From positions 372,001-436,000 of the forward strand of contig NZ_RQJO01000010.1 in NCBI RefSeq assembly GCF_003858635.1: 64,000 nucleotides of DNA. The letters are read 5' to 3'. Made by a program: the position numbers and the translations under genes. This DNA comes from Larkinella rosea (GTDB taxonomy: Bacteria; Bacteroidota; Bacteroidia; Cytophagales; Spirosomataceae). This document shows, piece after piece, positions 1-64,000 of this stretch (within the stretch, counting starts at the first letter, position 1; each line of letters opens with the position of its first letter). Under the pieces are notes generated by a model, which saw nothing but the letters and a program-made list of their open reading frames with translations, did no database searches and was not told the origin of the DNA.

Positions 1-1674
1 GATCTGGGCGGGGTGTTCGACGTTGGCAACTTCCGGACAATGGGTCGGGATGGTTTGGCCCGGTTTAATGTTCACACCATCGCCATTGAAGTCCCCGTTT
101 CGACCTTGCAGAAAAGCAAAAAAACCGTAGCGATGGCCGCTACTATTCTTGATCCGGATTACGTGATCGGCGTCTGGGCGTCGTCGAGTCGGCGGCAGAT
201 CAAAACCATCAATTCGGGTGGTGACGTAGGCTACGACGGTGGCTGGGTGCAGGTGTCCCGGCTGGGGATGCCGCTGACCAACGAAGCCGTCATTCCCATC
301 GGCATGAAAGATAAATGGAACGCCATGACGCCCTACGGCGGGAACGATTTGCAATTCGCGGCCAACTTTACCAACCCTGAGCTCGCCCTCTACATGGATG
401 ATTCCAAATTTGGTGGAGCGGTTCCGGGCCTTTCGGCACTTCGGATTCAGTCAAAATCGCTGGGAAGCTTTGACTTCCGGAACGGAAAACCGGGCCTGTT
501 CGGCTTGAAAGGAAATGCTGCGCTCGACGGAACCGCGCTGGCCGAAAACGCATTCGGAGCGGTTTTACTGCCCAACAACGCCAGCCCCCGCGCCGTCGAT
601 CTGCTGCCGATCTTCTACACCGGTGTGCCCAACCTGCGGCCCTACCAACTCGCAACGGGGAAAAACGGCAATCCCCTGGCGGCCGGAAAACCGTTCATCA
701 ACAACTTCCTGCCGACCCTGGGCGACATGCTGCGGCTGAACATGGCCGTTCCGGCAACGCCCCGTAACCACGCCAAGTTCAGCTCCCTCGGTTTGGTCGG
801 TGCCGCCGTGATGGGGTTGACTGATCCGATGTACACCAATGCCAATCTTCAGTTCATTCCAAACATGGACGGTTTTCCGAACGGTCGCCGGTTGGAAGAT
901 GACGTGACCACAATTGAATTGCAGGCCGTTGGTGGGGTGGTACTGGCCGCAATCGGTTTGTGGTATGACGACTTTATTCCGGGAACCAGCCCCAGCCCGG
1001 TAACGCCCAATCTGGGAAGCGTGCTGGGTTTTACCGCCGGTGTCACCAAAAACGATACGACGTTCAAAAGCGCGTTTCCGTTTGTTCAGGATCCCTGGCG
1101 CGGTTTCATTGGCAGTGGTTACGAACCGAATCAACCATTGGCCGTTAAGGTCCAAAGTTATAATTGCGCCAATGGTGACATTACCTTCGCGCGTGTCGGG
1201 GGCGATCCGGCTAAAACCGTCGAATTCAGCGCAGCGGGCGTTGTCAACGGGGTTTATGGAACCAGCGTGAACCGCCAGATCGAGTTTGGTGTACGGAATG
1301 ATCCGAACAACAGTACCATTACGATCAATGGCCGTTACGTGGGAGAGCCCGCTTCAATGGTATCGTATGTCTTTAACTTCCGCGCGTACTGTGCGCCCGC
1401 CCGTCTCTCCGCCGAGGCCGATCAGTTGTCGGTACGGGTGTTGGGCAATCCGACGAGTAAAAGTGAAGTGGTGGTGGAAGTGACTGGTGTTTCGGGTCAA
1501 TCGCTGCATCTGTCGGTGATCAACAGCCAGGGCCAGCAGTTTGGCGAACACGCCATTCCGGTTGCCACTTCGGTTGAGCGCCGGACGCTGCGGTTGGGCC
1601 AGCAAACCGGGGTTTATTTCCTGGAAGTCAAAACGCCAACGGATCGTCAGATCATCAAATTACTGCGACAATAA
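1..1674 (+). CDS. DUF4331 family secreted protein with C-terminal type IX sorting domain (5' partial)
   Basis: The reading frame is open from the first base, so the N-terminus lies outside the window; 557 residues are visible. The opening DLGGVFDVGNF and the following IAIEVPVSTL match the conserved core of DUF4331 proteins as I know the family. The last ~80 residues (VRVLGNPTS..., then GVYFLEVKT and KLLRQ at the end) look like a Por/type IX secretion C-terminal sorting domain, so the protein is probably exported across the outer membrane and anchored or released at the surface. The biochemical role of DUF4331 is not established. A strong terminator follows immediately. The TPR lipoprotein and TonB receptor downstream are co-oriented, suggesting a functional group. 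An internal GTG at base 13 exists but is not a credible start because homology continues upstream of it. Confidence 0.82.
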   Translation, partial: DLGGVFDVGNFRTMGRDGLARFNVHTIAIEVPVSTLQKSKKTVAMAATILDPDYVIGVWASSSRRQIKTINSGGDVGYDGGWVQVSRLGMPLTNEAVIPIGMKDKWNAMTPYGGNDLQFAANFTNPELALYMDDSKFGGAVPGLSALRIQSKSLGSFDFRNGKPGLFGLKGNAALDGTALAENAFGAVLLPNNASPRAVDLLPIFYTGVPNLRPYQLATGKNGNPLAAGKPFINNFLPTLGDMLRLNMAVPATPRNHAKFSSLGLVGAAVMGLTDPMYTNANLQFIPNMDGFPNGRRLEDDVTTIELQAVGGVVLAAIGLWYDDFIPGTSPSPVTPNLGSVLGFTAGVTKNDTTFKSAFPFVQDPWRGFIGSGYEPNQPLAVKVQSYNCANGDITFARVGGDPAKTVEFSAAGVVNGVYGTSVNRQIEFGVRNDPNNSTITINGRYVGEPASMVSYVFNFRAYCAPARLSAEADQLSVRVLGNPTSKSEVVVEVTGVSGQSLHLSVINSQGQQFGEHAIPVATSVERRTLRLGQQTGVYFLEVKTPTDRQIIKLLRQ

Positions 1675-1686
1675 GTCTTTGCAGCC

Positions 1687-1724
1687 AACCGGAGGTGGAT
1701 GAGTTCATCCACCTCCGGTTTTTT
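1687..1724 (+). terminator. Rho-independent terminator after the DUF4331 gene
   Basis: A perfect 16-bp inverted repeat (1687-1702 with 1705-1720, core ACCGGAGGTGGATGA) is followed by a T-run. It lies 13 bases after the DUF4331 stop and separates it from the TPR gene, so the latter probably has its own promoter or relies on read-through. Confidence 0.85.
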
Positions 1725-1768
1725 CCGAAACCAACGATTCCCTATCCTCCGCTTGGGCGGTTTGATTC

Positions 1769-3094
1769 ATGTCAGCACGTAAACCTTCTTTTCAACCCCT
1801 TGCCTCGGTATATATTTCGGGCCTGATTTTTCTTTCTCTTTTCACCCTGAACAGTTGTACCGATCCTAAAAAAACCGGTTCAGAGGCCACGGCGACCGGT
1901 TCTACCCAGGAAATTCCGGCTTTATTTGAACGTCGGGGCGAATTAGCCAAGGCCGTTGAATGGCCGCGAACCCGGGCAAAAGTCGATGATTTACAGAATA
2001 AAATCCGAAAAGAACCGGGCGATGTAAAGCCCCGTTTGCAATTGGCGGTTATTTATTTGTCCGAAGCCCGGATTACCGGTGAACACCCGTATTACTACCC
2101 GGCCATTCTGGCGATTCTGGATGGTGTGCTGGCGATGGACCCGAAAAACTTCGAGGCCACGACGTTTAAATCATCCGTGAAGATGTCGCAGCACCAGTTT
2201 GCCGAAGCCCGCGAACTGGCCGAAAAAGCCCGGCAACTCAACCCCAGCAATGCTTACGTCTACGGCGTGCTGGTTGATGCCAATGTGGAGCTGGGAAATT
2301 ACGATGAAGCGGTTGCGATGTCGGATAAAATGCAGCAACTAAAACCGTCGCTGGAATCGTATTCGCGGGCGTCCTACCTACGCGAAATTTACGGTAACTA
2401 CCCGAGTTCAATTGAAGCCATGAAACTGGCCGTTCAGGCCGGATTACCCGGTTCAGAACCGTACTGCTGGAGTAAAAATATCCTCGGTCACCTGTACGAA
2501 ACCACCGGCCAGTTGGACGAAGCCGAAAAGCAATACGCTGGTATTCTGAGCGTTCGGCCCAGCTACGCTTTTGCGCTGGCCGGGCAGGCCCGGATTCAGA
2601 AAGCCCGCAAGGAATACGCAAAAGCGCTGGCAACGCTGGACAAAGCCGCCGGCATCATGCCCGAATTTTCGTTCCACGAAGAAATGGCGGAGATTTTTGC
2701 CTTGCAGGGCGACAGGGAAAAAGCCCAAAAGAAATTTGCCGAAGTGGTCACCATGCTGAACGAAGATGCCCGCTCGGGTCACACCGTCGATCTGGAACTT
2801 TGCAAACTCTACACCAAAACCGGTCAGCTGGATTCGGCGAAGGTGTACGGCTTGAAGGAATTCGGGAAGCGGCCGAAAAATATCGACGTCAACCATGCAT
2901 TGGCCTGGGTTTATTTCAACCAGAACAACCTGGAGAAAGCGCAGGAACACATGCAGATAGCGCTGAAAACCGGTAGCAAAAATCCAGAGCTGCTGCAACA
3001 GGCCGGAGCGATTGAAGTTGCACTGGGACACGTCGAATCGGGAAATAAACTGGTTGCCCAGGCCCGGAAGATCAATCCCAATGTGGTACTTTAG
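1769..3094 (+). CDS. TPR-repeat lipoprotein
   Basis: This 441-residue protein begins with a hydrophobic signal ending in a lipobox (LFTLNSC, Cys at about residue 30), so it should be lipid-anchored in the periplasm or outer membrane. Most of the rest is tetratricopeptide repeats: recurring A..L/G.Y..A patterns such as AEARELAEKARQLNPSN, LGNYDEAVAMSDKM and LEKAQEHMQIALKTG. TPR arrays mediate protein-protein contacts; no enzyme motif is visible. It lies between the DUF4331 gene and a TonB-dependent receptor, 36 bases upstream of the latter's start, which suggests the two are co-transcribed. A scaffold or adaptor role for the neighbouring surface proteins is inference. Confidence 0.85.
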   Translation: MSARKPSFQPLASVYISGLIFLSLFTLNSCTDPKKTGSEATATGSTQEIPALFERRGELAKAVEWPRTRAKVDDLQNKIRKEPGDVKPRLQLAVIYLSEARITGEHPYYYPAILAILDGVLAMDPKNFEATTFKSSVKMSQHQFAEARELAEKARQLNPSNAYVYGVLVDANVELGNYDEAVAMSDKMQQLKPSLESYSRASYLREIYGNYPSSIEAMKLAVQAGLPGSEPYCWSKNILGHLYETTGQLDEAEKQYAGILSVRPSYAFALAGQARIQKARKEYAKALATLDKAAGIMPEFSFHEEMAEIFALQGDREKAQKKFAEVVTMLNEDARSGHTVDLELCKLYTKTGQLDSAKVYGLKEFGKRPKNIDVNHALAWVYFNQNNLEKAQEHMQIALKTGSKNPELLQQAGAIEVALGHVESGNKLVAQARKINPNVVL

Positions 3095-3130
3095 CGGTAT
3101 TGGTGCCATTTGCCAGAGAATTCGACTTGT

Positions 3131-5389
3131 ATGAAACTGACGCTCTACGTCCTTTTATTGGTCCTGATGAGTTTCAGGGCTTTTGCCCACCTGGGTAGTG
3201 TTTCGGGAACTATCATCGACCAGTCTACCAATCAGCCGCTGCGCGGGGTCAGTGTGCAACTGACCGGTTTGGGGAAAGGAACCGTCACCAACGAATTAGG
3301 ACAATACCGCTTTGTGGGTTTGGTGGCGGCTCCGTACAAAATCGAAATTTCGCACATTGGTTTTAAATCCCTCACGGTTTCGGTCGATCTAAAGGATGAC
3401 CAAAACGTGACGTTAAATATGGTATTGGCTCGCTCTCCCATCGAACTGAGTGAAATTGTTGTTTCGTCGCAGCAAGCTCACGACCAGCAACTGATTAGCA
3501 GTCTGGACATTAAAATGCGGCCCATTACCAACTCGCAGGAAATTTTGCGGATGGTGCCGGGTTTGTTCATTGGTCAGCACGCGGGGGGTGGCAAAGCCGA
3601 GCAAATCTTTTTACGCGGTTTCGACATCGACCACGGCACGGACATCCGGTTGACGGTAGACGGCATGCCGGTCAACATGGTTTCACACGCCCATGGTCAG
3701 GGATACGCCGACCTGCACTTTGTAATCCCGGAATTAATCGAAAAGGTCGACTTTAAAAAAGGGCCATACAATACCGAAAAAGGCAATTTTACCACGGCTG
3801 GCTGGGCGGATTTCCGGACGCGCACGACGCTCGACAAAAGTTTCGCTAAACTCGAGGTCGGCCAATACAATACGTACCGGGCGGTTGCCGGGCTGGATCT
3901 GTTAGGGCAGCGGGGGCGGGCAAAAAATCAATCGGCCTATCTGGCGTCGGAATATTCGTATTCCGATTCTTACTTCGACCATCCGCAGCATTTCAAACGG
4001 TTGAATGTGGTGGGTAAATACCACGGCCACCTGTCGCCCAACACCAATTTGACGCTGACCGGTTCGACCTTCTGGAGCAAATGGAACCATTCCGGTCAGA
4101 TTCCTGACCGGGCGGTGACCTCCGGCCTGACCGGTTTTTTCGGTTCCGTCGACCCAACCGAAGGCGGAGAAACTAGTCGGACCAACGTCAATGCGGAGCT
4201 GGTGACGGTTACACCCAAAAACTACACGATCAAAAATCAGCTCTTTTACAGCAATTACAATTTCGAGTTGTATTCGAATTTTACTTTTTTTCGCGAAGAT
4301 TCCATCAACGGCGACCAGATTCGGCAGAAAGAACGCCGGAATCTGTTTGGCTACAACGGCAGTATTTCCCGAACCGATTTCAGCGGCAACACCCGGTTTA
4401 CAACAACCGCCGGGCTGCAATACCGTCAGGATTTGACGCGTCACACCGAGCTTTCGCACACCAAAAACCGGGTTGAAACACTGGAACGGCGGCAATTTGG
4501 AAACATCAATGAACTCAATGCCGGTGTTTACCTGGACGAATTGATCCAGTTTTCTGATCATTTTTCCCTCAACGCGGGTGTTCGCCTGGATTATTTTCGC
4601 AATCAATATGACGATTTAATTCCACCAACCAGCGTCCCGAAACGGGCCGACGCGGCCCTTGTTTCACCCAAATTCAATCTCTATTATACCGCCAACCCGC
4701 GGCTTCAATTGTATCTCAATACCGGTAAAAGCTTTCATTCCAACGATACGCGGGTGGTTGTTCCGCAAAATGGCAGGGATATTTTACCCCCGGCCTACGG
4801 TTCTGACCTGGGTATCATTTTTAAACCGTTTCCCAAACTGCTGATCAACGCGGCTGGCTGGTACCTGTGGCTACAGCAGGAATTTGTGTATGTGGGCGAC
4901 GAAGGAGTGGTCGAACCCAGCGGAAAATCGCGTCGGTACGGTGTCGATCTCTCGGTTCGCTACCAGTTGACCCATCATTTGTACGCCGATCTGGATTTGA
5001 ATACCGCCAAACCGCGTGCCATCGGTGTCGAATCCGGTCAGAACTATTTACCGCTTGCGCCCACATTCACTTCAACGGGTGGCCTTACGTTCCAGAATGC
5101 CGGGCGATGGAGCGGTTCGTTGCGCTATCGCTATATGGGAAACCGTCCCGCAAACGAAGACAATTCGATTGTCGCTCAGTCGTATTTTGTAACTGATTTA
5201 CAAGTCAACTACACCCGCACGAAGTACCAGTTTGGATTATCCGTTCAGAATCTGCTGAACACCCGCTGGAAAGAAACGCAATTTGCCACCGAAAGCCGGT
5301 TGCGGGGCGAAACCGCCCCGGTAGATGAGATTCACTTTACGCCCGGAACACCCTTTTTTGCCCGTTTAAGCTGGACATTTTTCTGGTGA
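3131..5389 (+). CDS. TonB-dependent receptor with carboxypeptidase-regulatory-like N-terminal domain
   Basis: The 752-residue protein starts at the ATG at 3131, because MKLTLYVLLLVLMSFRAFA is a clean signal peptide; an upstream in-frame TTG at 3110 would spoil it. Residues ~22-100 form a CarboxypepD_reg-like beta-sandwich (GSVSGTIIDQSTNQPLRGVSV), residues ~110-235 a TonB plug (LRMVPGLFIGQHAGG, FLRGFDIDHGTDIRLTVDGMP), and the rest a 22-strand-type barrel ending in an aromatic residue (ARLSWTFFW), as outer-membrane barrels do. It should import a ligand using TonB/ExbBD energy; the substrate cannot be told from sequence. No SusD partner is adjacent, unlike the locus at 11.5-22 kb, so it is a siderophore/metal/cofactor-type receptor rather than a SusC. 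Confidence 0.9.
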   Translation: MKLTLYVLLLVLMSFRAFAHLGSVSGTIIDQSTNQPLRGVSVQLTGLGKGTVTNELGQYRFVGLVAAPYKIEISHIGFKSLTVSVDLKDDQNVTLNMVLARSPIELSEIVVSSQQAHDQQLISSLDIKMRPITNSQEILRMVPGLFIGQHAGGGKAEQIFLRGFDIDHGTDIRLTVDGMPVNMVSHAHGQGYADLHFVIPELIEKVDFKKGPYNTEKGNFTTAGWADFRTRTTLDKSFAKLEVGQYNTYRAVAGLDLLGQRGRAKNQSAYLASEYSYSDSYFDHPQHFKRLNVVGKYHGHLSPNTNLTLTGSTFWSKWNHSGQIPDRAVTSGLTGFFGSVDPTEGGETSRTNVNAELVTVTPKNYTIKNQLFYSNYNFELYSNFTFFREDSINGDQIRQKERRNLFGYNGSISRTDFSGNTRFTTTAGLQYRQDLTRHTELSHTKNRVETLERRQFGNINELNAGVYLDELIQFSDHFSLNAGVRLDYFRNQYDDLIPPTSVPKRADAALVSPKFNLYYTANPRLQLYLNTGKSFHSNDTRVVVPQNGRDILPPAYGSDLGIIFKPFPKLLINAAGWYLWLQQEFVYVGDEGVVEPSGKSRRYGVDLSVRYQLTHHLYADLDLNTAKPRAIGVESGQNYLPLAPTFTSTGGLTFQNAGRWSGSLRYRYMGNRPANEDNSIVAQSYFVTDLQVNYTRTKYQFGLSVQNLLNTRWKETQFATESRLRGETAPVDEIHFTPGTPFFARLSWTFFW

Positions 5390-5623
5390 GTTCATTCATC
5401 CAAAAAAACAATCTCCCAACGATGACTTTTTAAACCGAATGGCCTAATTTTTGCTATTTTCTATGCATACCCGTATGGGTAGGACAGAATTAAAGATACA
5501 GCCCGGCCGATCGAGTCGGGTTTTGTTTTAATTTTTAGTACACTTGCACAAACAATGCCGATCCTGTGTAAATTGGGCTGGACAATGCAGTGAGATGTTT
5601 TCCATAAATAGATCCGTTCGTGT

Positions 5624-5869
5624 ATGACTAATTTATTCAGCAAAACCCGTGAAACCGTAATTGCCGGTCAATTTAAAAGCCAAACTACTTTATTTTCAAT
5701 GACGCCGACAACCCGGTTTGAGCGGAGATGCCACATTCTGTACGAATCCTATAACCGATTCATCGATGATGGCGAAAAGCTCCTGGCTGCCGATATCCTG
5801 GGCATCCTGAAGGATGTCCTCGATGACGAAATCAAAGCCCTAAACACGCCCGCTATTTCCAATAAGTAA
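5624..5869 (+). CDS. Small hypothetical protein
   Basis: An 81-residue ORF with no family I recognise. The N-terminal ~25 residues are rich in T, S and K; the C-terminal two thirds (HILYESYNRFIDDGEKLLAA, then LKDVLDDEIKALN) look like two amphipathic helices. The helical region could equally start from the internal ATG at 5699. It stands alone between a plus-strand receptor gene and a minus-strand nitronate monooxygenase gene, with 234 bases upstream. Base composition resembles coding sequence in this window. Whether it is translated is uncertain; conservation in relatives would decide. Confidence 0.45.
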   Translation: MTNLFSKTRETVIAGQFKSQTTLFSMTPTTRFERRCHILYESYNRFIDDGEKLLAADILGILKDVLDDEIKALNTPAISNK

Positions 5870-5916
5870 TTCCCTGGCAACGGAAATCGTACACAACAGC
5901 TGCGTCTTCGGTTCGC

Positions 5917-7002
5917 TTACGAATGGAAGTCTGAAATTTTATTGTGCATTTCTTCCGCCAGCAACCGGGTCAATTCGCCCGCTGAAAGTTCCCGGCCCAG
6001 ACTCGCGGCCTGCCCGGACCACAGGGAGGTGAAGTCGGCCAGACCCGACGGCTCGGCTTTCGCCCGGAGCGGCATTAACGCTCCACCAGCGAGCGGAAAC
6101 TCCGGAGCATCTGCCGACAGCGGTCCAGCTTCCCGAACAAGGCGGTTGACAACTCCCCGCGCCGGACGCCCCGTAAACACGTTCGTAATGGCCGTGTTGT
6201 TGTCTTTTACGTTGCGTAATGCCTGTCGGTACAAAGGCGAAATTTCCGCTTCGGGACAAAACAGGTAGGCGGTTCCGAGCTGAACGGCTGACGCCCCCAA
6301 CACCAGGGCCGCAACCATGCCGCGCGCATCGGCAATGCCACCGGCGGCAATGACCGGTATGTTCACGGCATCGACTACCTGCGGCACCAGCGCCATCGTA
6401 CCCACCTGCGTAGCCATAGTATCGCTCAGGAAGTTTCCCCGGTGGCCGCCCGCTTCCGCACCCTGAGCAATGATGGCGTCGCAGCCTTCGCGTTCGAGCC
6501 AAACCGCTTCCTCGACCGTCGTGGCCGATGACAGCACCTTCGCTCCAGCCGCCTTGACCCGCGTCAGCAACTTCTGGTCCGGAAGGCCAAAATGGAAGCT
6601 CACCACCTCGGGCCGCAGTTCTTCTACCAGGGCGCACAAATCCGCATCGAACGGCGCACGGCTTGAGGTTGGAATGGGCTCGTTCGGATCGATTCCGAAT
6701 TCGGTGTAATAACTTTCCAGCCGTTTTCGCCAGCGGTTTTCGCGATCCTGATCGACCTTCGGCGATTGGTGACAGAAAAAGTTGAGATTGACCGGTTTAG
6801 CGGTTTTCTGCCGGATCAGCTCGTATTCGTGCCGAATCTGGTCGATGCGCAGCAGGGCGCAGGGCAGCGAACCCAGCCCGCCCGCTTCCGAAACCGCAAT
6901 TGCCATTTTCGACAAAACCGATCCCGCCATCGGCGCCTGAATAATCGGCAACTCAATGCCCAGTAGCTCCTGAATCCGGTTGTCCGGCCATGTATTTGTC
7001 AT
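5917..7002 (-). CDS. Nitronate monooxygenase / 2-nitropropane dioxygenase family flavoprotein
   Basis: A 361-residue FMN-dependent TIM-barrel protein of the NMO (NPD) family. Diagnostic stretches are the N-terminal LPIIQAPMAGSVLS, the AVSEAGGLGSLP loop, CDAIIAQGAEAGGHRGNF (FMN-phosphate and active-site region, including the conserved H) and the VIAAGGIADARGM phosphate-binding loop. Members oxidise alkyl nitronates such as propionate-3-nitronate to the corresponding carbonyl compound and nitrite, a detoxification reaction in the cytoplasm. It is monocistronic, with no obvious partner. Length and motif order are typical, with no sign of truncation. Confidence 0.9.
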   Translation of the reverse strand: MTNTWPDNRIQELLGIELPIIQAPMAGSVLSKMAIAVSEAGGLGSLPCALLRIDQIRHEYELIRQKTAKPVNLNFFCHQSPKVDQDRENRWRKRLESYYTEFGIDPNEPIPTSSRAPFDADLCALVEELRPEVVSFHFGLPDQKLLTRVKAAGAKVLSSATTVEEAVWLEREGCDAIIAQGAEAGGHRGNFLSDTMATQVGTMALVPQVVDAVNIPVIAAGGIADARGMVAALVLGASAVQLGTAYLFCPEAEISPLYRQALRNVKDNNTAITNVFTGRPARGVVNRLVREAGPLSADAPEFPLAGGALMPLRAKAEPSGLADFTSLWSGQAASLGRELSAGELTRLLAEEMHNKISDFHS

Positions 7003-7050
7003 CGTTTCTAGGTGTTGCTTTGGGCAAAAATAGCATATTAAATTTTACAG

Positions 7051-7071
7051 CCCACCGGTTTTAACCGTGGG
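7051..7071. repeat. REP-like palindrome
   Basis: CCCACCGGTTTTAACCGTGGG, an imperfect palindrome with one unpaired C, followed by GGGTTG...CAACCC further right. A second hairpin of the same design (CCACGGA...TCCGTGG) occurs at 35833-35852. The motif resembles IS200-type REP palindromes. It sits between the divergent nitronate monooxygenase and PadR genes. Confidence 0.4.
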
Positions 7072-7282
7072 TTGAAATCGTCCAACAACCCTTCATTTAA
7101 CGAACCGTTTTAACGGTTTTGGTTGCCAAAAACCGGTATAATCATTGTCCACCAGCGTACAAAGGCTGTCCAGAAACGGACATGGATTTTACCCAAAACT
7201 GGCCCAATTCGCTCAGAAAGGCTGTATTTTCAGTTTGGCAAAGCATTTGTTATACATTTACACAACTAATTCTGCTAGAACC

Positions 7283-7609
7283 ATGAAAGGAACCTATCTG
7301 GGCGAGTTTGAAGAAGTCGTACTCCTGTCCGTAGCCATCCGTTCCGGCGACGCGTATGGCGCGGCTGTCACCACCGAAATTGAACGGCAGATGGGGCGTT
7401 CCGTTAATCTGGGAGCGGTTCATTCGGCCCTGCACCGGTTGGAAGAAAAAGGACTGGTGTCTTCAAAACTCGGTGGCGTCACGCAGGAACGCGGTGGTCG
7501 CCGGAAACGGCTGTATTCGGTCACGGTTGCCGGGCGCCGGGCACTGGAAGAGATCCGCCAGCTTCGCAATCAAATGTGGGATTCCATCCCGAATACCGCC
7601 TGGAGCTGA
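7283..7609 (+). CDS. PadR family transcriptional regulator
   Basis: The 108-residue protein starts at the ATG at 7283 (MKGTYLGEFEEVVLL), which matches the usual PadR N-terminus; the open frame extends 46 codons upstream but that part is not PadR-like. It has a winged-helix fold: helix-turn-helix with GAVHSALHRLEEKGLVSS as the recognition region, then a beta-wing (RKRLYSVTVAGRRAL). PadR proteins repress or activate nearby transporter genes in response to small molecules or membrane stress. The gene is directly upstream (75 bases) of an FtsX-like permease whose N-terminus is the type usually paired with this PadR subgroup, so control of that permease is likely. Confidence 0.9.
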   Translation: MKGTYLGEFEEVVLLSVAIRSGDAYGAAVTTEIERQMGRSVNLGAVHSALHRLEEKGLVSSKLGGVTQERGGRRKRLYSVTVAGRRALEEIRQLRNQMWDSIPNTAWS

Positions 7610-7611
7610 AA

Positions 7612-7675
7612 GAAAATTACCAATGAAAAATGAATAAGCTGACTTACAGTTCATTGTTAATTATTCATTGTTCAT
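7612..7675. repeat. Intergenic inverted-repeat element (GCTGAC-core family)
   Basis: The left arm is built of AATGAAAAATGAAT-type words, then AGCTGACTTA, then a right arm complementary to the left. The 21 bases at 7649-7669 are identical to 40589-40609, and the GCTGAC core recurs at 40577-40582 and 43605-43610. It fills most of the gap between PadR and the permease genes. Confidence 0.6.
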
Positions 7676-7684
7676 AAAATAGTA

Positions 7685-10282
7685 ATGAATATGAAACCAA
7701 GTCCGCCCCGCTGGGCAAAGCGGTTTTTACACCTGTTCTGCCCGGCTTACCTGGTCGAAGAAATGGAGGGCGATCTGGAGGAGTTGTTCGAGCAGCGGAT
7801 TCGCCTGATTGGCGCCCGCAAAGCCCGGCTCCGCTACGTTCGGGATGTGCTGAGTCTGGTGCGTCCTTCCCTTCGAAAACAAAAACCGCTTGAGCATCCA
7901 TCACCTTTTCTATTTCGCCCTGCCATGCTTCTCAATTATTTCAAAATTGCCTTTCGTACCCTGCTCAAAAACAAGGTCTATTCCGTGATCAACATCGCGG
8001 GTCTGGCCACGGGAATGGCCGTAGCCCTGCTGATTGGTTTGTGGATATGGGATGAAGTGTCGTTTGATACGTACCACCCAAATCGGGATCGGCTGGCCTA
8101 CGTGATGGCTACCCAGACCTACAACGGCGAAACCGGAACTTACAACAGCATTGTCGTACCGCTTGAAAAAGAGCTCCGTTCGCTGTATCCGGCCGATTTT
8201 AAACGCCTTTCGATGCTCTGGGCCAGCACGAACGTTCTGGCGGTCGGCGAGAAAAAGATTGCCCAGCCGGGCATTTGGGCCCAGCCCGATTTTCCCGAAA
8301 TGCTGACCCTCAAGATGCTGAAAGGCAGCCGCGAAGCCTTCAACGATCCGTCGTCGGTTTTGCTTTCGGAATCCGTGGCAGCCGCGCTTTTCGGCGATGA
8401 CGACCCCATCAATCAGGTGGTGAAAGTAGACAACAAAACGAACATGAAAATTGTGGGCGTGTATCAGGATTTACCGCCGAATACGACCTTCCGCGACGTT
8501 CGCTTTGTGCTGCCCTGGCACAATATCGCCAACTGGTGGAACACCCAGGATAAGGACTGGCGAAATCACGGCTGCTCGCTGCTGGTGCAGGTCAGCGATC
8601 GGGTCGACATGAGTCAGCTTTCCGCTAAAATCAAGGACATTGTTTTACCCCACATCAAGGAAATCGAATATACCTCGCTGAACCCCATGGCGCGCTGGCA
8701 TCTGTACAGCAACTTCCGGACTGGTAGAGTCGACGGCGGCCGGATTCAGTTCGTCTGGTTATTTGGGATCATCGGCGTTTTTGTCCTGCTGCTGGCCTGC
8801 ATCAATTTCATGAATCTGAGCACCGCCCGGAGCGAGAAACGAGCCAAAGAAGTCGGCATTCGCAAAGCCGTCGGGTCAATGCACAGCCAGCTGATCGGGC
8901 AATTCCTGAGCGAATCGGTGGTGGTGGCTTTCGTGTCGCTGGCATTCACCCTGCTGCTGGTTTTGGCCACCCTGCCCTTCTTTAATCGGCTGGCCGACAA
9001 AGCCATCAACATCCCTTGGACGAATCCGGTTTTCTGGCTATTAACGATCAGTTTCACCCTGTTCACCGGTTTTATTTCGGGAAGTTACCCGGCCTTTTAC
9101 CTGTCCAGTTTCAAGCCAATCAAGGTGTTGAAAGGCGTGATGCGGGCCGGGCGTTTTGCGTCGCTGCCCCGCAAGGTCATGGTGGTGGTTCAGTTTACGG
9201 TTTCCATCACGCTGATCATCGGCACGATCATCGTTTACCGGCAAATTCAGTACGCCAAAAACCGCCCGGTTGGTTACAGCCGCGAGGGCCTGATTACCAT
9301 CGCCATGAATACGCCGGAACTAAACAGCCATTACAACGAATTACGGGCCGCGCTGGTCGAGTCGGGGGCCGCTGTCGAAATGACCGAATCCAACAGCCCG
9401 CCGACGCAAATCTGGTCGAATAACAGTGGTTTTAGCTGGAAAGGCAAAGATCCCACCACCGACCCGTTGTTTGGCACCATTGCCGTGACGCACGATTTTG
9501 GCAAAACCGTAGGCTGGAAAATCGTTGCAGGCCGGGATTTTTCGCGCGATTTCACGACCGATTCCAGCGCTTTTATTTTGAATGAAGCTGCCGTAAAACT
9601 GGCCGGTTTTGCCGATCCGGTCGGCAAAGTCATGCGCTGGAATGGCCGCGATCACGTCGTTACGGGCGTCGTCAAAGACATGGTGATGGATTCGCCGTTC
9701 CAACCAACGGTTCCGACCATCTTTCTGGTGGATTACGGCTGGCTGAATATGATTATCGTGCGGGCGAACCCCGCCCTGTCCATCCGTGATGCGCTGGATA
9801 AAATGGAACCGGTTTTCAAAAAATTCAATCCCGGGAGTCCGTTCGAATACAAATTCACCGACGACGAATACGCCCGCAAGTTTTCCGACGAAGAGCGCAT
9901 CGGCAACCTCGCTACGTTTTTCGCCATTTTCGCGATCTTCATCAGTTGTCTGGGATTGTTCGGACTGGCGTCGTTTGTGGCCGAACAGCGGACCAAAGAA
10001 ATCGGCGTTCGGAAAGTGCTGGGCGCATCGGTTTTCAACGTCTGGGGCTTGCTTTCCCGGGACTTCGTGGTGCTGGTAATCATCTCATGCCTGATTGCCG
10101 TTCCATTCGCCTGGTATTTTATGAACAGCTGGCTGAAGCAATACGATTACCGTTCGGATATGGCGTGGTGGATTTTTGCGGCCTCCGGTTTGGGTGCACT
10201 GCTCATTACGCTCTTAACGGTAAGCTATCAGGCCATTCGGGCGGCTTTGGTGAATCCGGTCAAGAGTCTGCGGACGGAATAG
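7685..10282 (+). CDS. ABC transporter permease, FtsX-like, with PadR-linked N-terminal prefix domain
   Basis: An 865-residue inner-membrane protein. Residues 1-~75 (PPRWAKRFLHLFCPAYLVEEMEGDLEELFEQR) form the cytoplasmic permease-prefix domain found in PadR-associated permeases. Then comes a MacB/FtsX architecture duplicated: TM at ~90-115 (YFKIAFRTLLKNKVYSVIN ... MAVALLIGLWIW), a periplasmic MacB_PCD domain, three TM helices around 360-470 (with EKRAKEVGIRKAVGSMHSQL), a second periplasmic domain, and three final TM helices with the repeat motif TKEIGVRKVLGAS. Such permeases act mechanically on envelope proteins or export peptides with a separate ATPase; none is encoded here. It is probably regulated by the PadR gene upstream. 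A strong hairpin follows. Confidence 0.9.
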   Translation: MNMKPSPPRWAKRFLHLFCPAYLVEEMEGDLEELFEQRIRLIGARKARLRYVRDVLSLVRPSLRKQKPLEHPSPFLFRPAMLLNYFKIAFRTLLKNKVYSVINIAGLATGMAVALLIGLWIWDEVSFDTYHPNRDRLAYVMATQTYNGETGTYNSIVVPLEKELRSLYPADFKRLSMLWASTNVLAVGEKKIAQPGIWAQPDFPEMLTLKMLKGSREAFNDPSSVLLSESVAAALFGDDDPINQVVKVDNKTNMKIVGVYQDLPPNTTFRDVRFVLPWHNIANWWNTQDKDWRNHGCSLLVQVSDRVDMSQLSAKIKDIVLPHIKEIEYTSLNPMARWHLYSNFRTGRVDGGRIQFVWLFGIIGVFVLLLACINFMNLSTARSEKRAKEVGIRKAVGSMHSQLIGQFLSESVVVAFVSLAFTLLLVLATLPFFNRLADKAINIPWTNPVFWLLTISFTLFTGFISGSYPAFYLSSFKPIKVLKGVMRAGRFASLPRKVMVVVQFTVSITLIIGTIIVYRQIQYAKNRPVGYSREGLITIAMNTPELNSHYNELRAALVESGAAVEMTESNSPPTQIWSNNSGFSWKGKDPTTDPLFGTIAVTHDFGKTVGWKIVAGRDFSRDFTTDSSAFILNEAAVKLAGFADPVGKVMRWNGRDHVVTGVVKDMVMDSPFQPTVPTIFLVDYGWLNMIIVRANPALSIRDALDKMEPVFKKFNPGSPFEYKFTDDEYARKFSDEERIGNLATFFAIFAIFISCLGLFGLASFVAEQRTKEIGVRKVLGASVFNVWGLLSRDFVVLVIISCLIAVPFAWYFMNSWLKQYDYRSDMAWWIFAASGLGALLITLLTVSYQAIRAALVNPVKSLRTE

Positions 10283-10317
10283 AGCAGCCGGTTTTCACAA
10301 CCGAATTAAAACATTGA

Positions 10318-10370
10318 GCGTCCGGATCGGCAGGGTCACCGCCGAATCCGGACGCTTTACGTTGTTTTTT
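10318..10370 (+). terminator. Terminator hairpin after the permease
   Basis: GCGTCCGGATCGGC (10318-10331) pairs with GCCGAATCCGGACGC (10341-10355) with one bulge, and a T-rich tract follows (TTTTTT at 10365-10370). It ends the padR-permease transcript. Confidence 0.7.
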
Positions 10371-10454
10371 CCGTTACTCATTTCAGCGGGCGGTTTCTTT
10401 GTACCCATTCGGCCAGAGACGGTTTCTGGTCTTCTGATTCAATCGAATGAACCG

Positions 10455-11510
10455 ATGAAAATTTCCCTGCTGATCCTCCTCATTCTGACGGTTTTTCTGT
10501 GCTGCACCCATTCCGTCGCTCCCGAACCAGCCTCCAAAACGTATGATTTCTCGTCCGTCGACCGGTTTATCGACGAAAATACGGCGGTGTATCAGGATAG
10601 CATTGCCGTGCTGGTTTCGCAGAATGGAAACGTGATTTATCAGAAAGAACACAACCTGACAATCGACACCAAACGGCTCATCGCTTCAGCCTCCAAATGG
10701 CTTTCCGGTGCGGTCATCATGGCGCTGGTCGATGAGAAAAAACTGGCGTTATCGGACTCCGTTGGCAAATTTCTGCCCATTTTCACCCGATACGGAAAGG
10801 GGAACATTACCATCCGGCAACTGTTTTCGCATACGGCCGGTTTTCCGGGCGATTCACCTGAAAAATACGAATACCGACGCGACTTGACGCTGGCGCAGGC
10901 CGTCGACTCGATTGCGGTTCATACCCGGCTAACCAATCCACCCGGTGCGGTTTTTCGGTACGGTAGTGCCAGTATGCACGTGGCCGGGCGCATCGCCGAA
11001 CTGGTTTCCGGAAAACCATGGCAGTCGCTCTTCAACGAAAAAATGGCGGTTCCCTGCGATTTGCGCGCCACCTATTTACTGGTCAATCTGCGAAACCCGC
11101 TGATTGCCGGTGGCGCCTGGACCAGCGCCCGCGACTACCTGAATTTCCTGGAAATGATCGTCAATAAGGGTAAATTTCGTGGCAAGCGCGTTTTGAGCGA
11201 GCAGGTTATTTCGGACATGCTGAGCGATCAAACCCGCGGAGCGACGATTCAGGCAACACCCTATCCGGCCAATCCGTATTCCCACAACCCCGTAGCCAGC
11301 GTGCGGTACGGCATTGGAAACTGGCTCGATGTGGTGGATGCGTCAGGCAAAGTTTTGGAAAGCAGCAGTCCGGGCCTGTTCGGGGCGCATCCGTGGCAGG
11401 ATTCCAAAAATCAGGTGGCTGGCATTATTTTTACCCGCACCACCACCCGGCAGAGCGCCGTGACGAGCCTGAAAATCCGGGAAATGATTCGCAACATCAT
11501 TGAAAAATAA
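10455..11510 (+). CDS. Serine hydrolase, class C beta-lactamase fold, lipoprotein
   Basis: The 351-residue protein starts at the ATG at 10455: MKISLLILLILTVFLCCTHS is a lipoprotein signal, and the 47-codon upstream extension is not. The class C/DD-peptidase motif SxxK is present as SASK (residues 78-81, S78 nucleophile, K81), and the second motif appears as Y-G-S (FRYGSASMHVAG) instead of YxN. Family members are esterases, DD-carboxypeptidases or D-amino-acid peptidases and cannot be told apart from sequence; true beta-lactamase activity is not implied. The N-terminal Cys suggests periplasmic membrane anchoring. The gene ends only 4 bases from the convergent VCBS gene, with no terminator in between. 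Confidence 0.85.
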   Translation: MKISLLILLILTVFLCCTHSVAPEPASKTYDFSSVDRFIDENTAVYQDSIAVLVSQNGNVIYQKEHNLTIDTKRLIASASKWLSGAVIMALVDEKKLALSDSVGKFLPIFTRYGKGNITIRQLFSHTAGFPGDSPEKYEYRRDLTLAQAVDSIAVHTRLTNPPGAVFRYGSASMHVAGRIAELVSGKPWQSLFNEKMAVPCDLRATYLLVNLRNPLIAGGAWTSARDYLNFLEMIVNKGKFRGKRVLSEQVISDMLSDQTRGATIQATPYPANPYSHNPVASVRYGIGNWLDVVDASGKVLESSSPGLFGAHPWQDSKNQVAGIIFTRTTTRQSAVTSLKIREMIRNIIEK

Positions 11511-11514
11511 ACCG

Positions 11515-14500
11515 TTAGCGTTGCTGCGGTTTCATAAACCGGTTGAATTCCAACCCCTGCCCGTTCACCGCCGTAACCACCAAGGTATCAACCCCTTTCC
11601 CGGAAACCACCACCGACTTGCGGGCGTCGCCATTCACCAGAAAACCGCTTTCGCGGGGCAGCAGCGGTTTAAAATGGCCGTGACCGTCGCCCAGCAGAAC
11701 CAGTCCGAACGAGGCATCCTGCCGCCCCATGTTGACTTCGTTCGGGTAGAAATTCCCGGTCAAAACCGCATCCAGCTTGCCATCGTGGTTGACATCCTGC
11801 GGAATGATTTCAAAAACCGGTGATTGCTGCGCCATCCGGGGCAAGGGTGTTACCTTAAATTCGCCGTTGCCCCGGTTTTCGATGTAAGCACTTTGCAGAT
11901 AGCTAGCCTCGGCCTGATACGCGCCGTCAAGGTCTTCTTTCGTCAGTAATTCGTCGAATGTAACCTTGGCGTAATCGGCGTAACGCTGGTATTTCCGCCG
12001 AAACTGAATGACCTGCTGGTTCAGGGCGTCGCGGGGAATGGCTGGATACCGAACGCCTTTGATGAAATACCCCATCAACGGATCGAACGTGCCGTCCTTG
12101 TTGAAATCTTTCGCAATGATCTTGATCGGCTCCTGTTCCGACGCCCGATACAACGTATTCAACCCCTCATTACCAGCGATGTAATCCAAATCGCCATCAT
12201 TGTCAAAATCGCCCTGTGCGAGGCAGTTCCACCAACCTTCGGAATGAGCGAATGAGTGACTGAGTGATTGAGGGTCCGCCGATGCGGTGAATGTTTTTCC
12301 GGAATTATTCTTTAATATGGTTATTGGCATCCACTCGCCAGCAATCAGGAGGTCGGGCCACTTGTCGTTGTTGGTATCCGTCCAGAGGGCGGTGCAGACC
12401 AGTCCGGCATTCAGCAACGACGGACAAAACTGGGCAGTTACGTCCGAAAACCGAGTTTGGCCGCTCTTCGTGTCGTTGCGCAACAAATAGCTGCGGGTGG
12501 GAAGCGGGTATTGTCCGGGGATTTGCCGACCACCGACGAACAAATCCAGGTCACCATCGCGATCGTAATCAGCCGCAATAACGCAGGACCCGCTGCCCGA
12601 CACATCTGGTAAGGCGTTTGGCGGAGCCGCTGCAAAATCGCCCTTCCCGTTGTTCAGATACAACTGATCCTGGTAAAACGCTTTTTCAGACGCAGGTCGC
12701 TGTGCCCCACCCGCAACAACGTACAAATCCAGATCGTTATCGCCATCCGCATCAAACAGCAAAGCCGCCGTATCGTCGTGACCGGTATGAATCGGGAACG
12801 CTTTTTTGGTAAAACCGCCTACTGGATTTCGAATCAGGAAACAGGCTTCGCTCCCCCGATACGTTCCCCCGACAAAGCAATCGTCCAGACCATCGCCGTT
12901 GACATCTCCCGAAGCCAGCGCAAAACCGCTGCGCGACAGCATTTTATGCAAGGCCGCCGTTTGCTTGAAATCCACAAAATCCGACCAGCGGTGCTGAAAA
13001 TCCGGTGAAACCTGGCTGGTAACATTGGCAAACAGCGGTTTTTCGGGCGTAACAACAGGACGGATTTCGTTCTTTTTCGCCCGATCAAAGCGAAGCGTCA
13101 GGCGTTGATCTGCCTTGATCCGGTATTGTTTTTCCGACAAACCGCCCGGCCATTCCACCAGCAACGAATCAATCACCGCCGACTGGCCCAATCCAAAATG
13201 CAAAAGCGGCTCGACGGACGACTGAAAACCGCGTACCACCGAAACTTCGGCATACTGTATTTGTCCCTTCGTCCAAAGCGCCACTTTACCACCAATGCCC
13301 TGCCGGTTTTCCGCATTCCCTTCCAGTTTAACGGCCAGGTAATGCGCCGGTTTCAGCTCCTGCGCCCGGTTTTGGTAAACCAGGGCTTCGGAGTCAACCG
13401 TGTTGACAACCAGGTCCAAGTCACCGTCGCTGTCCAGATCGGCATAGGCCGCGCCGTTGGAATACGACAGGTTGTCCAGTCCCCAGCTCTTTGAAACATC
13501 AGTAAACGCCAGATCGCCCGCGTTGCGATAGGCATAATTCGGCACCTTCACCTCGGGCACTTTCCGGATCAACTCTTCCCGCTTTTCCTTCTGAAATTCC
13601 GTCGTTCCGAAACCGGAAAACTCTTCGGTGAACGAAATGAAATCCCGGTCGGTAACATCCCGGCGGTAGCCATTCGTGATGTACAGATCCTTCCGTCCGT
13701 CGTTGTCGTAATCCGCCATCAGAGCGGCCCAGCTCCAATCGGTTTTGGCGACCCCCGCCAGCAGGCCGATCTCGGAGAAAAGCGGCAGCGGGGTCTGGCC
13801 CAAAGGGGATGAACCTGCATCCGGTTTTGCACCTTTGTCCGCTGTCCCGGCCTGCCCCACGCCCAGATTCAGTTGCATCGAATTCCGCATGTACTGCATC
13901 TGGTAGCGATATGGTTCGGAAATGCTGAGTTCCTTGCGGTCGTAATCCTGCCCTGCCAACATCTTTTTCTGACGCGCATTTTCTTCCGGCAACATGTCGA
14001 GCTGGAAAATATCGGGCAAACCATCGTTGTTGAAATCGGCCACATCGACGCCCATGCCGTACAAACTGGTGTGCGCCGTCGACTGCCGGATGACATTCGT
14101 AAACGTCGGATTGTCAGGATTCTGCCTGCCCGTATTCAGATAGAGCATATCGCTGCTGATGAAATCGTTGGAGCAGTAAATGTCGGGATAGCCGTCTTTG
14201 TTGAGGTCGCTGATGGCCAGGCCCAGCCCGAGTCCTTCGTAGACAATTCCGGCCTGCTTGGATATGTCCCGAAAAACCGGGTGACCTTTTGGTCCAACGC
14301 CTTCGTTTCGGTAGAGTTTACCGGTGCTGGGGTACGAGCCGTCGTTAATCGTAGCCCGCAGGTAATTCGGATTTTGCAGATCGGGGCCGGTATTAAGCAA
14401 ATAGGCGTCGAGATCACCATCGAGATCGTAATCGAAGAAGGCGGTTTGGGTGGTAAACGACGCATCCGCCAACCCGTATTCGGCGGCCATTTCCTTAAAA

Positions 14501-14988
14501 ACCGGTGTCCCACCTTTACCGCCCTGATTGATAAACAGCAAGTTTTCGGAATGCGGCAACGCCGTATGTTTGGCCGCACTCACGTAGATATCCAGCCAGC
14601 CATCGCCGTTGACGTCGGCCATCGAAACGCCCGTGCACCATCGGCTGGTCGTCAAACCCGCTGCTTCGGTGACATCTTCAAATTTCCATTCCTGGGTCGC
14701 TGGGTCGATGTGGTTGAGGTACAACCGGCAACTGACCTGGTTCCCACCGAAAAAAACGTCCGGTCGGCCATCGTTATTCACATCGCCGATTCCGACGCCA
14801 CCGCCGTTGTAGAAATTGGTGAATGTAAACGCGTTTAACTGGTCGGTTTGCTGGAGCGTATTGGCAAATGCAATACAGGTTTTTGTACCCGGAAGTTGCT
14901 CAAAAAGAGTCGGTTCCGATTGCTGGCACGCCGTACAGAACACCGCCAGACTTGCAATGATCCCGAATAAAACGGAGGAAAAACGCAT
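11515..14988 (-). CDS. VCBS/FG-GAP repeat lipoprotein with ASPIC/UnbV domain (CRTAC1-like)
   Basis: The 1157-residue protein starts at the ATG at 14988; a TTG 15 bases upstream is less likely. The signal ends in a lipobox (AVFCTAC). At least eight calcium-loop FG-GAP/VCBS repeats are visible (GDVNNDGRPDVFFGG, ADVNGDGWLDIYVS, DYDLDGDLDAYLL, DLNKDGYPDIYCSND, DFNNDGLPDIFQLD, DYDNDGRKDLYITNG, DLDSDGDLDLVVN and more in the C-terminal half), forming one or two beta-propellers. An ASPIC/UnbV segment (GIGGKVALWTKG ... VEWPGG) lies at ~570-640. In Cytophagales such genes commonly follow susC-susD, as here, and may encode surface ligand-binding accessory proteins; the function is not established. Bases 12242-12272 inside the gene are an odd octanucleotide tandem tract (see findings). 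Confidence 0.88.
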   Translation of the reverse strand: MRFSSVLFGIIASLAVFCTACQQSEPTLFEQLPGTKTCIAFANTLQQTDQLNAFTFTNFYNGGGVGIGDVNNDGRPDVFFGGNQVSCRLYLNHIDPATQEWKFEDVTEAAGLTTSRWCTGVSMADVNGDGWLDIYVSAAKHTALPHSENLLFINQGGKGGTPVFKEMAAEYGLADASFTTQTAFFDYDLDGDLDAYLLNTGPDLQNPNYLRATINDGSYPSTGKLYRNEGVGPKGHPVFRDISKQAGIVYEGLGLGLAISDLNKDGYPDIYCSNDFISSDMLYLNTGRQNPDNPTFTNVIRQSTAHTSLYGMGVDVADFNNDGLPDIFQLDMLPEENARQKKMLAGQDYDRKELSISEPYRYQMQYMRNSMQLNLGVGQAGTADKGAKPDAGSSPLGQTPLPLFSEIGLLAGVAKTDWSWAALMADYDNDGRKDLYITNGYRRDVTDRDFISFTEEFSGFGTTEFQKEKREELIRKVPEVKVPNYAYRNAGDLAFTDVSKSWGLDNLSYSNGAAYADLDSDGDLDLVVNTVDSEALVYQNRAQELKPAHYLAVKLEGNAENRQGIGGKVALWTKGQIQYAEVSVVRGFQSSVEPLLHFGLGQSAVIDSLLVEWPGGLSEKQYRIKADQRLTLRFDRAKKNEIRPVVTPEKPLFANVTSQVSPDFQHRWSDFVDFKQTAALHKMLSRSGFALASGDVNGDGLDDCFVGGTYRGSEACFLIRNPVGGFTKKAFPIHTGHDDTAALLFDADGDNDLDLYVVAGGAQRPASEKAFYQDQLYLNNGKGDFAAAPPNALPDVSGSGSCVIAADYDRDGDLDLFVGGRQIPGQYPLPTRSYLLRNDTKSGQTRFSDVTAQFCPSLLNAGLVCTALWTDTNNDKWPDLLIAGEWMPITILKNNSGKTFTASADPQSLSHSFAHSEGWWNCLAQGDFDNDGDLDYIAGNEGLNTLYRASEQEPIKIIAKDFNKDGTFDPLMGYFIKGVRYPAIPRDALNQQVIQFRRKYQRYADYAKVTFDELLTKEDLDGAYQAEASYLQSAYIENRGNGEFKVTPLPRMAQQSPVFEIIPQDVNHDGKLDAVLTGNFYPNEVNMGRQDASFGLVLLGDGHGHFKPLLPRESGFLVNGDARKSVVVSGKGVDTLVVTAVNGQGLEFNRFMKPQQR

Positions 14989-15026
14989 GGATTTCACTGG
15001 CAAAAACCGGTTGCTGAAAATGAATA

Positions 15027-15065
15027 AAGCGAGGAGCCGTCGGTGTCCTACCGTTGCTCCTCGCT
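15027..15065 (-). terminator. Intercistronic hairpin between susD and the VCBS gene
   Basis: AAGCGAGGAGC (15027-15037) pairs with GCTCCTCGCTT (15055-15065), with an inner CGG/CCG pair; on the minus strand it is followed by TTTATTC. It lies 26 bases after the susD stop. It could be a partial terminator that reduces expression of the third gene, or an mRNA-stabilising hairpin protecting susCD. Confidence 0.6.
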
Positions 15066-15090
15066 TAACTTTTAAAACATTCGTGCGAAA

Positions 15091-16623
15091 TTAATAGCCC
15101 GGATTCTGATCGGTCGGTTCAATTTTCGGGTTATTATCCACTTCCTGCTGCGGGATCGGCAGCAATTCATGTTTGTTTTTCTGGAAATAAGCAAACGGCT
15201 CGGTTTTCAGTTTACCCGCTTTCCGCCACCGCAGAATGTCGCGGTTCCGGATTTGCTCCCCGCTCAACTCGACGCGACGTTCGTGCATAATAGCGGCAAA
15301 CACCTGATCTTTCGTACCAACCGGGTAAGCCGCCGTTGGATACGCGGGCATCGCCACACTCTTGCGGGCGCGAACCATGTTGAGGTATTTCACCGCTTCG
15401 GCGGTGGTTCCGATTTCGTTTTCCACTTCGGCCATGGACAGCAACGTTTCGGCGTAGCGCATGATCCGCTGGTTGATACCGCCGGTCAGGAACGTCTGAT
15501 CCGTTTTGTACATCAGCGAGAATTTCCGCCAGCTGATCTTGATGGTTTTTCCGTCGACCACCGACGAGTTACCGTTCTGGGCCGCATCCGTCAGCACATT
15601 CTTGTCGAGATTGTACTTGTCGCCCGTTGCATAAAACGATTTGGAAAACCGGGGATCAAAACCGGTAGCGGTTTTCTCAAATTCGTTCAGCAGACTGTTG
15701 GAAGGAATGACGTTCCGCCAGCCGATGCCCGAATACTCCTGCGTCCGCACGGTTTCGGTTCCGGCCGTTGCGCCGTTTCCGTCGCCGTCCCAGTTGTAGT
15801 TCCCCCCCGACGGATAGAAATTAATTTCCCAGATCGACTCCTTGTTGAATTCGGCTTCTTCGGTAAAATTATCCGAAAATTCATCCACCAGACTGTAGGT
15901 ACCGGACGAAATCACTTTCTGGAGTTCGGTTTTGGCATTCGTATAATCCGCCTGTTGCAAATACACCCGGGCCAGTAACATCTGGGCCGCCCCTTTGGTG
16001 GCGCGACCCAGGTTATTCGCATCATAGGTAGCTGGTAATGCTTCTTGTGCCGCTTTGAGGTCGGCAATAATGAAATCGTAAACTTCTTTTTCCGTCGAGC
16101 GGGGCAACGAGCCTTCCACCGCCGTCACATAGGTTTTATACAGGGGTACACCGCCCCACATCGTCACCAGATCGAAATACGACCAGGCACGCAGGAAACG
16201 GGCTTCGGCCAGCAGCCGGGCTTTGTCAGCCGCCGGGATATCGGACACTTTCCCGGACAGATCCAGCACCACGTTCGCCCGGTGAATCAGGCGGTAGAAG
16301 CCCTGCCAAACCGCTCCCATCACGGAGTTGCCGGTATCGTGGCTGCCCAGCAGCAACTGGTTGCGGGGGGTTTCAAGCTGACCACCACCGGCGGCCACGT
16401 CGTCGCTGCGCAAATCCTGGAGGAAAAACCACTCCCGCGAGGTGAGCGCGTTGGCCTTTGCCATGGCATAAACCGCATTGACGGCACTGGTCAGTTCAGC
16501 TCCGTTTTTGTAAAACGTATCAACGGTAACGCCGTTGGGGTTCAATTTGTCCAGATCACTTTCCTGACATCCTACCACCAGGCCCAGAAACAGAATACCG
16601 GATAAAAGAAATTTATTTTTCAT
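15091..16623 (-). CDS. SusD/RagB family nutrient-binding outer-membrane lipoprotein
   Basis: 510 residues with a lipoprotein signal (LGLVVGC, Cys at about 19). The typical SusD features are present: the N-terminal DKLNPNGVTVDTFYKNGAELTSAVNAVYA, TPR-like helices (WSYFDLVTMWGGVPLYKTY, RATKGAAQMLLARVYLQQADY), the RYAETLLSMAEVENEIG block and the C-terminal ELLPIPQQEVDNNP. SusD proteins sit as a lid on the SusC barrel at the cell surface and bind glycans or peptides. The gene is 46 bases downstream of susC, in the same operon. The substrate is unknown because no glycoside hydrolase is encoded nearby. Confidence 0.94.
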   Translation of the reverse strand: MKNKFLLSGILFLGLVVGCQESDLDKLNPNGVTVDTFYKNGAELTSAVNAVYAMAKANALTSREWFFLQDLRSDDVAAGGGQLETPRNQLLLGSHDTGNSVMGAVWQGFYRLIHRANVVLDLSGKVSDIPAADKARLLAEARFLRAWSYFDLVTMWGGVPLYKTYVTAVEGSLPRSTEKEVYDFIIADLKAAQEALPATYDANNLGRATKGAAQMLLARVYLQQADYTNAKTELQKVISSGTYSLVDEFSDNFTEEAEFNKESIWEINFYPSGGNYNWDGDGNGATAGTETVRTQEYSGIGWRNVIPSNSLLNEFEKTATGFDPRFSKSFYATGDKYNLDKNVLTDAAQNGNSSVVDGKTIKISWRKFSLMYKTDQTFLTGGINQRIMRYAETLLSMAEVENEIGTTAEAVKYLNMVRARKSVAMPAYPTAAYPVGTKDQVFAAIMHERRVELSGEQIRNRDILRWRKAGKLKTEPFAYFQKNKHELLPIPQQEVDNNPKIEPTDQNPGY

Positions 16624-16669
16624 TGGAATCTTTCGTTTAATACTGTTGAAACATCGCCGGTTCTGTGCA

Positions 16670-19600
16670 TCAGAAGCCGATATTCAAGCCGATCAGGAGC
16701 GTCCGGGGTTGTGGATACTGGCCATAATCAATGCCGTTGGTCAACAACTTGGAGTTATCACCAGCGGTTCCGTTGATCCCGATCTCCGGATCCAGCCCCG
16801 TGTATTTCGTAAAGGTTAACAGGTTCGTGGATGAAACGTATAGGCGCGCTTTCGTGAGGGTGTTCCGGGTAAATTTGCTCAGAATCGGCGCCGGAATGCT
16901 ATACCCAATGCTGAAGTTTTTCACCCGCATGTACGAACCATCTTCGATAAAACGATCGGATGTACGGCTGTTATTGTTCGGATCACCGCTGATTGCCCGG
17001 GGCACATCGGTTCCCGTGTTGGTCGGGGTCCAGGCGTTCAGAACGCCCTTGCCCGCGTTGAATAACCGCAGCATTCCTTCTTCGATCACTTTCGTGCCGT
17101 TATAGATTTTATTGCCGTAAACCCCTTGCAGATAAACCGTTACGTCGAAGTTCTTGTAATTAGCGCCAAAATTGATCCCGTAGCTGAACTTCGGAATGTA
17201 ACTGCCAAGGTAGGTCCGGTCGCTGGCGTCGATTTTGCCATCGCCGTTGATATCCTTGAACTTGATATCACCCGGTGAGGTGTTTTTGGTGGGGTCATGA
17301 GCTTCCCGCGTTTCGGCCCGGTTTTGCGCCCGGGGACTGTTGAACACGTCGTCGAGCGACTGGTAAATTCCCTCTACCTGCCAGCCGTAGAACGACTGAA
17401 TGGACTGTCCGGCTTCGGTTTTCGTAATATCAAACCCGCCAAAATCCTGATTCAGACCGGAGTACAGCGTAGCACTTGGCGTAGCCAGGCTGGTCACCTT
17501 GTTGCGGGTGACGTCCATGTTGGCCGAAACATTCCAGCGGAAATCACCTTCGTTGTGGTTGTAACCGGCCTGGAATTCATACCCCCAGTTTTTCATGCTA
17601 CCGATGTTGGCCAGGGGTGGAGACGAGTATCCGATCGAGTTCGGAATCGGAACATTCAGCAGCAGACCGTCGGTTTTACGGTTATAGACCTCCGCCGTGA
17701 ATGTCAGTTTGTTGCCGAACAAGCCCAGATCGACGCCCACGTTCGACATGGTGGTCGTTTCCCACTTCAGGGCCGTGTTTCCCAGGGAAGCAAAATAAGA
17801 ACCCAGTACTTTGTTGGCACCAAAAACGTAGTTGGTGTTGTCCGCCGAAATCAGCGACTGCCAGGCATAACTTCCGATGCCGTTGAAACCGGTTTGCCCG
17901 ATACTCCCGCGAATCTTCAATTCTGACAGGTTCGGAACGGATTTCATGAACGCTTCTTCACTCACCCGCCAGCCCACGGAAGCCGATGGGAAGGTCCCCC
18001 ATTTGTTGCCCGGCGCAAAGCGCGACGAACCGTCGCGACGAACCGAACCGCTCAACAGGTATTTACCGGCAAACTCGTAATTGACCCGGCCGATGTACGA
18101 AATCAGGCTGCTTTCGTCTTTGCTGCTCGTTACGCCGGGGTTCGAAATGCCCTGCAACACATCGATGTCGTTGTTGGGGCGAAAACCGTTCCCGTTCAGG
18201 CTCGAGCTGCGGAACGTCTGTTTCTCCGCCACAACCGTCGCATTGATGTAATGCTTGCCAAACGTTTGGTCGTACGTCAGCTGGTTGGTCAGGATCGGTG
18301 AATAATACGAGGTACGATTGTCCTGAATGTTGTCCTGCGTCCGGCTTTTGTACCCATCGTTATAAATCGGAAACAGGTTGGTTCCAATGGCCGTAACAAT
18401 ATCGGCCCCGAAGCTGAAACGGTACTTCAGGAAATTGGTAAATTTGATTTCCGTAAACAGGGTTCCCAGCAATTTCACGCGCTGGTTGTAACTCTTATCC
18501 TGCAACGCAATCCGAACCGGGTTGTCGGGATCGGAACCATCGGCCGCCGTTGGCGAACTATACCCGCCCACTTTGGTAGGATCGGAAACCGGCCAGTAGG
18601 GCAAATTCCGGATGGCCTGCATGATGGCCGTGCGACCACCGCCAAATCCCTGCTCCCCGCGCATTTTATCGTACGAAATCATCAGGGTCTGACCAAACGT
18701 CAGAAATTTGGTGATCTGGTGATCCGAATTGATCCGGACGTTACCCCGTTTGTAGTTCGTACCAATCAGAATTCCTTCCTGATCAAAATAACCGGCAGAG
18801 GTAAAAAACCGGGAGACGTTATTCCCGCCCGATACCGAAAGCTGGTGTTGCTGAATCGGCGCCGTGCGGAGCATTACATCCTGCCAGTTAGTAGCGGTCT
18901 GGGCGAAGGTCTGCGAAGCACCATCATAAATCGGCGTGTTCAGATTGCTTAACCGGGAAGGCATGGCGATTTTGGCATTTCCCAGCAGGGCAGTCGCGTA
19001 TTGAGTATACTCCTGCGTGTTGAGCAGATCCAGTTTTTTCCAGGCGGTTTGTGTTCCGAAATAGGTATCGAAATTGACGTGCAGCTTTCCGTCTTTCGAT
19101 CCTTTTTTGGTCGAAATGATCACCACCCCGTTGGAAGCCCGTGAGCCGTAAATAGCAGCTGCGCTGGCGTCTTTCAGAATCTCCAGTGATTCGATGTCTT
19201 TGGGATCAAGGTTGTTCAAATCGCCCGACGGAACGCCGTCGATGACATACAATGGGCCGGATGCGTAGTTAATCGAACCGACGCCCCGAATACGAACAAT
19301 CGGGGATTGGCCAGGGCTCCCGTTGTTGACCACCCGAACACCCGGCACGCGGCCCTGCATGGCCGACTCCGCGCTAATGACCGGCAAAGCCGTCAGGTCC
19401 TTGGGCGTTACGGACGCAACTGCCCCCGTTACCGAAGCCCGTTTTTGGGTACCATACCCCACTACCACCACTTCTTCCAGGGCGCGCTCATCTTCCACCA
19501 GCGTAACGGTCAGGTTCGTCCGACCATTGACGGGCACTTCCTTGGAGGCAAATCCCACAAAACTGAACACCAGCGTGGCGTTGTTCGGTGCGTTGATTGA

Positions 19601-20194
19601 AAACTCGCCTTCGCCATTGGTAGTCGTTCCGCGAGTGGAGCCTTTAATAACGACGCTGACGCCCGGCAGGGCGTCGCCACCTGCTCCCGAAACTTTGCCG
19701 CGAATGTCGTCCATCGGTTTTTCGGCGGACAGCACCGAGTAGCCAATCCGTTCCAGTTTGATCAGGTTCAGATCGGCTGAAGAGACGGGTTCGCTCCCGA
19801 TCTGCGGTTCAAAAGCCTTCTTTTCAATCTGGTTTATTTTGCGAAAAAACCGGGTCCCTTTTTCTTTGGAAGCTACGATGACGTAAAAATTGGCCTGTAT
19901 TTTTTCATACGTCAATCCCTTGTCCGACAACAGGTTCGTCAGGGCTTCTTCCACCGTATGATCCCGATGACCGGTTAAAACCACTTTCGTATCGACCAGA
20001 TTCGTCCGGTATATAAACGACACCCGGTATTGTTTTTCCAGTTCCGATAAGGCGGCTTTCAGCGTAACGACGGGCGCGGCTATATCTTTTTCCTGCTGCT
20101 TAGCCCGGTATCCATTCGACGCGATCAGTTGAGCGTGTATCGGTAGCGTACCGACCAGAAGTATTCCCCACAGAAATAGAACTATTTTTTTCAT
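16670..20194 (-). CDS. SusC/RagA family TonB-linked outer-membrane receptor with STN domain
   Basis: 1174 residues. Signal peptide MKKIVLFLWGILLVGTLPIHA; STN (secretin/TonB short N-terminal) domain at ~45-110 (LKAALSELEKQYRVSFIY); CarboxypepD_reg-like domain at ~163-245 (GKVSGAGGDALPGVSVVIKG); the family signature VVVGYGTQKRASVTGAV; plug at ~255-370; then the barrel. The STN domain signals to a FecR anti-sigma factor, and both fecR and an ECF sigma gene lie immediately upstream in the same direction, so this receptor should sense its own substrate and induce its operon. It partners with the SusD encoded 46 bases downstream. Length is normal for STN-bearing SusC. Confidence 0.95.
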   Translation of the reverse strand: MKKIVLFLWGILLVGTLPIHAQLIASNGYRAKQQEKDIAAPVVTLKAALSELEKQYRVSFIYRTNLVDTKVVLTGHRDHTVEEALTNLLSDKGLTYEKIQANFYVIVASKEKGTRFFRKINQIEKKAFEPQIGSEPVSSADLNLIKLERIGYSVLSAEKPMDDIRGKVSGAGGDALPGVSVVIKGSTRGTTTNGEGEFSINAPNNATLVFSFVGFASKEVPVNGRTNLTVTLVEDERALEEVVVVGYGTQKRASVTGAVASVTPKDLTALPVISAESAMQGRVPGVRVVNNGSPGQSPIVRIRGVGSINYASGPLYVIDGVPSGDLNNLDPKDIESLEILKDASAAAIYGSRASNGVVIISTKKGSKDGKLHVNFDTYFGTQTAWKKLDLLNTQEYTQYATALLGNAKIAMPSRLSNLNTPIYDGASQTFAQTATNWQDVMLRTAPIQQHQLSVSGGNNVSRFFTSAGYFDQEGILIGTNYKRGNVRINSDHQITKFLTFGQTLMISYDKMRGEQGFGGGRTAIMQAIRNLPYWPVSDPTKVGGYSSPTAADGSDPDNPVRIALQDKSYNQRVKLLGTLFTEIKFTNFLKYRFSFGADIVTAIGTNLFPIYNDGYKSRTQDNIQDNRTSYYSPILTNQLTYDQTFGKHYINATVVAEKQTFRSSSLNGNGFRPNNDIDVLQGISNPGVTSSKDESSLISYIGRVNYEFAGKYLLSGSVRRDGSSRFAPGNKWGTFPSASVGWRVSEEAFMKSVPNLSELKIRGSIGQTGFNGIGSYAWQSLISADNTNYVFGANKVLGSYFASLGNTALKWETTTMSNVGVDLGLFGNKLTFTAEVYNRKTDGLLLNVPIPNSIGYSSPPLANIGSMKNWGYEFQAGYNHNEGDFRWNVSANMDVTRNKVTSLATPSATLYSGLNQDFGGFDITKTEAGQSIQSFYGWQVEGIYQSLDDVFNSPRAQNRAETREAHDPTKNTSPGDIKFKDINGDGKIDASDRTYLGSYIPKFSYGINFGANYKNFDVTVYLQGVYGNKIYNGTKVIEEGMLRLFNAGKGVLNAWTPTNTGTDVPRAISGDPNNNSRTSDRFIEDGSYMRVKNFSIGYSIPAPILSKFTRNTLTKARLYVSSTNLLTFTKYTGLDPEIGINGTAGDNSKLLTNGIDYGQYPQPRTLLIGLNIGF

Positions 20195-20205
20195 GCGTAG
20201 ATAGT

Positions 20206-21213
20206 TTATTCAATGACAATATGATTCGCTTTTCGGGTAATTTTCAAGTCAAAAAGGCCGGACAGACCTTTCAGTATCGTGTTCACGTCTTTGCCGGGTA
20301 TGGTTCCGGTAACCTTTTGCTGCTGCAATTCCCGGTCCCGAATCTCGACATCCAGCCCGTAGGTTTCTTTTAAAAGCTGGGCAATCTCGGCCAGCGTAGT
20401 TCCTTCAAAAATCAGCTTGTTGGTGCGCCAGGACGACTGTGCTACCGCATTGACCGTTTTTTTATAATATGCATTGGTCTGACTATCAGCGAAGAACATT
20501 TCCCCCGGTTTCATATCGAGGTGGTTGTTGGGGTTATCGGAAACCCGCATCTGGATGTGGCCTTCGTTCAATACCACCTTCGTTTTGGTTTGGCGGGTGT
20601 ACACATTAAACCGCGTTCCGAGCACTACGACATTCATCTGCCCGGGCAGATGGACCTGAAACCGCTGGTGGTTTTTCGTATGAACGACTTCGAAAAAAGC
20701 CTCCCCTTCCACCCAGACTTCGCGGGGCGTGTCGGTCCGCCAGTTTTCAACGTAGCGAATCGTTGTGTTGCCGTTCATCGTCACCACAGACTGATCGGGC
20801 AGAACAACCCGCCGGGTTTGTCCGAAATCGGTGTGCAGCGAAATGGGTTCGGGAGTAGTAAACCGCTGATAAAAGAAGAGGGAGCCTACTGCCAGCAAAA
20901 CCACCCCAATGGCAGCCGCAGCCACCCAGCCCCATCGCTGCCCGATCCGCCGGACCGGCATATCCAAACGCGGTTCATTGGCCTCTAAGTCAGGGTGGTT
21001 TTTTTTACCGGATTGAATCCGGTTGAAAAGACGCTGGGCATCCAGCTGTTCGGTCGCATTAAGCGGAAGTTCGGTCGGTTCGGTCAGGTCAGCATCGAGC
21101 AGTTGCTGCAACTGTTGCTGCCCATGGGCCGTGGCCAGGTACAGCAATACCTCCCGGGCTTCGTCCGGGGTACACTCGTTCCGTAAATACTTCTGTAGAA
21201 GTGGTGTATCCAT
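20206..21213 (-). CDS. FecR family anti-sigma factor (DUF4974 C-terminus)
   Basis: 335 residues, an inner-membrane transducer. The cytoplasmic N-terminus (~1-95) has the anti-sigma segment; one TM helix is visible at ~93-115 (WGWVAAAAIGVVLLAVGSLFF); the periplasmic FecR domain follows at ~120-220 (LPDQSVVTMNGNTTIRY, TPREVWVEGEAFFEVVH, VLGTRFNVYTR); and a DUF4974 domain ends the protein (IAQLLKETYGLDVEIRD ... LKGLSGLFDL). DUF4974 contacts the STN domain of the cognate receptor. It lies between the sigma gene (75 bases upstream) and susC (11 bases downstream), the classic Bacteroidota arrangement for substrate-induced expression. Confidence 0.95.
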   Translation of the reverse strand: MDTPLLQKYLRNECTPDEAREVLLYLATAHGQQQLQQLLDADLTEPTELPLNATEQLDAQRLFNRIQSGKKNHPDLEANEPRLDMPVRRIGQRWGWVAAAAIGVVLLAVGSLFFYQRFTTPEPISLHTDFGQTRRVVLPDQSVVTMNGNTTIRYVENWRTDTPREVWVEGEAFFEVVHTKNHQRFQVHLPGQMNVVVLGTRFNVYTRQTKTKVVLNEGHIQMRVSDNPNNHLDMKPGEMFFADSQTNAYYKKTVNAVAQSSWRTNKLIFEGTTLAEIAQLLKETYGLDVEIRDRELQQQKVTGTIPGKDVNTILKGLSGLFDLKITRKANHIVIE

Positions 21214-21288
21214 TAAAGAGTTTAGAGAAAACGCTTCTTAACTGGATACACATTTGCGAACCATTCGTATTACTCGTCGAAGAAAAAA

Positions 21289-21909
21289 TTAGCTGGAAAG
21301 CAGAAAAAAGATCAGAATGGGGAGAATCCCTTCTAAGTCAGCGTGTTTGCTGAGGTAGTCTTTCAGAAACTTGGTAGCCTGCGTAAACTGTACTTTAACG
21401 GTATTGACCGAAACCGATAATTGCCGCGCCACCTGCTCGTTATCCAGCCCGCTGAACACGCGAAGCCGGAACACTTTTTCGCGTTGGGGCGTCAAATGCT
21501 GCAAGCCCTGTTCCAGAATCGCACTGTACTCCTGAAATTGGAAAGCGTTACCGGTTGTTTCTTCGCCATTCAGTTCTTCGATTTCGGCCGAAAGGTATTC
21601 CCAGATGGACTGATGGTGGTTACGAATCACGTTCAGCACGTGGTTTTTCATCGAAATCGACAGGAAATTCTTGATGGAATAGGCTTCATTAAGACTGTCG
21701 CGGTGATCCCAGAGTTTGAGAAATATATCCTGAACCGCATCTTCGGCCAGATCAGGATTTTTCAAAAACCGGATTCCGATGGCCAGCAGGTGTTTGTAGT
21801 ACCGGTAAAAAACTTCCTCAAATGCACCTTCATCACCCGCTTTCAACCGCAGGGTGATTTCTTTTTCAGCGTCTTGGCTCAACCGAACGGGTAATTTTCG
21901 GATACGCAT
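21289..21909 (-). CDS. ECF RNA polymerase sigma factor (Bacteroidota SusC-linked type)
   Basis: 206 residues. Region 2 is at ~30-100 (EEVFYRYYKHLLAIGIRFLKNPDLAEDAVQDIFLKLWDHRDSL split over core-binding and -10 recognition helices) and region 4 at ~140-195 (LTPQREKVFRLRVFSGLDNEQVARQLSVS, the helix-turn-helix). No region 3, as expected for ECF factors. It heads the sigma-fecR-susC-susD-VCBS series and should direct transcription of that operon when released by FecR. The C-terminus is slightly extended and hydrophobic (LPILIFFLLSS), which is mildly unusual and might tether the factor to the membrane (inference). Confidence 0.93.
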   Translation of the reverse strand: MRIRKLPVRLSQDAEKEITLRLKAGDEGAFEEVFYRYYKHLLAIGIRFLKNPDLAEDAVQDIFLKLWDHRDSLNEAYSIKNFLSISMKNHVLNVIRNHHQSIWEYLSAEIEELNGEETTGNAFQFQEYSAILEQGLQHLTPQREKVFRLRVFSGLDNEQVARQLSVSVNTVKVQFTQATKFLKDYLSKHADLEGILPILIFFLLSS

Positions 21910-22226
21910 GAACGGACCTTTTGACGAATTTGAGTGAATGGGTACGAAAGTGGCTTAACAATTAGCTAAAGTAGGGATTAAAACCGTACGATTCCAATAA
22001 AAAATTCTCTTTAAGCACAATGTAGCAACCTTTTTCCACAAATATTCTTTCTACTGCCCAATTCCTACGCCAACTCAAATCAGGGAGAGAAATAGAATAC
22101 GACCGGATTGATCTACTCCGGAACTTCCGGATTCGGAACCGTAAAACGACTCGGAATCCGTTCTCAGGCAGTATTTACGGTATTTTTGCCGCTTTAGTAC
22201 TAAATTGGCGTTTTTCCTGAACCATT
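21910..22226. promoter_or_regulatory. Divergent control region between sigma operon and the PVC-type fusion gene
   Basis: 317 non-coding, AT-rich bases separating two divergently transcribed units, so both promoters should lie here. A TATTTTTG box at 22181-22188 fits the Bacteroidota -7 consensus TAnnTTTG and lies 46 bases before the plus-strand start; no good -33 TTG is visible at the expected spacing. I saw no hairpin, operator dyad or RNA gene in the remainder. Confidence 0.45.
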
Positions 22227-25200
22227 ATGAAATCCATTATCCTATTCCTAAGCCTGCTGATTGTTTGTACTGCGAGTGTTTTTCAACGTCCCGATCAAAA
22301 ACCGCCCGGCGCTCAAAAGCAATTGCAAATTAAACAGGATTTAAAAGCCGGTACCATTTCCATTTTTCGCCTGAACGGCAAAACGCCCATCCTGACCCAA
22401 AATGCAAAAGCGGATTTCCGGCCTTACCTCCACCCCATCGTTGCTCCTGACGGCAAAGGTATTCTGACCGAATACAGCCCCGGACACCATAAGCACCAAA
22501 CCGGTATCTACTGGGGTTACACCCGCGTCAATGGCCGGGATTATTTCCACCATCCGCAGGGCGACTACTGGCGCCGGGTTTCGGCCAAAGTAATCAAGGC
22601 CACCGGCACGGAGGTAAAATGGCAAACCGTTTATGATTTACTCGACGAAAAAGGCACTGCGGTTTTGACCGAAACGCAAACCTGGTCGATGCGCGAACAG
22701 CAGGGAAAATACCTGCTGGATCTGGAATGGAAAGGCAAAGCCCAAACCGACGTCACGATTGGCAAATACGATTACGGCGGGCTATTTGTCCGTATGCCCT
22801 GGAAAGAAGGCATGAAGGGTGAGGTGATCAACGCGGCCCGGCAACGCAACGAAAAAGCGGAAGGCCAGCGGGCCATGTGGGTCGACGTGGGCTTGCAGGT
22901 GGAAGGCCGGGACGACCTGGCGCACATCGCCATTTTTGACCATCCCGAAAACAAAGGCTATCCCCAGACCTGGCGGGTCGACAATCAGATGGGCATCGGT
23001 CCGGCGCGGGCACGAAACGGCGACTGGAAAATCGAAAAAGGCGATACAGAAACCATTCGGCACCAGGTGGTTGTGTATTCCGGTGACCTGAACGACGTGG
23101 AACTGACCAAAACCTGGAGCGCCTTCAGTGGCGTCAATTCAACGTCACAACTCTGGGGAATTGCGCAGAAAGAAGGCCTGGAAGCGAAATTTCTGACGCC
23201 ACAAGCGGCCGTTGAAAGCATGACGATGAAGGACGGCTACAAAGCCAACGTCTGGGCGTCGGAACCGATGATGACGCAGCCAATGGCGTTTTGCTGGGAC
23301 GATCGCGGGCGGTTGTGGGTGGCCGAAAACCGGGATTACGAATCGCGCGGGTACGGTTTTTCCAAAGCCGGGAACAGCCGAATCCTGATTCTGGAAGATA
23401 CCAACAATGATGGCGTAGCCGATAGTCAGAAGGTATTCCTGGATAGCATTCCGTTCCCCTCGGCGATGGCCGTGGGCTTCGACGGTCTGTTTCTGGGCGC
23501 ACCGCCAAACCTTCTGTTCGTTCCAGATCGCAACGGCGATGACCGGGCCGACGTAAAAGACATTGAAGTTCGGCTAACCGGCTGGGGCATCCGCGACCGG
23601 CACGAGACACTGAACAGTCTGCACTGGGGCCCCGACGGCTGGTTATACGGTTTGCAAGGTTTTGCGACACCCTCGAAAGTTCGGAAACCGGAAGGCAAGG
23701 GAAAACTCTACAAACACAACGACCCCTTTCCCGAAGACATTCTGAAAGGGGAAGGCGTTGACATTAACGGGGGCGTCTGGCGGTATCATCCGACCAAAGA
23801 CCGGTTTGAGGTCGTCGCACACGGTTTTAGTAATCCGTGGGGCATTGATTACGACGCCAAAGGCCAGCTTCTGATGACGGCCTGCGTCATTCCGCACCTC
23901 TGGCATGTTATTCCGGGCGGTATTTACCACCGGCAGGGCGGGCAGCACTTCAATCCGTATGTATACGAAGACATCAAAACCATCGCCGACCACAGTCACC
24001 GGTCTGCCCACGGGGGGGCGCGGGTGTACCAATCCGATGCGTTTCCGCAGTCGCAGCAGGGACGAATTTTTATGGCGAATATTCACGAACACGGTATTCT
24101 GTCGGACATTCTGGAGCCGAAAGGATCGGGCTTTGTGGGACACCACGGCGACGATTTTTTGCAGGCCAACAATGCGCAGTGGGTGGGTTTTAGCATGGAA
24201 ATCGGCCCGGATGGTGGGCTTTATGTGCTCGACTGGCACGACGCCGACATTTGCGGCAAAGAAGTTCTGAACGGTGAAACCGGTCGGATTTTCCGGATCA
24301 TGCCAAAAAACTCGCTGGCCGAAAACTGGACCGGCCGGTACTCCGATCTGAACAAAATGACGGATCAACAACTGGTCAGTCTGCAAACCAATAAAAGCGA
24401 CTGGCACGCCCGACGCGCGCGAATCATTTTGCAAAACCGCGCGGTAAAAGGCAAATTATCCGGCGAAACACATGCGCAACTCCGTCAGTTGTTCGAAACC
24501 AATGCAAATGCCGACTGGCGGCTGCGGGCCATGTGGGCGTTGCACGTCACCGGCGGTTTTGATTCCAACGCACTCGTAAAAGTCCTGGATGACAAAGATC
24601 CGTACGTCCGCGCCTGGGCCGTTCAACTGCTGTGCGAAGACAAATCACCTTCGGCAACGGCGCAGGAGAAGTTTGTTCGGATGGCCAAGGAAGATCAGTC
24701 GGCGGTCGTGCGGCTTTATCTGGCGGGTGCCCTGCAACGCGTGGATACCGAAACGCGCTGGAAAATAGCCGGGGAATTGATGGCGCACGGCGAAGACAAG
24801 GCCGATCATAACTTACCCAAAATGATCTGGTTTGGCTTCGAACCGCTCGTCAAGCAGAATCCGGGCCGGGCGCTGGAACTGGCGAACCGCAGTGAAATTC
24901 CGCTGATTTCCCGGTTTATTGCGCGCCGGATTGTCGACGCCGATGCAACGCCAACGCTCATTACCGCGCTTGGAAAACAGCCTAAAAACCAGATCAATCT
25001 GCTGGAAGGCATGCGCGACGGGCTGGAAGGCCGTTCGGATCTGGCGACACCGGCCAACTGGAATGCGGTTTATACCAAATTGAAAGCGAATCCCAAAACC
25101 GCCCAACTCGCTCAGCAGGTGGCGCAACAGTTTGGCGATACTGAAACCGCCCGCAAGTCGTTGGCAACGCTGAAAGACCGGAAAGCACCCCTCGACCAAC

Positions 25201-26042
25201 GGCAGAAAGCACTGAAATCCATCGCAAGCCAGCAACGACCCGAATTGCTGAATGAACTCCCGGCCTTGTTGAACGAACCGAATCTGCGCTCCGAAACCAT
25301 TCGTGCCATTGCCGGTTACGACCGCGAATCATTAGGCGAACTGATGCTGACGCGTTACCCGGAATTCAGTGCGGCCGATAAACTTCAGGTGATTCAGACC
25401 ATGTCGTCGCGGCCGCGTTACGGCTGGCAACTGACGCAGGCGCTGAAAAACAACAAGATCTCAAAACGGGATGTGCCGACCTATGCCGCCCGGCAATTGC
25501 TGCGGGTAGTCGGCAGCGGTTTTGTGGAAGTCTGGGGGCCGATTGAGCAGCACGGTATTGACGAAAAAGCGTATACCCGTTACCAGAAACTGCTCACTGA
25601 CCGGGCGCTGCTGGCTGCCAATACGACAAAAGGAAGACTGGTTTTCCAGCGCACCTGCGGCCCCTGTCATAAAATGTACGGCGAAGGGGGCAGCATCGGG
25701 CCCGACATTACCGGATCAAACCGGGCGAATGTCGATTACCTGCTCAGTAACATCCTGAATCCGAGTGGCGAAATCCAGGACGATTATAAAATGGTGGTGG
25801 TAACCACCCGCGACGGTCGGACGTATTCCGGGAATGTGGCGGGAGAAAATGAGCGGCAGCTTACGTTGCGCGTAGTCGGTCAGGATGCCGTGGTGCTGAA
25901 CAAATCGGATATTCAATCGCGGGAAGTAACGCCCAATTCCATGATGCCGACCGGTTTGCTCGATGCCCTGACGGAAGACGAAGTGATCGATCTGGTGGCT
26001 TTTCTGCGAACAACGGCACCCGTAAAACAGGCTAAAAAATAA
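22227..26042 (+). CDS. Multidomain DUF6807 / PVC-type dehydrogenase / HEAT / cytochrome c protein
   Basis: 1271 residues with an export signal (MKSIILFLSLLIVCTASVF). Domain order: residues ~35-310 DUF6807, the 'PmoA-like' beta-sandwich (LTEYSPGHHKHQTGIYWGYTR, GGLFVRMPW); ~330-690 the PVC-type membrane-bound dehydrogenase propeller (GRLWVAENRDYES, GFSNPWGIDYDAKGQ, HRSAHGGARVYQ, GGLYVLDWHDADICG); ~700-1100 helical HEAT-like repeats; ~1130-1265 a haem-binding domain with CGPCH near residue 1145 and a distal Met region (NSMMPTGLLDALTEDEVIDLVAFLR). It should be a periplasmic quinoprotein- or sugar-oxidase-like enzyme passing electrons to its own haem; the substrate is unknown. The DUF6807 head fused to it is notable. 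It is divergent from the sigma/SusCD operon and convergent with gatA. Confidence 0.87.
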   Translation: MKSIILFLSLLIVCTASVFQRPDQKPPGAQKQLQIKQDLKAGTISIFRLNGKTPILTQNAKADFRPYLHPIVAPDGKGILTEYSPGHHKHQTGIYWGYTRVNGRDYFHHPQGDYWRRVSAKVIKATGTEVKWQTVYDLLDEKGTAVLTETQTWSMREQQGKYLLDLEWKGKAQTDVTIGKYDYGGLFVRMPWKEGMKGEVINAARQRNEKAEGQRAMWVDVGLQVEGRDDLAHIAIFDHPENKGYPQTWRVDNQMGIGPARARNGDWKIEKGDTETIRHQVVVYSGDLNDVELTKTWSAFSGVNSTSQLWGIAQKEGLEAKFLTPQAAVESMTMKDGYKANVWASEPMMTQPMAFCWDDRGRLWVAENRDYESRGYGFSKAGNSRILILEDTNNDGVADSQKVFLDSIPFPSAMAVGFDGLFLGAPPNLLFVPDRNGDDRADVKDIEVRLTGWGIRDRHETLNSLHWGPDGWLYGLQGFATPSKVRKPEGKGKLYKHNDPFPEDILKGEGVDINGGVWRYHPTKDRFEVVAHGFSNPWGIDYDAKGQLLMTACVIPHLWHVIPGGIYHRQGGQHFNPYVYEDIKTIADHSHRSAHGGARVYQSDAFPQSQQGRIFMANIHEHGILSDILEPKGSGFVGHHGDDFLQANNAQWVGFSMEIGPDGGLYVLDWHDADICGKEVLNGETGRIFRIMPKNSLAENWTGRYSDLNKMTDQQLVSLQTNKSDWHARRARIILQNRAVKGKLSGETHAQLRQLFETNANADWRLRAMWALHVTGGFDSNALVKVLDDKDPYVRAWAVQLLCEDKSPSATAQEKFVRMAKEDQSAVVRLYLAGALQRVDTETRWKIAGELMAHGEDKADHNLPKMIWFGFEPLVKQNPGRALELANRSEIPLISRFIARRIVDADATPTLITALGKQPKNQINLLEGMRDGLEGRSDLATPANWNAVYTKLKANPKTAQLAQQVAQQFGDTETARKSLATLKDRKAPLDQRQKALKSIASQQRPELLNELPALLNEPNLRSETIRAIAGYDRESLGELMLTRYPEFSAADKLQVIQTMSSRPRYGWQLTQALKNNKISKRDVPTYAARQLLRVVGSGFVEVWGPIEQHGIDEKAYTRYQKLLTDRALLAANTTKGRLVFQRTCGPCHKMYGEGGSIGPDITGSNRANVDYLLSNILNPSGEIQDDYKMVVVTTRDGRTYSGNVAGENERQLTLRVVGQDAVVLNKSDIQSREVTPNSMMPTGLLDALTEDEVIDLVAFLRTTAPVKQAKK

Positions 26043-26051
26043 AACCGGTTG

Positions 26052-26093
26052 ATGGCTTCATTCGAGCATTTTCTTTGCCCCGAATGAAGCCAT
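26052..26093. terminator. Bidirectional terminator hairpin
   Basis: ATGGCTTCATTCG (26052-26064) pairs perfectly with CGAATGAAGCCAT (26081-26093) across a 16-base loop. It fills the 54-base gap between convergent genes, ending 3 bases from the gatA stop. Confidence 0.7.
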
Positions 26094-26096
26094 TAT

Positions 26097-27539
26097 TTAC
26101 GCTTCGACCTCCGTTGCTTTGGTCAATTCGTTGGCAGCCGCCAGCAAGTCCACTTCGCGGAAGGGAGCAGCCATGAGTTGAAAACCGATGGCAAGACCGG
26201 TTGCGTCGGTGCCGTTCGGAATTGAAATGGCCGGACAGCCCACGACATTGGCCTGAACCGTAAAAATATCGGCCAGGTACATTTGCAGCGGATCACTGGA
26301 TTTTTCGCCAATTCGGAACGCCGTCGTTGGCGTTACGGGTGACGCCATCAAATCATATTGCCCAAAAAACGCATCGGTTTCGTCTTTGATCAACCGGCGA
26401 ACCTGCTGGGCTTTCGTATAGTAGGCGTCGTAATAGCTGGAACTGAGGGCAAACGTGCCGAGAATAATCCGGCGACGGACTTCATCACCAAAACCGTTGG
26501 TGCGGGATTTTTTGTAGAGCGATTCCAGATCGGTCGCTTCGGGACTGCGATACCCAAACCGGACGCCGTCAAAGCGTGAAAGATTGGAGCTGGCTTCGGC
26601 GGTCGTCAGAATATAATACGTAGGCAGAACGTGTTTCAACAACGGAAAATCCACCGGTTCAACGGTGTGTCCCTGCTCCCGCAAACGATCCAGCATTTCC
26701 CGCGTTTTTTGGCGGATTACCGGATCGACGCCCTCGCTTTCTACTCCGTCGCGCAGGTAGCCGATTCGCAGAGGGCGGTTTAAAGCCAGTTGTTCCGTAT
26801 ACTTCGGAACCGGATTCTGGCTTACCGTACTGTCAAACTCATCGGCTCCCGCCATGATTTCCAGCAGCAAAGCCGCATCCTCGACGGTATGCGTAATTGG
26901 GCCAATGCAATCGAACGAAGACGCGTAGGCAATCAGTCCCCAGCGCGAAACCCGGGCGTAAGTCGGTTTCAGACCGACCGTGCCGCAAAAAGCCGCGGGC
27001 TGACGAACCGAACCGCCGGTATCCGAACCCAGTGACGCCAGACACAAACCGGCCTGAACGGCCACGGCCGAACCGCCCGACGAACCTCCCGGAACCCGAT
27101 CGGTATCGTCGGCATTCCGAACCGGACCGAAAGCCGAATTCTCATTGGAAGAACCCATTGCAAACTCGTCGCAGTTCTGCCGACCGATGATGATTACGTC
27201 TTCGTCCATCACGCGTTGCACGGCAGTGGCGGTAAACTGCGACACGAAACCGTCCAGAATCCGGCTTCCCGCCTGCACACCGTGCTGGTTGTAACAGAGT
27301 ACATCCTTGATTCCCAAGACCATTCCGGCCAGCCGACCCGCCTTTCCGGCACTCCATTTAGCATCCACTTCGTCGGCCCGCTGGCGGGCTTCGTCGGCAT
27401 AAACCGCCACAAATGCGTTGAGGTGTTGGTGATCGTCGATGCGTTGCAGGTAGTGATCGACCAGCTGGCGGCAGGTGACCGATCCGGCAGCCAGATCGCG
27501 CTGAATTTCGGAGAGGGAATCGTACGGTTTTACGGGCAT
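26097..27539 (-). CDS. gatA: Asp-tRNA(Asn)/Glu-tRNA(Gln) amidotransferase subunit A
   Basis: 480 residues from the ATG at 27539 (MPVKPYDSLSEIQ), chosen because the extra 11 codons upstream are hydrophobic and atypical. Amidase signature catalytic residues are all present: K78 (LGIKDVL), the cis-Ser in GGSSGGSA (153/154) and nucleophile S177 (GSDTGGSVR). GatA hydrolyses glutamine and passes ammonia to GatB to make Gln-tRNA(Gln) or Asn-tRNA(Asn) in the cytoplasm. gatB and gatC are not in the window, which is common in Bacteroidota. A terminator-like hairpin lies only 19 bases upstream of the start (27559-27603), so promoter placement is odd. Confidence 0.93.
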   Translation of the reverse strand: MPVKPYDSLSEIQRDLAAGSVTCRQLVDHYLQRIDDHQHLNAFVAVYADEARQRADEVDAKWSAGKAGRLAGMVLGIKDVLCYNQHGVQAGSRILDGFVSQFTATAVQRVMDEDVIIIGRQNCDEFAMGSSNENSAFGPVRNADDTDRVPGGSSGGSAVAVQAGLCLASLGSDTGGSVRQPAAFCGTVGLKPTYARVSRWGLIAYASSFDCIGPITHTVEDAALLLEIMAGADEFDSTVSQNPVPKYTEQLALNRPLRIGYLRDGVESEGVDPVIRQKTREMLDRLREQGHTVEPVDFPLLKHVLPTYYILTTAEASSNLSRFDGVRFGYRSPEATDLESLYKKSRTNGFGDEVRRRIILGTFALSSSYYDAYYTKAQQVRRLIKDETDAFFGQYDLMASPVTPTTAFRIGEKSSDPLQMYLADIFTVQANVVGCPAISIPNGTDATGLAIGFQLMAAPFREVDLLAAANELTKATEVEA

Positions 27540-27558
27540 AACAAAGTACGGCTGGTAG

Positions 27559-27603
27559 AAAAAAAGAGACAACAGAACGACCGTTCAGGCCGAGCTGTTG
27601 TCT
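27559..27603 (-). terminator. Rho-independent terminator after tatA, just upstream of gatA
   Basis: AGACAACAG (27567-27575) pairs with CTGTTGTCT (27595-27603); on the minus strand the stem is followed by a run of seven T (27559-27565). Its T-run ends 19 bases before the gatA start codon, so it either terminates tatA transcripts or acts as a leader attenuator for gatA. Confidence 0.7.
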
Positions 27604-27624
27604 GAAATACATTTATCAATTTTG

Positions 27625-27680
27625 GATGAATGAATGAGTGAATAGCATCAATATGGAACTATTCGATCATTCACTTAGTC
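27625..27680. repeat. Intergenic inverted repeat of GAATGAGT-type words
   Basis: GATGAATGAATGAGTGAATAG (27624-27644 region) is complementary, with two mismatches in the inner 14 bases, to CTATTCGATCATTCACTTAG (27659-27678). It lies just after the tatA stop. The GAATGAGT word also forms the tandem tract inside the VCBS gene at 12242-12272. Confidence 0.5.
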
Positions 27681-27688
27681 AAAATCAG

Positions 27689-27898
27689 TTATTTTACGTT
27701 CGTATCGCGAAGTCCTTCTTCGATGTTTTCGCGAACGTCTTTGGTAGCGTCTTTAAATTCTTTGATGCCTTTGCCAAGCCCTTTCATCAGATCCGGAATC
27801 CGTTTTGCACCGAAGAATAATAAAATAACCAGACCAATTAAAAGAAGTTCAGTTCCGCCGAGTGAGCCTAGGAATGCATAAATTGTGAGTAATGCCAT
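27689..27898 (-). CDS. tatA: Twin-arginine translocase subunit TatA/TatE
   Basis: 69 residues with the canonical Tat pore-subunit layout: a short periplasmic N-terminus, one TM helix ([16 protein letters not shown]), the hinge and F-G-A-K-R-I-P motif, then an amphipathic helix ([21 protein letters not shown]) and an acidic tail. TatA polymerises to allow export of folded proteins bearing twin-arginine signals. The sialidase encoded at 29596-30978 has such a signal (SRRNFLQKT). tatC is not in the window. A YkvA-family gene is 84 bases upstream in the same direction. Confidence 0.94.
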
Positions 27899-27982
27899 GA
27901 TAGTATGAGTTATGAGTGTATGCAGAAACTCTTTACAAAAGTAACGAATATTACGAATTTATTGTGCACTAAAAAAACGATT

Positions 27983-28417
27983 TCACCCAATTTTAATCGA
28001 TGAGGCATGGTTGCGCTCCCACTCGGTAAACCGGCTGATATCGTCCGAGATCGAACTCACCAGCCAGAATAAAAGCGCAATGTCGTCGGTCATTCCCAGC
28101 AAAGGCAACACGTCCGGGATGAAGTCGATGGGTGACACGAAGTACACCAAAACCGCTACCATCCGAAGGAGCGTCTTTCCGGGAATAGCCCGGTATTCGC
28201 CTTTGGCATAGGCCCGAACCATGCGCACCAAAATATTAATCTGGTCTTTGGCGGCCGAATAACTGGCCCCAACCCCCAATACCCGGGTTTTTTCGGCGAC
28301 ACGGTGAAGCAGATCGAGCAGGCTCTTGCCGCTTCGGGTATACCGTGACGCTTTTTCAGTCGAGCGTTTAAAAAAAATAGAACTCAGGATTGCCGTTAAC
28401 AAGCGACGGTTTGCCAT
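27983..28417 (-). CDS. YkvA family (DUF1232) membrane protein
   Basis: 144 residues from the ATG at 28417 (MANRRLLTAILSSIFFKR); the open frame continues 13 codons upstream only from a TTG. The DUF1232 core is clear (VYFVSPIDFIPDVLPLLGMTDDIALLFWLV, ~residues 90-120), predicted to form two short helices at the membrane. The N-terminal half is basic. The function of the family is unknown. It is co-directional with tatA (84 bases) and divergent from mdh. Confidence 0.85.
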   Translation of the reverse strand: MANRRLLTAILSSIFFKRSTEKASRYTRSGKSLLDLLHRVAEKTRVLGVGASYSAAKDQINILVRMVRAYAKGEYRAIPGKTLLRMVAVLVYFVSPIDFIPDVLPLLGMTDDIALLFWLVSSISDDISRFTEWERNHASSIKIG

Positions 28418-28538
28418 AGGTTGCGTGTAAATTAAAGTCCCTGGATAGCTGGACAATCCTATAACACATTTTATACCGCAATTGTCTTATTTCTTAAAAA
28501 AAAGCCTGCGCCACGGTGTCAGTGTTGAATGGCTGTCC

Positions 28539-28546
28539 TATTTTTG
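28539..28546 (+). promoter_or_regulatory. Candidate -7 box for mdh
   Basis: TATTTTTG matches the Bacteroidota -7 consensus TAnnTTTG and lies 42 bases before the mdh ATG. No well-spaced -33 TTG is present, so this is a candidate only. Confidence 0.4.
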
Positions 28547-28587
28547 TGTCGATCAAAATTGTTATCAGTTAATAAACCATTAACTCT

Positions 28588-29517
28588 ATGAAAATTACCG
28601 TAGTAGGTGCCGGGGCCGTCGGAGCAACTTGTGCCGATAACATCGCCCGACGCGAATTAGCCGAGGAGGTTGTGCTCCTGGACATCAAAGATGGTCTGAG
28701 CGAAGGCAAAGCGTTAGACATGCTGCAGGCGTCTACCCTGTTGGATTGCGATGTCAAGATTACCGGTTCCTCCAATAATTACGAATTAACGGCCAATTCG
28801 GATGTTGTCGTGATCACATCGGGTATTCCGCGTAAGCCGGGCATGACCCGGGAAGACCTGATCGGGACCAACGCCAACATTGTCAAAGGAGTTACCGAAA
28901 ATATTCTAAAACACTCTCCAGACGCGATTTTCGTTATCATTTCCAATCCCATGGACACGATGACGTACCTCGCGCTGAAGTCATCCGGACTCCCTAAAAA
29001 CCGCATCATCGGTTTGGGAGGAATTCTGGATTCGGCTCGTTTTAAGACGTACCTGTCGCTGGCGCTGAAGTGTTCGCCCAACGATTTGCAGGGCGTGGTG
29101 ATCGGCGGTCACGGCGATACAACCATGATTCCGCTGACCCGCCTGGCAACGTATTCCGGTGTGCCGGTCGGTCATTTCCTGGATGCTGAAACGCTGCAAA
29201 AAGTAGCCGCCGATACGATGGTGGGGGGCGCCACGCTGACCAAACTGATCGGAACCTCGGCCTGGTATGCACCGGGTGCGGCCGGAGCCGCTCTGGTGGA
29301 AAGCATCGTTCGCGACCAGAAGCGCGTGATTCCGTGCTGCGTATACCTGGAGGGCGAATACGGCCAATCGGATATCTGCCTCGGTGTGCCGGTTGTTATT
29401 GGCCGGAACGGCTGGGAACGAATCATCGATTTCGAACTCAACGAAGAAGAACAGGCGGCTTTCAACAAGTCGGCAGATGCGGTTCGGAACATGAATGACA
29501 TTCTGAAAACGCTGTAG
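28588..29517 (+). CDS. mdh: Malate dehydrogenase (NAD-dependent, LDH-like type)
   Basis: 309 residues of the LDH/MDH superfamily. Rossmann motif GAGAVGATCA (7-16), the acidic residue of beta-2 that selects NAD (LLDIKDG), the substrate-arginine loop (GIPRKPGMTREDL), NPMDTMTYLA, and the catalytic His in GGHGDTTMIPL. It oxidises malate to oxaloacetate in the TCA cycle in the cytoplasm. The MDH rather than LDH assignment rests on the R-K-P-G-M-T-R loop. Monocistronic, with a candidate promoter upstream and a strong terminator 23 bases downstream. Confidence 0.96.
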   Translation: MKITVVGAGAVGATCADNIARRELAEEVVLLDIKDGLSEGKALDMLQASTLLDCDVKITGSSNNYELTANSDVVVITSGIPRKPGMTREDLIGTNANIVKGVTENILKHSPDAIFVIISNPMDTMTYLALKSSGLPKNRIIGLGGILDSARFKTYLSLALKCSPNDLQGVVIGGHGDTTMIPLTRLATYSGVPVGHFLDAETLQKVAADTMVGGATLTKLIGTSAWYAPGAAGAALVESIVRDQKRVIPCCVYLEGEYGQSDICLGVPVVIGRNGWERIIDFELNEEEQAAFNKSADAVRNMNDILKTL

Positions 29518-29540
29518 GTAATGAACCTCCGTTTCCTGGT

Positions 29541-29578
29541 ATAAAAAAAGGACACAATCTCTTGTGTCCTTTTTTTAT
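29541..29578. terminator. Bidirectional rho-independent terminator
   Basis: A perfect 17-bp inverted repeat (29541-29557 with 29562-29578; core AAAGGACACAA/TTGTGTCCTTT) with a four-base loop and T/A-runs on both sides. It serves both mdh and the convergent sialidase gene. Confidence 0.92.
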
Positions 29579-29595
29579 ACTGCCTCCCGCCGGAA

Positions 29596-30978
29596 TCAGA
29601 CCGGTTTGATCGTTATATCCACTGTCCGCCCGACGGCGTCTCTCGGATTTTTTCCCCAGGCACCCAGATCGTAGGCCACAAATAGTTTATTATCGGTGCT
29701 CATCTCTTCAATGGCCATGTAATGTGTGGTCATGACGCCGGAGGTCATCCGGACTACGTTCGGCCACGTCTCCCCGTGATCCTGACTAAACGCCAGGTAA
29801 TTACCATTCCAGTAATGTTCGGCGTACTTCCAGCAGGCTTTCTGAGGAACGCGGACGCCAAATGCGGCCACCAGTAAACCGCTCCGGAGTTCGATCAAAT
29901 CGGGATCCACCACGGCGCCCCGGAGTTCATCGGGGTTTTTCTCATCGAGCGGTTTTCCCTTGGAGTCAGTCCGGTTTTGCAGCCAATCGACCCAGAGTTC
30001 GGTGCGGTAAATATCCAGCCCCGCAAAGACCCGTGGTCGATGCGGGCTCCAGGTTGCGCCGTTATCATCCGAGACCGATTCCCGCAGTTCACGACCGGTT
30101 CGCATCAAACAGATCAGCCGACCGGTTTTTGGCCCTTTGCTGATCCGCGCAATGACGGGTTCATCCAGTCCTTCCGTGCCGATGTCGGGGCCAACGGCAA
30201 TCGTTGAAACCTGTTTCCAATGCTTCCCCTTATCGGTTGAACGCACCAGCAAAACGCGGGTCTTCATCATACTCGCCATATACGTTGACGGGGTCCGATC
30301 CTCTTTGGTCCATCCATAATACGTGGTCAAAAGATCGCCGTTGGGCATTTCAAGGATCCGTCGATGAAGCCGCATCGCTTCGTGCGGGTGTCCTCCGTCG
30401 TCCTTAGAAGCGAAAAAATCCGCACCCGGCAGGTCAAAAGGCACATCCACCGGGCCTTGCAGCGTCTGCCAGTCATCGCGGGATGTATAAATCTGCCCCA
30501 CGCCCTGGCCATCTTTTTTTCCGGGCGTAATGTAGGTATCCAGCCCGAGTAGCGTACCATCTTTCAACTGAATTCCGCCCCCTTCCAGATTCAGGCCATT
30601 TTCGCCGGGTTTCAGCGGAATGTTCGTCCAGGTTTTGGCGTCATCACGGGAAATATAGGTTCCCATGGCTCGTTCGTAATGCATCCGGGGTGACGGAAAC
30701 GGTTTTTCCGGCAGCTGAGCCTGAACGACGATTGCCCCGGTTTTGGTTACCAGCATGAAAGGTTGCAGTCCTTTGGGAACAATTACCTTTTCGTCGCCAA
30801 AACTAAGCCGTAGCCGACCGTCAGCTTCCACCATTTCCGGGACATTACCGCCGACCGTAGCCGACTGCGTGGCTTCAGCCGCAGGGCGCAGCAATTGCGT
30901 CGGGGTCAATGCCGTCAGAAGAGCGGTTTTTTGCAGAAAATTTCTTCTCGATGGATTTCCGGTGGCGTTTTTTTTCAT
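29596..30978 (-). CDS. Tat-exported sialidase (BNR repeat) family protein
   Basis: 460 residues. The N-terminus has a twin-arginine signal (NPSRRNFLQKTALLTAL), so the folded protein should be exported by Tat, whose tatA gene lies 1.7 kb away. Four Asp-box repeats are visible: SRDDAKTW, STDKGKHW, SDDNGATW and SQDHGETW, giving a sialidase-type six-bladed propeller. Such proteins are exo-sialidases or related glycosidases; many environmental members do not act on sialic acid, so the substrate is open. It stands alone, convergent with mdh. The 265 bases upstream to 31243 contain A/T-rich DNA and the terminator of the next gene. Confidence 0.85.
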   Translation of the reverse strand: MKKNATGNPSRRNFLQKTALLTALTPTQLLRPAAEATQSATVGGNVPEMVEADGRLRLSFGDEKVIVPKGLQPFMLVTKTGAIVVQAQLPEKPFPSPRMHYERAMGTYISRDDAKTWTNIPLKPGENGLNLEGGGIQLKDGTLLGLDTYITPGKKDGQGVGQIYTSRDDWQTLQGPVDVPFDLPGADFFASKDDGGHPHEAMRLHRRILEMPNGDLLTTYYGWTKEDRTPSTYMASMMKTRVLLVRSTDKGKHWKQVSTIAVGPDIGTEGLDEPVIARISKGPKTGRLICLMRTGRELRESVSDDNGATWSPHRPRVFAGLDIYRTELWVDWLQNRTDSKGKPLDEKNPDELRGAVVDPDLIELRSGLLVAAFGVRVPQKACWKYAEHYWNGNYLAFSQDHGETWPNVVRMTSGVMTTHYMAIEEMSTDNKLFVAYDLGAWGKNPRDAVGRTVDITIKPV

Positions 30979-31190
30979 CCTGTTAACGTTTAAAAGTCAT
31001 CCCGGTTTAGGAGGCAATTCTGGGATTTGGGGAATGATAGACCAGAATAGCCCTGATTTTCAATGACAAAGTTAGATGCCGACCTTTTAGCGTTCTACTA
31101 CTTTTTTTTCCGTTTCTAATATTATTATTCTTTTTTGCCCAGCCAGACAACCCGAAAAAACGAAATGCCCGCGTTGCGATTCCACCAAAC

Positions 31191-31219
31191 AACAAGGGAG
31201 GAACTTTACCTCCCTTGTT
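31191..31219 (-). terminator. Terminator hairpin after the porin gene
   Basis: AACAAGGGAGG (31191-31201) pairs perfectly with CCTCCCTTGTT (31209-31219) across a seven-base loop, 24 bases beyond the porin stop on the minus strand. The T-run is weak. Confidence 0.6.
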
Positions 31220-31243
31220 CGTCAAAGACCGCAAATTTGCTCT

Positions 31244-32641
31244 TTAAATAAACACCTGATATTGAAGGACAAGCTGCCCGCGCCGACCCTGTTCCTCCAG
31301 TTTTCCGGTGGCCGGAAGTGCGATGTAATACGGGCGGTTTTGGTAATCGAGTGTTATTTTGGAATTGTGCCCCCGGATCAACCAGTTCAGGCCCACGTTA
31401 TAGACGCCCACACTCCCATTGACGCGGTCATACGTGCCGATCTGGGCCTGCGCATAAGGCATCAGCGTTCCGTTGCCGCCCAGTAAGTTCTGCCGGAACA
31501 AGTAACCGACCTGCGAATAAATCACGCTTCCCGTACCAAACATCGGAAACGCATTTCCCTGCGTTCCGCCCAACCCGCCGACGGCCTGCGTCGTGCCACT
31601 GGCCGGATTCATCAGACCGTTGTACCGCAGGTAATTCCGGCCGTAATCGAGGTTGAAGTAACCGAGATAAGCATTGATTGCGGTCCCGTTGGCAGTATTG
31701 GTTGGCATGTCCAGAAAGGCCGCCACCGACCAGAGATTCATCGGGTGATACACCGTGTCGGAAGCGGTGGCTCCGGTATACCAAACCGCCTTTTTCTGGG
31801 AAATCAACCCGGCCTCGAGGTTCAGGATTTTCTTTTTACCCAGATATGTGCCCGTCATATAGCCTGGTGTCTGGTTCGATTCCTTGTCGAAAAACGAATA
31901 GAGCAACATGCCCTGAAACTGCTTGGTGTGGCCTTTCAACGCAAAGCTGGCATTGGGGCCGAGTGCCGGGGGAGCAGCCCCGTTGGTCTGGATCGGAAAC
32001 GGGTCACTGATGGCGACACGGTAATCGAACGGGCCCACCTGGCCCCGGGCATAAATGCTCAGTTTCCGCGCAAATTCGTCGGTCTGGTCAACGGTTGCCT
32101 GGGCAAAAACCGGTACATCCATCGACATAATGTTGCTGACACCGGGCTGCGTGAAGCGCGATAACCCGTTGACAATGGTCAAACCGCCCCCAATTTTCAG
32201 GTAATCTTTGTCTTTGAAAACGAGGTATTCGGCCACCGCATCGTGGAAAAACGCCTGAATTTTCCGGTTTGAAATGGTTCCCGTGGTATTGAATCCCGGC
32301 GACGCATTCAGGAAATTGAAGTTGTTCATCCCGAACTGGAAGTACAACAACACCCGGTCGTTGAGCTGGCCAAACAGTTGAATCCGGGTTCGGCGCAGGC
32401 CAATATCGAAGGTGTTGTCTTTCGGATCACCAACCACCGTTGTACCCGGATTGCTCTGGTTGAACCGCAACCACGTCTGATTGAGAAAGGTAGCCTTAAA
32501 AAAATGGGAACCCGACTCGTTCAGGTTGTATTTCAACTCGGTTTTATCGGAAGTGGATTTCGCAGAAGTGGAGGAATCCGTGGTTTGGGCGTGCGCAAAC
32601 TGGCTGCCCAGGCAGCAAAAGATAAGCACTATTTTTCTCAT
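31244..32641 (-). CDS. Outer-membrane porin (phosphate-selective-porin-like barrel)
   Basis: 465 residues from the ATG at 32641, which gives a clean signal peptide (MRKIVLIFCCLGSQFAHA); 11 extra upstream codons are unlikely. The mature protein is rich in alternating aromatic/polar strands (DIGLRRTRIQLFGQLNDRVLLYFQFGMN, GYFNLDYGRNYLRYNG, QLVLQYQVFI at the end), as in OprO/OprP-like porins. A short linker rich in S, T and K follows the signal. It should be a passive outer-membrane channel; specificity cannot be read from sequence. A VanZ gene lies 204 bases upstream in the same direction. Confidence 0.75.
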   Translation of the reverse strand: MRKIVLIFCCLGSQFAHAQTTDSSTSAKSTSDKTELKYNLNESGSHFFKATFLNQTWLRFNQSNPGTTVVGDPKDNTFDIGLRRTRIQLFGQLNDRVLLYFQFGMNNFNFLNASPGFNTTGTISNRKIQAFFHDAVAEYLVFKDKDYLKIGGGLTIVNGLSRFTQPGVSNIMSMDVPVFAQATVDQTDEFARKLSIYARGQVGPFDYRVAISDPFPIQTNGAAPPALGPNASFALKGHTKQFQGMLLYSFFDKESNQTPGYMTGTYLGKKKILNLEAGLISQKKAVWYTGATASDTVYHPMNLWSVAAFLDMPTNTANGTAINAYLGYFNLDYGRNYLRYNGLMNPASGTTQAVGGLGGTQGNAFPMFGTGSVIYSQVGYLFRQNLLGGNGTLMPYAQAQIGTYDRVNGSVGVYNVGLNWLIRGHNSKITLDYQNRPYYIALPATGKLEEQGRRGQLVLQYQVFI

Positions 32642-32845
32642 GTCAGGTCGACTAAGTGGATAAGATCGTGACAATAAGAGAAAAAATGGTCACCTATTTA
32701 CCCGGTGCCGATCCAACTTATCTCCTTTTTTCATCATTCGAGCCAGTTCTGCCTTTGTTCAGCACCAGCCAAACGGATTCACTACGACCTGGCATGTAGC
32801 CTCGCTTACGCCAACAGCAATCCGTTTGTAAGGCGGTTTTTGCCC

Positions 32846-33262
32846 TTATTCCGACGGGTTCCCGATGCGGAATTGGCGACTAACGAAACCAACGATCAAG
32901 GCCCCCATCATGCCCAGCACGGAACCGGCGGCTCCCCACTGGATGTCGGTCCAGCTAAAATGGCGGTGGGGTAAAGCCAGTTGACCCACTTCTGCAATGA
33001 CCGCCACCAATGTCAGCCCGAAACAGGCGAACAACCACCAAAACCAGGCGGCTTGCGAACGAAACAGCATGAAACCGCTGCAGAATCCCAGAAAGACAAA
33101 CGGTACGGCGGTGCGCAGATCAGCATTTTTGCCGACGTCGGCCCAGCGGGCCACCCAGCCCGGCAAAAACCACACCACCCGCATGTAAGGACTGGGAACC
33201 CAGCTCAGGTAAAACACCAGCGAAATGCCCAGGACAATAAGCAGAAGAAACGAAAAGCGCAT
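32846..33262 (-). CDS. VanZ family membrane protein
   Basis: 138 residues from the ATG at 33262 (MRFSFLLLIVLG). Four hydrophobic segments are visible: ~1-18, ~45-62, ~68-90 and ~105-125. The VanZ-like signature is the E-V-G-Q-L block followed by FSWTDIQWGAAGSVLG. The family is named after teicoplanin-resistance VanZ, but most members are of unknown function and this is not evidence of antibiotic resistance. It lies 48 bases downstream of the zinc metalloprotease gene and may be co-transcribed with it. Confidence 0.85.
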   Translation of the reverse strand: MRFSFLLLIVLGISLVFYLSWVPSPYMRVVWFLPGWVARWADVGKNADLRTAVPFVFLGFCSGFMLFRSQAAWFWWLFACFGLTLVAVIAEVGQLALPHRHFSWTDIQWGAAGSVLGMMGALIVGFVSRQFRIGNPSE

Positions 33263-33310
33263 TGGTCGGAATGAAAGGAAAAGCAATCTTCAAACGGTTG
33301 AGTATCCGGC

Positions 33311-35782
33311 TTATTGTTTCCACTCGCAGGCCGGTTCGCCCAGCAACGATTCCAGCCACTCCTGACCGGTATCGATGGGCGCTCCGTCGGGCGGTACCAA
33401 AACCGCTGGCTGCGGTACCTGAGTGGGGTTTTGTTCGTATTGCCGGATCAGGTGCGTAATCAATCCATAATTAGAGAGCTGGTTGGCCAGGGCGGGCTCG
33501 ACCATCGTTTTGATTCGTAAAAGGGAGCGGTGTGCCAGGTCACGGGTGGTTGCGTCGGCGTCTTTGTTTTGGGCCAGCGCAATCAGTTGTTCCGCCACTT
33601 TCAGGCCGGTCATCTGGTTGATCGTTCCGATATAGGTCTTGTCGACGGGGCGTTTGTAAACGGTTTTAATGAGTTGATCCAACACCTCCTCCAATCCCAG
33701 CTGGTTCGGGTAGAACATTTTCTGATACGCCAGCCGCGCACACCGCTCCGGATTCAGCAACATCCGCAGGGTCATACTGACCGCGGCTTCGGGCGGCCCG
33801 AGCGGATCGAACGTCATGCCCGTGCGCCGTTTGAATACTTCACGCGGGTTGGCATTGTACCGGAATGGACGCGGTGGAATGGACTTTAACAGGTACGGCG
33901 GCACGGACAGAAAAACCGGGTTGAGCGTACTCAGCAACGCATCCAGTGCCCGGCGCTGTTCGTCCACCGGCACCGTCGACAAAACCGGCTGTCCATCCCC
34001 CCGCAGCGCGTTGGTGTAGGTCTGTCCGCCCAACACCTTGGCCGCAGCTTCGGTCTGGTAGCGGTGAAACAGATACATCGGCACAAAAACTTCTTCCAGC
34101 GTTGCCATGGGCGTTCCGGCCGGTATTTTCTTTTCCGAAAAATTATCCAGCGCAATCCGACGGACCTCGGTGGTTCGCTTGAGTTCGTCGACGGCATTGC
34201 TGCCATTGTCCCACAAATGCGTGGCCGGGTGGGCGCTACCTTCGGGACGAGCATCCTGATCGGTCAGGAACGTCAGCCCCCTGGCGTGCATTTGCTGGAC
34301 GATTTTATTTAATTCCTGCTTCTCATTCGTTCCGGCCGGAAAATCCTGATATCCCCAGATGATGCTCCACTTATCGTAATCGCCGATGCTTTTGGTATAG
34401 GCATCCGACAAATCAATGCTCGCTCCCTTGATTTTGGCAACCATTGTGGGATAATCCATCACCGAAGCCCGATTTTGCGTGCTGGCAATGTAGTTGTGCG
34501 GCAAACCGAGTGTATGCCCGATTTCGTGGGCCGACAATTGCCGCAACCGGTCGAGCGACATCTGCATCATTTCGGCCACATGTGAGGTATCGGTATCGAA
34601 CGTTCCCACCAAACCCTGCGCAATCAGGTAATCCTGCCGAACCCGCAGTGAACCTAATGTTACTTTTCCCTTGATAATTTCGCCCGTTCGGGGGTCGATG
34701 ATGCTGGCTCCGTACGACCAGCCGCGCGTCGAGCGGTGCACCCACTGCACAAGATTATACCGAATGTCCATCGGGTCGGCATCGGCGGGCAACAATTTTA
34801 CCTGAAACGCATTCCGGTACCCGGCAGCTTCAAACGCCTGATTCCACCAGGTCGCCCCTTCCATCAGGGCCGAGCGAATCGGTTCGGGCGTACCGGGATC
34901 AAGGTAATAGACAATCGGTTTAACGGCTTCGCTGAAGGCGGCTTTCGGGTCTTTCTTCTCCAGCCGGTGCCGCGAAATATACCGTTTCATGATGGGCTGG
35001 CTAACGGGCGTCGAATAATCGAAATATTCAATACCGCCGTACCCAATACGCGGATCAAACTCCCGGGCTTTGTAACCCGGTTCGGGCAATTGAATAAAGG
35101 AATGATGCTGGCGCATCGTGACGGCGGTCGGCGTTGGCACTACTGACCGCAGGTAGGGCCCGGGGTTATCGCCGGTCAATGTGATGGTCACTTCAAATTC
35201 CGTATTTTTCGGAAAGGCTTTGGAATGAGGCAGATAAATAGCACAACGACTCGGATCAAGCTTGAAATTCCCCTGACGGGTCTGGCTAATATCCGGAATC
35301 GCCCCCACGGCATCGAGCATCAGGAATGGCGTCAGATCCACCAAAACACGGTTTCCTTCCTCAGCCACAATCTCAAAACCCCAGTGTACCGATTGCGCAA
35401 ACGATTCTTCAACCGCCCGTCGTTCGAGCGGATCGCTGCTGATGGCCCGGTAGCGAAAATTAGGTTCTACCAGCAATACTTTAGGGCCGATTCGTTGAAA
35501 TTTAACGACGTGTTCCTGCCCCAAACGCCCGCGATCCAGCCCAATGTCGTTGGAACCGACGCCCGACGCCAGCGACGGATAATAGAGCAGTTCGGTATCG
35601 AATTTGTCAATTTCGAGCCAGATCTTTCCTTTTTTTGCATCCCAGTAAAAGGTCATAAAACCAGGTTGTTTTTCCATCCCGCTGGTAAACGAGGTGATGG
35701 TTGGAACCGCACCGCCGGGCGTTTGGGCTGGTACTAATCGAATAAAAAACAGGAGGCAAAAAAGGAGTAAACGGTATTTCAT
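33311..35782 (-). CDS. Zinc-dependent metalloprotease (DUF5117/DUF5118 type)
   Basis: 823 residues with a signal peptide (MKYRLLLFCLLFFIRLVPAQ). The N-terminal part carries the family hallmark (GFMTFYWDAKKGKIWLEIDKF ... SLASGVGSNDIGLDRG). The catalytic zinc motif HExxHxxGxxH is present as HEIGHTLGLPH near residue 420, followed by a Met-turn-like ASVMDYPT, placing it with metzincin-like peptidases. These large Bacteroidota proteins are secreted or periplasmic proteases; substrates are unknown. The C-terminal region (~480-820) is helical. The gene reads toward VanZ (48 bases) and has 135 bases to the deacetylase gene upstream. Confidence 0.88.
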   Translation of the reverse strand: MKYRLLLFCLLFFIRLVPAQTPGGAVPTITSFTSGMEKQPGFMTFYWDAKKGKIWLEIDKFDTELLYYPSLASGVGSNDIGLDRGRLGQEHVVKFQRIGPKVLLVEPNFRYRAISSDPLERRAVEESFAQSVHWGFEIVAEEGNRVLVDLTPFLMLDAVGAIPDISQTRQGNFKLDPSRCAIYLPHSKAFPKNTEFEVTITLTGDNPGPYLRSVVPTPTAVTMRQHHSFIQLPEPGYKAREFDPRIGYGGIEYFDYSTPVSQPIMKRYISRHRLEKKDPKAAFSEAVKPIVYYLDPGTPEPIRSALMEGATWWNQAFEAAGYRNAFQVKLLPADADPMDIRYNLVQWVHRSTRGWSYGASIIDPRTGEIIKGKVTLGSLRVRQDYLIAQGLVGTFDTDTSHVAEMMQMSLDRLRQLSAHEIGHTLGLPHNYIASTQNRASVMDYPTMVAKIKGASIDLSDAYTKSIGDYDKWSIIWGYQDFPAGTNEKQELNKIVQQMHARGLTFLTDQDARPEGSAHPATHLWDNGSNAVDELKRTTEVRRIALDNFSEKKIPAGTPMATLEEVFVPMYLFHRYQTEAAAKVLGGQTYTNALRGDGQPVLSTVPVDEQRRALDALLSTLNPVFLSVPPYLLKSIPPRPFRYNANPREVFKRRTGMTFDPLGPPEAAVSMTLRMLLNPERCARLAYQKMFYPNQLGLEEVLDQLIKTVYKRPVDKTYIGTINQMTGLKVAEQLIALAQNKDADATTRDLAHRSLLRIKTMVEPALANQLSNYGLITHLIRQYEQNPTQVPQPAVLVPPDGAPIDTGQEWLESLLGEPACEWKQ

Positions 35783-35832
35783 CGGTTCAGCTCGTTTGTT
35801 ACCTAAACATACTAAAAAGTACCATTACGTAC

Positions 35833-35852
35833 CCACGGACTTTAATCCGTGG
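35833..35852. repeat. REP-like palindrome
   Basis: CCACGGA (35833-35839) and TCCGTGG (35846-35852) flank CTTTAA, with GTACCC/GGATCC outside. The layout matches the palindrome at 7051-7071. It is intergenic, upstream of the metalloprotease start. Confidence 0.4.
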
Positions 35853-35917
35853 ATCCCTTAAATTCCCTGAGTGGCGGGTACATAATCATGAAATCTCCGA
35901 CCAAACCGCATCCCTAC

Positions 35918-36865
35918 TTATTTTTGTTCGGCATTCGCCACACTGGCCGGCAGTTCGTAAAGCAGCCACGTTTTGTTCCGAATCGAAACCGCTTTCCGGC
36001 GAATCAAACGGATGAAATCCGTAATGCCCAGCGGTTCATTGCCATTGGCGTGGATCAACACCAGACTGCCCTGCTTCGGTTGCTGATTTTTGGCCAGCCA
36101 GGCATCGCTCCCGATCGGCAACAGGCCAAACGCCAGCACCCGGTCGAAGACGGTTTTATCGGAAACCAGTCCCGGAAAGCGGAAGAAAATGGACGGTAGC
36201 AATCCATTCCGGATCATGGCCTGTTCGTTCATCAGTATTTCGCCGGTGAGGTTCGTGGCCGGTTCCAGCAAGAAATTGATGGGCAACGGCCGTTTCGGGT
36301 CGTAGCGATGATGGAACGAATGATTGACCCACGTAATGGCCAGATCGCCCCGCTTGACAAGGTTTTTCAGGTACGCCAGATCCTGCGGGTGGCTTTGCAT
36401 CCATAAACCGGTGATAGTGATGGTCACCGGAATCGGTTTTTCTTCCGGTTCAAAAGCTGCAATCAATTGGTCAAAAACCGCCCGCGTCAGGGGTTTCGTG
36501 GACGGACACAGATCGATCGTCAGGCTAAATCCGCGTTCGGTGGTATCGGCCCGCTCGATGCCCGCGTCCTGCAACGAGCCGTCGCGGTTTTTCTCTACCT
36601 GCAACGCCCGAACGTACGGTGTTTTCAAAAACCGCTGCTCGATTTCGGCCCAGGTTGCGGCCCGAACTTTATCCGAAGAAAGGCTCACAATGGCGGTTTC
36701 CAGCGATTGCGGATTAACGGCCAGGTACTGCGCCCGGCCGTTTTGCTGCCATTGGCGAAGCAGAACCTGCTGATCGGCGGTGATTCCGAAAAAGACTTTG
36801 TATGAAGATAACTGCCCAAAAACCGGTACCGAAAATACCAGCCAGAAGAGAACAATCCGGCTCAT
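35918..36865 (-). CDS. Polysaccharide deacetylase family protein
   Basis: 315 residues with a signal peptide (MSRIVLFWLVFSVPVFG). The NodB-type fold is suggested by LTIDLCPSTKPLTRAVFDQL and by the zinc-binding motif WVNHSFHHRYDP (H-x3-H/D type), then a C-terminal region with FRFPGLVSDKTVFDRVLAFGL and LVLIHANGNEP. Members remove N- or O-acetyl groups from peptidoglycan or exopolysaccharide in the periplasm. An unusual N-terminal segment (~20-110) precedes the catalytic domain. Its start overlaps the stop of the upstream SIMPL gene by four bases (36862-36865), so the two are translationally coupled. Confidence 0.8.
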   Translation of the reverse strand: MSRIVLFWLVFSVPVFGQLSSYKVFFGITADQQVLLRQWQQNGRAQYLAVNPQSLETAIVSLSSDKVRAATWAEIEQRFLKTPYVRALQVEKNRDGSLQDAGIERADTTERGFSLTIDLCPSTKPLTRAVFDQLIAAFEPEEKPIPVTITITGLWMQSHPQDLAYLKNLVKRGDLAITWVNHSFHHRYDPKRPLPINFLLEPATNLTGEILMNEQAMIRNGLLPSIFFRFPGLVSDKTVFDRVLAFGLLPIGSDAWLAKNQQPKQGSLVLIHANGNEPLGITDFIRLIRRKAVSIRNKTWLLYELPASVANAEQK

Positions 36866-37578
36866 TTCAATTCAAACGTCACTTTAACCTGCGCCGGAAT
36901 CCGGATGGTTTGCGGAATATCGAGCAGGTTGCCGCCGTATCCGACCCGCGCCGACATGACATCCATCTCCGCCCCAAAGCGTCGCTGCAAAACCGGGTCG
37001 GTTTCTTCCGTATCCCGAACGCTCAGCACCGGGCCCAACGTCCGTCCGGCGGCTTTGGCCAGCACAACGGCTTTTGCCCGGGCTACATCCACGGCTTTTT
37101 CCAGCACGCTATTTTTGCTTTCCTCCTGCTTGGTTGACCGGTAACTCGCCTGAAACCGGTTAAAACCGGCACTGATCAACGCCAGTTGCAGATCCGGATA
37201 GCGTTCCGGTTTTTTCAGTTCAAAAATAACCTGTTGCATCGTGACAATTTCCTGCTTCCGTTCACCGGGTTGGTAAATACCATTATCATTTTTTTGTACA
37301 TTCAGTAAGGTATACCGAATGTCTTTTTCTTCAATCTGGTAATCTTTCAGTAACTTCACCAACCGTTTTTCGGCTGCCTGATGCGCAGTGTATGCCTTCC
37401 GGGCGTCAATTGGGTCCGAATATTGCAGGGTTACCGTTACCCGTACCTGATCGGCGGGCAGTTCGAGTTCCGCTTCGCCGATCACCACAATCCGGTTCAC
37501 CGGCAGGTCGGGCGTCTGAGCAATTGCCGGTGAGAAAAGAGTTACCAGACTGACTAAAATAAAACTAAGTTTCTTCAT
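36862..37578 (-). CDS. SIMPL domain (DUF541) periplasmic protein
   Basis: 238 residues with a signal peptide (MKKLSFILVSLVTLFSPAIAQ). The SIMPL core is recognisable: VVIGEAELELPADQVRVTVTLQYSDP, AEKRLVKLLKDYQIEEKDIRYT, and KAVDVARAKAVVLAKAAGRTLG. Family members (BP26/YggE-like) are periplasmic or outer-membrane associated and linked to oxidative-stress protection, but their mechanism is not known. It overlaps the deacetylase gene by four bases, making a two-gene operon. It is divergent from the unknown lipoprotein gene at 37687 across 108 AT-rich bases. Confidence 0.87.
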   Translation of the reverse strand: MKKLSFILVSLVTLFSPAIAQTPDLPVNRIVVIGEAELELPADQVRVTVTLQYSDPIDARKAYTAHQAAEKRLVKLLKDYQIEEKDIRYTLLNVQKNDNGIYQPGERKQEIVTMQQVIFELKKPERYPDLQLALISAGFNRFQASYRSTKQEESKNSVLEKAVDVARAKAVVLAKAAGRTLGPVLSVRDTEETDPVLQRRFGAEMDVMSARVGYGGNLLDIPQTIRIPAQVKVTFELK

Positions 37579-37686
37579 GGATATAAAAGATTACCCGTTA
37601 TTAATCGTTTTTGAAAAAGTGACCAAATTGTTGTTTTCAACTATTTAACATATACACACCTTACGATTCTTTGAATCAACTGTTTA

Positions 37687-38271
37687 ATGCGCTATTTAAT
37701 CATTCTGGTTTTTTTGGGTCTGTTTGGCCTTCACAGTTGTGAGGTTCCATCCGGAAAACCCGTTGATCCCACTTCACCGGTTACAACGGTTTATACGATC
37801 AAAGCCGGCGATAATTATGCCGATCATAATGATTTAGCGTTTACAGCCAAAACGACCCTGTCTTTCAGCGTTATTTTCGACAATTCTGCCATTTATACCA
37901 GTAAAATTCCCGAAAACCAGCATGATATCAATAAGCTCTACGGTTTTTCCGATTGCGACGCCCAACACAACACGGCCAGTGCGCGTTTTGGCTGGAACTG
38001 GCGGGACAATGCCCTTCGAATCTATGCGTACTGTTACCGCAACGGCCAACGGGTTTCGGAAGAGCTCGGAACCGTTGAGCTGAACAAACCGACCGATTAC
38101 CAGCTCAGCATCGTCGGCGGTAACTATGTGTTTACGTTCAAGGGCAAAGAAACCGTCATTGCCCGCGGCTGCACAACGGTGGAAAGCAACAAACGCTACC
38201 GGCTTTACCCCTATTTTGGCGGTGACGAAACCGCTCCTCACACGATCACGATTTCAATTACGGAAAAATAA
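37687..38271 (+). CDS. Hypothetical lipoprotein
   Basis: 194 residues with a lipoprotein signal (LFGLHSC, Cys 18), so probably membrane-anchored in the periplasm or at the surface. The mature part is beta-rich: YTIKAGDNYADHNDLAFTAKTTL, ARFGWNWRDNALRIYAYCYRNGQRV, YQLSIVGGNYVFTFKG and a C-terminal PHTITISITEK. This resembles a jelly-roll/lectin-like sandwich, possibly ligand-binding, but I do not recognise a named family. Two Cys in FSDCDAQH and RGCTTVE might form a disulfide. It ends 8 bases from the convergent M23 gene with no terminator between. Confidence 0.7.
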   Translation: MRYLIILVFLGLFGLHSCEVPSGKPVDPTSPVTTVYTIKAGDNYADHNDLAFTAKTTLSFSVIFDNSAIYTSKIPENQHDINKLYGFSDCDAQHNTASARFGWNWRDNALRIYAYCYRNGQRVSEELGTVELNKPTDYQLSIVGGNYVFTFKGKETVIARGCTTVESNKRYRLYPYFGGDETAPHTITISITEK

Positions 38272-38279
38272 ATCCCAAA

Positions 38280-38918
38280 TTACAAGCCCGGAATCTGTAA
38301 AAACCGGTTCGGATTCGGGCAAATTTCCAGAAACCGCTCCCGATCCGTCAGCGAACAAACGCCCGGAAAGTCTCCGGTATGACCCAGCAAATCGGTCATC
38401 AGTTGGAAATGCAGGTGCGGTGGCCAATCTCCATTCTCCGGAAACGGACCGATTTCAGCGATTTTCTGACCGGTTTTGACGGGCATTCCAACGTGCAAAC
38501 CCCTCAGCGACGGGCGACTCAGGTGGCCATACAGCGAATAAAGCGGTTTTTCTTCCCACCCGTGTTCGAGAATGATGGTCGGTCCATAATCGCCAAAGTG
38601 GTTGTTGTCCTGAAAACTATGCACCACGCCATCGAGCGGGGCAAAAACCGGCGTTCCGGCAACCGCCCAGAGGTCAATTCCCAAATGGACACAGCGAGGT
38701 TCCTCGGTTTGGTTGAAATGCGGACTGCGCCGGTAAATAACCCGGTGTTCATTGTAGCCACCAACGCCAACAACTGCTCCATTCCGTTGAAGTTTACCAA
38801 AAACGTAATCTGTAAACACCGAAGTATCCGTGAGATCCACGGCGGTAAGATCCGGATTGTTAACCGTAAAATCCAGAATCAGGTATCGATCGGTCTGAAA
38901 ATCGAATGGCAAAATCAT
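38280..38918 (-). CDS. M23 family metallopeptidase (LytM-type)
   Basis: 212 residues from the ATG at 38918; a TTG 33 bases upstream is the only alternative. The LytM zinc site is complete: HLGID (first H and D), the mid-domain SLYGHLS, and the second H-x-H motif PPHLHFQL. No signal peptide or membrane segment is visible at the N-terminus, which is unusual for a peptidoglycan hydrolase. This is a small free M23 domain with a ~75-residue N-terminal segment that may occlude the site. Probable role: cleavage of cell-wall cross-links, or a cytoplasmic peptidase if truly unexported. Confidence 0.85.
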   Translation of the reverse strand: MILPFDFQTDRYLILDFTVNNPDLTAVDLTDTSVFTDYVFGKLQRNGAVVGVGGYNEHRVIYRRSPHFNQTEEPRCVHLGIDLWAVAGTPVFAPLDGVVHSFQDNNHFGDYGPTIILEHGWEEKPLYSLYGHLSRPSLRGLHVGMPVKTGQKIAEIGPFPENGDWPPHLHFQLMTDLLGHTGDFPGVCSLTDRERFLEICPNPNRFLQIPGL

Positions 38919-39053
38919 GTGATAAAGTAAGGCGGTTTCGTTAATAACCAATCAACTTTTGGGAGATTCCGGCGTAACGGTTATATTTAATGTCCTTTTT
39001 ACCGAAAAATAGCGGTTTTTCGTTTTATACCCGTCATCAACTAAACCAACCGA

Positions 39054-40547
39054 ATGGAAGCTACCGTTTCATCCCCTACAGTCACTTCAGCGAAACACCC
39101 ACCGGGATTATATGTCCTGTTTTTAACCGAAATGTGGGAGCGGTTTAGTTACTACGGCATGCGGGCCATTCTGCTGCTCTTTCTGATCGACAACGTTCGG
39201 GGCGGCATGGGTCTCAGCGAAATGGAAGGAGCCGCTATTTACGGTCTTTACACGGCTTCGGGCTACCTGCTGTCGCTACCCGGCGGCTGGATTGCCGACA
39301 ATATTCTGGGGCAGCGGAAGTCGATCTGGTACGGCGGTTTTATCATCATGTTCGGTCACATTCTGCTGGCCATTCCGGCCGGTAATGCGTTGTTTTTTAT
39401 GGGCCTGATAACGGTTGCACTCGGAACCGGATTGCTTAAACCCAACATCAGTTCCATCGTTGGCGAATTGTATCCGGAGGGCGGTGCCCGGCGCGATGCG
39501 GCTTTTTCCATTTTCTACATGGGCATCAACATGGGCTCGTTTCTGGGCATCACCGTGGTTGGTTACCTGGGTCAGAAAGTCGGCTGGCATTACGGTTTTG
39601 GGGCCGCTGCCGTCGGCATGTTGTTTGGTCTGATCGTCTTTCGGATTTTAGGTCAAAAATACCTCAGTGACTATGGAAATGTTCCGGCCAAATCCGAAAA
39701 AGTGGCCGAAAATGGTACGCAAAACCGCAGTCTGTTCTTTCTCATTGGCCTGATCGCTCTGCTGCTCATTTTACAGTTTGCTGGCGTTCTGGATCTGACC
39801 ACCGCGCAGGGATTAGCCAAAGGTGCAGGCATCATCATCACGCTCACCGCCGTCGGTTACTTTTTGTTTATTCTGCTGCTGGGCGGTCTGACGCTCGTCG
39901 AGAAAAAACGCGTGGGTGTTCTGTTCGTTTTCTTTGCGGCCTCAGCCATTTTCTGGGCCGGTTTTGAACAACAGGGCTCCTCGTTTCAGATTTTCTCCGA
40001 TCGGTATACGGATCTGAATGTGCTGGGCTGGCAGATTCCATCGAGCTGGTTCCAGAACTTCAATCCGGCTTTCATTCTGATTTTCTCACCCGTTCTGGCT
40101 GCTCTCTGGATTTACCTGGGAAAGCGCAACCTGAATCCTCCACCCCACCTCAAGTTTGCCGTTGCCCTGCTGCTGCTGGGCCTCGGTTATTTGGTTATGG
40201 TGGTAGCCTCCAAAATTGCGTTGACCGGCCAGCTTACGTCACCGCTTTTCCTGACTTTCACCTACTTATTTCATACGCTGGGCGAGCTTTGCCTGAGTCC
40301 GGTGGGGCTGAGTTCCTTCACCAAATTAGCGCCGAAGCGGTATTTGAGCCAGTTAATGGGGGTCTGGTTTGTGGGCACCTCGCTCGGTAATCTCATTGCT
40401 GGTTTGTTCGCGGGCGGTTTTGATGAAAGCAATGTCCAGCAAATGCCCGAACTGTTCATGAGTGTCGTTTACTTCAGTTTCGGGTTCGCATTCCTGATTC
40501 TCATCTTCTCCAAACCGCTGAAAAGCTGGCTGGGCGGGGTTAAATAG
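39054..40547 (+). CDS. POT family proton-dependent oligopeptide transporter
   Basis: 497 residues with about 14 hydrophobic segments. The PTR2 signatures are clear: EMWERFSYYGMRAILLLFL (ExxERFxYYG at ~27-36), GGWIADNILGQRKSIWYGG, and FYMGINMGSFLGI. POT transporters import di- and tripeptides across the inner membrane with protons. The M16 peptidase gene follows 86 bases downstream in the same direction, separated by a repeat element; peptide uptake next to peptide cleavage is plausible but the link is only by neighbourhood. Confidence 0.94.
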   Translation: MEATVSSPTVTSAKHPPGLYVLFLTEMWERFSYYGMRAILLLFLIDNVRGGMGLSEMEGAAIYGLYTASGYLLSLPGGWIADNILGQRKSIWYGGFIIMFGHILLAIPAGNALFFMGLITVALGTGLLKPNISSIVGELYPEGGARRDAAFSIFYMGINMGSFLGITVVGYLGQKVGWHYGFGAAAVGMLFGLIVFRILGQKYLSDYGNVPAKSEKVAENGTQNRSLFFLIGLIALLLILQFAGVLDLTTAQGLAKGAGIIITLTAVGYFLFILLLGGLTLVEKKRVGVLFVFFAASAIFWAGFEQQGSSFQIFSDRYTDLNVLGWQIPSSWFQNFNPAFILIFSPVLAALWIYLGKRNLNPPPHLKFAVALLLLGLGYLVMVVASKIALTGQLTSPLFLTFTYLFHTLGELCLSPVGLSSFTKLAPKRYLSQLMGVWFVGTSLGNLIAGLFAGGFDESNVQQMPELFMSVVYFSFGFAFLILIFSKPLKSWLGGVK

Positions 40548-40555
40548 AAGGCACA

Positions 40556-40612
40556 CTTAACAATGTATAATGAATGGCTGACGCATCTGTTCATTGTTAA
40601 TTATTCATTACT
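40556..40612. repeat. Intergenic inverted-repeat element (GCTGAC-core family)
   Basis: Left arm AACAATGTATAATGAAT, core GGCTGACGCA (40576-40585), right arm with 21 bases (40589-40609) identical to 7649-7669. It occupies most of the 86-base gap between the POT transporter and the M16 peptidase genes and may modulate read-through. Confidence 0.6.
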
Positions 40613-40633
40613 CATCGTAATTTCCTCATAAAC

Positions 40634-43576
40634 ATGAAGACCTTCTTATCTCTATTTGGTTGGCTGTTTCTGGTCAATCTGGTAACTGCCCAAAAACCGG
40701 GTGCGGTTCCGGAATGGAAAACGGCGACCAGCAATGGATACGCCTACCGTTACGTGGCGAATGATCCGATGAAGGCCCGGTTTTATACGCTCAAAAACGG
40801 GTTGACGGTCATTCTGAGTGTCAATAAAAAAGAGCCGCGGATTTTCTCGTTTATGCCGACGCGCGCGGGCTCCAATACCGATCCACGCTCCAATACCGGT
40901 CTGGCACATTACCTCGAACACATGCTTTTCAAGGGCACCGACAAATACGGCAGCCTGGACTGGGCGAAGGAAAAACCGCTTCTCGACCAGATCGATGCCC
41001 TGTATGAGCGGTATAATAAAACGACCGATACGGTTCAGCGGAAGGCCATTTACCGGGAAATCGATCAAAAATCGGGGGAAGCGGCCCAATTTGCGATTGC
41101 CAATGAATACGATAAAATGATCGCCAGCATGGGCGGGCAAAACTCCAACGCGTTTACGAGTTATGAGGTGACGTGTTACCTGGAAGACATTCCCGCCAAC
41201 GCCCTCGATCGCTACCTGACACTCCAGGCCGAACGGTTCCGCCAGCCAGTTTTGCGCATTTTTCATACGGAACTGGAAGCGGTTTACGAAGAAAAAAACC
41301 GGAGCCTCGACAACGATCCCTGGAAGGTAGAAGAAGTGCTGATGGCGGCTTTGTTTCCGGTGCATAACTATGGTCAGCAAACCACGATTGGGACCGTTGA
41401 ACACCTGAAAAATCCGTCACTGGTCGAAATCCGCAATTACTTTTCCCGGTACTACGTGCCCAACAACATGGCGATCATTTTGGCGGGCGACCTGAATCCG
41501 GACGAAGTCATCAAGAAAATTGATCAGAAATTCAGTTTCTGGCAACCAAAAGAAGTTCAGTTATACAAACCCGCTCCCGAAGCCCCGCTGACGCAGATCC
41601 AAACCCGCGAAGTATTTGGCCCGACGCCCGATAACGTTCGGATTGGATACCGAATTCCCGGTGCGCTCGACGTCAAATCGTCGCTGCTGGCGACGCTGGC
41701 CGACGAAATTATGTCGAATTCAGCGGCCGGTTTGATCGACCTGAACCTGAACAAGCAGCAGAAAATACTGGGGGGTGGCTCGACGCTCGAAAAACTGAAA
41801 GATTATTCGGTCTGGTCGCTCTCGGGGCGTCCCAAAAAAGGCCAGTCGCTCGAAGAAGTCAAAGACCTGCTGATTGGTCAGGTGGAAAAGTTGAAACGCG
41901 GAGAGTTTGACGAAAAAATCCTGCGGGCCATCATCAATAACTACAAACTCAACGCCATTCGCGCGCTGGAAAACAACTACAGCCGGGTGACTCCGTTGCT
42001 GGATGCGTTCGTCAACGACAAAGGTGAAAGCTGGGTCAGCTACACCCGGCGGCTGAACGACATGAGTAAAATCACCAAAAAAGAAGTCGTCGATTTTGCC
42101 AATCAGTGGTTTAAAGATAATTATGTGATTGTTTACAAACGCAAAGGCGAGGACAAGAGCATTCAGAAAGTAGACAAACCGACCATTACGCCCGTTGCTA
42201 CCAACACCGACAAGCAGTCGCCTTTTCTACAAACCGTCAACGACATACCGATGGCCCCGGTCAAACCGGTCTGGCTTGATTACAAGAAGGATGTAAAACG
42301 CGGGAAAGCCGGAATTACGGATGTTTTGTATGCCGCCAACGTTGAAAACCAGATTTTCCGACTGGGCTACCGGCTGAAAATGGGCACTTACCACAGTAAA
42401 CTGCTGGGCCTGGCGACGCAATACCTGTCGTTTTTGAGTACGGATAAACTGAGCGCCGAACAGGTCAGCACCGAGTTTTATAACCTGGCCTGCAGCTATT
42501 CGATTCAGGCCAATACCGATTATACGACGATCCGGCTGAGCGGTTTACAGGAAAACTTTGCGCCTGCCGTGAAACTTCTCGAAACCCTGATTCGTTCCTG
42601 TAAGCCCGACGAAAAAGCCCTGGAAGAACTCAAGGGGCGGATTCTGAAACAGCGTGCCGACACCAAATTGAGTAAGCAATCGATCATGCAGGGCCTAATG
42701 CAATACGCAGAATATGGCCCGAAAAACCCCTTCAACAACCAGTTGACCAACGACGAACTCCAACAGGTAACGGCTGCGGATCTGGTGGCGTTTATCCACG
42801 GTTTGATCGAACTGCCGCATTCGATCATCTATTATGGCCCGGAACCGCTGGCGGTTTTCGAGAAACAGATTGTAACCTTACACAAACTCCCGACCGCTTT
42901 TGCCGCCGTTCCAAAAATTCAGGTCTTCAAACAGGTATCGCAACCGGAAAACCAGGTGCTGTTTGCGGACTACGACATGGTGCAGTCCGAGATTTCGTGG
43001 GTGCGCAATACGACCGTGTTCGATCCGGCGCAGACGCCCATCGTTGAGTTTTACAACAACTATTTCGGGGGCGGTATGGCTTCGGTGGTTTTTCAGACGC
43101 TCCGCGAATCGAAAGCACTGGCGTATTCAACGTATGCCTATTACAATACCCCCACCAAAAAAGACCATCAATATACACTCATTGGTTACATTGGCAGCCA
43201 GGCCGACAAACTCCCCGAAGCCGTTGCCGGAATGAATGAACTTCTGAATGCACTGCCGGAATCGCCCGTGGCGCTGGAAGCCGCCAAAAAGGGGATGAAA
43301 AAAGGCTACGAAACGGAGCGAATTTTGCAGGATGCCGTCATTTACAATTACCTGTCCGCCGAAGAAAAAGGGCTTGATTATGACGAACGCCAGAAAATTT
43401 ACGACTCACTGGACCAACTTAGCTACACCGACCTGAAGAAGTTCAGCGACGAATATTTAGCGAATAAACCGTATACCTATTGCATTGTAGCCTCCGAAAA
43501 ACGCGTCAATCCCGCCGATTTGAACAAATACGGAAAAGTAACCAAACTTTCGCTGGAGGAAATCTTTGGATATTAA
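40634..43576 (+). CDS. M16 family zinc metallopeptidase (two-domain, pitrilysin-like)
   Basis: 980 residues with a signal peptide (MKTFLSLFGWLFLVNLVTAQ). The inverted zinc motif HxxEH is at residues 92-96 (HYLEH), with the third ligand expected in the helix NEYDKMIASMGG ~75 residues later. A second, inactive M16 half follows (~560-980; LACSYSIQANTDYTTIRLSGL, RESKALAYSTYAYYNTP). M16 enzymes enclose and degrade peptides under about 50 residues; with the signal peptide, the periplasm is the likely site. It is downstream of a peptide importer. A strong hairpin separates it from the convergent SUI1 gene. Confidence 0.93.
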   Translation: MKTFLSLFGWLFLVNLVTAQKPGAVPEWKTATSNGYAYRYVANDPMKARFYTLKNGLTVILSVNKKEPRIFSFMPTRAGSNTDPRSNTGLAHYLEHMLFKGTDKYGSLDWAKEKPLLDQIDALYERYNKTTDTVQRKAIYREIDQKSGEAAQFAIANEYDKMIASMGGQNSNAFTSYEVTCYLEDIPANALDRYLTLQAERFRQPVLRIFHTELEAVYEEKNRSLDNDPWKVEEVLMAALFPVHNYGQQTTIGTVEHLKNPSLVEIRNYFSRYYVPNNMAIILAGDLNPDEVIKKIDQKFSFWQPKEVQLYKPAPEAPLTQIQTREVFGPTPDNVRIGYRIPGALDVKSSLLATLADEIMSNSAAGLIDLNLNKQQKILGGGSTLEKLKDYSVWSLSGRPKKGQSLEEVKDLLIGQVEKLKRGEFDEKILRAIINNYKLNAIRALENNYSRVTPLLDAFVNDKGESWVSYTRRLNDMSKITKKEVVDFANQWFKDNYVIVYKRKGEDKSIQKVDKPTITPVATNTDKQSPFLQTVNDIPMAPVKPVWLDYKKDVKRGKAGITDVLYAANVENQIFRLGYRLKMGTYHSKLLGLATQYLSFLSTDKLSAEQVSTEFYNLACSYSIQANTDYTTIRLSGLQENFAPAVKLLETLIRSCKPDEKALEELKGRILKQRADTKLSKQSIMQGLMQYAEYGPKNPFNNQLTNDELQQVTAADLVAFIHGLIELPHSIIYYGPEPLAVFEKQIVTLHKLPTAFAAVPKIQVFKQVSQPENQVLFADYDMVQSEISWVRNTTVFDPAQTPIVEFYNNYFGGGMASVVFQTLRESKALAYSTYAYYNTPTKKDHQYTLIGYIGSQADKLPEAVAGMNELLNALPESPVALEAAKKGMKKGYETERILQDAVIYNYLSAEEKGLDYDERQKIYDSLDQLSYTDLKKFSDEYLANKPYTYCIVASEKRVNPADLNKYGKVTKLSLEEIFGY

Positions 43577-43582
43577 AGGAGG

Positions 43583-43656
43583 GAAGAGTTATGAGTGAAG
43601 AGTTGGCTGACGCACGCTGTAAAATGCGTCAGCCAACTCTTCCCTCATAACTCTTA
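43583..43656. repeat. Inverted-repeat element acting as bidirectional terminator (GCTGAC-core family)
   Basis: 32-bp arms (43583-43614 and 43625-43656), complementary over nearly all their length, with a ten-base loop. The inner stem is GTTGGCTGACGCA/TGCGTCAGCCAAC and the outer arm is made of GAAGAGTT/ATGAGT words. It sits exactly between two convergent stops, so it probably terminates both. Confidence 0.75.
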
Positions 43657-43665
43657 ATTCTTGAC

Positions 43666-44013
43666 TCACCCGCCCGCTTTCTTCGCCTTATACCCTTTTC
43701 CCGTCAGCCACGCCAGGACTTTGTCGCGGTGGTCGCCCTGAATCAGGATTTCGCCGTCTTTGGCGGAACCGCCGGAGCCGCAGGCGGTTTTTAATTGTTT
43801 GGCAACTTCGGTTAAATCCGCATCGGTACCGATAAAATCCCGGACGGCGGTAACGACTTTGCCCCCACCCTTGCGGTCGAGCCAGATTTTTAGGTTTTGC
43901 TGTTCGGGTTTCAATGTTTCGGCTTCGGATGATTCGGACTGATAGGCATAATTCGGATCGGTGGAATACACGATTCCGAAGCGGGCTTTATCGGTGGTGT
44001 TTTTCTTGCTCAT
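43666..44013 (-). CDS. SUI1/eIF1-like translation factor (YciH family)
   Basis: 115 residues from the ATG at 44013. The C-terminal ~75 residues are a SUI1 domain: [49 protein letters not shown], the two basic/glycine-rich segments typical of eIF1/YciH. The N-terminal ~40 residues are polar and probably disordered. YciH proteins influence start-codon fidelity on the 30S subunit, best studied in E. coli. It lies 46 bases downstream of the lipid kinase gene, in the same direction. Confidence 0.92.
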
Positions 44014-44059
44014 GGTTCTGGTCAAAATTCTCTACGTAATTCATTAACAAAAACCGCTC

Positions 44060-44935
44060 CTACCGAATCACCAGTAAACTCGACGGCAACACCTGCACCG
44101 TTGCGGTGTCGGTGTCCAGCAAAACCGGCTCGCCGTCGACGTGAATCAGCATCGGTTCTGTTCCTTTAACGACAACGGAGCGGGCGGTTCGGACGGTCAG
44201 GTAATTCGACTGGTCGAGCGTTTTGTTAAAGAGCCGCCACGCCAGCATCGTAACCGCACTGGCCGGAAACGGTTTCAGGTAGCAAACATCCAGCAAACCG
44301 TCGGACACATTCGCTTTAGGTGCAATCCAGGCGTTGTTCCCAAACTGCCCGGCATTGGCAACCGTCAGCGAAAACAGTTGGTGGCTTTGCTGATCAATCT
44401 CATACGTTGCCGGTTTATACGTCCAGAAAGCCTGATAAGCCGTTCGGATGTACGTCGGCAAACCCCGAACCGGCTGGCGGGCAAACGCATGGGCGACGTG
44501 TGCATCGAAACCGATACCGGTCGTACAGAAAAAAGGATGTTCGTTGATTCGTCCGGAATCGATCACCACCGGCCGACCGTCAACGGCCTGCTCGATGGCT
44601 TTTTTGGGATTGAGCGATAAACCCAGGTGCCGCGCCAACCCGTTTCCCGAGCCTACCGGCACAATTCCCAAAGCCGTCGGGGAATTCAATAGCGCCCGGG
44701 CGGTTTCGTTGACCGAGCCGTCGCCCCCGATAATCACGACTCTTCGAATGCCTTTCTGCATGGCTTCGGCGGCCAGTTCCGTCGCGTGCCCGGCGTGCTC
44801 CGTAAAAACCGCTTCGGGCGTAAAACCGGCGCCAACGGCTTTTTTCAGCAAAAAGTCAATCCAGTTCTGTTTATCCTGCCTGGTAGCCGTTCCCGACAAC
44901 GGATTGACGATTGCCAGCAAAGTTGGTTGTGCCAC
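44060..44935 (-). CDS. Diacylglycerol/lipid kinase family protein (YegS/DgkB-like)
   Basis: 291 residues starting with GTG at 44935 (GTG GCA CAA CCA). The catalytic domain motifs are NPLSGTATR (nucleotide loop), IIGGDGSVNETA (the GGDG signature) and VPVGSGNGLARHLG. These enzymes phosphorylate diacylglycerol or related lipids at the inner membrane. The GTG start lies two bases after the stop of a 37-residue membrane ORF (44938-45051), suggesting translational coupling. The YciH-like gene follows. Confidence 0.92.
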   Translation of the reverse strand: MAQPTLLAIVNPLSGTATRQDKQNWIDFLLKKAVGAGFTPEAVFTEHAGHATELAAEAMQKGIRRVVIIGGDGSVNETARALLNSPTALGIVPVGSGNGLARHLGLSLNPKKAIEQAVDGRPVVIDSGRINEHPFFCTTGIGFDAHVAHAFARQPVRGLPTYIRTAYQAFWTYKPATYEIDQQSHQLFSLTVANAGQFGNNAWIAPKANVSDGLLDVCYLKPFPASAVTMLAWRLFNKTLDQSNYLTVRTARSVVVKGTEPMLIHVDGEPVLLDTDTATVQVLPSSLLVIR

Positions 44936-44937
44936 AG

Positions 44938-45051
44938 TCAGGAAAAGAAAATGAACAGAAACAGAATGAACAAAATGATAAAAACATAGTACCAGCCATC
45001 CGAAAAGATGTAGGGCTTGTATTCCTGGTAAAATTTGCGGATTTTATTCAT
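44938..45051 (-). CDS. 37-residue single-pass membrane protein
   Basis: A short ORF from an ATG at 45051 to a TGA ending at 44938, reading MNKIRKFYQEYKPYIFSDG and then WYYVFIILFILFLFIFFS. The basic N-terminus followed by a ~18-residue hydrophobic helix at the very C-terminus is a plausible tail-anchored or single-pass small protein. It ends two bases before the GTG start of the lipid kinase gene, an arrangement that would couple their translation. The start lies 41 bases from the divergent NTF2-like gene. I do not know a named family. The gene is below usual annotation cut-offs. Confidence 0.6.
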   Translation of the reverse strand: MNKIRKFYQEYKPYIFSDGWYYVFIILFILFLFIFFS

Positions 45052-45092
45052 TAGTATTGGGGGAATTAAACGCCATCAAAGTACGGTATAAA

Positions 45093-45524
45093 ATGAAAAA
45101 ACTAGGTAGCCTGTTTCTCTTTTTGTTCGTGATCATTGAATCGCAGGCCCAGACAGCGGCCGACCGCAAGGCCATTCTCGCTATTCTGGATCGCCAAACC
45201 GCCGACTGGAATGCCGGCAACACCACGGCTTTTATGAACGGCTACTGGCAGTCGGATTCGCTGACGTTTATTGGCAAAGTCGGCGTGACGTACGGGTATG
45301 AAGCGACCCTGAGCAATTACAAACGGCGGTATCCCGACCGGGCTTCGATGGGAACGTTGAAGTTTACGATTCTAAAACTGGAATTTCAGGCCCCGACGGT
45401 GGCGTATGTGATCGGGAAATTTCACCTGACGCGCCCCAAAGTCGGCGATGCGGAAGGATATTTTACCTTACTTTGGCGTAAAATGAACGGGAAATGGGTC
45501 ATCATCAGTGATCATTCCAGCTAA
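45093..45524 (+). CDS. Secreted NTF2-like (DUF4440/SnoaL-type) protein
   Basis: 143 residues from the ATG at 45093, which gives a signal peptide (MKKLGSLFLFLFVIIESQAQ). The mature domain is an NTF2-like cone: RKAILAILDRQTADWNAGNTTAFMNGYWQSDSLTFIG, then SNYKRRYPD, and the closing strand YFTLLWRKMNGKWVIISDHSS. NTF2-like proteins bind small hydrophobic ligands or act as isomerases; no catalytic set can be assigned. Co-directional with the MaoC gene 15 bases downstream, so probably one operon. Confidence 0.82.
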   Translation: MKKLGSLFLFLFVIIESQAQTAADRKAILAILDRQTADWNAGNTTAFMNGYWQSDSLTFIGKVGVTYGYEATLSNYKRRYPDRASMGTLKFTILKLEFQAPTVAYVIGKFHLTRPKVGDAEGYFTLLWRKMNGKWVIISDHSS

Positions 45525-45539
45525 TCTGCCAGTGATTTT

Positions 45540-45947
45540 ATGACAACTTTTGAGTTAAACGCCGTTTACCGGCATACGTTTCGATTTTCCCAGGCCGACG
45601 TGGAAGCGTTTGCCCGCGTTACCGGCGACAATAATCCGCTGCACCTCGATCCGGTTTTTGCCGCCCAGACGCCTTTCAAACGACCCATTATCCACGGAAT
45701 GCTGGGTGCCAGTGTTTTTACCAAAGTGCTGGGCACGGAGTTTCCGGGGTTCGGTTCGGTCTATCTGAAGCAAACGCTCGAGTTTCTCCGGCCGATGTTC
45801 GTAGATACCGATTACGAAGCGATTTTTACGGTAATTTCGGCCAATCCGGATAAACACACGTTTGAAGTTTCAGCCGACCTCAAAGACCTCCAAACCGGGA
45901 AACTGACGACGCGGGGAGTGGCAACGCTGATGTACAAAAAAGGATAA
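45540..45947 (+). CDS. MaoC family (R)-specific enoyl-CoA hydratase-like protein
   Basis: 135 residues with a hot-dog fold. The hydratase-2 motif is seen as ARVTGDNNPLHLDPVFAAQTPFKRPIIHGML, with the catalytic Asp and His in DNNPLHLD, and IIHGML supplying the dimer helix. It would hydrate trans-2-enoyl-CoA to (R)-3-hydroxyacyl-CoA in the cytoplasm. It follows the NTF2-like gene by 15 bases. A terminator hairpin lies 34 bases downstream. Confidence 0.9.
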   Translation: MTTFELNAVYRHTFRFSQADVEAFARVTGDNNPLHLDPVFAAQTPFKRPIIHGMLGASVFTKVLGTEFPGFGSVYLKQTLEFLRPMFVDTDYEAIFTVISANPDKHTFEVSADLKDLQTGKLTTRGVATLMYKKG

Positions 45948-45981
45948 ATCTGCGATCGAAAAATCGGTTTCCCAGTAACCA

Positions 45982-46012
45982 AACAAGCCCGACGAAATTC
46001 GCCGGGCTTGTT
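45982..46012. terminator. Bidirectional terminator hairpin
   Basis: AACAAGCCCG (45982-45991) pairs perfectly with CGGGCTTGTT (46003-46012), with an inner CGAA/TTCG. It lies between the convergent MaoC and histone H1-like genes. Confidence 0.85.
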
Positions 46013-46033
46013 CGATAAAGAGTAACTTGTTGT

Positions 46034-46213
46034 TTACTCCTTGGCATTTTTCTGACCTTGAACTTCAGAACGAATCTCCTGAGCCAGCGTCTTCAGATCC
46101 TGCATGCCTTTACGTACTCGCGTACCTGCTGCCTGGTTGCCTTTTTCGTAAAATTTCTCGAAATCGCTTTCCAGAGAGGTGACCAAATTTTTTATTTCAT
46201 CGAAGCGTGCCAT
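46034..46213 (-). CDS. Histone H1-like DNA-binding protein (Hc1 type)
   Basis: 59 residues from the ATG at 46213 (MARFDEIKNLVTSLESDFEKF); the 16-codon extension upstream is not conserved in the family. The central KFYEKGNQAAGTRVRKGMQDLKTLAQEIRSEVQ is the hallmark of the short Bacteroidota histone H1-like (Hc1 N-terminal) proteins. The lysine-rich tail seen in chlamydial Hc1 is absent, which is normal for this group. It is probably a nucleoid protein or an abundant regulatory factor. It is separated from the spt gene by 154 bases containing AT-rich sequence. Confidence 0.88.
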   Translation of the reverse strand: MARFDEIKNLVTSLESDFEKFYEKGNQAAGTRVRKGMQDLKTLAQEIRSEVQGQKNAKE

Positions 46214-46367
46214 AACAGAAGTATGGGGTTTAAGTTGTGAAAAATGCCCTAAAACGCTCAAAAACCGCGTTTTTGACGAAATATACGCAAACTATTATTC
46301 CACGCAAGAAATCGGCAAAAAAAAACGTTGGAAAAGTCCAAATAAAGCACGTTTCCTTACTAAACGG

Positions 46368-47678
46368 TTACTCTGCGGCTGTTTTTGCCACTTCTGAGGG
46401 CAATAAAGCGTCTTCAATCACCACCTGGTGGGCATTTTCACGATAATAGCCCGAATTCAGTTTTTCAGACACGGCACTGAAGGCATTCAGGGTATATTCC
46501 ACGTCTTCGAGCGAATGGGCCGCCGTGGGTATAATCCGCAGCATGATGACACCTTTCGGCACTACCGGATAAACGACAATCGAACAGAAAACGCCCATGT
46601 TTTCGCGCAGATCGCGAACCAGAACACCCGCTTCCGAAACCCCACCTTCGCTTTGCAGAAAAACCGGAGTTACGGGGGAAGTCGTGTCGCCAATGTTCAA
46701 ACCGCGCGCCCGCAAACCGTTCTGCATGGCCCGCACGTTCTCCCACAGTTTTTCGCGCAACTCGGGATGGTTTTTGATGAGTTCAAGTCGCTTCATTCCG
46801 CCCACAACGTAAGGCATTGGCAGGGCTTTCGCGTACGTTTGTGAACGCATATTGTATTTCAGGTACATAATGATGTCATGGTCACCGGCAATGAAGGCGC
46901 CAATGGCCGCCATCGACTTGGCAAACGTTGAGAAGTACAGATCGATGCCGTCCTGACACCCCTGCAACTCACCAACACCGGCTCCCGTTGCGCCCATCGT
47001 TCCAAAACCGTGCGCATCATCGACCAGCAATTTAAAATCATATTTTTCCTTCAGCGCCACGATGTCTTTCAGATTGCCGACTTTCCCCGACATGCCGAAC
47101 ACGCCTTCGGTAATCACCAGAATTCCACCGCCCTTTTCGGCCGCTTTTTTGGTAGCCCGCTGTAAATTTTTCTCCAGACTATCTATGTCATTGTGGTTGA
47201 ACTTGTAGTATTCGCCCATCTTGGCTTTGTGTAACCGAATACCGTCGATCAGACACGCATGACACTCGGCGTCGTACACAATCACATCGCGGTAATCGAC
47301 CACGGCTTCGATGGCCGACATCACGCCCTGATAGCCGTAATTGAGCAGAAACGAATCCTGTTTACCGACAAATTCGGCCAGTTGTTTTTCTAATTCTTCG
47401 TGAAGATCCGAATTTCCCGACATCATCCGGGCACCCATCGGATACGCCAATCCCCATTCGGTTGCGGCTTCCGCATCGGCTTTCCGAACTTCCGGGTGAT
47501 TGGCCAGTCCCAAATAATTATTCAAACTCCAATTGAGCATTTCTTTGCCCCGAAACCTCATGTGCGGACCTAATTCGCCTTCCAGCTTCGGAAATGCAAA
47601 ATAATGGTGCGCGTTAAACTCCCGCGAGGACGAACCGATGGGCCCGAGGTTGGTGCGTAATTTCTCAAATAAATCCAC
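46368..47678 (-). CDS. spt: Serine palmitoyltransferase-like alpha-oxoamine synthase
   Basis: 436 residues of the fold-type I PLP alpha-oxoamine synthase family. PLP residues: the stacking His in ECHACLIDG (~H140), the DDAHGFGTMG motif (D220 region) and the Schiff-base lysine in FSTFAKSMAAIGAF (~K254). The N-terminal NWSLNNYLGLANHPEV and YPMGARMMSGNSDLH are typical of the Bacteroidota SPT/sphingolipid group rather than KBL or BioF. It would condense serine with palmitoyl-CoA to 3-ketosphinganine, the first step of sphingolipid synthesis. Glycine C-acetyltransferase activity cannot be fully excluded. Monocistronic; divergent from accC. Confidence 0.85.
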   Translation of the reverse strand: MDLFEKLRTNLGPIGSSSREFNAHHYFAFPKLEGELGPHMRFRGKEMLNWSLNNYLGLANHPEVRKADAEAATEWGLAYPMGARMMSGNSDLHEELEKQLAEFVGKQDSFLLNYGYQGVMSAIEAVVDYRDVIVYDAECHACLIDGIRLHKAKMGEYYKFNHNDIDSLEKNLQRATKKAAEKGGGILVITEGVFGMSGKVGNLKDIVALKEKYDFKLLVDDAHGFGTMGATGAGVGELQGCQDGIDLYFSTFAKSMAAIGAFIAGDHDIIMYLKYNMRSQTYAKALPMPYVVGGMKRLELIKNHPELREKLWENVRAMQNGLRARGLNIGDTTSPVTPVFLQSEGGVSEAGVLVRDLRENMGVFCSIVVYPVVPKGVIMLRIIPTAAHSLEDVEYTLNAFSAVSEKLNSGYYRENAHQVVIEDALLPSEVAKTAAE

Positions 47679-47815
47679 TTTATTGCGCTATTTACCGGTT
47701 TATAATGAGTTTATTAACCACATAAGTACAAAAGTAAATTAAAATCCGCCAACCGCCAAGCAGGGTTCGGTTTTAGAAATAACCGCCGGAAATTAGGAGC
47801 GGGCAATGAGAAGTA

Positions 47816-47823
47816 TATTTTTG
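47816..47823 (+). promoter_or_regulatory. Candidate -7 box for accC
   Basis: TATTTTTG fits TAnnTTTG, 80 bases before the accC ATG, in the 224-base divergent spt-accC region. No clear -33 element; the rest of the region shows nothing else. Confidence 0.35.
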
Positions 47824-47902
47824 TGAATGCATTCCTTTTCCGTCTTAAGTCGCCGGGTTGCCCGATTTATGCCGAAAAAGAACGACTCATGTCTCCCAAT
47901 CC

Positions 47903-49402
47903 ATGACTAAAATTCAGAAACTTCTCGTTGCCAATCGGGGTGAAATTGCCCTGCGAATCATGCGGACGGCCCGCGAAATGGGCATTCCGACCGTCGCCAT
48001 ATATAGCGAAGCCGATCGGCAATCCCTCCACGTCCGGTATGCCGACGAAGCGGTTTGCGTGGGCCCGCCCCCCTCCTCGGAGTCGTACCTAAAAATCGAT
48101 GCCATTATCGAAGCCTGTCAAAAAACCGGAGCAAACGCCATCCATCCGGGTTACGGTTTTTTGTCGGAGAACGCCAATTTTGCGCGGGCAGTCCGGAACG
48201 CCGGCTTGATCTTTGTCGGCCCGTCGCCGGAATCGATCGAAATCATGGGCAGCAAGCTGGCCGCCAAAGCGGCCGTGGCATCGTACAACATTCCGATGGT
48301 GCCCGGCACGCCCGAAGCCATTACGGACCGCGAGGAAGCCAAGAAAACGTCGGCCCAAATTGGCTACCCGATTCTGATCAAAGCCAGCGCGGGCGGGGGT
48401 GGGAAAGGCATGCGGATTGTGGAACAGGAAGCCGATTTTGATGAAGGCATGAACCGGGCGGTGAGTGAAGCAACCTCGGCTTTCGGCGACGGCTCGGTTT
48501 TTATTGAGAAATACGTTACCTCGCCCCGACACGTGGAAATCCAGGTGTTGGGCGACCAGCACGGCAATATCATCCATTTGTTCGAGCGCGAATGTTCCGT
48601 TCAGCGCCGACACCAGAAAGTGGTGGAAGAAGCCCCGTCGTCGGTGCTAACGCCGGAAATTCGGTCCGAAATGGGGCGTTGTGCGGTCGAAGTGGCGCGG
48701 GCCTGCGGGTATTACGGTGCCGGAACGGTGGAGTTCATCGTCGACGATCAACTGAATTTTTATTTCCTGGAAATGAACACCCGGCTTCAGGTCGAACACC
48801 CGGTAACGGAGCAGATTACGGGCATCGATCTGGTCAAACAGATGATTTATATTGCGGAAGGAAAACCGCTGGAGATTAAACAGGAAGATCTGAAAATCAA
48901 CGGTCACGCCATCGAAATCCGCGTCTACGCCGAAGATCCCGCCAACAACTTTTTGCCCGACGTCGGTACGCTGGAGACCTATGTTCGGCCCCAGGGCAAC
49001 GGGATTCGGGTCGATGACGGTTTTGAGCAGGGCATGGCGATTCCGATTTATTACGACCCAATGATCGCCAAACTGGTTGCTACCGGTGCCACCCGCGCCG
49101 AAGCCATTGAAAAAATGATCCGGGCCATCGACGAATACCGGATCACGGGTGTTCAGACGACGCTGCCTTTTTGCCGGTTTGTGATGCAGCACGAGGCTTT
49201 CCGTTCCGGTCAGTTCGACACGCACTTTGTCAACCATTATTTTACGCCCGACCAACTGAGTCCGGAGACGTCGGCGGAGGAAACGCAATTGGCGGGCGTT
49301 CTGGCGGCCTGGTTATTTCAGAATAGCCAGCCCAAACCGGAAACCGGTGGAGTTGTTTCCGCACAACGAAGCAGCAAGTGGAAAGAACGACGGTTCCGGT
49401 AG
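47903..49402 (+). CDS. accC: Acetyl-CoA carboxylase, biotin carboxylase subunit
   Basis: 499 residues from the ATG at 47903 (MTKIQKLLVANRGEIALRIMR), the usual biotin carboxylase N-terminus; the frame reaches 15 codons further upstream without similarity. ATP-grasp motifs: HPGYGFLSEN, KASAGGGGKGMR (ATP glycine loop), the metal-binding EMNTRLQVEHPVTE, and the C-terminal RVYAEDPANNFLPD. It carboxylates the biotin of BCCP for malonyl-CoA synthesis in the cytoplasm. At ~50 residues longer than E. coli AccC, it has a polar C-terminal extension. No accB is adjacent, so it could instead serve another acyl-CoA carboxylase. Confidence 0.9.
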   Translation: MTKIQKLLVANRGEIALRIMRTAREMGIPTVAIYSEADRQSLHVRYADEAVCVGPPPSSESYLKIDAIIEACQKTGANAIHPGYGFLSENANFARAVRNAGLIFVGPSPESIEIMGSKLAAKAAVASYNIPMVPGTPEAITDREEAKKTSAQIGYPILIKASAGGGGKGMRIVEQEADFDEGMNRAVSEATSAFGDGSVFIEKYVTSPRHVEIQVLGDQHGNIIHLFERECSVQRRHQKVVEEAPSSVLTPEIRSEMGRCAVEVARACGYYGAGTVEFIVDDQLNFYFLEMNTRLQVEHPVTEQITGIDLVKQMIYIAEGKPLEIKQEDLKINGHAIEIRVYAEDPANNFLPDVGTLETYVRPQGNGIRVDDGFEQGMAIPIYYDPMIAKLVATGATRAEAIEKMIRAIDEYRITGVQTTLPFCRFVMQHEAFRSGQFDTHFVNHYFTPDQLSPETSAEETQLAGVLAAWLFQNSQPKPETGGVVSAQRSSKWKERRFR

Positions 49403-49432
49403 CCGCTGCGGTTCCAGACAAAGAGCTCTACG

Positions 49433-50002
49433 ATGTTTACGCAAAACATACGGTTTTACCTCGAACTCGCAGCCCGGTTTTACGTATTTCTGATACTTAA
49501 TCTATACGGCTGGGCAAAAATGGCGGGAAATCAGTTTTTTCGACCCGGACATTTCCCGGAGAAGGCAGCCCAAATTCCGCTAGCCGAAGCCAGTGGTTTT
49601 GAGCTGGCCTGGGCCTTTTTTGGGCATTCGACGTCTTATATTTTAGTGATCGGCCTCTCGCAGGTCATTGGGGCCTGGTTATTACTCTGGGACAAAACGA
49701 AATTGATCGGCATTGCCATTCTCCTCCCGGTTTTGCTAAACATCGTCATTGTCGATATTTGCTTTGAAGTAGCATTCGGCGCTATGCTCATTGCCTTAAC
49801 CTGTTTACTGCTTCTTCTGCTGGTTTTGGCATTGAACCAATCCACCGTGCGAGCCCTCTTCGCACTACTCTGGCAAAAACCGGTATCCGAAAAAATGGTT
49901 GTGCGCGAACGGGTAAAGACAATCGTGATCGCGCTGGTGCTGGCAGTTCTGATTTTCATCCTGGAGAACGTTCTGCTTCAATTAATTGGCCAGTTGAAAT
50001 AA
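49433..50002 (+). CDS. DoxX-like membrane protein
   Basis: 189 residues with at least four hydrophobic segments: ~8-28 (LAARFYVFLILNLYGWAKM), ~70-90 (SYILVIGLSQVIGAWLLLW), ~92-112 (IGIAILLPVLLNIVIVDI), ~115-135 and a final one at ~162-185. The VIGAWLLLWDKTKLIGI segment resembles DoxX-like proteins. The function is unknown; DoxX relatives are linked to respiratory or redox membrane complexes. It follows accC by 30 bases and precedes a DUF1080 lipoprotein, so it could be the second gene of an accC operon. Confidence 0.7.
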   Translation: MFTQNIRFYLELAARFYVFLILNLYGWAKMAGNQFFRPGHFPEKAAQIPLAEASGFELAWAFFGHSTSYILVIGLSQVIGAWLLLWDKTKLIGIAILLPVLLNIVIVDICFEVAFGAMLIALTCLLLLLLVLALNQSTVRALFALLWQKPVSEKMVVRERVKTIVIALVLAVLIFILENVLLQLIGQLK

Positions 50003-50114
50003 CCGGTCCATCTTCTTTCCACAAAAAAATAGAACAATCGGAGGGTAAGAAATGAAGTAATTAAGACGGATGTGTAACTTAGCGTCGGAAATAAAACAGA
50101 CTCCAATAAACCCT

Positions 50115-50786
50115 ATGAAAAACCTGGTAGTTATTCTGTGTGTGGCGCTCCTGGCTGGTGCCTGCTCAAAATCATCAACAACAAAAACCGCATCTGGTGG
50201 AAAAGCCGCCAAACCGGAAAAAGGCTGGATCAGTCTGTTCGATGGCAAATCGTTCGACGGCTGGAAAGTGGGCAAGAATGCCGACTCGTTTAAAATTGAA
50301 GATGGCGCCATTGCGGTCAATGGCCCCGTTGGTCACCTTTTCTACATGGGTTCGGTGAAAGATCACAACTTCAAAAACTTTCAGTTCAAGGCCAAAGTGA
50401 TGACGTTGCCCGGTTCGAACTCCGGTATGTATTTTCACACGCAGTATCAGGAAGAAAGCTGGCCCAAAAAAGGCTTTGAAGTACAGGTGAACAACTCACA
50501 CACCGACTGGCGCCGGACCGCCAGCCTGTACGCCATTCAGGACGTAAAAGAAACGTACGTGAAAGACAATGAGTGGTATACCGAAGAAATCATGGTTCAG
50601 GGCAAAAAAGTAACCATCAAAATTAACGACAAGGTGGTGAACGAATACACCGAACCGGAAGGCGTCGACCGGCCGAAAGACATGGCCGAACGCAAAATCG
50701 GCAGCGGAACGTTCGCCCTGCAGGCCCACGATCCTAAAAGCAAAGTGTACTACAAAGACATCATGGTGAAAGTGTTGCCGGATTGA
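50115..50786 (+). CDS. DUF1080 (3-keto-disaccharide hydrolase-type) lipoprotein
   Basis: 223 residues from the ATG at 50115, which gives a lipoprotein signal (ALLAGAC). The DUF1080 domain fills the rest: GWISLFDGKSFDGWKVG at its start, LPGSNSGMYFHTQYQEESWPKKGFEVQVNNSH in the middle (concanavalin-like sandwich), and GTFALQAHDPKSKVYYKDIMVK at the end. Related domains bind or hydrolyse 3-keto-glycosides and occur widely in secreted Bacteroidota proteins. An anchored periplasmic or surface location is expected. A very large hairpin follows. Confidence 0.9.
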   Translation: MKNLVVILCVALLAGACSKSSTTKTASGGKAAKPEKGWISLFDGKSFDGWKVGKNADSFKIEDGAIAVNGPVGHLFYMGSVKDHNFKNFQFKAKVMTLPGSNSGMYFHTQYQEESWPKKGFEVQVNNSHTDWRRTASLYAIQDVKETYVKDNEWYTEEIMVQGKKVTIKINDKVVNEYTEPEGVDRPKDMAERKIGSGTFALQAHDPKSKVYYKDIMVKVLPD

Positions 50787-50800
50787 GTTTAGTTTAGAAT

Positions 50801-50889
50801 AAAGAGAATAGAGTAGAGACAGGAGCGTAACGATAAAAAGAAGGAGCCCTTTTTTATCGTTACGCTCCTGTCTCTACTCTATTCTCTTT
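50801..50889. repeat. Large perfect inverted repeat (39-bp arms)
   Basis: 50801-50839 and 50851-50889 are perfect reverse complements (AGAGTAGAGACAGGAGCG core) separated by an 11-base loop. This is far longer than a normal terminator stem. It sits between two co-directional genes, 14 bases after the DUF1080 stop, and belongs with the other word-repeat hairpins of this window by style. Confidence 0.85.
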
Positions 50890-50945
50890 TTCAAAACATC
50901 TTGCGTGCTTCCGGGTTTCTTAGGTAACCAATAACGAGAAACACC

Positions 50946-51314
50946 ATGCATCATTTCGAAACCCTCACGGAAGCGATGGAGAGTCTGCGGGAACGCGGCT
51001 ACACGCACGACTTCAAACCCAAACGGGATTATCTGGAAGAAACCGGCACCGGTTTAAAATTAAAAAGCGAAGAAATCAATGTCGATGAATTTCACCGGTT
51101 TGAAGGCACGTCTGATCCCGGCGATGAGATGACATTGTACGCCATTTCGACGACCAACGACATGAAAGGCGTGTTTGTGTCGGCCCAGGGCACCTATGCC
51201 AATGAAGTAACGCCCGAATTAATGCAAAAATTTTCGATGGCCGAACGAGCCGAAACCAACACGGAAGGCGCTGTAAAGCCCATTCACGCGCTTGGACTGG
51301 AGGCAAACGACTAG
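50946..51314 (+). CDS. Conserved small protein, often labelled phosphoribosylpyrophosphate synthetase-like
   Basis: 122 residues. The N-terminal MHHFETLTEAMESLRERGYTHDF and LKSEEINVDEFHRFEG with DEMTLYAISTTNDMKGVFVS match a short Bacteroidota family that databases sometimes call 'phosphoribosylpyrophosphate synthetase'. The protein is far too short for that enzyme and lacks a PRPP loop, so that name should not be taken as a function. It is acidic with no signal peptide or TM helix, hence cytoplasmic. Function unknown. It lies between the large hairpin and queA. Confidence 0.8.
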   Translation: MHHFETLTEAMESLRERGYTHDFKPKRDYLEETGTGLKLKSEEINVDEFHRFEGTSDPGDEMTLYAISTTNDMKGVFVSAQGTYANEVTPELMQKFSMAERAETNTEGAVKPIHALGLEAND

Positions 51315-51342
51315 TTAGCTACGAGCCGTTTACACGAATTAC

Positions 51343-51374
51343 TTGCAATCGCCCCCCCGCGCAATGTATATTTG
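51343..51374 (+). promoter_or_regulatory. Candidate Bacteroidota promoter upstream of queA
   Basis: TTG (51343-51345), a 21-base spacer and TATATTTG (51367-51374) agree with the TTG-N17-23-TAnnTTTG consensus. It lies 131 bases before the queA start; a C7 run is inside the spacer. Confidence 0.5.
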
Positions 51375-51462
51375 CCGGTGACTCGCCTGCAACTACTGGA
51401 TTTTTCCCGGAAAAACCCGCGAAATGTAAACGGTTCACCATCAACTGCTAACTGTTTTTTGC

Positions 51463-51470
51463 TAATTTTG
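51463..51470 (+). promoter_or_regulatory. Second candidate -7 box close to queA
   Basis: TAATTTTG matches TAnnTTTG, 35 bases upstream of the queA ATG. The -33 element is not evident. Confidence 0.35.
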
Positions 51471-51505
51471 CGCTCTTTTACAAGAGCTGTTTTTTTCTTG
51501 ACCGT

Positions 51506-52549
51506 ATGAAGCTGTCCGAATTTAGGTTTGACTTACCCCAAAGTCTTGTTGCCTTGTATCCGCCCGAACGTGGGGAAGCGCGGCTGATGGTTGTTGATCG
51601 TAAAACAAAAACCATCGAACACAAACAGTTCTCCGACATCCTGAATTATTTTGGTGACGGCGACGTGATGGTGATCAACAACACCAAGGTGTTCCCTGCA
51701 AGGCTTTACGGTAACAAAGAAAAAACCGGTGCCAAAATCGAAGTATTTCTGCTGCGCGAACTAAACCGTGAAATGCGGTTGTGGGACGTTCTGGTCGATC
51801 CCGCCCGGAAAATCCGCGTTGGCAATAAATTGTATTTTGGGGATAGCGATCTGGTTGCAGAGGTCATCGACAACACGACTTCGCGCGGACGTACCATCCG
51901 GTTTTTGTTTGAAGGCTCGCACGAAGAATTCATGAAGGCCATCGACGAGTTGGGGGAAACACCCCTGCCGCGCGAAATCAAACGCAAAACCGAAGATTCC
52001 GACCGCGATCGGTACCAAACCATCTTTGCCCAGCACGTTGGAGCCGTTGCCGCTCCGACAGCCGGTATGCACTTCACAAAAACCATCATGAAGCGCATGG
52101 AAATCAAGGGCATTCATTTTGCGCCGATCACGCTCCACGTGGGTCTGGGAACGTTCCGGACGGTTGACGTGGAGGATCTGACCAAGCATAAAACCGACTC
52201 GGAAAATTATTCGATTCAGGATTCGGCAGCCGCCATTGTCAATGAAGCTCTGGATAACAACAAACGGGTTTGCGCCGTTGGCACCACGTCACTGAAAGCC
52301 ATCGAGTCATCGGTTTCGGCCAATGGTCGCCTGAAATCAGTTGATGGCTGGACGGACCGGTTTATTTTTCCGCCCTACGATTTTAAAATCGCCAACTCGC
52401 TATTGACCAATTTCCACCTGCCGGAATCCATTCTGATCATGATGACGAGTGCGTTTGGTGGATACGATCTGGTCAAACAAGCCTACGACATTGCCATTCA
52501 GGAGAAATACAAATTCTTCAGTTACGGCGATGCGATGTTGATTCTTTAA
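51506..52549 (+). CDS. queA: S-adenosylmethionine:tRNA ribosyltransferase-isomerase
   Basis: 347 residues. QueA motifs run through the protein: [20 protein letters not shown] at the start, [17 protein letters not shown], the conserved TAGMHFT segment (APTAGMHFT), [10 protein letters not shown], and [13 protein letters not shown] and [12 protein letters not shown] toward the end. It transfers and isomerises the ribosyl moiety of AdoMet onto 7-aminomethyl-7-deazaguanine in tRNA to form epoxyqueuosine. Length is normal. ispD and meaB follow in the same direction, each separated by a small hairpin element. Confidence 0.96.
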
Positions 52550-52551
52550 AT

Positions 52552-52612
52552 AGACAAGAGATGTTGGACAAGAGAGTAGAGACTGCAGAAAAGTCTTTAT
52601 TCTCTTGTCTTT
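52552..52612. repeat. Inverted-repeat element between queA and ispD
   Basis: GACAAGAGA (52567-52575) pairs with TCTCTTGTC (52601-52609) and, inside, AGACT (52580-52584) with AGTCT (52592-52596). A T-rich stretch follows, so it may also terminate queA. It is built of AGAGA/ACAAG words like the hairpin at 50801. Confidence 0.55.
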
Positions 52613-52630
52613 TTTCTTTACTCTCTTTCC

Positions 52631-53308
52631 ATGATAACCCGTTTCGCCATCATTGTAGCCGGAGGAAGTGGCAGCCGGATGGGCCTGGATTCGCCGAAGC
52701 AGTTTCTGCCGATTGGCGGTTTGCCCATTTTGATGCACACCATCCGACGGTTTCGTTCGTATTCGGCCGATTTACAAATTATTGTCGTTTTACCGGAGAT
52801 ACAGATACCGGTTTGGGAAGCGCTTTGTCGTCAGTACCGGTTTTTGGAACCGATTGTGGTTGTGCCGGGGGGGGCAACGCGGTTTCAAAGTGTTCAGAAT
52901 GGACTGGCGCAGATTCTGAACGATGACGGCCTGGTGACAGTTCACGATGGTGTTCGCCCGTTTGTGACGACCGATATCATTCGTACCGGTTTCGAAACCG
53001 CCGAACGTTTGGGCAGCGCCGTTACCTGTGTGGCCCTGAAAGATTCCGTTCGGCTGGTTCAGCCCGACGGCAGCAGCCAGGCCGTTGAGCGGGCCAATTA
53101 CCGCTTGATTCAAACGCCCCAGACCTTTCAATTGGCGCTTTTCAAAACCGCTTTCCAGACCGTTGAGCAACCTTTCTTTACCGACTGCGCCAGCGTGGTC
53201 GAACATGCCGGTTTTCCGATCACGCTCATCGACGGTTCCTACGACAATATTAAAATCACGACGCCGGAAGATTTAGAAATTTCAGAGCATAAATTACGCT
53301 TAAAATAG
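52631..53308 (+). CDS. ispD: 2-C-methyl-D-erythritol 4-phosphate cytidylyltransferase
   Basis: 225 residues. The CTP-binding signature AGGSGSRMG and PKQFLPIGG (residues ~10-30) is at the N-terminus, followed by the conserved VTVHDGVRPFVT with the metal-binding Asp, and the C-terminal IKITTPEDLEI. IspD makes CDP-methylerythritol in the non-mevalonate isoprenoid pathway. The codons for PGGA contain a run of eight G (52867-52874), a slippage-prone tract. The gene is intact here. Downstream of queA by 81 bases. Confidence 0.95.
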   Translation: MITRFAIIVAGGSGSRMGLDSPKQFLPIGGLPILMHTIRRFRSYSADLQIIVVLPEIQIPVWEALCRQYRFLEPIVVVPGGATRFQSVQNGLAQILNDDGLVTVHDGVRPFVTTDIIRTGFETAERLGSAVTCVALKDSVRLVQPDGSSQAVERANYRLIQTPQTFQLALFKTAFQTVEQPFFTDCASVVEHAGFPITLIDGSYDNIKITTPEDLEISEHKLRLK

Positions 53309-53311
53309 ATT

Positions 53312-53364
53312 TGAGAAGTAAGCCAAAGAGCTAATGATGCTCTAAAAGGTTTTCTCTTGTCTCA
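53312..53364. repeat. Short weak hairpin between ispD and meaB
   Basis: AGAGC (53327-53331) pairs with GCTCT (53339-53343), flanked by GAGA/TCTC words. Too short for a confident terminator; similar in style to the other intergenic elements. Confidence 0.3.
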
Positions 53365-53389
53365 CATCGCTCCTCTTTATTCTCACCCA

Positions 53390-54364
53390 ATGCGCCGACT
53401 TCCGCCCGACCACTACATTTCCGGCATCCGCGCCGGCGACCGGCTGGTGCTCAGCCGGGCCATTACGCTGGTGGAAAGTCAGCTGGAGAGCGACCAGGAA
53501 TTAGCGTTGGCGGTTTTGGAACAGGTTTTACCCCAAACCGGTCGATCGGTTCGGATCGGCATAACCGGTGTGCCGGGCGTTGGCAAAAGTACCTTTATTG
53601 AAGCATTCGGGAAACACCTGACCAAGTCCGGCAAAAAAGTAGCGGTTTTAGCCATTGACCCCACCAGTCAACGGTCACACGGCAGTATTCTGGGCGATAA
53701 AACCCGCATGGAAACCTTGTCGACGGACCCGCTGGCCTATATCCGGCCCAGCCCGTCAGGCGGTTCGCTGGGCGGAGTTGCCAACAAAACCCGCGAAACG
53801 ATGCTGTTGTGCGAAGCGGCTGGTTTTGAGGTAGTTTTGATCGAAACCGTTGGCGTAGGGCAGTCCGAAACGCTGGTCTACGGCATGGTTGATTTCTTTC
53901 TGCTGTTGATGCTGGCGGGAGCGGGCGACGAACTTCAGGGCATGAAACGAGGCATCATGGAACTGGCCGACGCCATTGCCATCACAAAAGCCGATGGCGA
54001 AAATGCCACCGCAGCCGAACGTGCCCGTTTGGAATACCAAAATGCCCTGCACCTCTTTCCCCCCGCACCCACGAACTGGGCCCCACCGGTTTTGACCTGC
54101 TCGGCGCTCCAGCAACGGGGAATTTCGGAACTCTGGCAAATCATTTCCGAGCACCAGCAGTTGGGCCTGCAAAGCGGTTTTCGGGATCGGAACCGGCAGC
54201 AGCAAAACCTGGATTGGTTGCACAGTACCATCCGCCAGCGACTGGAAAGCCGGTTTTACAATCCGCCGGACAGGCGGGAAAAACTCGTGCAGATTGAAGA
54301 CGCCGTCCGGAAAGGTGAGATGCTTCCCTTACAAGGCGCACAGCATTTGCTGGCCTCTTTTTAA
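53390..54364 (+). CDS. meaB: MeaB/ArgK family P-loop GTPase, methylmalonyl-CoA mutase chaperone
   Basis: 324 residues from the ATG at 53390; the TTG 33 bases upstream is unlikely. The G3E-type GTPase motifs are present: Walker A GVPGVGKST (~60-68), DPTSQRSHGSILGDKTRM switch I, IETVGVGQSE (Walker B and switch II) and ITKADG as the guanine-specificity NKxD equivalent. MeaB protects and reloads adenosylcobalamin-dependent methylmalonyl-CoA mutase. The mutase genes are not in the window. Its stop abuts the stop of the convergent epimerase gene with no spacer. Confidence 0.94.
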   Translation: MRRLPPDHYISGIRAGDRLVLSRAITLVESQLESDQELALAVLEQVLPQTGRSVRIGITGVPGVGKSTFIEAFGKHLTKSGKKVAVLAIDPTSQRSHGSILGDKTRMETLSTDPLAYIRPSPSGGSLGGVANKTRETMLLCEAAGFEVVLIETVGVGQSETLVYGMVDFFLLLMLAGAGDELQGMKRGIMELADAIAITKADGENATAAERARLEYQNALHLFPPAPTNWAPPVLTCSALQQRGISELWQIISEHQQLGLQSGFRDRNRQQQNLDWLHSTIRQRLESRFYNPPDRREKLVQIEDAVRKGEMLPLQGAQHLLASF

Positions 54365-55333
54365 TTAATGCGTAGCCAGGCAGACGTCCAACTGCGACCG
54401 GTACCATTCGACAAACCGCCGGACGCCTTCTTCAATCTGAATGGCTGGCTGATAACCAATCAATTGCGACGCTTTCGTTATATCGGCGTAGGTCTGCTGC
54501 ACGTCGCCGGCCTGCATGGGCAAGCGATTAATCCGGGCTTGTTCACCGATCGACTGTTCAATTAACTTGATCAGATTTGCCAGCGAAATCGGATCGGAAC
54601 CACCGATATTCAGCACCTCGTAGCCCTTCAGGTTATCAAGCGATTGAATAATGCCGCTGACAATGTCTTCGACATACGTATAATCCCGGGCCGTTGAGCC
54701 ATCCCCAAAAACATTGATTGGCCGCCCCTTCAGAATGCTGTCCGTAAACTGGCTAATGGCCATTTCCGGACGTTGCTGGGGGCCATAAACCGTAAAAAAA
54801 CGCAGGCAAAAGATGTCAAAACCGTAGAGGTGGTGGAATGTGTGGCACAACAACTCGGCCGCCCGTTTGGAAGCCGCATACGGCGACAAAGGTCGGTCTG
54901 CCGTATCTGTTTCGGCAAAAGGAACGTTGGGAGAATCGCCATAAACGGATGAAGACGACGCAAATACCATTTTTTTTACGTTCCAGCGCTGCATGGCCTG
55001 CAACACCGTCAGGGTTCCAGTTACGTTCACATCGTAATACAAAGCCGGGTCCTGAACCGAGGGCCGGACACCCGCCCGCGCGGCCAGATGAACCACCGCG
55101 TCAATCGAATAGAGCCGAAACAGCATATCGATCAGTTCCGCATCCCGAATGTCCCCTTCGTGGAAATGGTAATTCAGCTCATTCAGCGATTGCTGAACAT
55201 TCCGCCATTTGATATCCGGATCATAATAACCATCCAGATTGTCGAGACAAATCACCCGATGACCTTCCTCCAGAAGTTGTTTGGCTAAGTTAGAACCAAT
55301 AAAACCCGCCCCACCAGTTAGTAGAATGTTCAT
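54365..55333 (-). CDS. NAD-dependent nucleotide-sugar epimerase/dehydratase (UDP-glucuronate 4-epimerase-like)
   Basis: 322 residues of the extended short-chain dehydrogenase family. NAD motif GGAGFIGSN (7-15), the sugar-nucleotide loop NLDGYYDPDIK, catalytic S/T and YxxxK (SSSSVYGDS; SPYAASKRAAELL), and the C-terminal RRFVEWYRSQL. The NLDGYYDP sequence favours a UDP-glucuronate/galacturonate 4-epimerase. It is the last gene of a cassette (GT39, GT2, flippase-like, epimerase) and overlaps the flippase-like gene by four bases, so it likely supplies the activated sugar for that pathway. Confidence 0.9.
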   Translation of the reverse strand: MNILLTGGAGFIGSNLAKQLLEEGHRVICLDNLDGYYDPDIKWRNVQQSLNELNYHFHEGDIRDAELIDMLFRLYSIDAVVHLAARAGVRPSVQDPALYYDVNVTGTLTVLQAMQRWNVKKMVFASSSSVYGDSPNVPFAETDTADRPLSPYAASKRAAELLCHTFHHLYGFDIFCLRFFTVYGPQQRPEMAISQFTDSILKGRPINVFGDGSTARDYTYVEDIVSGIIQSLDNLKGYEVLNIGGSDPISLANLIKLIEQSIGEQARINRLPMQAGDVQQTYADITKASQLIGYQPAIQIEEGVRRFVEWYRSQLDVCLATH

Positions 55334-56205
55334 GAACTTAGGTCTTTCGTTAATGTTGATGATTGAAAACTGTATACATGACCCGTGAGCGAAACAACCG
55401 CCGTGATCAGGTAAAACAATAAACTAACGGAAACAGCCGCATCGGCGGGCACATGCAACGCCTGCGCGCCCATTAAAAACGTCAGTTCCCGCGCCCCCGC
55501 CCCGCCAATCGTGAATGGAATGGTGGCAACAATCGATGAAATCAAAAAGAGCAACACATACGTTTCCGGTTTTCCCTGGGCATCAATTGCCTGCAACAAA
55601 GCCAGAATTTCCAGCATTTGAAGCCCCTGAACCACCCCGGACCAATCGATCGAACGTTCAAAAGCCGGGTAAAAGAGCGGCATAAACCGCTTCATCAGGC
55701 TTTTGGCGCCGAAATGCAAAACCGGGATGGACAACAGCCATAACCAGCCAATCTGCCATTCGAGCCATTGCGATACTTCCGGAACCAGCACCACAAACAC
55801 AATCAGTGCGTAGACCAGCGGCAACAAACCAATCAGTCGGTCAATTAGCGTTGCACTAATCAATACCTTAACCGATGTTCCGGTCAGACGGTTCAATAAA
55901 AAAACCTTATAGCCGTCGCCACCGATGCCGCCCGGCAGAAAAAGATTGTAATACATGCCCAGCCAGTACAGTTTCAGGTTAGGCCACCGACGCAACCGAA
56001 GATCGACCCGTTGGAACAATACCCGTAACCGCTCCGCCGATGCGACTTTTGACAAAACGAATAAAACCGTTGCCAACACCAGCCAGCATACATCGGCCCG
56101 AACAAGGACTTCCCAAACCCGCTCTGGTTCAACTTTTCGAAAAACCAGCCAGAACGACAATACCGATAACCCAATTTTAAGGGCGGTTTTTAGATAGCCC
56201 GGCAT
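55330..56205 (-). CDS. Lysylphosphatidylglycerol synthase TM-region (UPF0104) flippase-like protein
   Basis: 291 residues, six to eight hydrophobic segments (LKIGLSVLSFWLVF, VCWLVLATVLFVL, VLISATLIDRLIGLLPLVYALIVFVVL, ALLQAIDAQG, IPFTIGGAGARELTFLMGAQ). The IGGAGARE motif near the end is characteristic of the family (MprF N-terminal flippase-like domain), but the aminoacyl-transferase domain of MprF is absent. Such stand-alone proteins are thought to translocate lipid intermediates. The four-base overlap with the epimerase gene and 12 bases to the GT2 gene upstream imply one operon. Confidence 0.88.
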   Translation of the reverse strand: MPGYLKTALKIGLSVLSFWLVFRKVEPERVWEVLVRADVCWLVLATVLFVLSKVASAERLRVLFQRVDLRLRRWPNLKLYWLGMYYNLFLPGGIGGDGYKVFLLNRLTGTSVKVLISATLIDRLIGLLPLVYALIVFVVLVPEVSQWLEWQIGWLWLLSIPVLHFGAKSLMKRFMPLFYPAFERSIDWSGVVQGLQMLEILALLQAIDAQGKPETYVLLFLISSIVATIPFTIGGAGARELTFLMGAQALHVPADAAVSVSLLFYLITAVVSLTGHVYSFQSSTLTKDLSS

Positions 56206-56217
56206 TACTTCATTTCA

Positions 56218-57168
56218 TTAAACCAACTCAGATTTGTAAATCCGCCGAATTTTGTACGGTTTTTTATCCTGAGATTCATAGTATGTTCGCATTTGCAATT
56301 CAGTCATGATCCCGAAGGTAATCAACTGAATACCCGCCAGAACGAGTATAGTTCCCAGAATCAGCAATGGCCGTCCCCAGATGTCGTTGCCCATGAGTTT
56401 CAGAATGAGCAAATATCCGTTGATCAACAAACCCGCCATCAATGAAATAAGCCCCCAGTTACCGAATAGGTGCATCGGTTTTCGGAGGTATTTTTTCATG
56501 AACAGCATCAGAATCAAATCGCTGACTACTTTGAGAGTCCGCCCCAGGCCGTATTTCGATTGACCGATTCGACGCGGGTGGTGTTGTACGTCGGTTTGCG
56601 TCATCCGTGCGCCTTCCAACCGGGCCAACACCGGAATAAACCGGTGCAGTTCGCCATATAGACCGAGATTTTTGGCCAGATCAGCCCGGAATACCTTCAG
56701 GGCACAGCCGTAATCTTTCAGGTGAACGCCCGATGTCTGCCGGATGATCCAGTTGGCGATCCGGCTGGGAAGTTTACGCAGCAACGCGCCATCCTGCCGG
56801 TTCGCCCGAATACCGGCCACCAGGTCATAGTCGCCCTCTTCGGCCAGCCGAACCATCATGGGAATGTCGGCGGGATCGTTTTGCAGATCCCCATCCATGG
56901 TAACAATGAATTGCCCCTTTGCCACGTCGATACCGGCGGCCAATGCCAGACTCTGCCCATAATTCGTTTGCAGGTCAACTACCACCAACCGATCGTTGTG
57001 GACGGCTTTCAGTTCAGCCAGCGTCCGGTCGGAAGACCCATCGTTGACGTATACAATTTCAAAATCATACCCCATCAACGCCCGCTCGACCTGGTCGATC
57101 ATCGGAAAAATATTCCCCTCTTCGTTGTAGACACAGATTACGATTGAAAGGTACGGTTGCATAGACAT
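56218..57168 (-). CDS. GT2 glycosyltransferase, DPM1/ArnC-like, with two C-terminal TM helices
   Basis: 316 residues from the ATG at 57168 (MSMQPYLSIVICVYNEE; an ATG two codons later is equally possible). The GT-A domain has YLSIVICVYNEEGN, the nucleotide-binding VNDGSSDRT and the metal-binding MDGDLQNDP (DxD-like). Two TM helices follow at ~235-300 (NWGLISLMAGLLINGYLLIL, LLILGTILVLAGIQLITFG). This design transfers a sugar from a nucleotide donor to undecaprenyl or polyprenyl phosphate, as ArnC, GtrB or DPM1 do. Neighbours (GT39 upstream, flippase-like and epimerase downstream) support lipid-linked sugar synthesis. Confidence 0.9.
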   Translation of the reverse strand: MSMQPYLSIVICVYNEEGNIFPMIDQVERALMGYDFEIVYVNDGSSDRTLAELKAVHNDRLVVVDLQTNYGQSLALAAGIDVAKGQFIVTMDGDLQNDPADIPMMVRLAEEGDYDLVAGIRANRQDGALLRKLPSRIANWIIRQTSGVHLKDYGCALKVFRADLAKNLGLYGELHRFIPVLARLEGARMTQTDVQHHPRRIGQSKYGLGRTLKVVSDLILMLFMKKYLRKPMHLFGNWGLISLMAGLLINGYLLILKLMGNDIWGRPLLILGTILVLAGIQLITFGIMTELQMRTYYESQDKKPYKIRRIYKSELV

Positions 57169-57212
57169 TATTTTTTTCAACTCAATGCTAAAGCTCTGAT
57201 AATCAGAACGAT

Positions 57213-58844
57213 TCAAAATCGAATTAGTTTAGCGGGATGCGTGTCATACAGGTTAAATTCCGCCAGGGTCCGGTACTTCTCATTGCCCAAACTGACCGAA
57301 TCGGCGATATACAGCGCATTGGGCAGTTTTTTGTCTGTTCTTCGAAGAATTTCACCCCGTATTACTTCAATATGAAAACTGTTCACATCGGTCTGTCCGT
57401 CGCTCCCGATTGTCTGTTTATACCCGTATAAAGGATGTCCGAGTGATTGTCTGGCGATCCGTTCCGACGAATCCTTGTATTCCTGGCGGTGGGCCAGCCG
57501 GGGCGGAATAACCAGCCAGTTGAAACCGTTTCGGAACATGGCCAGAAAGGCAATCAAAATGATCAGCCGGTGTTCCGGTTGCCGGATGTAGTGGTAAACG
57601 ATAAACGCCAGAACCGCAAACAAGAGTCCGCATTTCCACCACAAACCGGGTATCACCTTCGTTTCCGGGTGAAAAAACGGCACCCAGGCTCCGATGGTCA
57701 CCACAACCAGCATAAACCCCAGAAAACTTTCCCAGCCCCGGCGTCGCCAGTCGGTCGGGGCGGTTTTTTCGTAATAGACATAGGCAAAAACGGTAAAAAC
57801 CAACGGCAGCAACATGAGCAGATACCGGGCATAAACCTGTGGAGACGACCAGTAGATGACGAAGTTTACGGCAAAAACAACGGCGTTAAAAAGAACAAAC
57901 GGATGTCCGGTAATGAGCGGTTTTTCACCTGTATCTCTATCTTCCCCTTTTGACCGCTTAAAGACGCCTTTCCGAACCAGCAGAATCACCATGAACATCC
58001 AGGGCGCGTAGTGATACAGCATCTCGAACGGAAACGTCAGCATGTGGAGCAGGGTTTCCTTAATCCCGAATTGCACCACCGTCCGTTTGGCACTTTCGTC
58101 GAACAAAACCGTCATGATTTTTTCCGGCGAAATGCTGTTACGGTCAAAATACGCCAGGTAATAACTCCCAACGATTAACAGAAAAAGCCCAATACCGGCA
58201 AAATGCGCCGGACTGAATAGCTTCCGAAACTGCTTAGTGTAGAGAAAATAGGCGAGCAAGGTCAGTCCCTGAAAAACGAGCGACGGTAGTCCTTTCATCA
58301 TGAACCCCAGCGCCGTCAGCAGGTATGTGCCTAGAAACAATGCCCAGTAATTGCGTTTTCGATCAAAATGATAGACCAGAATAAATGCGGTATAGGTCAG
58401 CCATGAGAAGGTGATATCGATCAGGCCCAACATGGAATCGTACAATAAAATCCGGGTATTGGTCACGAGCATCAACGCAGCCGCGAAGGCAATCCGCGAA
58501 CCCAGATGCTGCTTCACCAGCAGGTAAATTGTCAGACCATACAACACCAGCGACACCGCCATTGGAAACCGTAAGGCAAAGGACGAGTAATTGCCGAAGA
58601 GGTGGAAAGACGACGCAATCAGCCAGTTATACAGGGGTGGTTTATTAAAATACAACTCCCCGTTCAGCGTCGGTGTGAGGTAATCACCCGATAATATCAT
58701 CTCCAGCGCCACCAATGCCCGTCGGGGTTCATCCGTTCCGGTGTCGAGCGGTAGAAAACCGAGGTACGAGAAAAGAGCCGGAATCAACAAGCCAACACTG
58801 AGCAGTTGCCAGAAAACCGGTCGCTGGTAGATAGGACTTTGCAT
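57213..58844 (-). CDS. GT39/ArnT-like integral-membrane glycosyltransferase
   Basis: 543 residues from the ATG at 58844 (MQSPIYQRPVFWQ); 34 upstream codons overlap the terminator at 58913 and are not credible. About 10-12 TM helices. The first periplasmic loop has LDTGTDEPRRALVALEM with acidic residues typical of the GT39/GT83 catalytic Asp/Glu, followed by NGELYFNKPPLYNW, a hallmark of ArnT-like enzymes. It would transfer a sugar from a polyprenyl-phosphate carrier to a periplasmic acceptor (lipid A-like lipid, glycan or protein). It heads the four-gene cassette. Confidence 0.9.
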   Translation of the reverse strand: MQSPIYQRPVFWQLLSVGLLIPALFSYLGFLPLDTGTDEPRRALVALEMILSGDYLTPTLNGELYFNKPPLYNWLIASSFHLFGNYSSFALRFPMAVSLVLYGLTIYLLVKQHLGSRIAFAAALMLVTNTRILLYDSMLGLIDITFSWLTYTAFILVYHFDRKRNYWALFLGTYLLTALGFMMKGLPSLVFQGLTLLAYFLYTKQFRKLFSPAHFAGIGLFLLIVGSYYLAYFDRNSISPEKIMTVLFDESAKRTVVQFGIKETLLHMLTFPFEMLYHYAPWMFMVILLVRKGVFKRSKGEDRDTGEKPLITGHPFVLFNAVVFAVNFVIYWSSPQVYARYLLMLLPLVFTVFAYVYYEKTAPTDWRRRGWESFLGFMLVVVTIGAWVPFFHPETKVIPGLWWKCGLLFAVLAFIVYHYIRQPEHRLIILIAFLAMFRNGFNWLVIPPRLAHRQEYKDSSERIARQSLGHPLYGYKQTIGSDGQTDVNSFHIEVIRGEILRRTDKKLPNALYIADSVSLGNEKYRTLAEFNLYDTHPAKLIRF

Positions 58845-58912
58845 GCTGTAAAGGTAGAACGGATTTGCAATCCGCCGATACCAATCACCGGGAATAATAG
58901 CCGTCCAACAAA

Positions 58913-58935
58913 AAAGCCCACCAGGTGTGGGCTTT
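58913..58935 (-). terminator. Rho-independent terminator after the acidic-protein gene
   Basis: AAAGCCCAC (58913-58921) pairs with GTGGGCTTT (58927-58935) across a five-base loop; on the minus strand a T-run follows. It separates the disordered-protein genes from the GT39 cassette. Confidence 0.88.
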
Positions 58936-58955
58936 AAAAAATACAAAATATGATT

Positions 58956-59309
58956 TTACGAATGACCGATTTCTTCCTCCGTATCTCGGTTCCAGTCGGC
59001 ACCGGGAACGCGGTCTTTCTTCCAGGTCGAATCCGGTAAGTTCGAGTCCTCATCCCGGGCCAGCGCGTCGTCGGAGACGTCGCTCCATTCCGTAGAATCA
59101 TTTTTCACCTGATTGGCCTGGGCTTCAACCGGTTCGACATCCTCCAGCTCAACATCGCTGGACTTGTTGGCTTCTGAAGGAAGTTGAGTACCAGGACGGT
59201 CCGTTTTTGATAACTGACTCAGTTCCGGCGCAACGCCCATGGTATTACCCATTTGCTGGGCGGCATATGATTCGGTACTTTCTTTTCGTGAATTGCTTGA
59301 AACGCTCAT
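58956..59309 (-). CDS. Acidic, probably disordered hypothetical protein
   Basis: 117 residues, no recognised family, no signal peptide or TM helix. Composition is dominated by S, E, D, T, Q and N; segments such as SSDVELEDVEPVEAQ and SDVSDDALARDEDSNLPD are strongly acidic. It has only three Trp and few hydrophobics, so it is likely unfolded alone. It follows a second disordered-protein gene by 18 bases and is ended by a good terminator, showing the pair to be one transcription unit. A hydrophilin-like stress role is speculation. Confidence 0.6.
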   Translation of the reverse strand: MSVSSNSRKESTESYAAQQMGNTMGVAPELSQLSKTDRPGTQLPSEANKSSDVELEDVEPVEAQANQVKNDSTEWSDVSDDALARDEDSNLPDSTWKKDRVPGADWNRDTEEEIGHS

Positions 59310-59327
59310 AACGTGGTTGAGTTAAAA

Positions 59328-59777
59328 TTAATAAACTGGTTTGTGCTCCGTCGATGTGCCGGTATGGGCAACATCCTCCTCGGTCTTTTCCTGCGCCTGA
59401 TCGGCTTTACTCACCTTGTCCTGTTTTTTGGCTTCTTTCTGCGCTTTTGGCGTCGGAACCTCCCCGGCCGATGCATAATCATCGGGGCCATGCGTGGTAA
59501 CATCCACGGTATTTGTATTGGTTTTTGTTCCGGCAATGCTCTCCTGCCCCGCTTCCGTTACATCGTCGGCCGGGTTTTTATCATCCTGGTCATTAAACCG
59601 CAGTAGTCCATTCGCACTGTCCATATCGGTGCTGCCGATAAACCGGTCATTCCGGCCATTCTCGCTACCCGTTACCTCCAGGCTATCCAGTCCGTTGGCC
59701 GAATTTTCCTGTTCCGGACGATTGCGGTTGTCTTTCGCGGCAATGTCCCGTTCATCAATTCCTTTATCTTTTTCCAT
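59328..59777 (-). CDS. Hydrophilic, probably disordered hypothetical protein
   Basis: 149 residues, extremely polar: MEKDKGIDERDIAAKDNRNRP at the start, repeated S-A-N-G-L phrases (ENSANGLDSLE and MDSANGLLRF), and a Lys/Glu/Ala tail (PKAQKEAKKQDKVSKADQAQEKTEEDV). No family recognised, no TM helix or signal peptide. The SANGL repeat may be a short linear motif. It lies 18 bases upstream of the acidic-protein gene and 71 bases downstream of the VOC gene. Possibly a desiccation/stress hydrophilin; function not shown. Confidence 0.6.
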   Translation of the reverse strand: MEKDKGIDERDIAAKDNRNRPEQENSANGLDSLEVTGSENGRNDRFIGSTDMDSANGLLRFNDQDDKNPADDVTEAGQESIAGTKTNTNTVDVTTHGPDDYASAGEVPTPKAQKEAKKQDKVSKADQAQEKTEEDVAHTGTSTEHKPVY

Positions 59778-59848
59778 AACGTTGAACCGGCTTTAATAAG
59801 AATCACTCTGCTATAACCAGCAAGCCGGAAAAAGGTTATGATTTTATG

Positions 59849-60238
59849 CTATTCCGGCCCGATTAAATCCCATAGATTTCCGTACAAATCCTCAAAAACC
59901 GCCACGGTTCCGTATACTTCTTTCGACGGATCTCGCACAAAAACCACTTCATTCTCAACCAGTTGTTTATAATCACGCCAGAAATCGTCGGTATGCAGGA
60001 AAAGAAAAACCCGGCCGCCGGTCTGATTACCGACCCGGCTTTTTTGCAATTCGTTAGCGGCTTTGGCCAATAACAACCGGCAACCCGTCGAACCCGCCGG
60101 AGCGATAACGACCCACCGTTTGGTTTCCGACAAAACCGTATCCTCGATGAGTGTGAAGTTTAATTTTTCGGTATAAAACCGGATTGCTTCGTCGTAATCA
60201 TCAACGACCAGCGCGAGTTGGGCAATGTTCTGTTTCAT
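59849..60238 (-). CDS. VOC family (glyoxalase-like) protein
   Basis: 129 residues with the two beta-alpha-beta-beta-beta modules of the vicinal oxygen chelate fold: IAQLALVVDDYDEAIRFYTEKLNFTLIED in the first, and VFLFLHTDDFWRDYKQLVENEVVF with VAVFEDLYGNLWDLIGPE in the second. The C-terminal DLYGNLWDLI is the usual signature. The first-module metal His found in glyoxalase I is replaced (QLALVVDD), so it may be a binding or resistance-type member rather than a glyoxalase. Cytoplasmic; monocistronic or followed by the disordered-protein genes. Confidence 0.88.
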   Translation of the reverse strand: MKQNIAQLALVVDDYDEAIRFYTEKLNFTLIEDTVLSETKRWVVIAPAGSTGCRLLLAKAANELQKSRVGNQTGGRVFLFLHTDDFWRDYKQLVENEVVFVRDPSKEVYGTVAVFEDLYGNLWDLIGPE

Positions 60239-60323
60239 TCGAAGTTTAAATCAGTAATCTGCTGCTTAAATAATCAGACTCGGTGTTGACATAAGAGGTC
60301 TTCGGCGAACCTGGGTCCGGCGC

Positions 60324-60331
60324 TAGCTTTG
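60324..60331 (+). promoter_or_regulatory. Candidate -7 box for the lipoprotein gene at 60360
   Basis: TAGCTTTG matches TAnnTTTG exactly, 29 bases before the ATG. A TTGACA at 60286-60291 is too far upstream (32-base gap) to be its -33. Confidence 0.35.
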
Positions 60332-60359
60332 TGCCTTCGACAATAACCGAGTCTTATTC

Positions 60360-61361
60360 ATGAATTCCAAATGGCTTTACATCGCAGCCTTTTTCGTTGC
60401 CAGTTGCTCCAAAGATCCAGATGCCGTCAACGGGGGCGAAAAGACGAATTGGGGTGATCAGCCCGCCCTGCCGGTCGTCAGCGGGCAATCGACGTTTACA
60501 CTCAATGCCGCCGACGATTACGTGAGTGTCATGGGAAATACCGTTCCCCGCATGCCTAACTTTCCCGAACTCAAGGTAAAACCGGGAATTGTCCGGGGCT
60601 ATGTTGCTGATTTAAGTGGAAAACCGTTGCAGGGAGCATACATTGGCGTTCGGTCCACGGCGACGGGCGGTTCGTATTCCGGCGCTTCCGACGAAACCGA
60701 TGCCAACGGCTACTACGAAATTACGATTCCCTGGGGTGCTACTGAATTTTATGCCGCCGGTTACACAATTGATTACGGCGAGGGCCGTGCCGTGATGAGT
60801 CTGGGAGCGGCCGACGGCAAACTCGGTAATTTTCCGTCGGCGGATGGGCTGGTAAAAAACTTCGTTTTGTTGTCGTATGGCGTCTATAACAAAGATCTGG
60901 TGAGTCAGAAACCCAAAGACCCGACCAATTACGCGGGTGGTTCATTTTACATCACCTACAACGTGGCCGATGCGTCAAGCGTCTATAATCCAGATACCTA
61001 CATTCCCGAAAATGCTGAAATTCAGGTAACGCTCACGCCGGACGAGCCCGGTTTTTACGGCGAAACCAAAACGTTTGTGGTCACTAAAAAAGCGAGCCTT
61101 CAGAACTATAATTTCCTCATCATGAACATTCCGGTAGGCCGGTATACCATCGCTGCGAAACTGAAAGACGGAAAACCGCTGCGGATGGAAGCCGTTGGAC
61201 GGTACGCCAATTTGTATCCAAATTTTGGGATGAAGCCGGGAACGGCGACGGGTTCGGCGAAACTGCTTTTTACGCCCGATACCCAATCCGGCAATTCGCT
61301 GACGCTGCCCAATCGGGGCAACTGGGGCTCGCTTCAGATTAAAGTCGAGCGAATGAATTAA
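60360..61361 (+). CDS. Lipoprotein with carboxypeptidase-regulatory-like domain
   Basis: 333 residues with a lipoprotein signal (FFVASC, Cys 16). After a linker, residues ~75-150 form a CarboxypepD_reg-like sandwich (VRGYVADLSGKPLQGAYIGVRS ... ANGYYEITIPWGATEFYAAGY). The C-terminal half has another beta-rich domain (IQVTLTPDEPGFYGETKTFVV, MNIPVGRYTIAAKLKDG). It is likely a surface-exposed or periplasmic binding protein; the ligand is unknown. It is followed by a short hairpin and a decayed peptidase locus. Confidence 0.75.
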   Translation: MNSKWLYIAAFFVASCSKDPDAVNGGEKTNWGDQPALPVVSGQSTFTLNAADDYVSVMGNTVPRMPNFPELKVKPGIVRGYVADLSGKPLQGAYIGVRSTATGGSYSGASDETDANGYYEITIPWGATEFYAAGYTIDYGEGRAVMSLGAADGKLGNFPSADGLVKNFVLLSYGVYNKDLVSQKPKDPTNYAGGSFYITYNVADASSVYNPDTYIPENAEIQVTLTPDEPGFYGETKTFVVTKKASLQNYNFLIMNIPVGRYTIAAKLKDGKPLRMEAVGRYANLYPNFGMKPGTATGSAKLLFTPDTQSGNSLTLPNRGNWGSLQIKVERMN

Positions 61362-61364
61362 GTC

Positions 61365-61390
61365 GCACAGCCCGAATCGACAGGCTGTGC
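61365..61390 (+). terminator. Short hairpin after the lipoprotein gene
   Basis: GCACAGCC (61365-61372) pairs with GGCTGTGC (61383-61390), 4 bases after the stop. No T-run follows, so termination is uncertain. Confidence 0.4.
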
Positions 61391-61415
61391 CAGGCATTAG
61401 CTTGATCCTGACCGG

Positions 61416-62065
61416 GTGGCTGCACCATCCCATTCGGCCCAAACCAGTTCAGATTCGGTTCTTCTGGCCGATGCGATTACCCGCTTGCAACAACGGGACG
61501 CCCGAACGGCGATTAGTCAACTCGCGGCCATTGCCCAACACCAGCCGGGCCATTGGACGGCTGCCGCTCAGTGGTACCTGGCATTGGCTTATCTAAAATC
61601 AGGGCAACGTCTGGAAGCGCAAAAAATGTTCTCTACCTTTCGGTATCCGTCCTGCGGACAGAAAACCGAAGCCTTCGATGCCACGGCGGCCCGATTCCGG
61701 GTTGCCGGCTACGAACGCCTTTTTGGTCTGGAGGAAACCGCCGGGAAGAAAATTTATAACCTAAAAAAACACGCGCTGACGACGGGCCGGTGGTGATTGG
61801 GACAGTCGTTCCGCCCTCATTTTATTTCGCCGGAAAAGGCTGGAAACCAGCAGCAGACGATGCCCCCGCCGACAATCGATTCTGTGGACATGCCCTTTGC
61901 ATCAGTGGTTACGACGATACCGAGTACGGTGGGGCTTTCCGGGTAGTCAATAGCTTTGGAAAAGGCTGGGGTGGTCAGGGATTTTGCTGGATAAGCTATG
62001 CGGACTTAGTCCGGTTTACCCGCTATGGTTTTAAAATCACCCAGCAAAAACCGGCGGTTTTGTAG
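61416..62065 (+). pseudogene. Decayed C1 (papain-like) peptidase remnant fused to a TPR tail
   Basis: Two overlapping frames together read as one broken gene. 61416-61796 (GTG start) first encodes a TPR-like tail (WYLALAYLKSGQRLEAQKMF), then peptidase-like sequence (AARFRVAGYERLFGLEET ... NLKKHALTTGR) and stops. The next frame, from 61787, continues with PVVIGTVVPPSF, then GHALCISGYDDTEYGGAFRVVNSFGKGWGGQGFCWI, the C-terminal half of a C1 peptidase with the catalytic His and Asn (GHA and NSFG). The catalytic Cys region is missing, so a deletion joined two genes. The frame break at GGGCCGGTGGTG fits loss of one CCGG from a GGCCGGCCGG tract. It is almost certainly non-functional. Confidence 0.65.
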
Positions 62066-62069
62066 CAAA

Positions 62070-62735
62070 TCAAATTGTGTATTTGCCTTCTTTCTTCAAT
62101 TTGCCCGCCATTGCCTTCCGCAACTTCTCCACTTTGGGGAGGGAAACATTCTGAATATACGGCTGGTTGGGGTGCAGTTTACAATAATTCTGATGGTAGG
62201 TTTCAGCAGGGTAAAACACCGAAAACTGAACTACTTCCGTCACCACCTTATTCGGATAATGCTTCGATTCATTCACCCGTTGAATGGCTTCTTCGATGGC
62301 CTTTTTCTCCGTCGGATTTCGGTAAAAAGCAATGGAGCGGTAATCGCGCCCGACATCGGGGCCCTGGCGGTTGAGCGTGGTAGGATCATGAGCGGCAAAA
62401 AAGGCATCCAGCAACTCACTGTAACTGATCACGTTTGGATCGTAATACACTTGCACCGACTCGGCGTGGCCGGTTTCGTCCGTGCCAACCTGTTCGTACG
62501 TCGGGTTCCGCAGGTTTCCGCCCGAATAGCCCGAAATCACTTCCCGAACACCTTTCAACTGATCGAATGCTTCTTCCTGTGCCCAGAAGCAGCCGCCCGC
62601 AAAGGTGGCCACGGCCTCACCCGGTTTTGGCGTCGGGAGTTTGGCAAAACTAGTGCTGGCACCCAACAATTGTGCCTGCACACCATTCGCAGCAAACTGC
62701 CCGATAATGAGCAGGAACGTAAGTATGGTTTTCAT
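62070..62735 (-). CDS. msrA: Peptide-methionine (S)-S-oxide reductase, exported
   Basis: 221 residues with a signal peptide (MKTILTFLLIIGQFAANGVQAQ). The catalytic motif GGCFW (Cys 49) is at the expected place after the signal, and the MsrA core is complete: GVREVISGYSGGNLRNPTYEQV, GHAESVQVYYDP, HDPTTLNRQGPDVGRDYRS and the C-terminal YHQNYCKLHPNQPY with a possible resolving Cys. It reduces methionine sulfoxide in oxidised proteins, here in the periplasm. Convergent with the decayed peptidase, 4 bases away. Confidence 0.95.
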   Translation of the reverse strand: MKTILTFLLIIGQFAANGVQAQLLGASTSFAKLPTPKPGEAVATFAGGCFWAQEEAFDQLKGVREVISGYSGGNLRNPTYEQVGTDETGHAESVQVYYDPNVISYSELLDAFFAAHDPTTLNRQGPDVGRDYRSIAFYRNPTEKKAIEEAIQRVNESKHYPNKVVTEVVQFSVFYPAETYHQNYCKLHPNQPYIQNVSLPKVEKLRKAMAGKLKKEGKYTI

Positions 62736-62868
62736 GATTCGAAGTTTTTTTCAGAGTCTTTCAGCGGCAAGTGGCCCGTTCCTTCATCAACGCAAAGCCG
62801 GGCTGGATTGTTGCTTGATCTCAAAATCAGTTTCCATGACCAAAACCGGTCGATTATTTCAACAAAAA

Positions 62869-62900
62869 AACGTCCCGACTGACGATGCAATCGGGACGTT
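62869..62900 (-). terminator. Rho-independent terminator after the SusD gene
   Basis: AACGTCCCGA (62869-62878) pairs with TCGGGACGTT (62891-62900), and on the minus strand a run of seven T follows. It lies 22 bases beyond the susD stop. Confidence 0.9.
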
Positions 62901-62921
62901 TTCTATTGACTCTGAAACAGA

Positions 62922-64000
62922 TTAGTTCGGATAACCCGGATTCTGCGTTTTCAGGTTCGGGTTGTTCAGCATTTCCTGCTTGCCCAACGGCAGCAGCAAA
63001 TGTTTTTCCTGCAACGGCTGGTTCGAACTCGGGTTGACGTGACCCACAAAGTTGTCGAACCCATTCGTTTTGTCGTTGTACACTTTCCGCAGCCGCACCA
63101 TGTCATACCAGGTGATCTGCTCGTAGCACAGTTCGTGCCACCGCTCCCGCCAGACGGCTTCGCGGAACGTTGCCTGCGTATAGGTTCCCAGAGCCGGTGT
63201 CGTCAGACCCGCCCGATCCCGAACTTTCTTCAGGGCATCGTAAGCCGCCTGCGTCGGAGCGCCCACTTCGTTTTGCGCTTCGGCATAGATCAGCAGTGTT
63301 TCGGCATACCGGATTTGCGGCACGTTCAGGTTGTTTTGGCGCGTACCTGGTACACCCGAGGTTCCATTTGACGTCCGGTTGAAGTGTTTGAAGACGTAGT
63401 TAGCACCCAATGAGAACGGAGCTCCACTGCCATTGGTGAAGTAGGTCGAGTAGAAATAGCCCTGATCTTTCGCCCGCAAGTCACCAGCTTCGTAGGAAGC
63501 ATAGAACGAAGGCACCGGTACCGTACTACCTGTTCCCCCAGGACCGTTGTACGTCACCGGTTTGAAGTTGGGATACATGTTGTCCATCGGATTTCCGGCC
63601 ACCAGCGTGTTGTATTGCAGCATGAACAAATGCTCCAGGCGGTTTTCAGTGCTTTCCTTATGCACGTCTTCCAGCGACGAAAACAGTCCGATCGCCGTCG
63701 GGTTCGCATTGGCGTAGGTGATCACTTCGAAGGCCTTATCAGCCGCCAGTTTGTAGTGGGTGGCCCCTTTGCTCAGCGGAAAACCGGCCATCGTCAGGTA
63801 CACTTTCGACAGCAGCGTTTTCACAGCCGCCAGATTCACGCGGCCCGACACATCCGTCCAGGCCAAACCGGCCGCTTCAGCCGCCACCAGATCATCCACG
63901 ATTTGCTTGTAAATCGCATCCTGCGGAGTCCGTGAAGGTTGGAAATCTTCCGATGTCGCCGTTTGCGGCTTGGTAATCAGGGGAATATCACCCCAAAGCC
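62922..64000 (-). CDS. SusD/RagB family lipoprotein (5' end beyond the window)
   Basis: About 359 residues are visible and the frame stays open to the right edge, so the signal peptide and N-terminal part are missing. Recognisable SusD pieces: LWGDIPLITKPQ and SRTPQDAIYKQIVDDL near the edge, VNLAAVKTLLSKVYLTMAGF, the RYAETLLIYAEAQNEVGAP block, KVRDRAGLTT, WRERWHELCYEQITWYDMVRL, and the end LPLGKQEMLNNPNLKTQNPGYPN. It binds nutrient at the cell surface with a SusC partner, expected just outside the window to the right. A strong terminator follows. Confidence 0.93.
   Translation of the reverse strand, partial: LWGDIPLITKPQTATSEDFQPSRTPQDAIYKQIVDDLVAAEAAGLAWTDVSGRVNLAAVKTLLSKVYLTMAGFPLSKGATHYKLAADKAFEVITYANANPTAIGLFSSLEDVHKESTENRLEHLFMLQYNTLVAGNPMDNMYPNFKPVTYNGPGGTGSTVPVPSFYASYEAGDLRAKDQGYFYSTYFTNGSGAPFSLGANYVFKHFNRTSNGTSGVPGTRQNNLNVPQIRYAETLLIYAEAQNEVGAPTQAAYDALKKVRDRAGLTTPALGTYTQATFREAVWRERWHELCYEQITWYDMVRLRKVYNDKTNGFDNFVGHVNPSSNQPLQEKHLLLPLGKQEMLNNPNLKTQNPGYPN

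Follow-up and report, generated by a model that had tools for sequence, protein, structure and literature searches.

AAACCGB, a dispersed and non-polar genome-wide word favoured as a whole in a genus of Bacteroidota

Copy number and the unit of iteration

The 64-kb window analysed here, a 64,000-nucleotide stretch of Larkinella rosea DNA, is strewn with copies of the octamer AAAACCGG and its complement CCGGTTTT, which raises the question of what the iterated unit is and what maintains it. The population and representative copies, all located by direct count, are as follows.

1..64000, no strand assigned: dispersed AAACCG/CGGTTT population, including 72 copies of AAAACCGG/CCGGTTTT
486..493, plus strand: AAAACCGG, first plus-strand copy
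1871..1878, plus strand: AAAACCGG
2816..2823, plus strand: AAAACCGG
63780..63787, plus strand: AAAACCGG, last plus-strand copy
1715..1722, minus strand: AAAACCGG (CCGGTTTT on the plus strand), first minus-strand copy
4131..4138, minus strand: AAAACCGG
62621..62628, minus strand: AAAACCGG, last minus-strand copy

An earlier note on this DNA had estimated by hand some 65–70 copies, against about two expected from base composition. The direct count is 40 AAAACCGG and 32 CCGGTTTT on the plus strand, with expectations of 1.94 from base composition (both strands) and 20.2 from a third-order Markov model. The window's coding DNA holds 66 copies of AAAACCGG/CCGGTTTT, compared to 13.6 expected from 200 codon-preserving shuffles. 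The excess is thus ∼37 fold by base composition and ∼4–5 fold against the codon-aware null. It extends well beyond the window, with 7115 copies of AAAACCGG/CCGGTTTT in the 8.17-Mb genome (0.87 per kb) divided almost evenly between orientations (3625 forward, 3490 reverse), as the earlier note had described for the window, compared to 809 for the reversed word of AAAACCGG.

The octamer itself is not the unit. A maximal-order Markov model predicts 68.1 of the 72 window copies from shorter words, so the octamer excess is inherited from these, and AAAACCGG can be ruled out as the unit. What is iterated is AAACCG with any base but A after it (AAACCGB, or VCGGTTT in complement), strengthened by a preceding A. 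The plus strand of the window contains 165 AAACCG and 159 CGGTTT, and the next base, in the AAACCG sense, is C, G or T in 284 of these 324 hexamers. The related octamers AAAACCGC and GCGGTTTT, already noted as frequent, occur 25 and 29 times in the window. What stands from the earlier note is therefore a real iterated word present genome-wide; its octamer does not stand as the unit.

Codon or codon-pair bias could in principle make such a word common, as preferred codons may compose parts of it. We consider this explanation barely credible. In 333 kb of coding DNA (mechanical ORFs from the window and 16 sampled stretches), AAACCG occurs 1387 times compared to 500 after codon shuffling, and AAAACCGG 274 times compared to 61 (20 shuffles each). 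The enrichment had been offered as open to refutation by a codon-aware model, and it survived that comparison both here and in the window. AAACCG is enriched in all six frames (1.6–6.3 fold), which bears out and extends the claim of copies in all reading frames, and most strongly in antisense frames 1 and 2 (6.3 and 5.1 fold). Intergenic copies, also claimed, are equally evident, with AAAACCG at 1.92/kb in intergenic and 2.10/kb in coding DNA. The shuffles, the frames and the intergenic density and conservation (below), both equal to those of coding DNA, refute codon bias for the bulk of the effect.

Conservation and distribution

AAACCG is conserved equally in intergenic and coding DNA. Intergenic sites are retained in 80 of 140 site-by-relative comparisons, compared to 372 of 1012 for the 59 permutations of the same letters, and coding sites in 1417 of 2450, compared to 7264 of 19244. 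Plain conservation exceeds that of the permutations in each of three relatives (G004, G006 and G003), with a rank of only 30 among 105 words against G006. Raw word counts are high in all nine genomes of the genus, whose family, going by identical word counts, includes Telluribacter and Dyadobacter. When hexamers are ranked by codon-controlled z, for which 78 of 80 loci in the relatives were scored (two were dropped for little coding DNA), AAACCG is first in G000, G001, G002, G003, G004, G006 and G008 and third in G005. Genes with and without a homolog in the fetched stretches of relatives, a loose proxy for core and accessory genes, have similar observed/expected ratios (2.86 for 202 aligned and 2.78 for 53 unaligned genes).

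Outside the genus, AAACCG is in mild excess (1.3–1.7) in other lineages of Bacteroidota, as measured in six small samples. Among 247 genomes, four of family f31 carry 311–499 AAAACCGG per Mb, within the range of the genus; the codon-controlled AAACCG ratio in two f31 genomes is only 1.41 and 1.33, and a phylum-wide word was thus rejected. Spirosoma plasmid regions show no excess (33 observed compared to 34.0 expected, and 55 compared to 53.8). The earlier note knew of no such motif in Bacteroidota, and the literature matches listed in our narrow searches, none of which describes an AAACCG word, do not contradict this.

Substitution turnover

Codon-matched synonymous turnover was evaluated over 15,388 substitutions in four lineages, with flanking bases taken from the living genome. 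AAACCG was lost 260 times compared to 609.9 expected (0.43), the lowest z among 1732 hexamers with enough data, and gained 122 times compared to 59.2 (2.06), the highest z among 2006. The heptamer AAAACCG is likewise the most extreme of 4480 heptamers for loss (116 compared to 370.8) and of 5960 for gain (55 compared to 19.4). With two flanking bases controlled on each side and bootstrapping over 144 genes, the loss ratio is 0.39 (0.33–0.44) and the gain ratio 1.94 (1.53–2.35).

Loss is lowered at all six positions of the hexamer (ratios 0.33–0.60). Gains arise through both transitions and transversions, from GAACCG (26 compared to 8.4), AGACCG (23 compared to 6.5) and AAACGG (24 compared to 10.5), and are not raised at position G6 (1.06). 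One-mismatch neighbours not touching AAACCG are lost nearly as often as expected (1590 compared to 1731; 0.92), with certain of them also lost less (ATACCG, 0.66; AAACCA, 0.72; AATCCG, 0.76). AAACCGT is protected from loss and, under flank control, AAACCGA is not (loss 1.15, gain 0.83); the core is gained at 1.57 where the next base is A. The degenerate core AAAACCGS proposed in the earlier note should accordingly read AAACCGB. Denser lineages lose AAACCG less (G000 0.32, G004 0.35, G003 0.43, G006 0.56), and gain does not track copy density among the same four lineages (G000 2.52, G003 1.87, G006 1.86, G004 1.48). Smaller versions of the analysis gave weak evidence for gain (3 compared to 2.2, and 9 compared to 5.7), and a strict-context version of 912 substitutions gave a low loss (0.55) with gain not raised (0.56; 3 compared to 5.4); our conclusions rest on the version of 15,388 substitutions.

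Neither codon bias nor a single mutation context explains the turnover. We conclude with confidence that it is the whole word AAACCG that is preferred, not one base context. Context-dependent mutation or replication error that makes and preserves a functionless AAACCG is consistent with the mild excess in other Bacteroidota, and loss and gain, being measured as substitutions, mix mutation with fixation. We nevertheless regard it as unlikely: the effect persists under flank control, lowers loss throughout the hexamer, raises gain through more than one type of substitution, and is nearly gone in the neighbours and absent for AAACCGA.

Chromosomal layout

In the one complete genome examined (G001; 20 stretches), the leading strand carries 545 of 1066 AAACCG copies (0.511), compared to 0.508 for other permutations of the same letters, and there is thus no replication polarity beyond composition, in agreement with the non-polar character claimed for the window. 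A GC-skew trend in 17 stretches of G000 (r −0.65) was not upheld in G001 once permutations were compared. No ori-ter trend is seen in G001 (rho −0.11; observed/expected 1.24–2.52 over the 20 stretches). Density is near-uniform along genes (4.15–4.78 per kb by decile), with a slight dip to 3.57 per kb in the first 60 nt. Word-free islands were considered and dropped: locus L001 is low (observed/expected 1.46), but the ratio for L005, despite its sparse raw count, is 3.19.

Spacing is near random, with a coefficient of variation of 1.10. No preferred distance was seen by inspection, rather than by a formal periodicity test, among pairs ≤120 bp, except for the self-overlap AAACCGGTTT. This palindrome of two overlapping copies is enriched 4.3 fold (26 compared to 6.0), which falls below the value obtained by multiplying the enrichments of its two halves. 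No extended flank surrounds AAACCG.

One explanation for this layout is that an abundant protein of this genus, which shapes the nucleoid or the chromosome, binds AAACCGB, its dispersed copies being weakly selected for even coverage of the chromosome. A non-polar, monomeric word would suit a small protein site, and the uniform density along genes and along G001 agrees with such a role. The random spacing, with no distance distinguished apart from the self-overlap, and the mere slight dip at gene starts do not, and we consider this rather unlikely.

Comparison with known systems and candidate readers

Like E. coli Chi, GCTGGTGG, which is read by RecBCD/AddAB, AAACCG is an over-represented word that is short, non-palindromic and dispersed. 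Under the same codon null Chi is enriched 3.3 fold (78 compared to 23.5), and the strength of AAACCG is thus Chi-like. Chi differs in its polarity (55 leading and 24 lagging in our E. coli sample, compared to the leading share of 0.511 in G001), as do KOPS and architecture-imparting octamers, overrepresented short words that are polar by definition. Chi is also reported to be enriched in core genes, in the parts consulted of Buton and Bobay (PMC8022716), a preference that AAACCG may lack, judging by our loose proxy of aligned and unaligned genes.

The earlier note had likened the word to DNA-uptake sequences or to HIP1. Neither likeness holds well, as AAACCG is short, soft beyond its hexamer core and non-palindromic. 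As with the uptake sequences of Neisseriaceae and Pasteurellaceae, AAAACCGG is dispersed through genes in both orientations at ∼1 copy per kb, and ComEC is encoded in all nine genomes of the genus. Import of word-bearing DNA, with transformation spreading AAACCG, is nonetheless highly improbable. Matches to the PilB/PilT/GspE pilus ATPase (PF00437) span only 35–56 of 370 positions in all nine genomes, two rows from G000 and G005 barely passing the cut-off; the word is shorter than uptake sequences, has no extended flank, and its palindrome AAACCGGTTT is not enriched beyond its halves. Classical uptake sequences also show a much larger excess than the 4–5 fold found here.

HIP1 and the alternate HIPs of cyanobacteria are similarly iterated at ∼1 per kb and lineage-specific, and Elhai (2015), in the sections consulted, proposes methyl-dependent repair for HIP1 (PMC4390886). 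A methyltransferase coupled to such repair could create and keep AAACCG, and word-restoring repair would yield low loss and high gain, as measured. The HIPs are palindromic with associated methyltransferases, according to the same sections (PMC4390886), in contrast to the asymmetric AAACCGB, and this route is very improbable.

Because AAACCG is a scattered monomer that shows no polarity and is preferred irrespective of its location, we tentatively favour, at somewhat short of even confidence, a reading of AAACCGB by the recombination or repair machinery. AAACCGB would be a lineage-specific word recognised whole by a putative cellular factor and maintained genome-wide by weak selection or by word-biased repair, which the substitution data do not separate. 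The putative reader would belong to the recombination or mismatch-repair machinery, and its role may be Chi-like without replication polarity, or a repair that restores the word. Enrichment and turnover are direct observations, and what they suggest is a DNA-binding protein that reads AAACCG. A PD-(D/E)XK protein (PF12705) of 985–1000 aa, which we take to be AddB-sized, is present in all nine genomes; it also occurs in all six other genera searched and does not, therefore, single out AAACCG.

Significance and the banned word GMGGCG

According to the parts consulted of Buton and Bobay (PMC8022716), who add further candidates in Proteobacteria, no more than five species had a known Chi-like word as of 2021. 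None of these five belongs to Bacteroidota. AAACCG is a strong and testable candidate signal in Bacteroidota, with substitutions favouring the whole word over base context. Extrapolation from the sampled density gives ∼33,000 AAACCG places per genome. It is possible, if somewhat doubtful, that this non-palindromic, non-polar hexamer is a new kind of chromosome-wide mark, kept by weak selection or word-restoring repair and read by a putative novel factor, with neither uptake pilus nor polarity. Once its reader is identified, AAACCG would point to a signal for recombination, to a protein of the nucleoid or to a novel kind of biased repair. The substitution test can be applied to any genus with a few genomes.

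Another word, GMGGCG, is nearly absent from the genus, and the literature matches listed contain no relevant report of such a ban. A shared cause of the AAACCG excess and the GCGGCG ban was rejected, as g3, g5 and g18 lack GCGGCG yet have no strong AAAACCGG excess. Although ban and excess are not coupled in other genera, the GMGGCG ban could be the opposite mark, with AAACCG kept as self and GMGGCG banned as foreign.

The unit of enrichment is the hexamer AAACCG

The window lies at bases 372001–436000 of contig C14, in a genome of 8.17 Mb and 18 contigs. It contains 40 copies of the octamer AAAACCGG and 32 of its complement CCGGTTTT, compared to 1.94 expected from base composition and 20.2 from a third-order Markov model, and its coding DNA contains 66 copies against 13.6 under codon-preserving shuffles. 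The excess over chance claimed in the earlier note is borne out against all three nulls, the Markov- and codon-aware expectations being well under the 72 and 66 copies observed. Genome-wide, the octamer occurs 3625 + 3490 times and the reversed word 396 + 413 times, a comparison that we do not rely on because the control contains GGCC.

The unit of enrichment is a hexamer, AAACCG, and not the octamer, whose count in the window is predicted by its constituent heptamers (68.1 expected). Over 20 codon shuffles of 333 kb of coding DNA (the window plus 16 sampled stretches; all ORFs in the coding tests were called mechanically, with a 100-codon minimum and no curation), AAACCG is found 1387 times vs 500 expected, a 2.8-fold excess; the corresponding values are 3.8 for AAAACCG and 4.5 for AAAACCGG, and AAAACCGGT reaches 7.3 fold (113 vs 15.4, five shuffles). 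The core is fairly sharp, since its one-base neighbours have observed/expected ratios of only 0.65 to 1.46. An A is disfavoured 3′ of the core (0.55) and favoured 5′ of it (1.36), with a weak preference one further base either way and none visible beyond the second base on either side. As previously noticed by eye for the octamer, the word is found in all frames and in genes of both strands (six of six reading frames enriched, 1.6 to 6.3 fold), and also between genes, where AAAACCG occurs at 1.92 per kb compared to 2.10 per kb within them.

Synonymous substitutions favour the word

Stretches of genomes of the same genus were aligned to the window and two 140 kb genome blocks (G003, G004 and G006) or to the window only (G002 and G007). 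Among synonymous codon changes, with expected rates set per lineage and codon pair, AAACCG was lost 260 times vs 609.9 expected and gained 122 times vs 59.2. The loss z-score of −14.2 is the lowest among 1732 hexamers with enough data (all-word spread 1.68), and the gain z-score of +8.2 is the highest among 2006 (spread 1.73). The effect is larger for AAAACCG (observed/expected loss 0.31, gain 2.83). With two flanking bases on each side controlled, AAACCG loss is 0.39 (0.33–0.44) and gain 1.94 (1.53–2.35; intervals from a bootstrap over 144 genes). Loss is lowered at all six positions (0.33 to 0.60), and gain is raised at five (1.48–3.94), with several substitution types contributing, the exception being G6 (1.06). 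Across all one-mismatch neighbours, loss runs at 0.92 of the expected rate; ATACCG (0.66), AAACCA (0.72) and AATCCG (0.76) fall lower. AAACCGC, AAACCGG and AAACCGT are protected (loss 0.45, 0.50 and 0.48; gain 1.81, 1.93 and only 1.13, respectively), and AAACCGA is unprotected (loss 1.15, gain 0.83). Intergenic AAACCG was kept in 80 of 140 site-by-relative comparisons vs 372 of 1012 for letter permutations. Smaller or stricter versions of the test gave a lowered loss throughout; gain was not always raised (3 vs 2.2 expected in the window only, 9 vs 5.7 in another smaller version and 3 vs 5.4 in strict context).

AAACCG is very probably favoured as a whole word. Amino-acid or codon choice is excluded as the cause of the bulk of the effect, and codon bias is placed last among the readings, as most improbable. 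A simple neighbouring-base mutation effect is likewise excluded for the bulk; an unusual mutational process behind the word is placed third, as unlikely. If selection is responsible, the gain-to-loss preference near five would translate into a population-scaled advantage per site of roughly ln(5) = 1.6, on the scale of codon-usage selection; word-restoring repair would leave the same pattern. The standing excess, 2.8, is smaller than the gain-to-loss preference, perhaps owing to amino-acid limits on word formation or to a genome off equilibrium.

Distribution among genomes

AAAACCGG occurs at 302–870 per Mb in all nine genomes of the genus (rounded genome sizes) and at no more than about 204 per Mb in the other 90 genomes of the same comparison. 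Codon-controlled counts for eight genomes of the genus (all but G007) rank AAACCG first among hexamers in G000, G001, G002, G003, G004, G006 and G008; in G005 ATACCG comes first and AAACCG third. ATACCG or AATACCG is enriched alongside AAACCG in G001, G005 and G006 (e.g. AATACCG 228 vs 61.8 in G006), which suggests an AAWACCG recognition drifting within the genus.

Among 78 scored loci of named relatives, each about 20 kb or less, those of Paenimyroides aquimaris (18 AAACCG vs 8.3 expected) and Dyadobacter frigoris (23 vs 11.0) had the highest ratios. No excess was found in Telluribacter (6 vs 11.3, codon-controlled) or in two stretches, 50 kb each, from named Spirosoma plasmids. Among 247 genomes of the phylum, four of family f31 have a raw AAAACCGG density of 311–499 per Mb; the codon-controlled AAACCG excess is small in the two sampled (1.41 and 1.33).

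AAAACCGG is nearly absent from five genomes outside the genus (G009, G014, G068, G079 and G080, with 15, 21, 1, 2 and 2 copies), far under the reversed control in four of them, possibly through CCGG-linked avoidance. G138, from a different family of the phylum, has CGGCAAG at 4.2 fold over the codon null (52 vs 12.4, stretches L228–L230), perhaps its lineage's own favoured word.

Candidate readers of AAACCG

We tentatively place first a putative reader with a role in recombination or repair. The excess of AAACCG is similar in size to that of E. coli Chi, which under the same codon null is 3.3 fold, with 55:24 on the leading strand (300 kb). Unlike Chi, AAACCG has no replication polarity in the complete genome G001, the one genome of the genus used, where 545 of 1066 copies in twenty sampled stretches are on the leading strand (letter permutations 0.508), in agreement with the earlier note, which had argued against a polar motif of the Chi/KOPS type. 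AAACCG is as frequent in genes without aligned relatives as in aligned genes, a loose proxy for accessory and core genes; Chi is reported to be enriched in the core (PMC8022716). A nucleoid protein as the reader is placed second, as a doubtful possibility.

Methylation-linked maintenance is quite improbable; HIP1, which is methylation-linked, is palindromic (PMC4390886), and AAACCG is not. DNA uptake has an equally slight chance: ComEC is present in all nine genomes of the genus, but uptake sequences require an import machine, and PF00437 matches there cover only 35–56 of 370 positions, probably the P-loops of other ATPases.

Near-absence of GMGGCG

A pool of genus sequence totalling 2.15 Mb has seven copies each of GCGGCG and GAGGCG (together GMGGCG), compared to 347 to 3171 for each of their other one-base neighbours. 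The whole source genome has 16 and 10, respectively, vs 4006 of reversed GAGGCG, and the window has none. All nine genomes of the genus carry 7–121 GCGGCG; several other genera of the family carry thousands, and some other genera are also nearly without it. In the synonymous-change test, zero creations were seen vs 80.0 (GCGGCG) and 43.5 (GAGGCG) expected, which partly restates the absence itself. With flanks from the inferred ancestor, three versions gave 2 vs 3.9, 2 vs 8.9 and 4 vs 5.5 for GCGGCG, and 0 vs 1.5, 0 vs 4.3 and 0 vs 1.9 for GAGGCG. The scarcity looks like extreme avoidance of a putative restriction site.

The ban extends to a second genus, since coding DNA of a Spirosoma oryzicola plasmid stretch (L248, NZ_CP089540.1:100001-150000) has neither word (0 vs 30.3 GCGGCG, 0 vs 19.9 GAGGCG); in a second plasmid of Spirosoma it is partial, with 2 GCGGCG vs 13.6 and 3 GAGGCG vs 13.1. 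L248 also lacks CTGCAG in coding DNA (41 expected), and AAACCG is not enriched there despite the ban.

Three leftover sites share a stretch with a tape-measure gene, and GMGGCG may therefore persist in prophage-like DNA:

L005:11333, 11656 and 14925, residual GMGGCG sites, low-GC stretch
L005:13947-19256, phage-type tape-measure protein (PF20155), same low-GC stretch

The palindromes GCCGGC, CAGCTG, CTGCAG and CCGCGG are likewise depleted in the genus samples, to an extent that differs between species, a pattern that ordinary restriction avoidance would produce.
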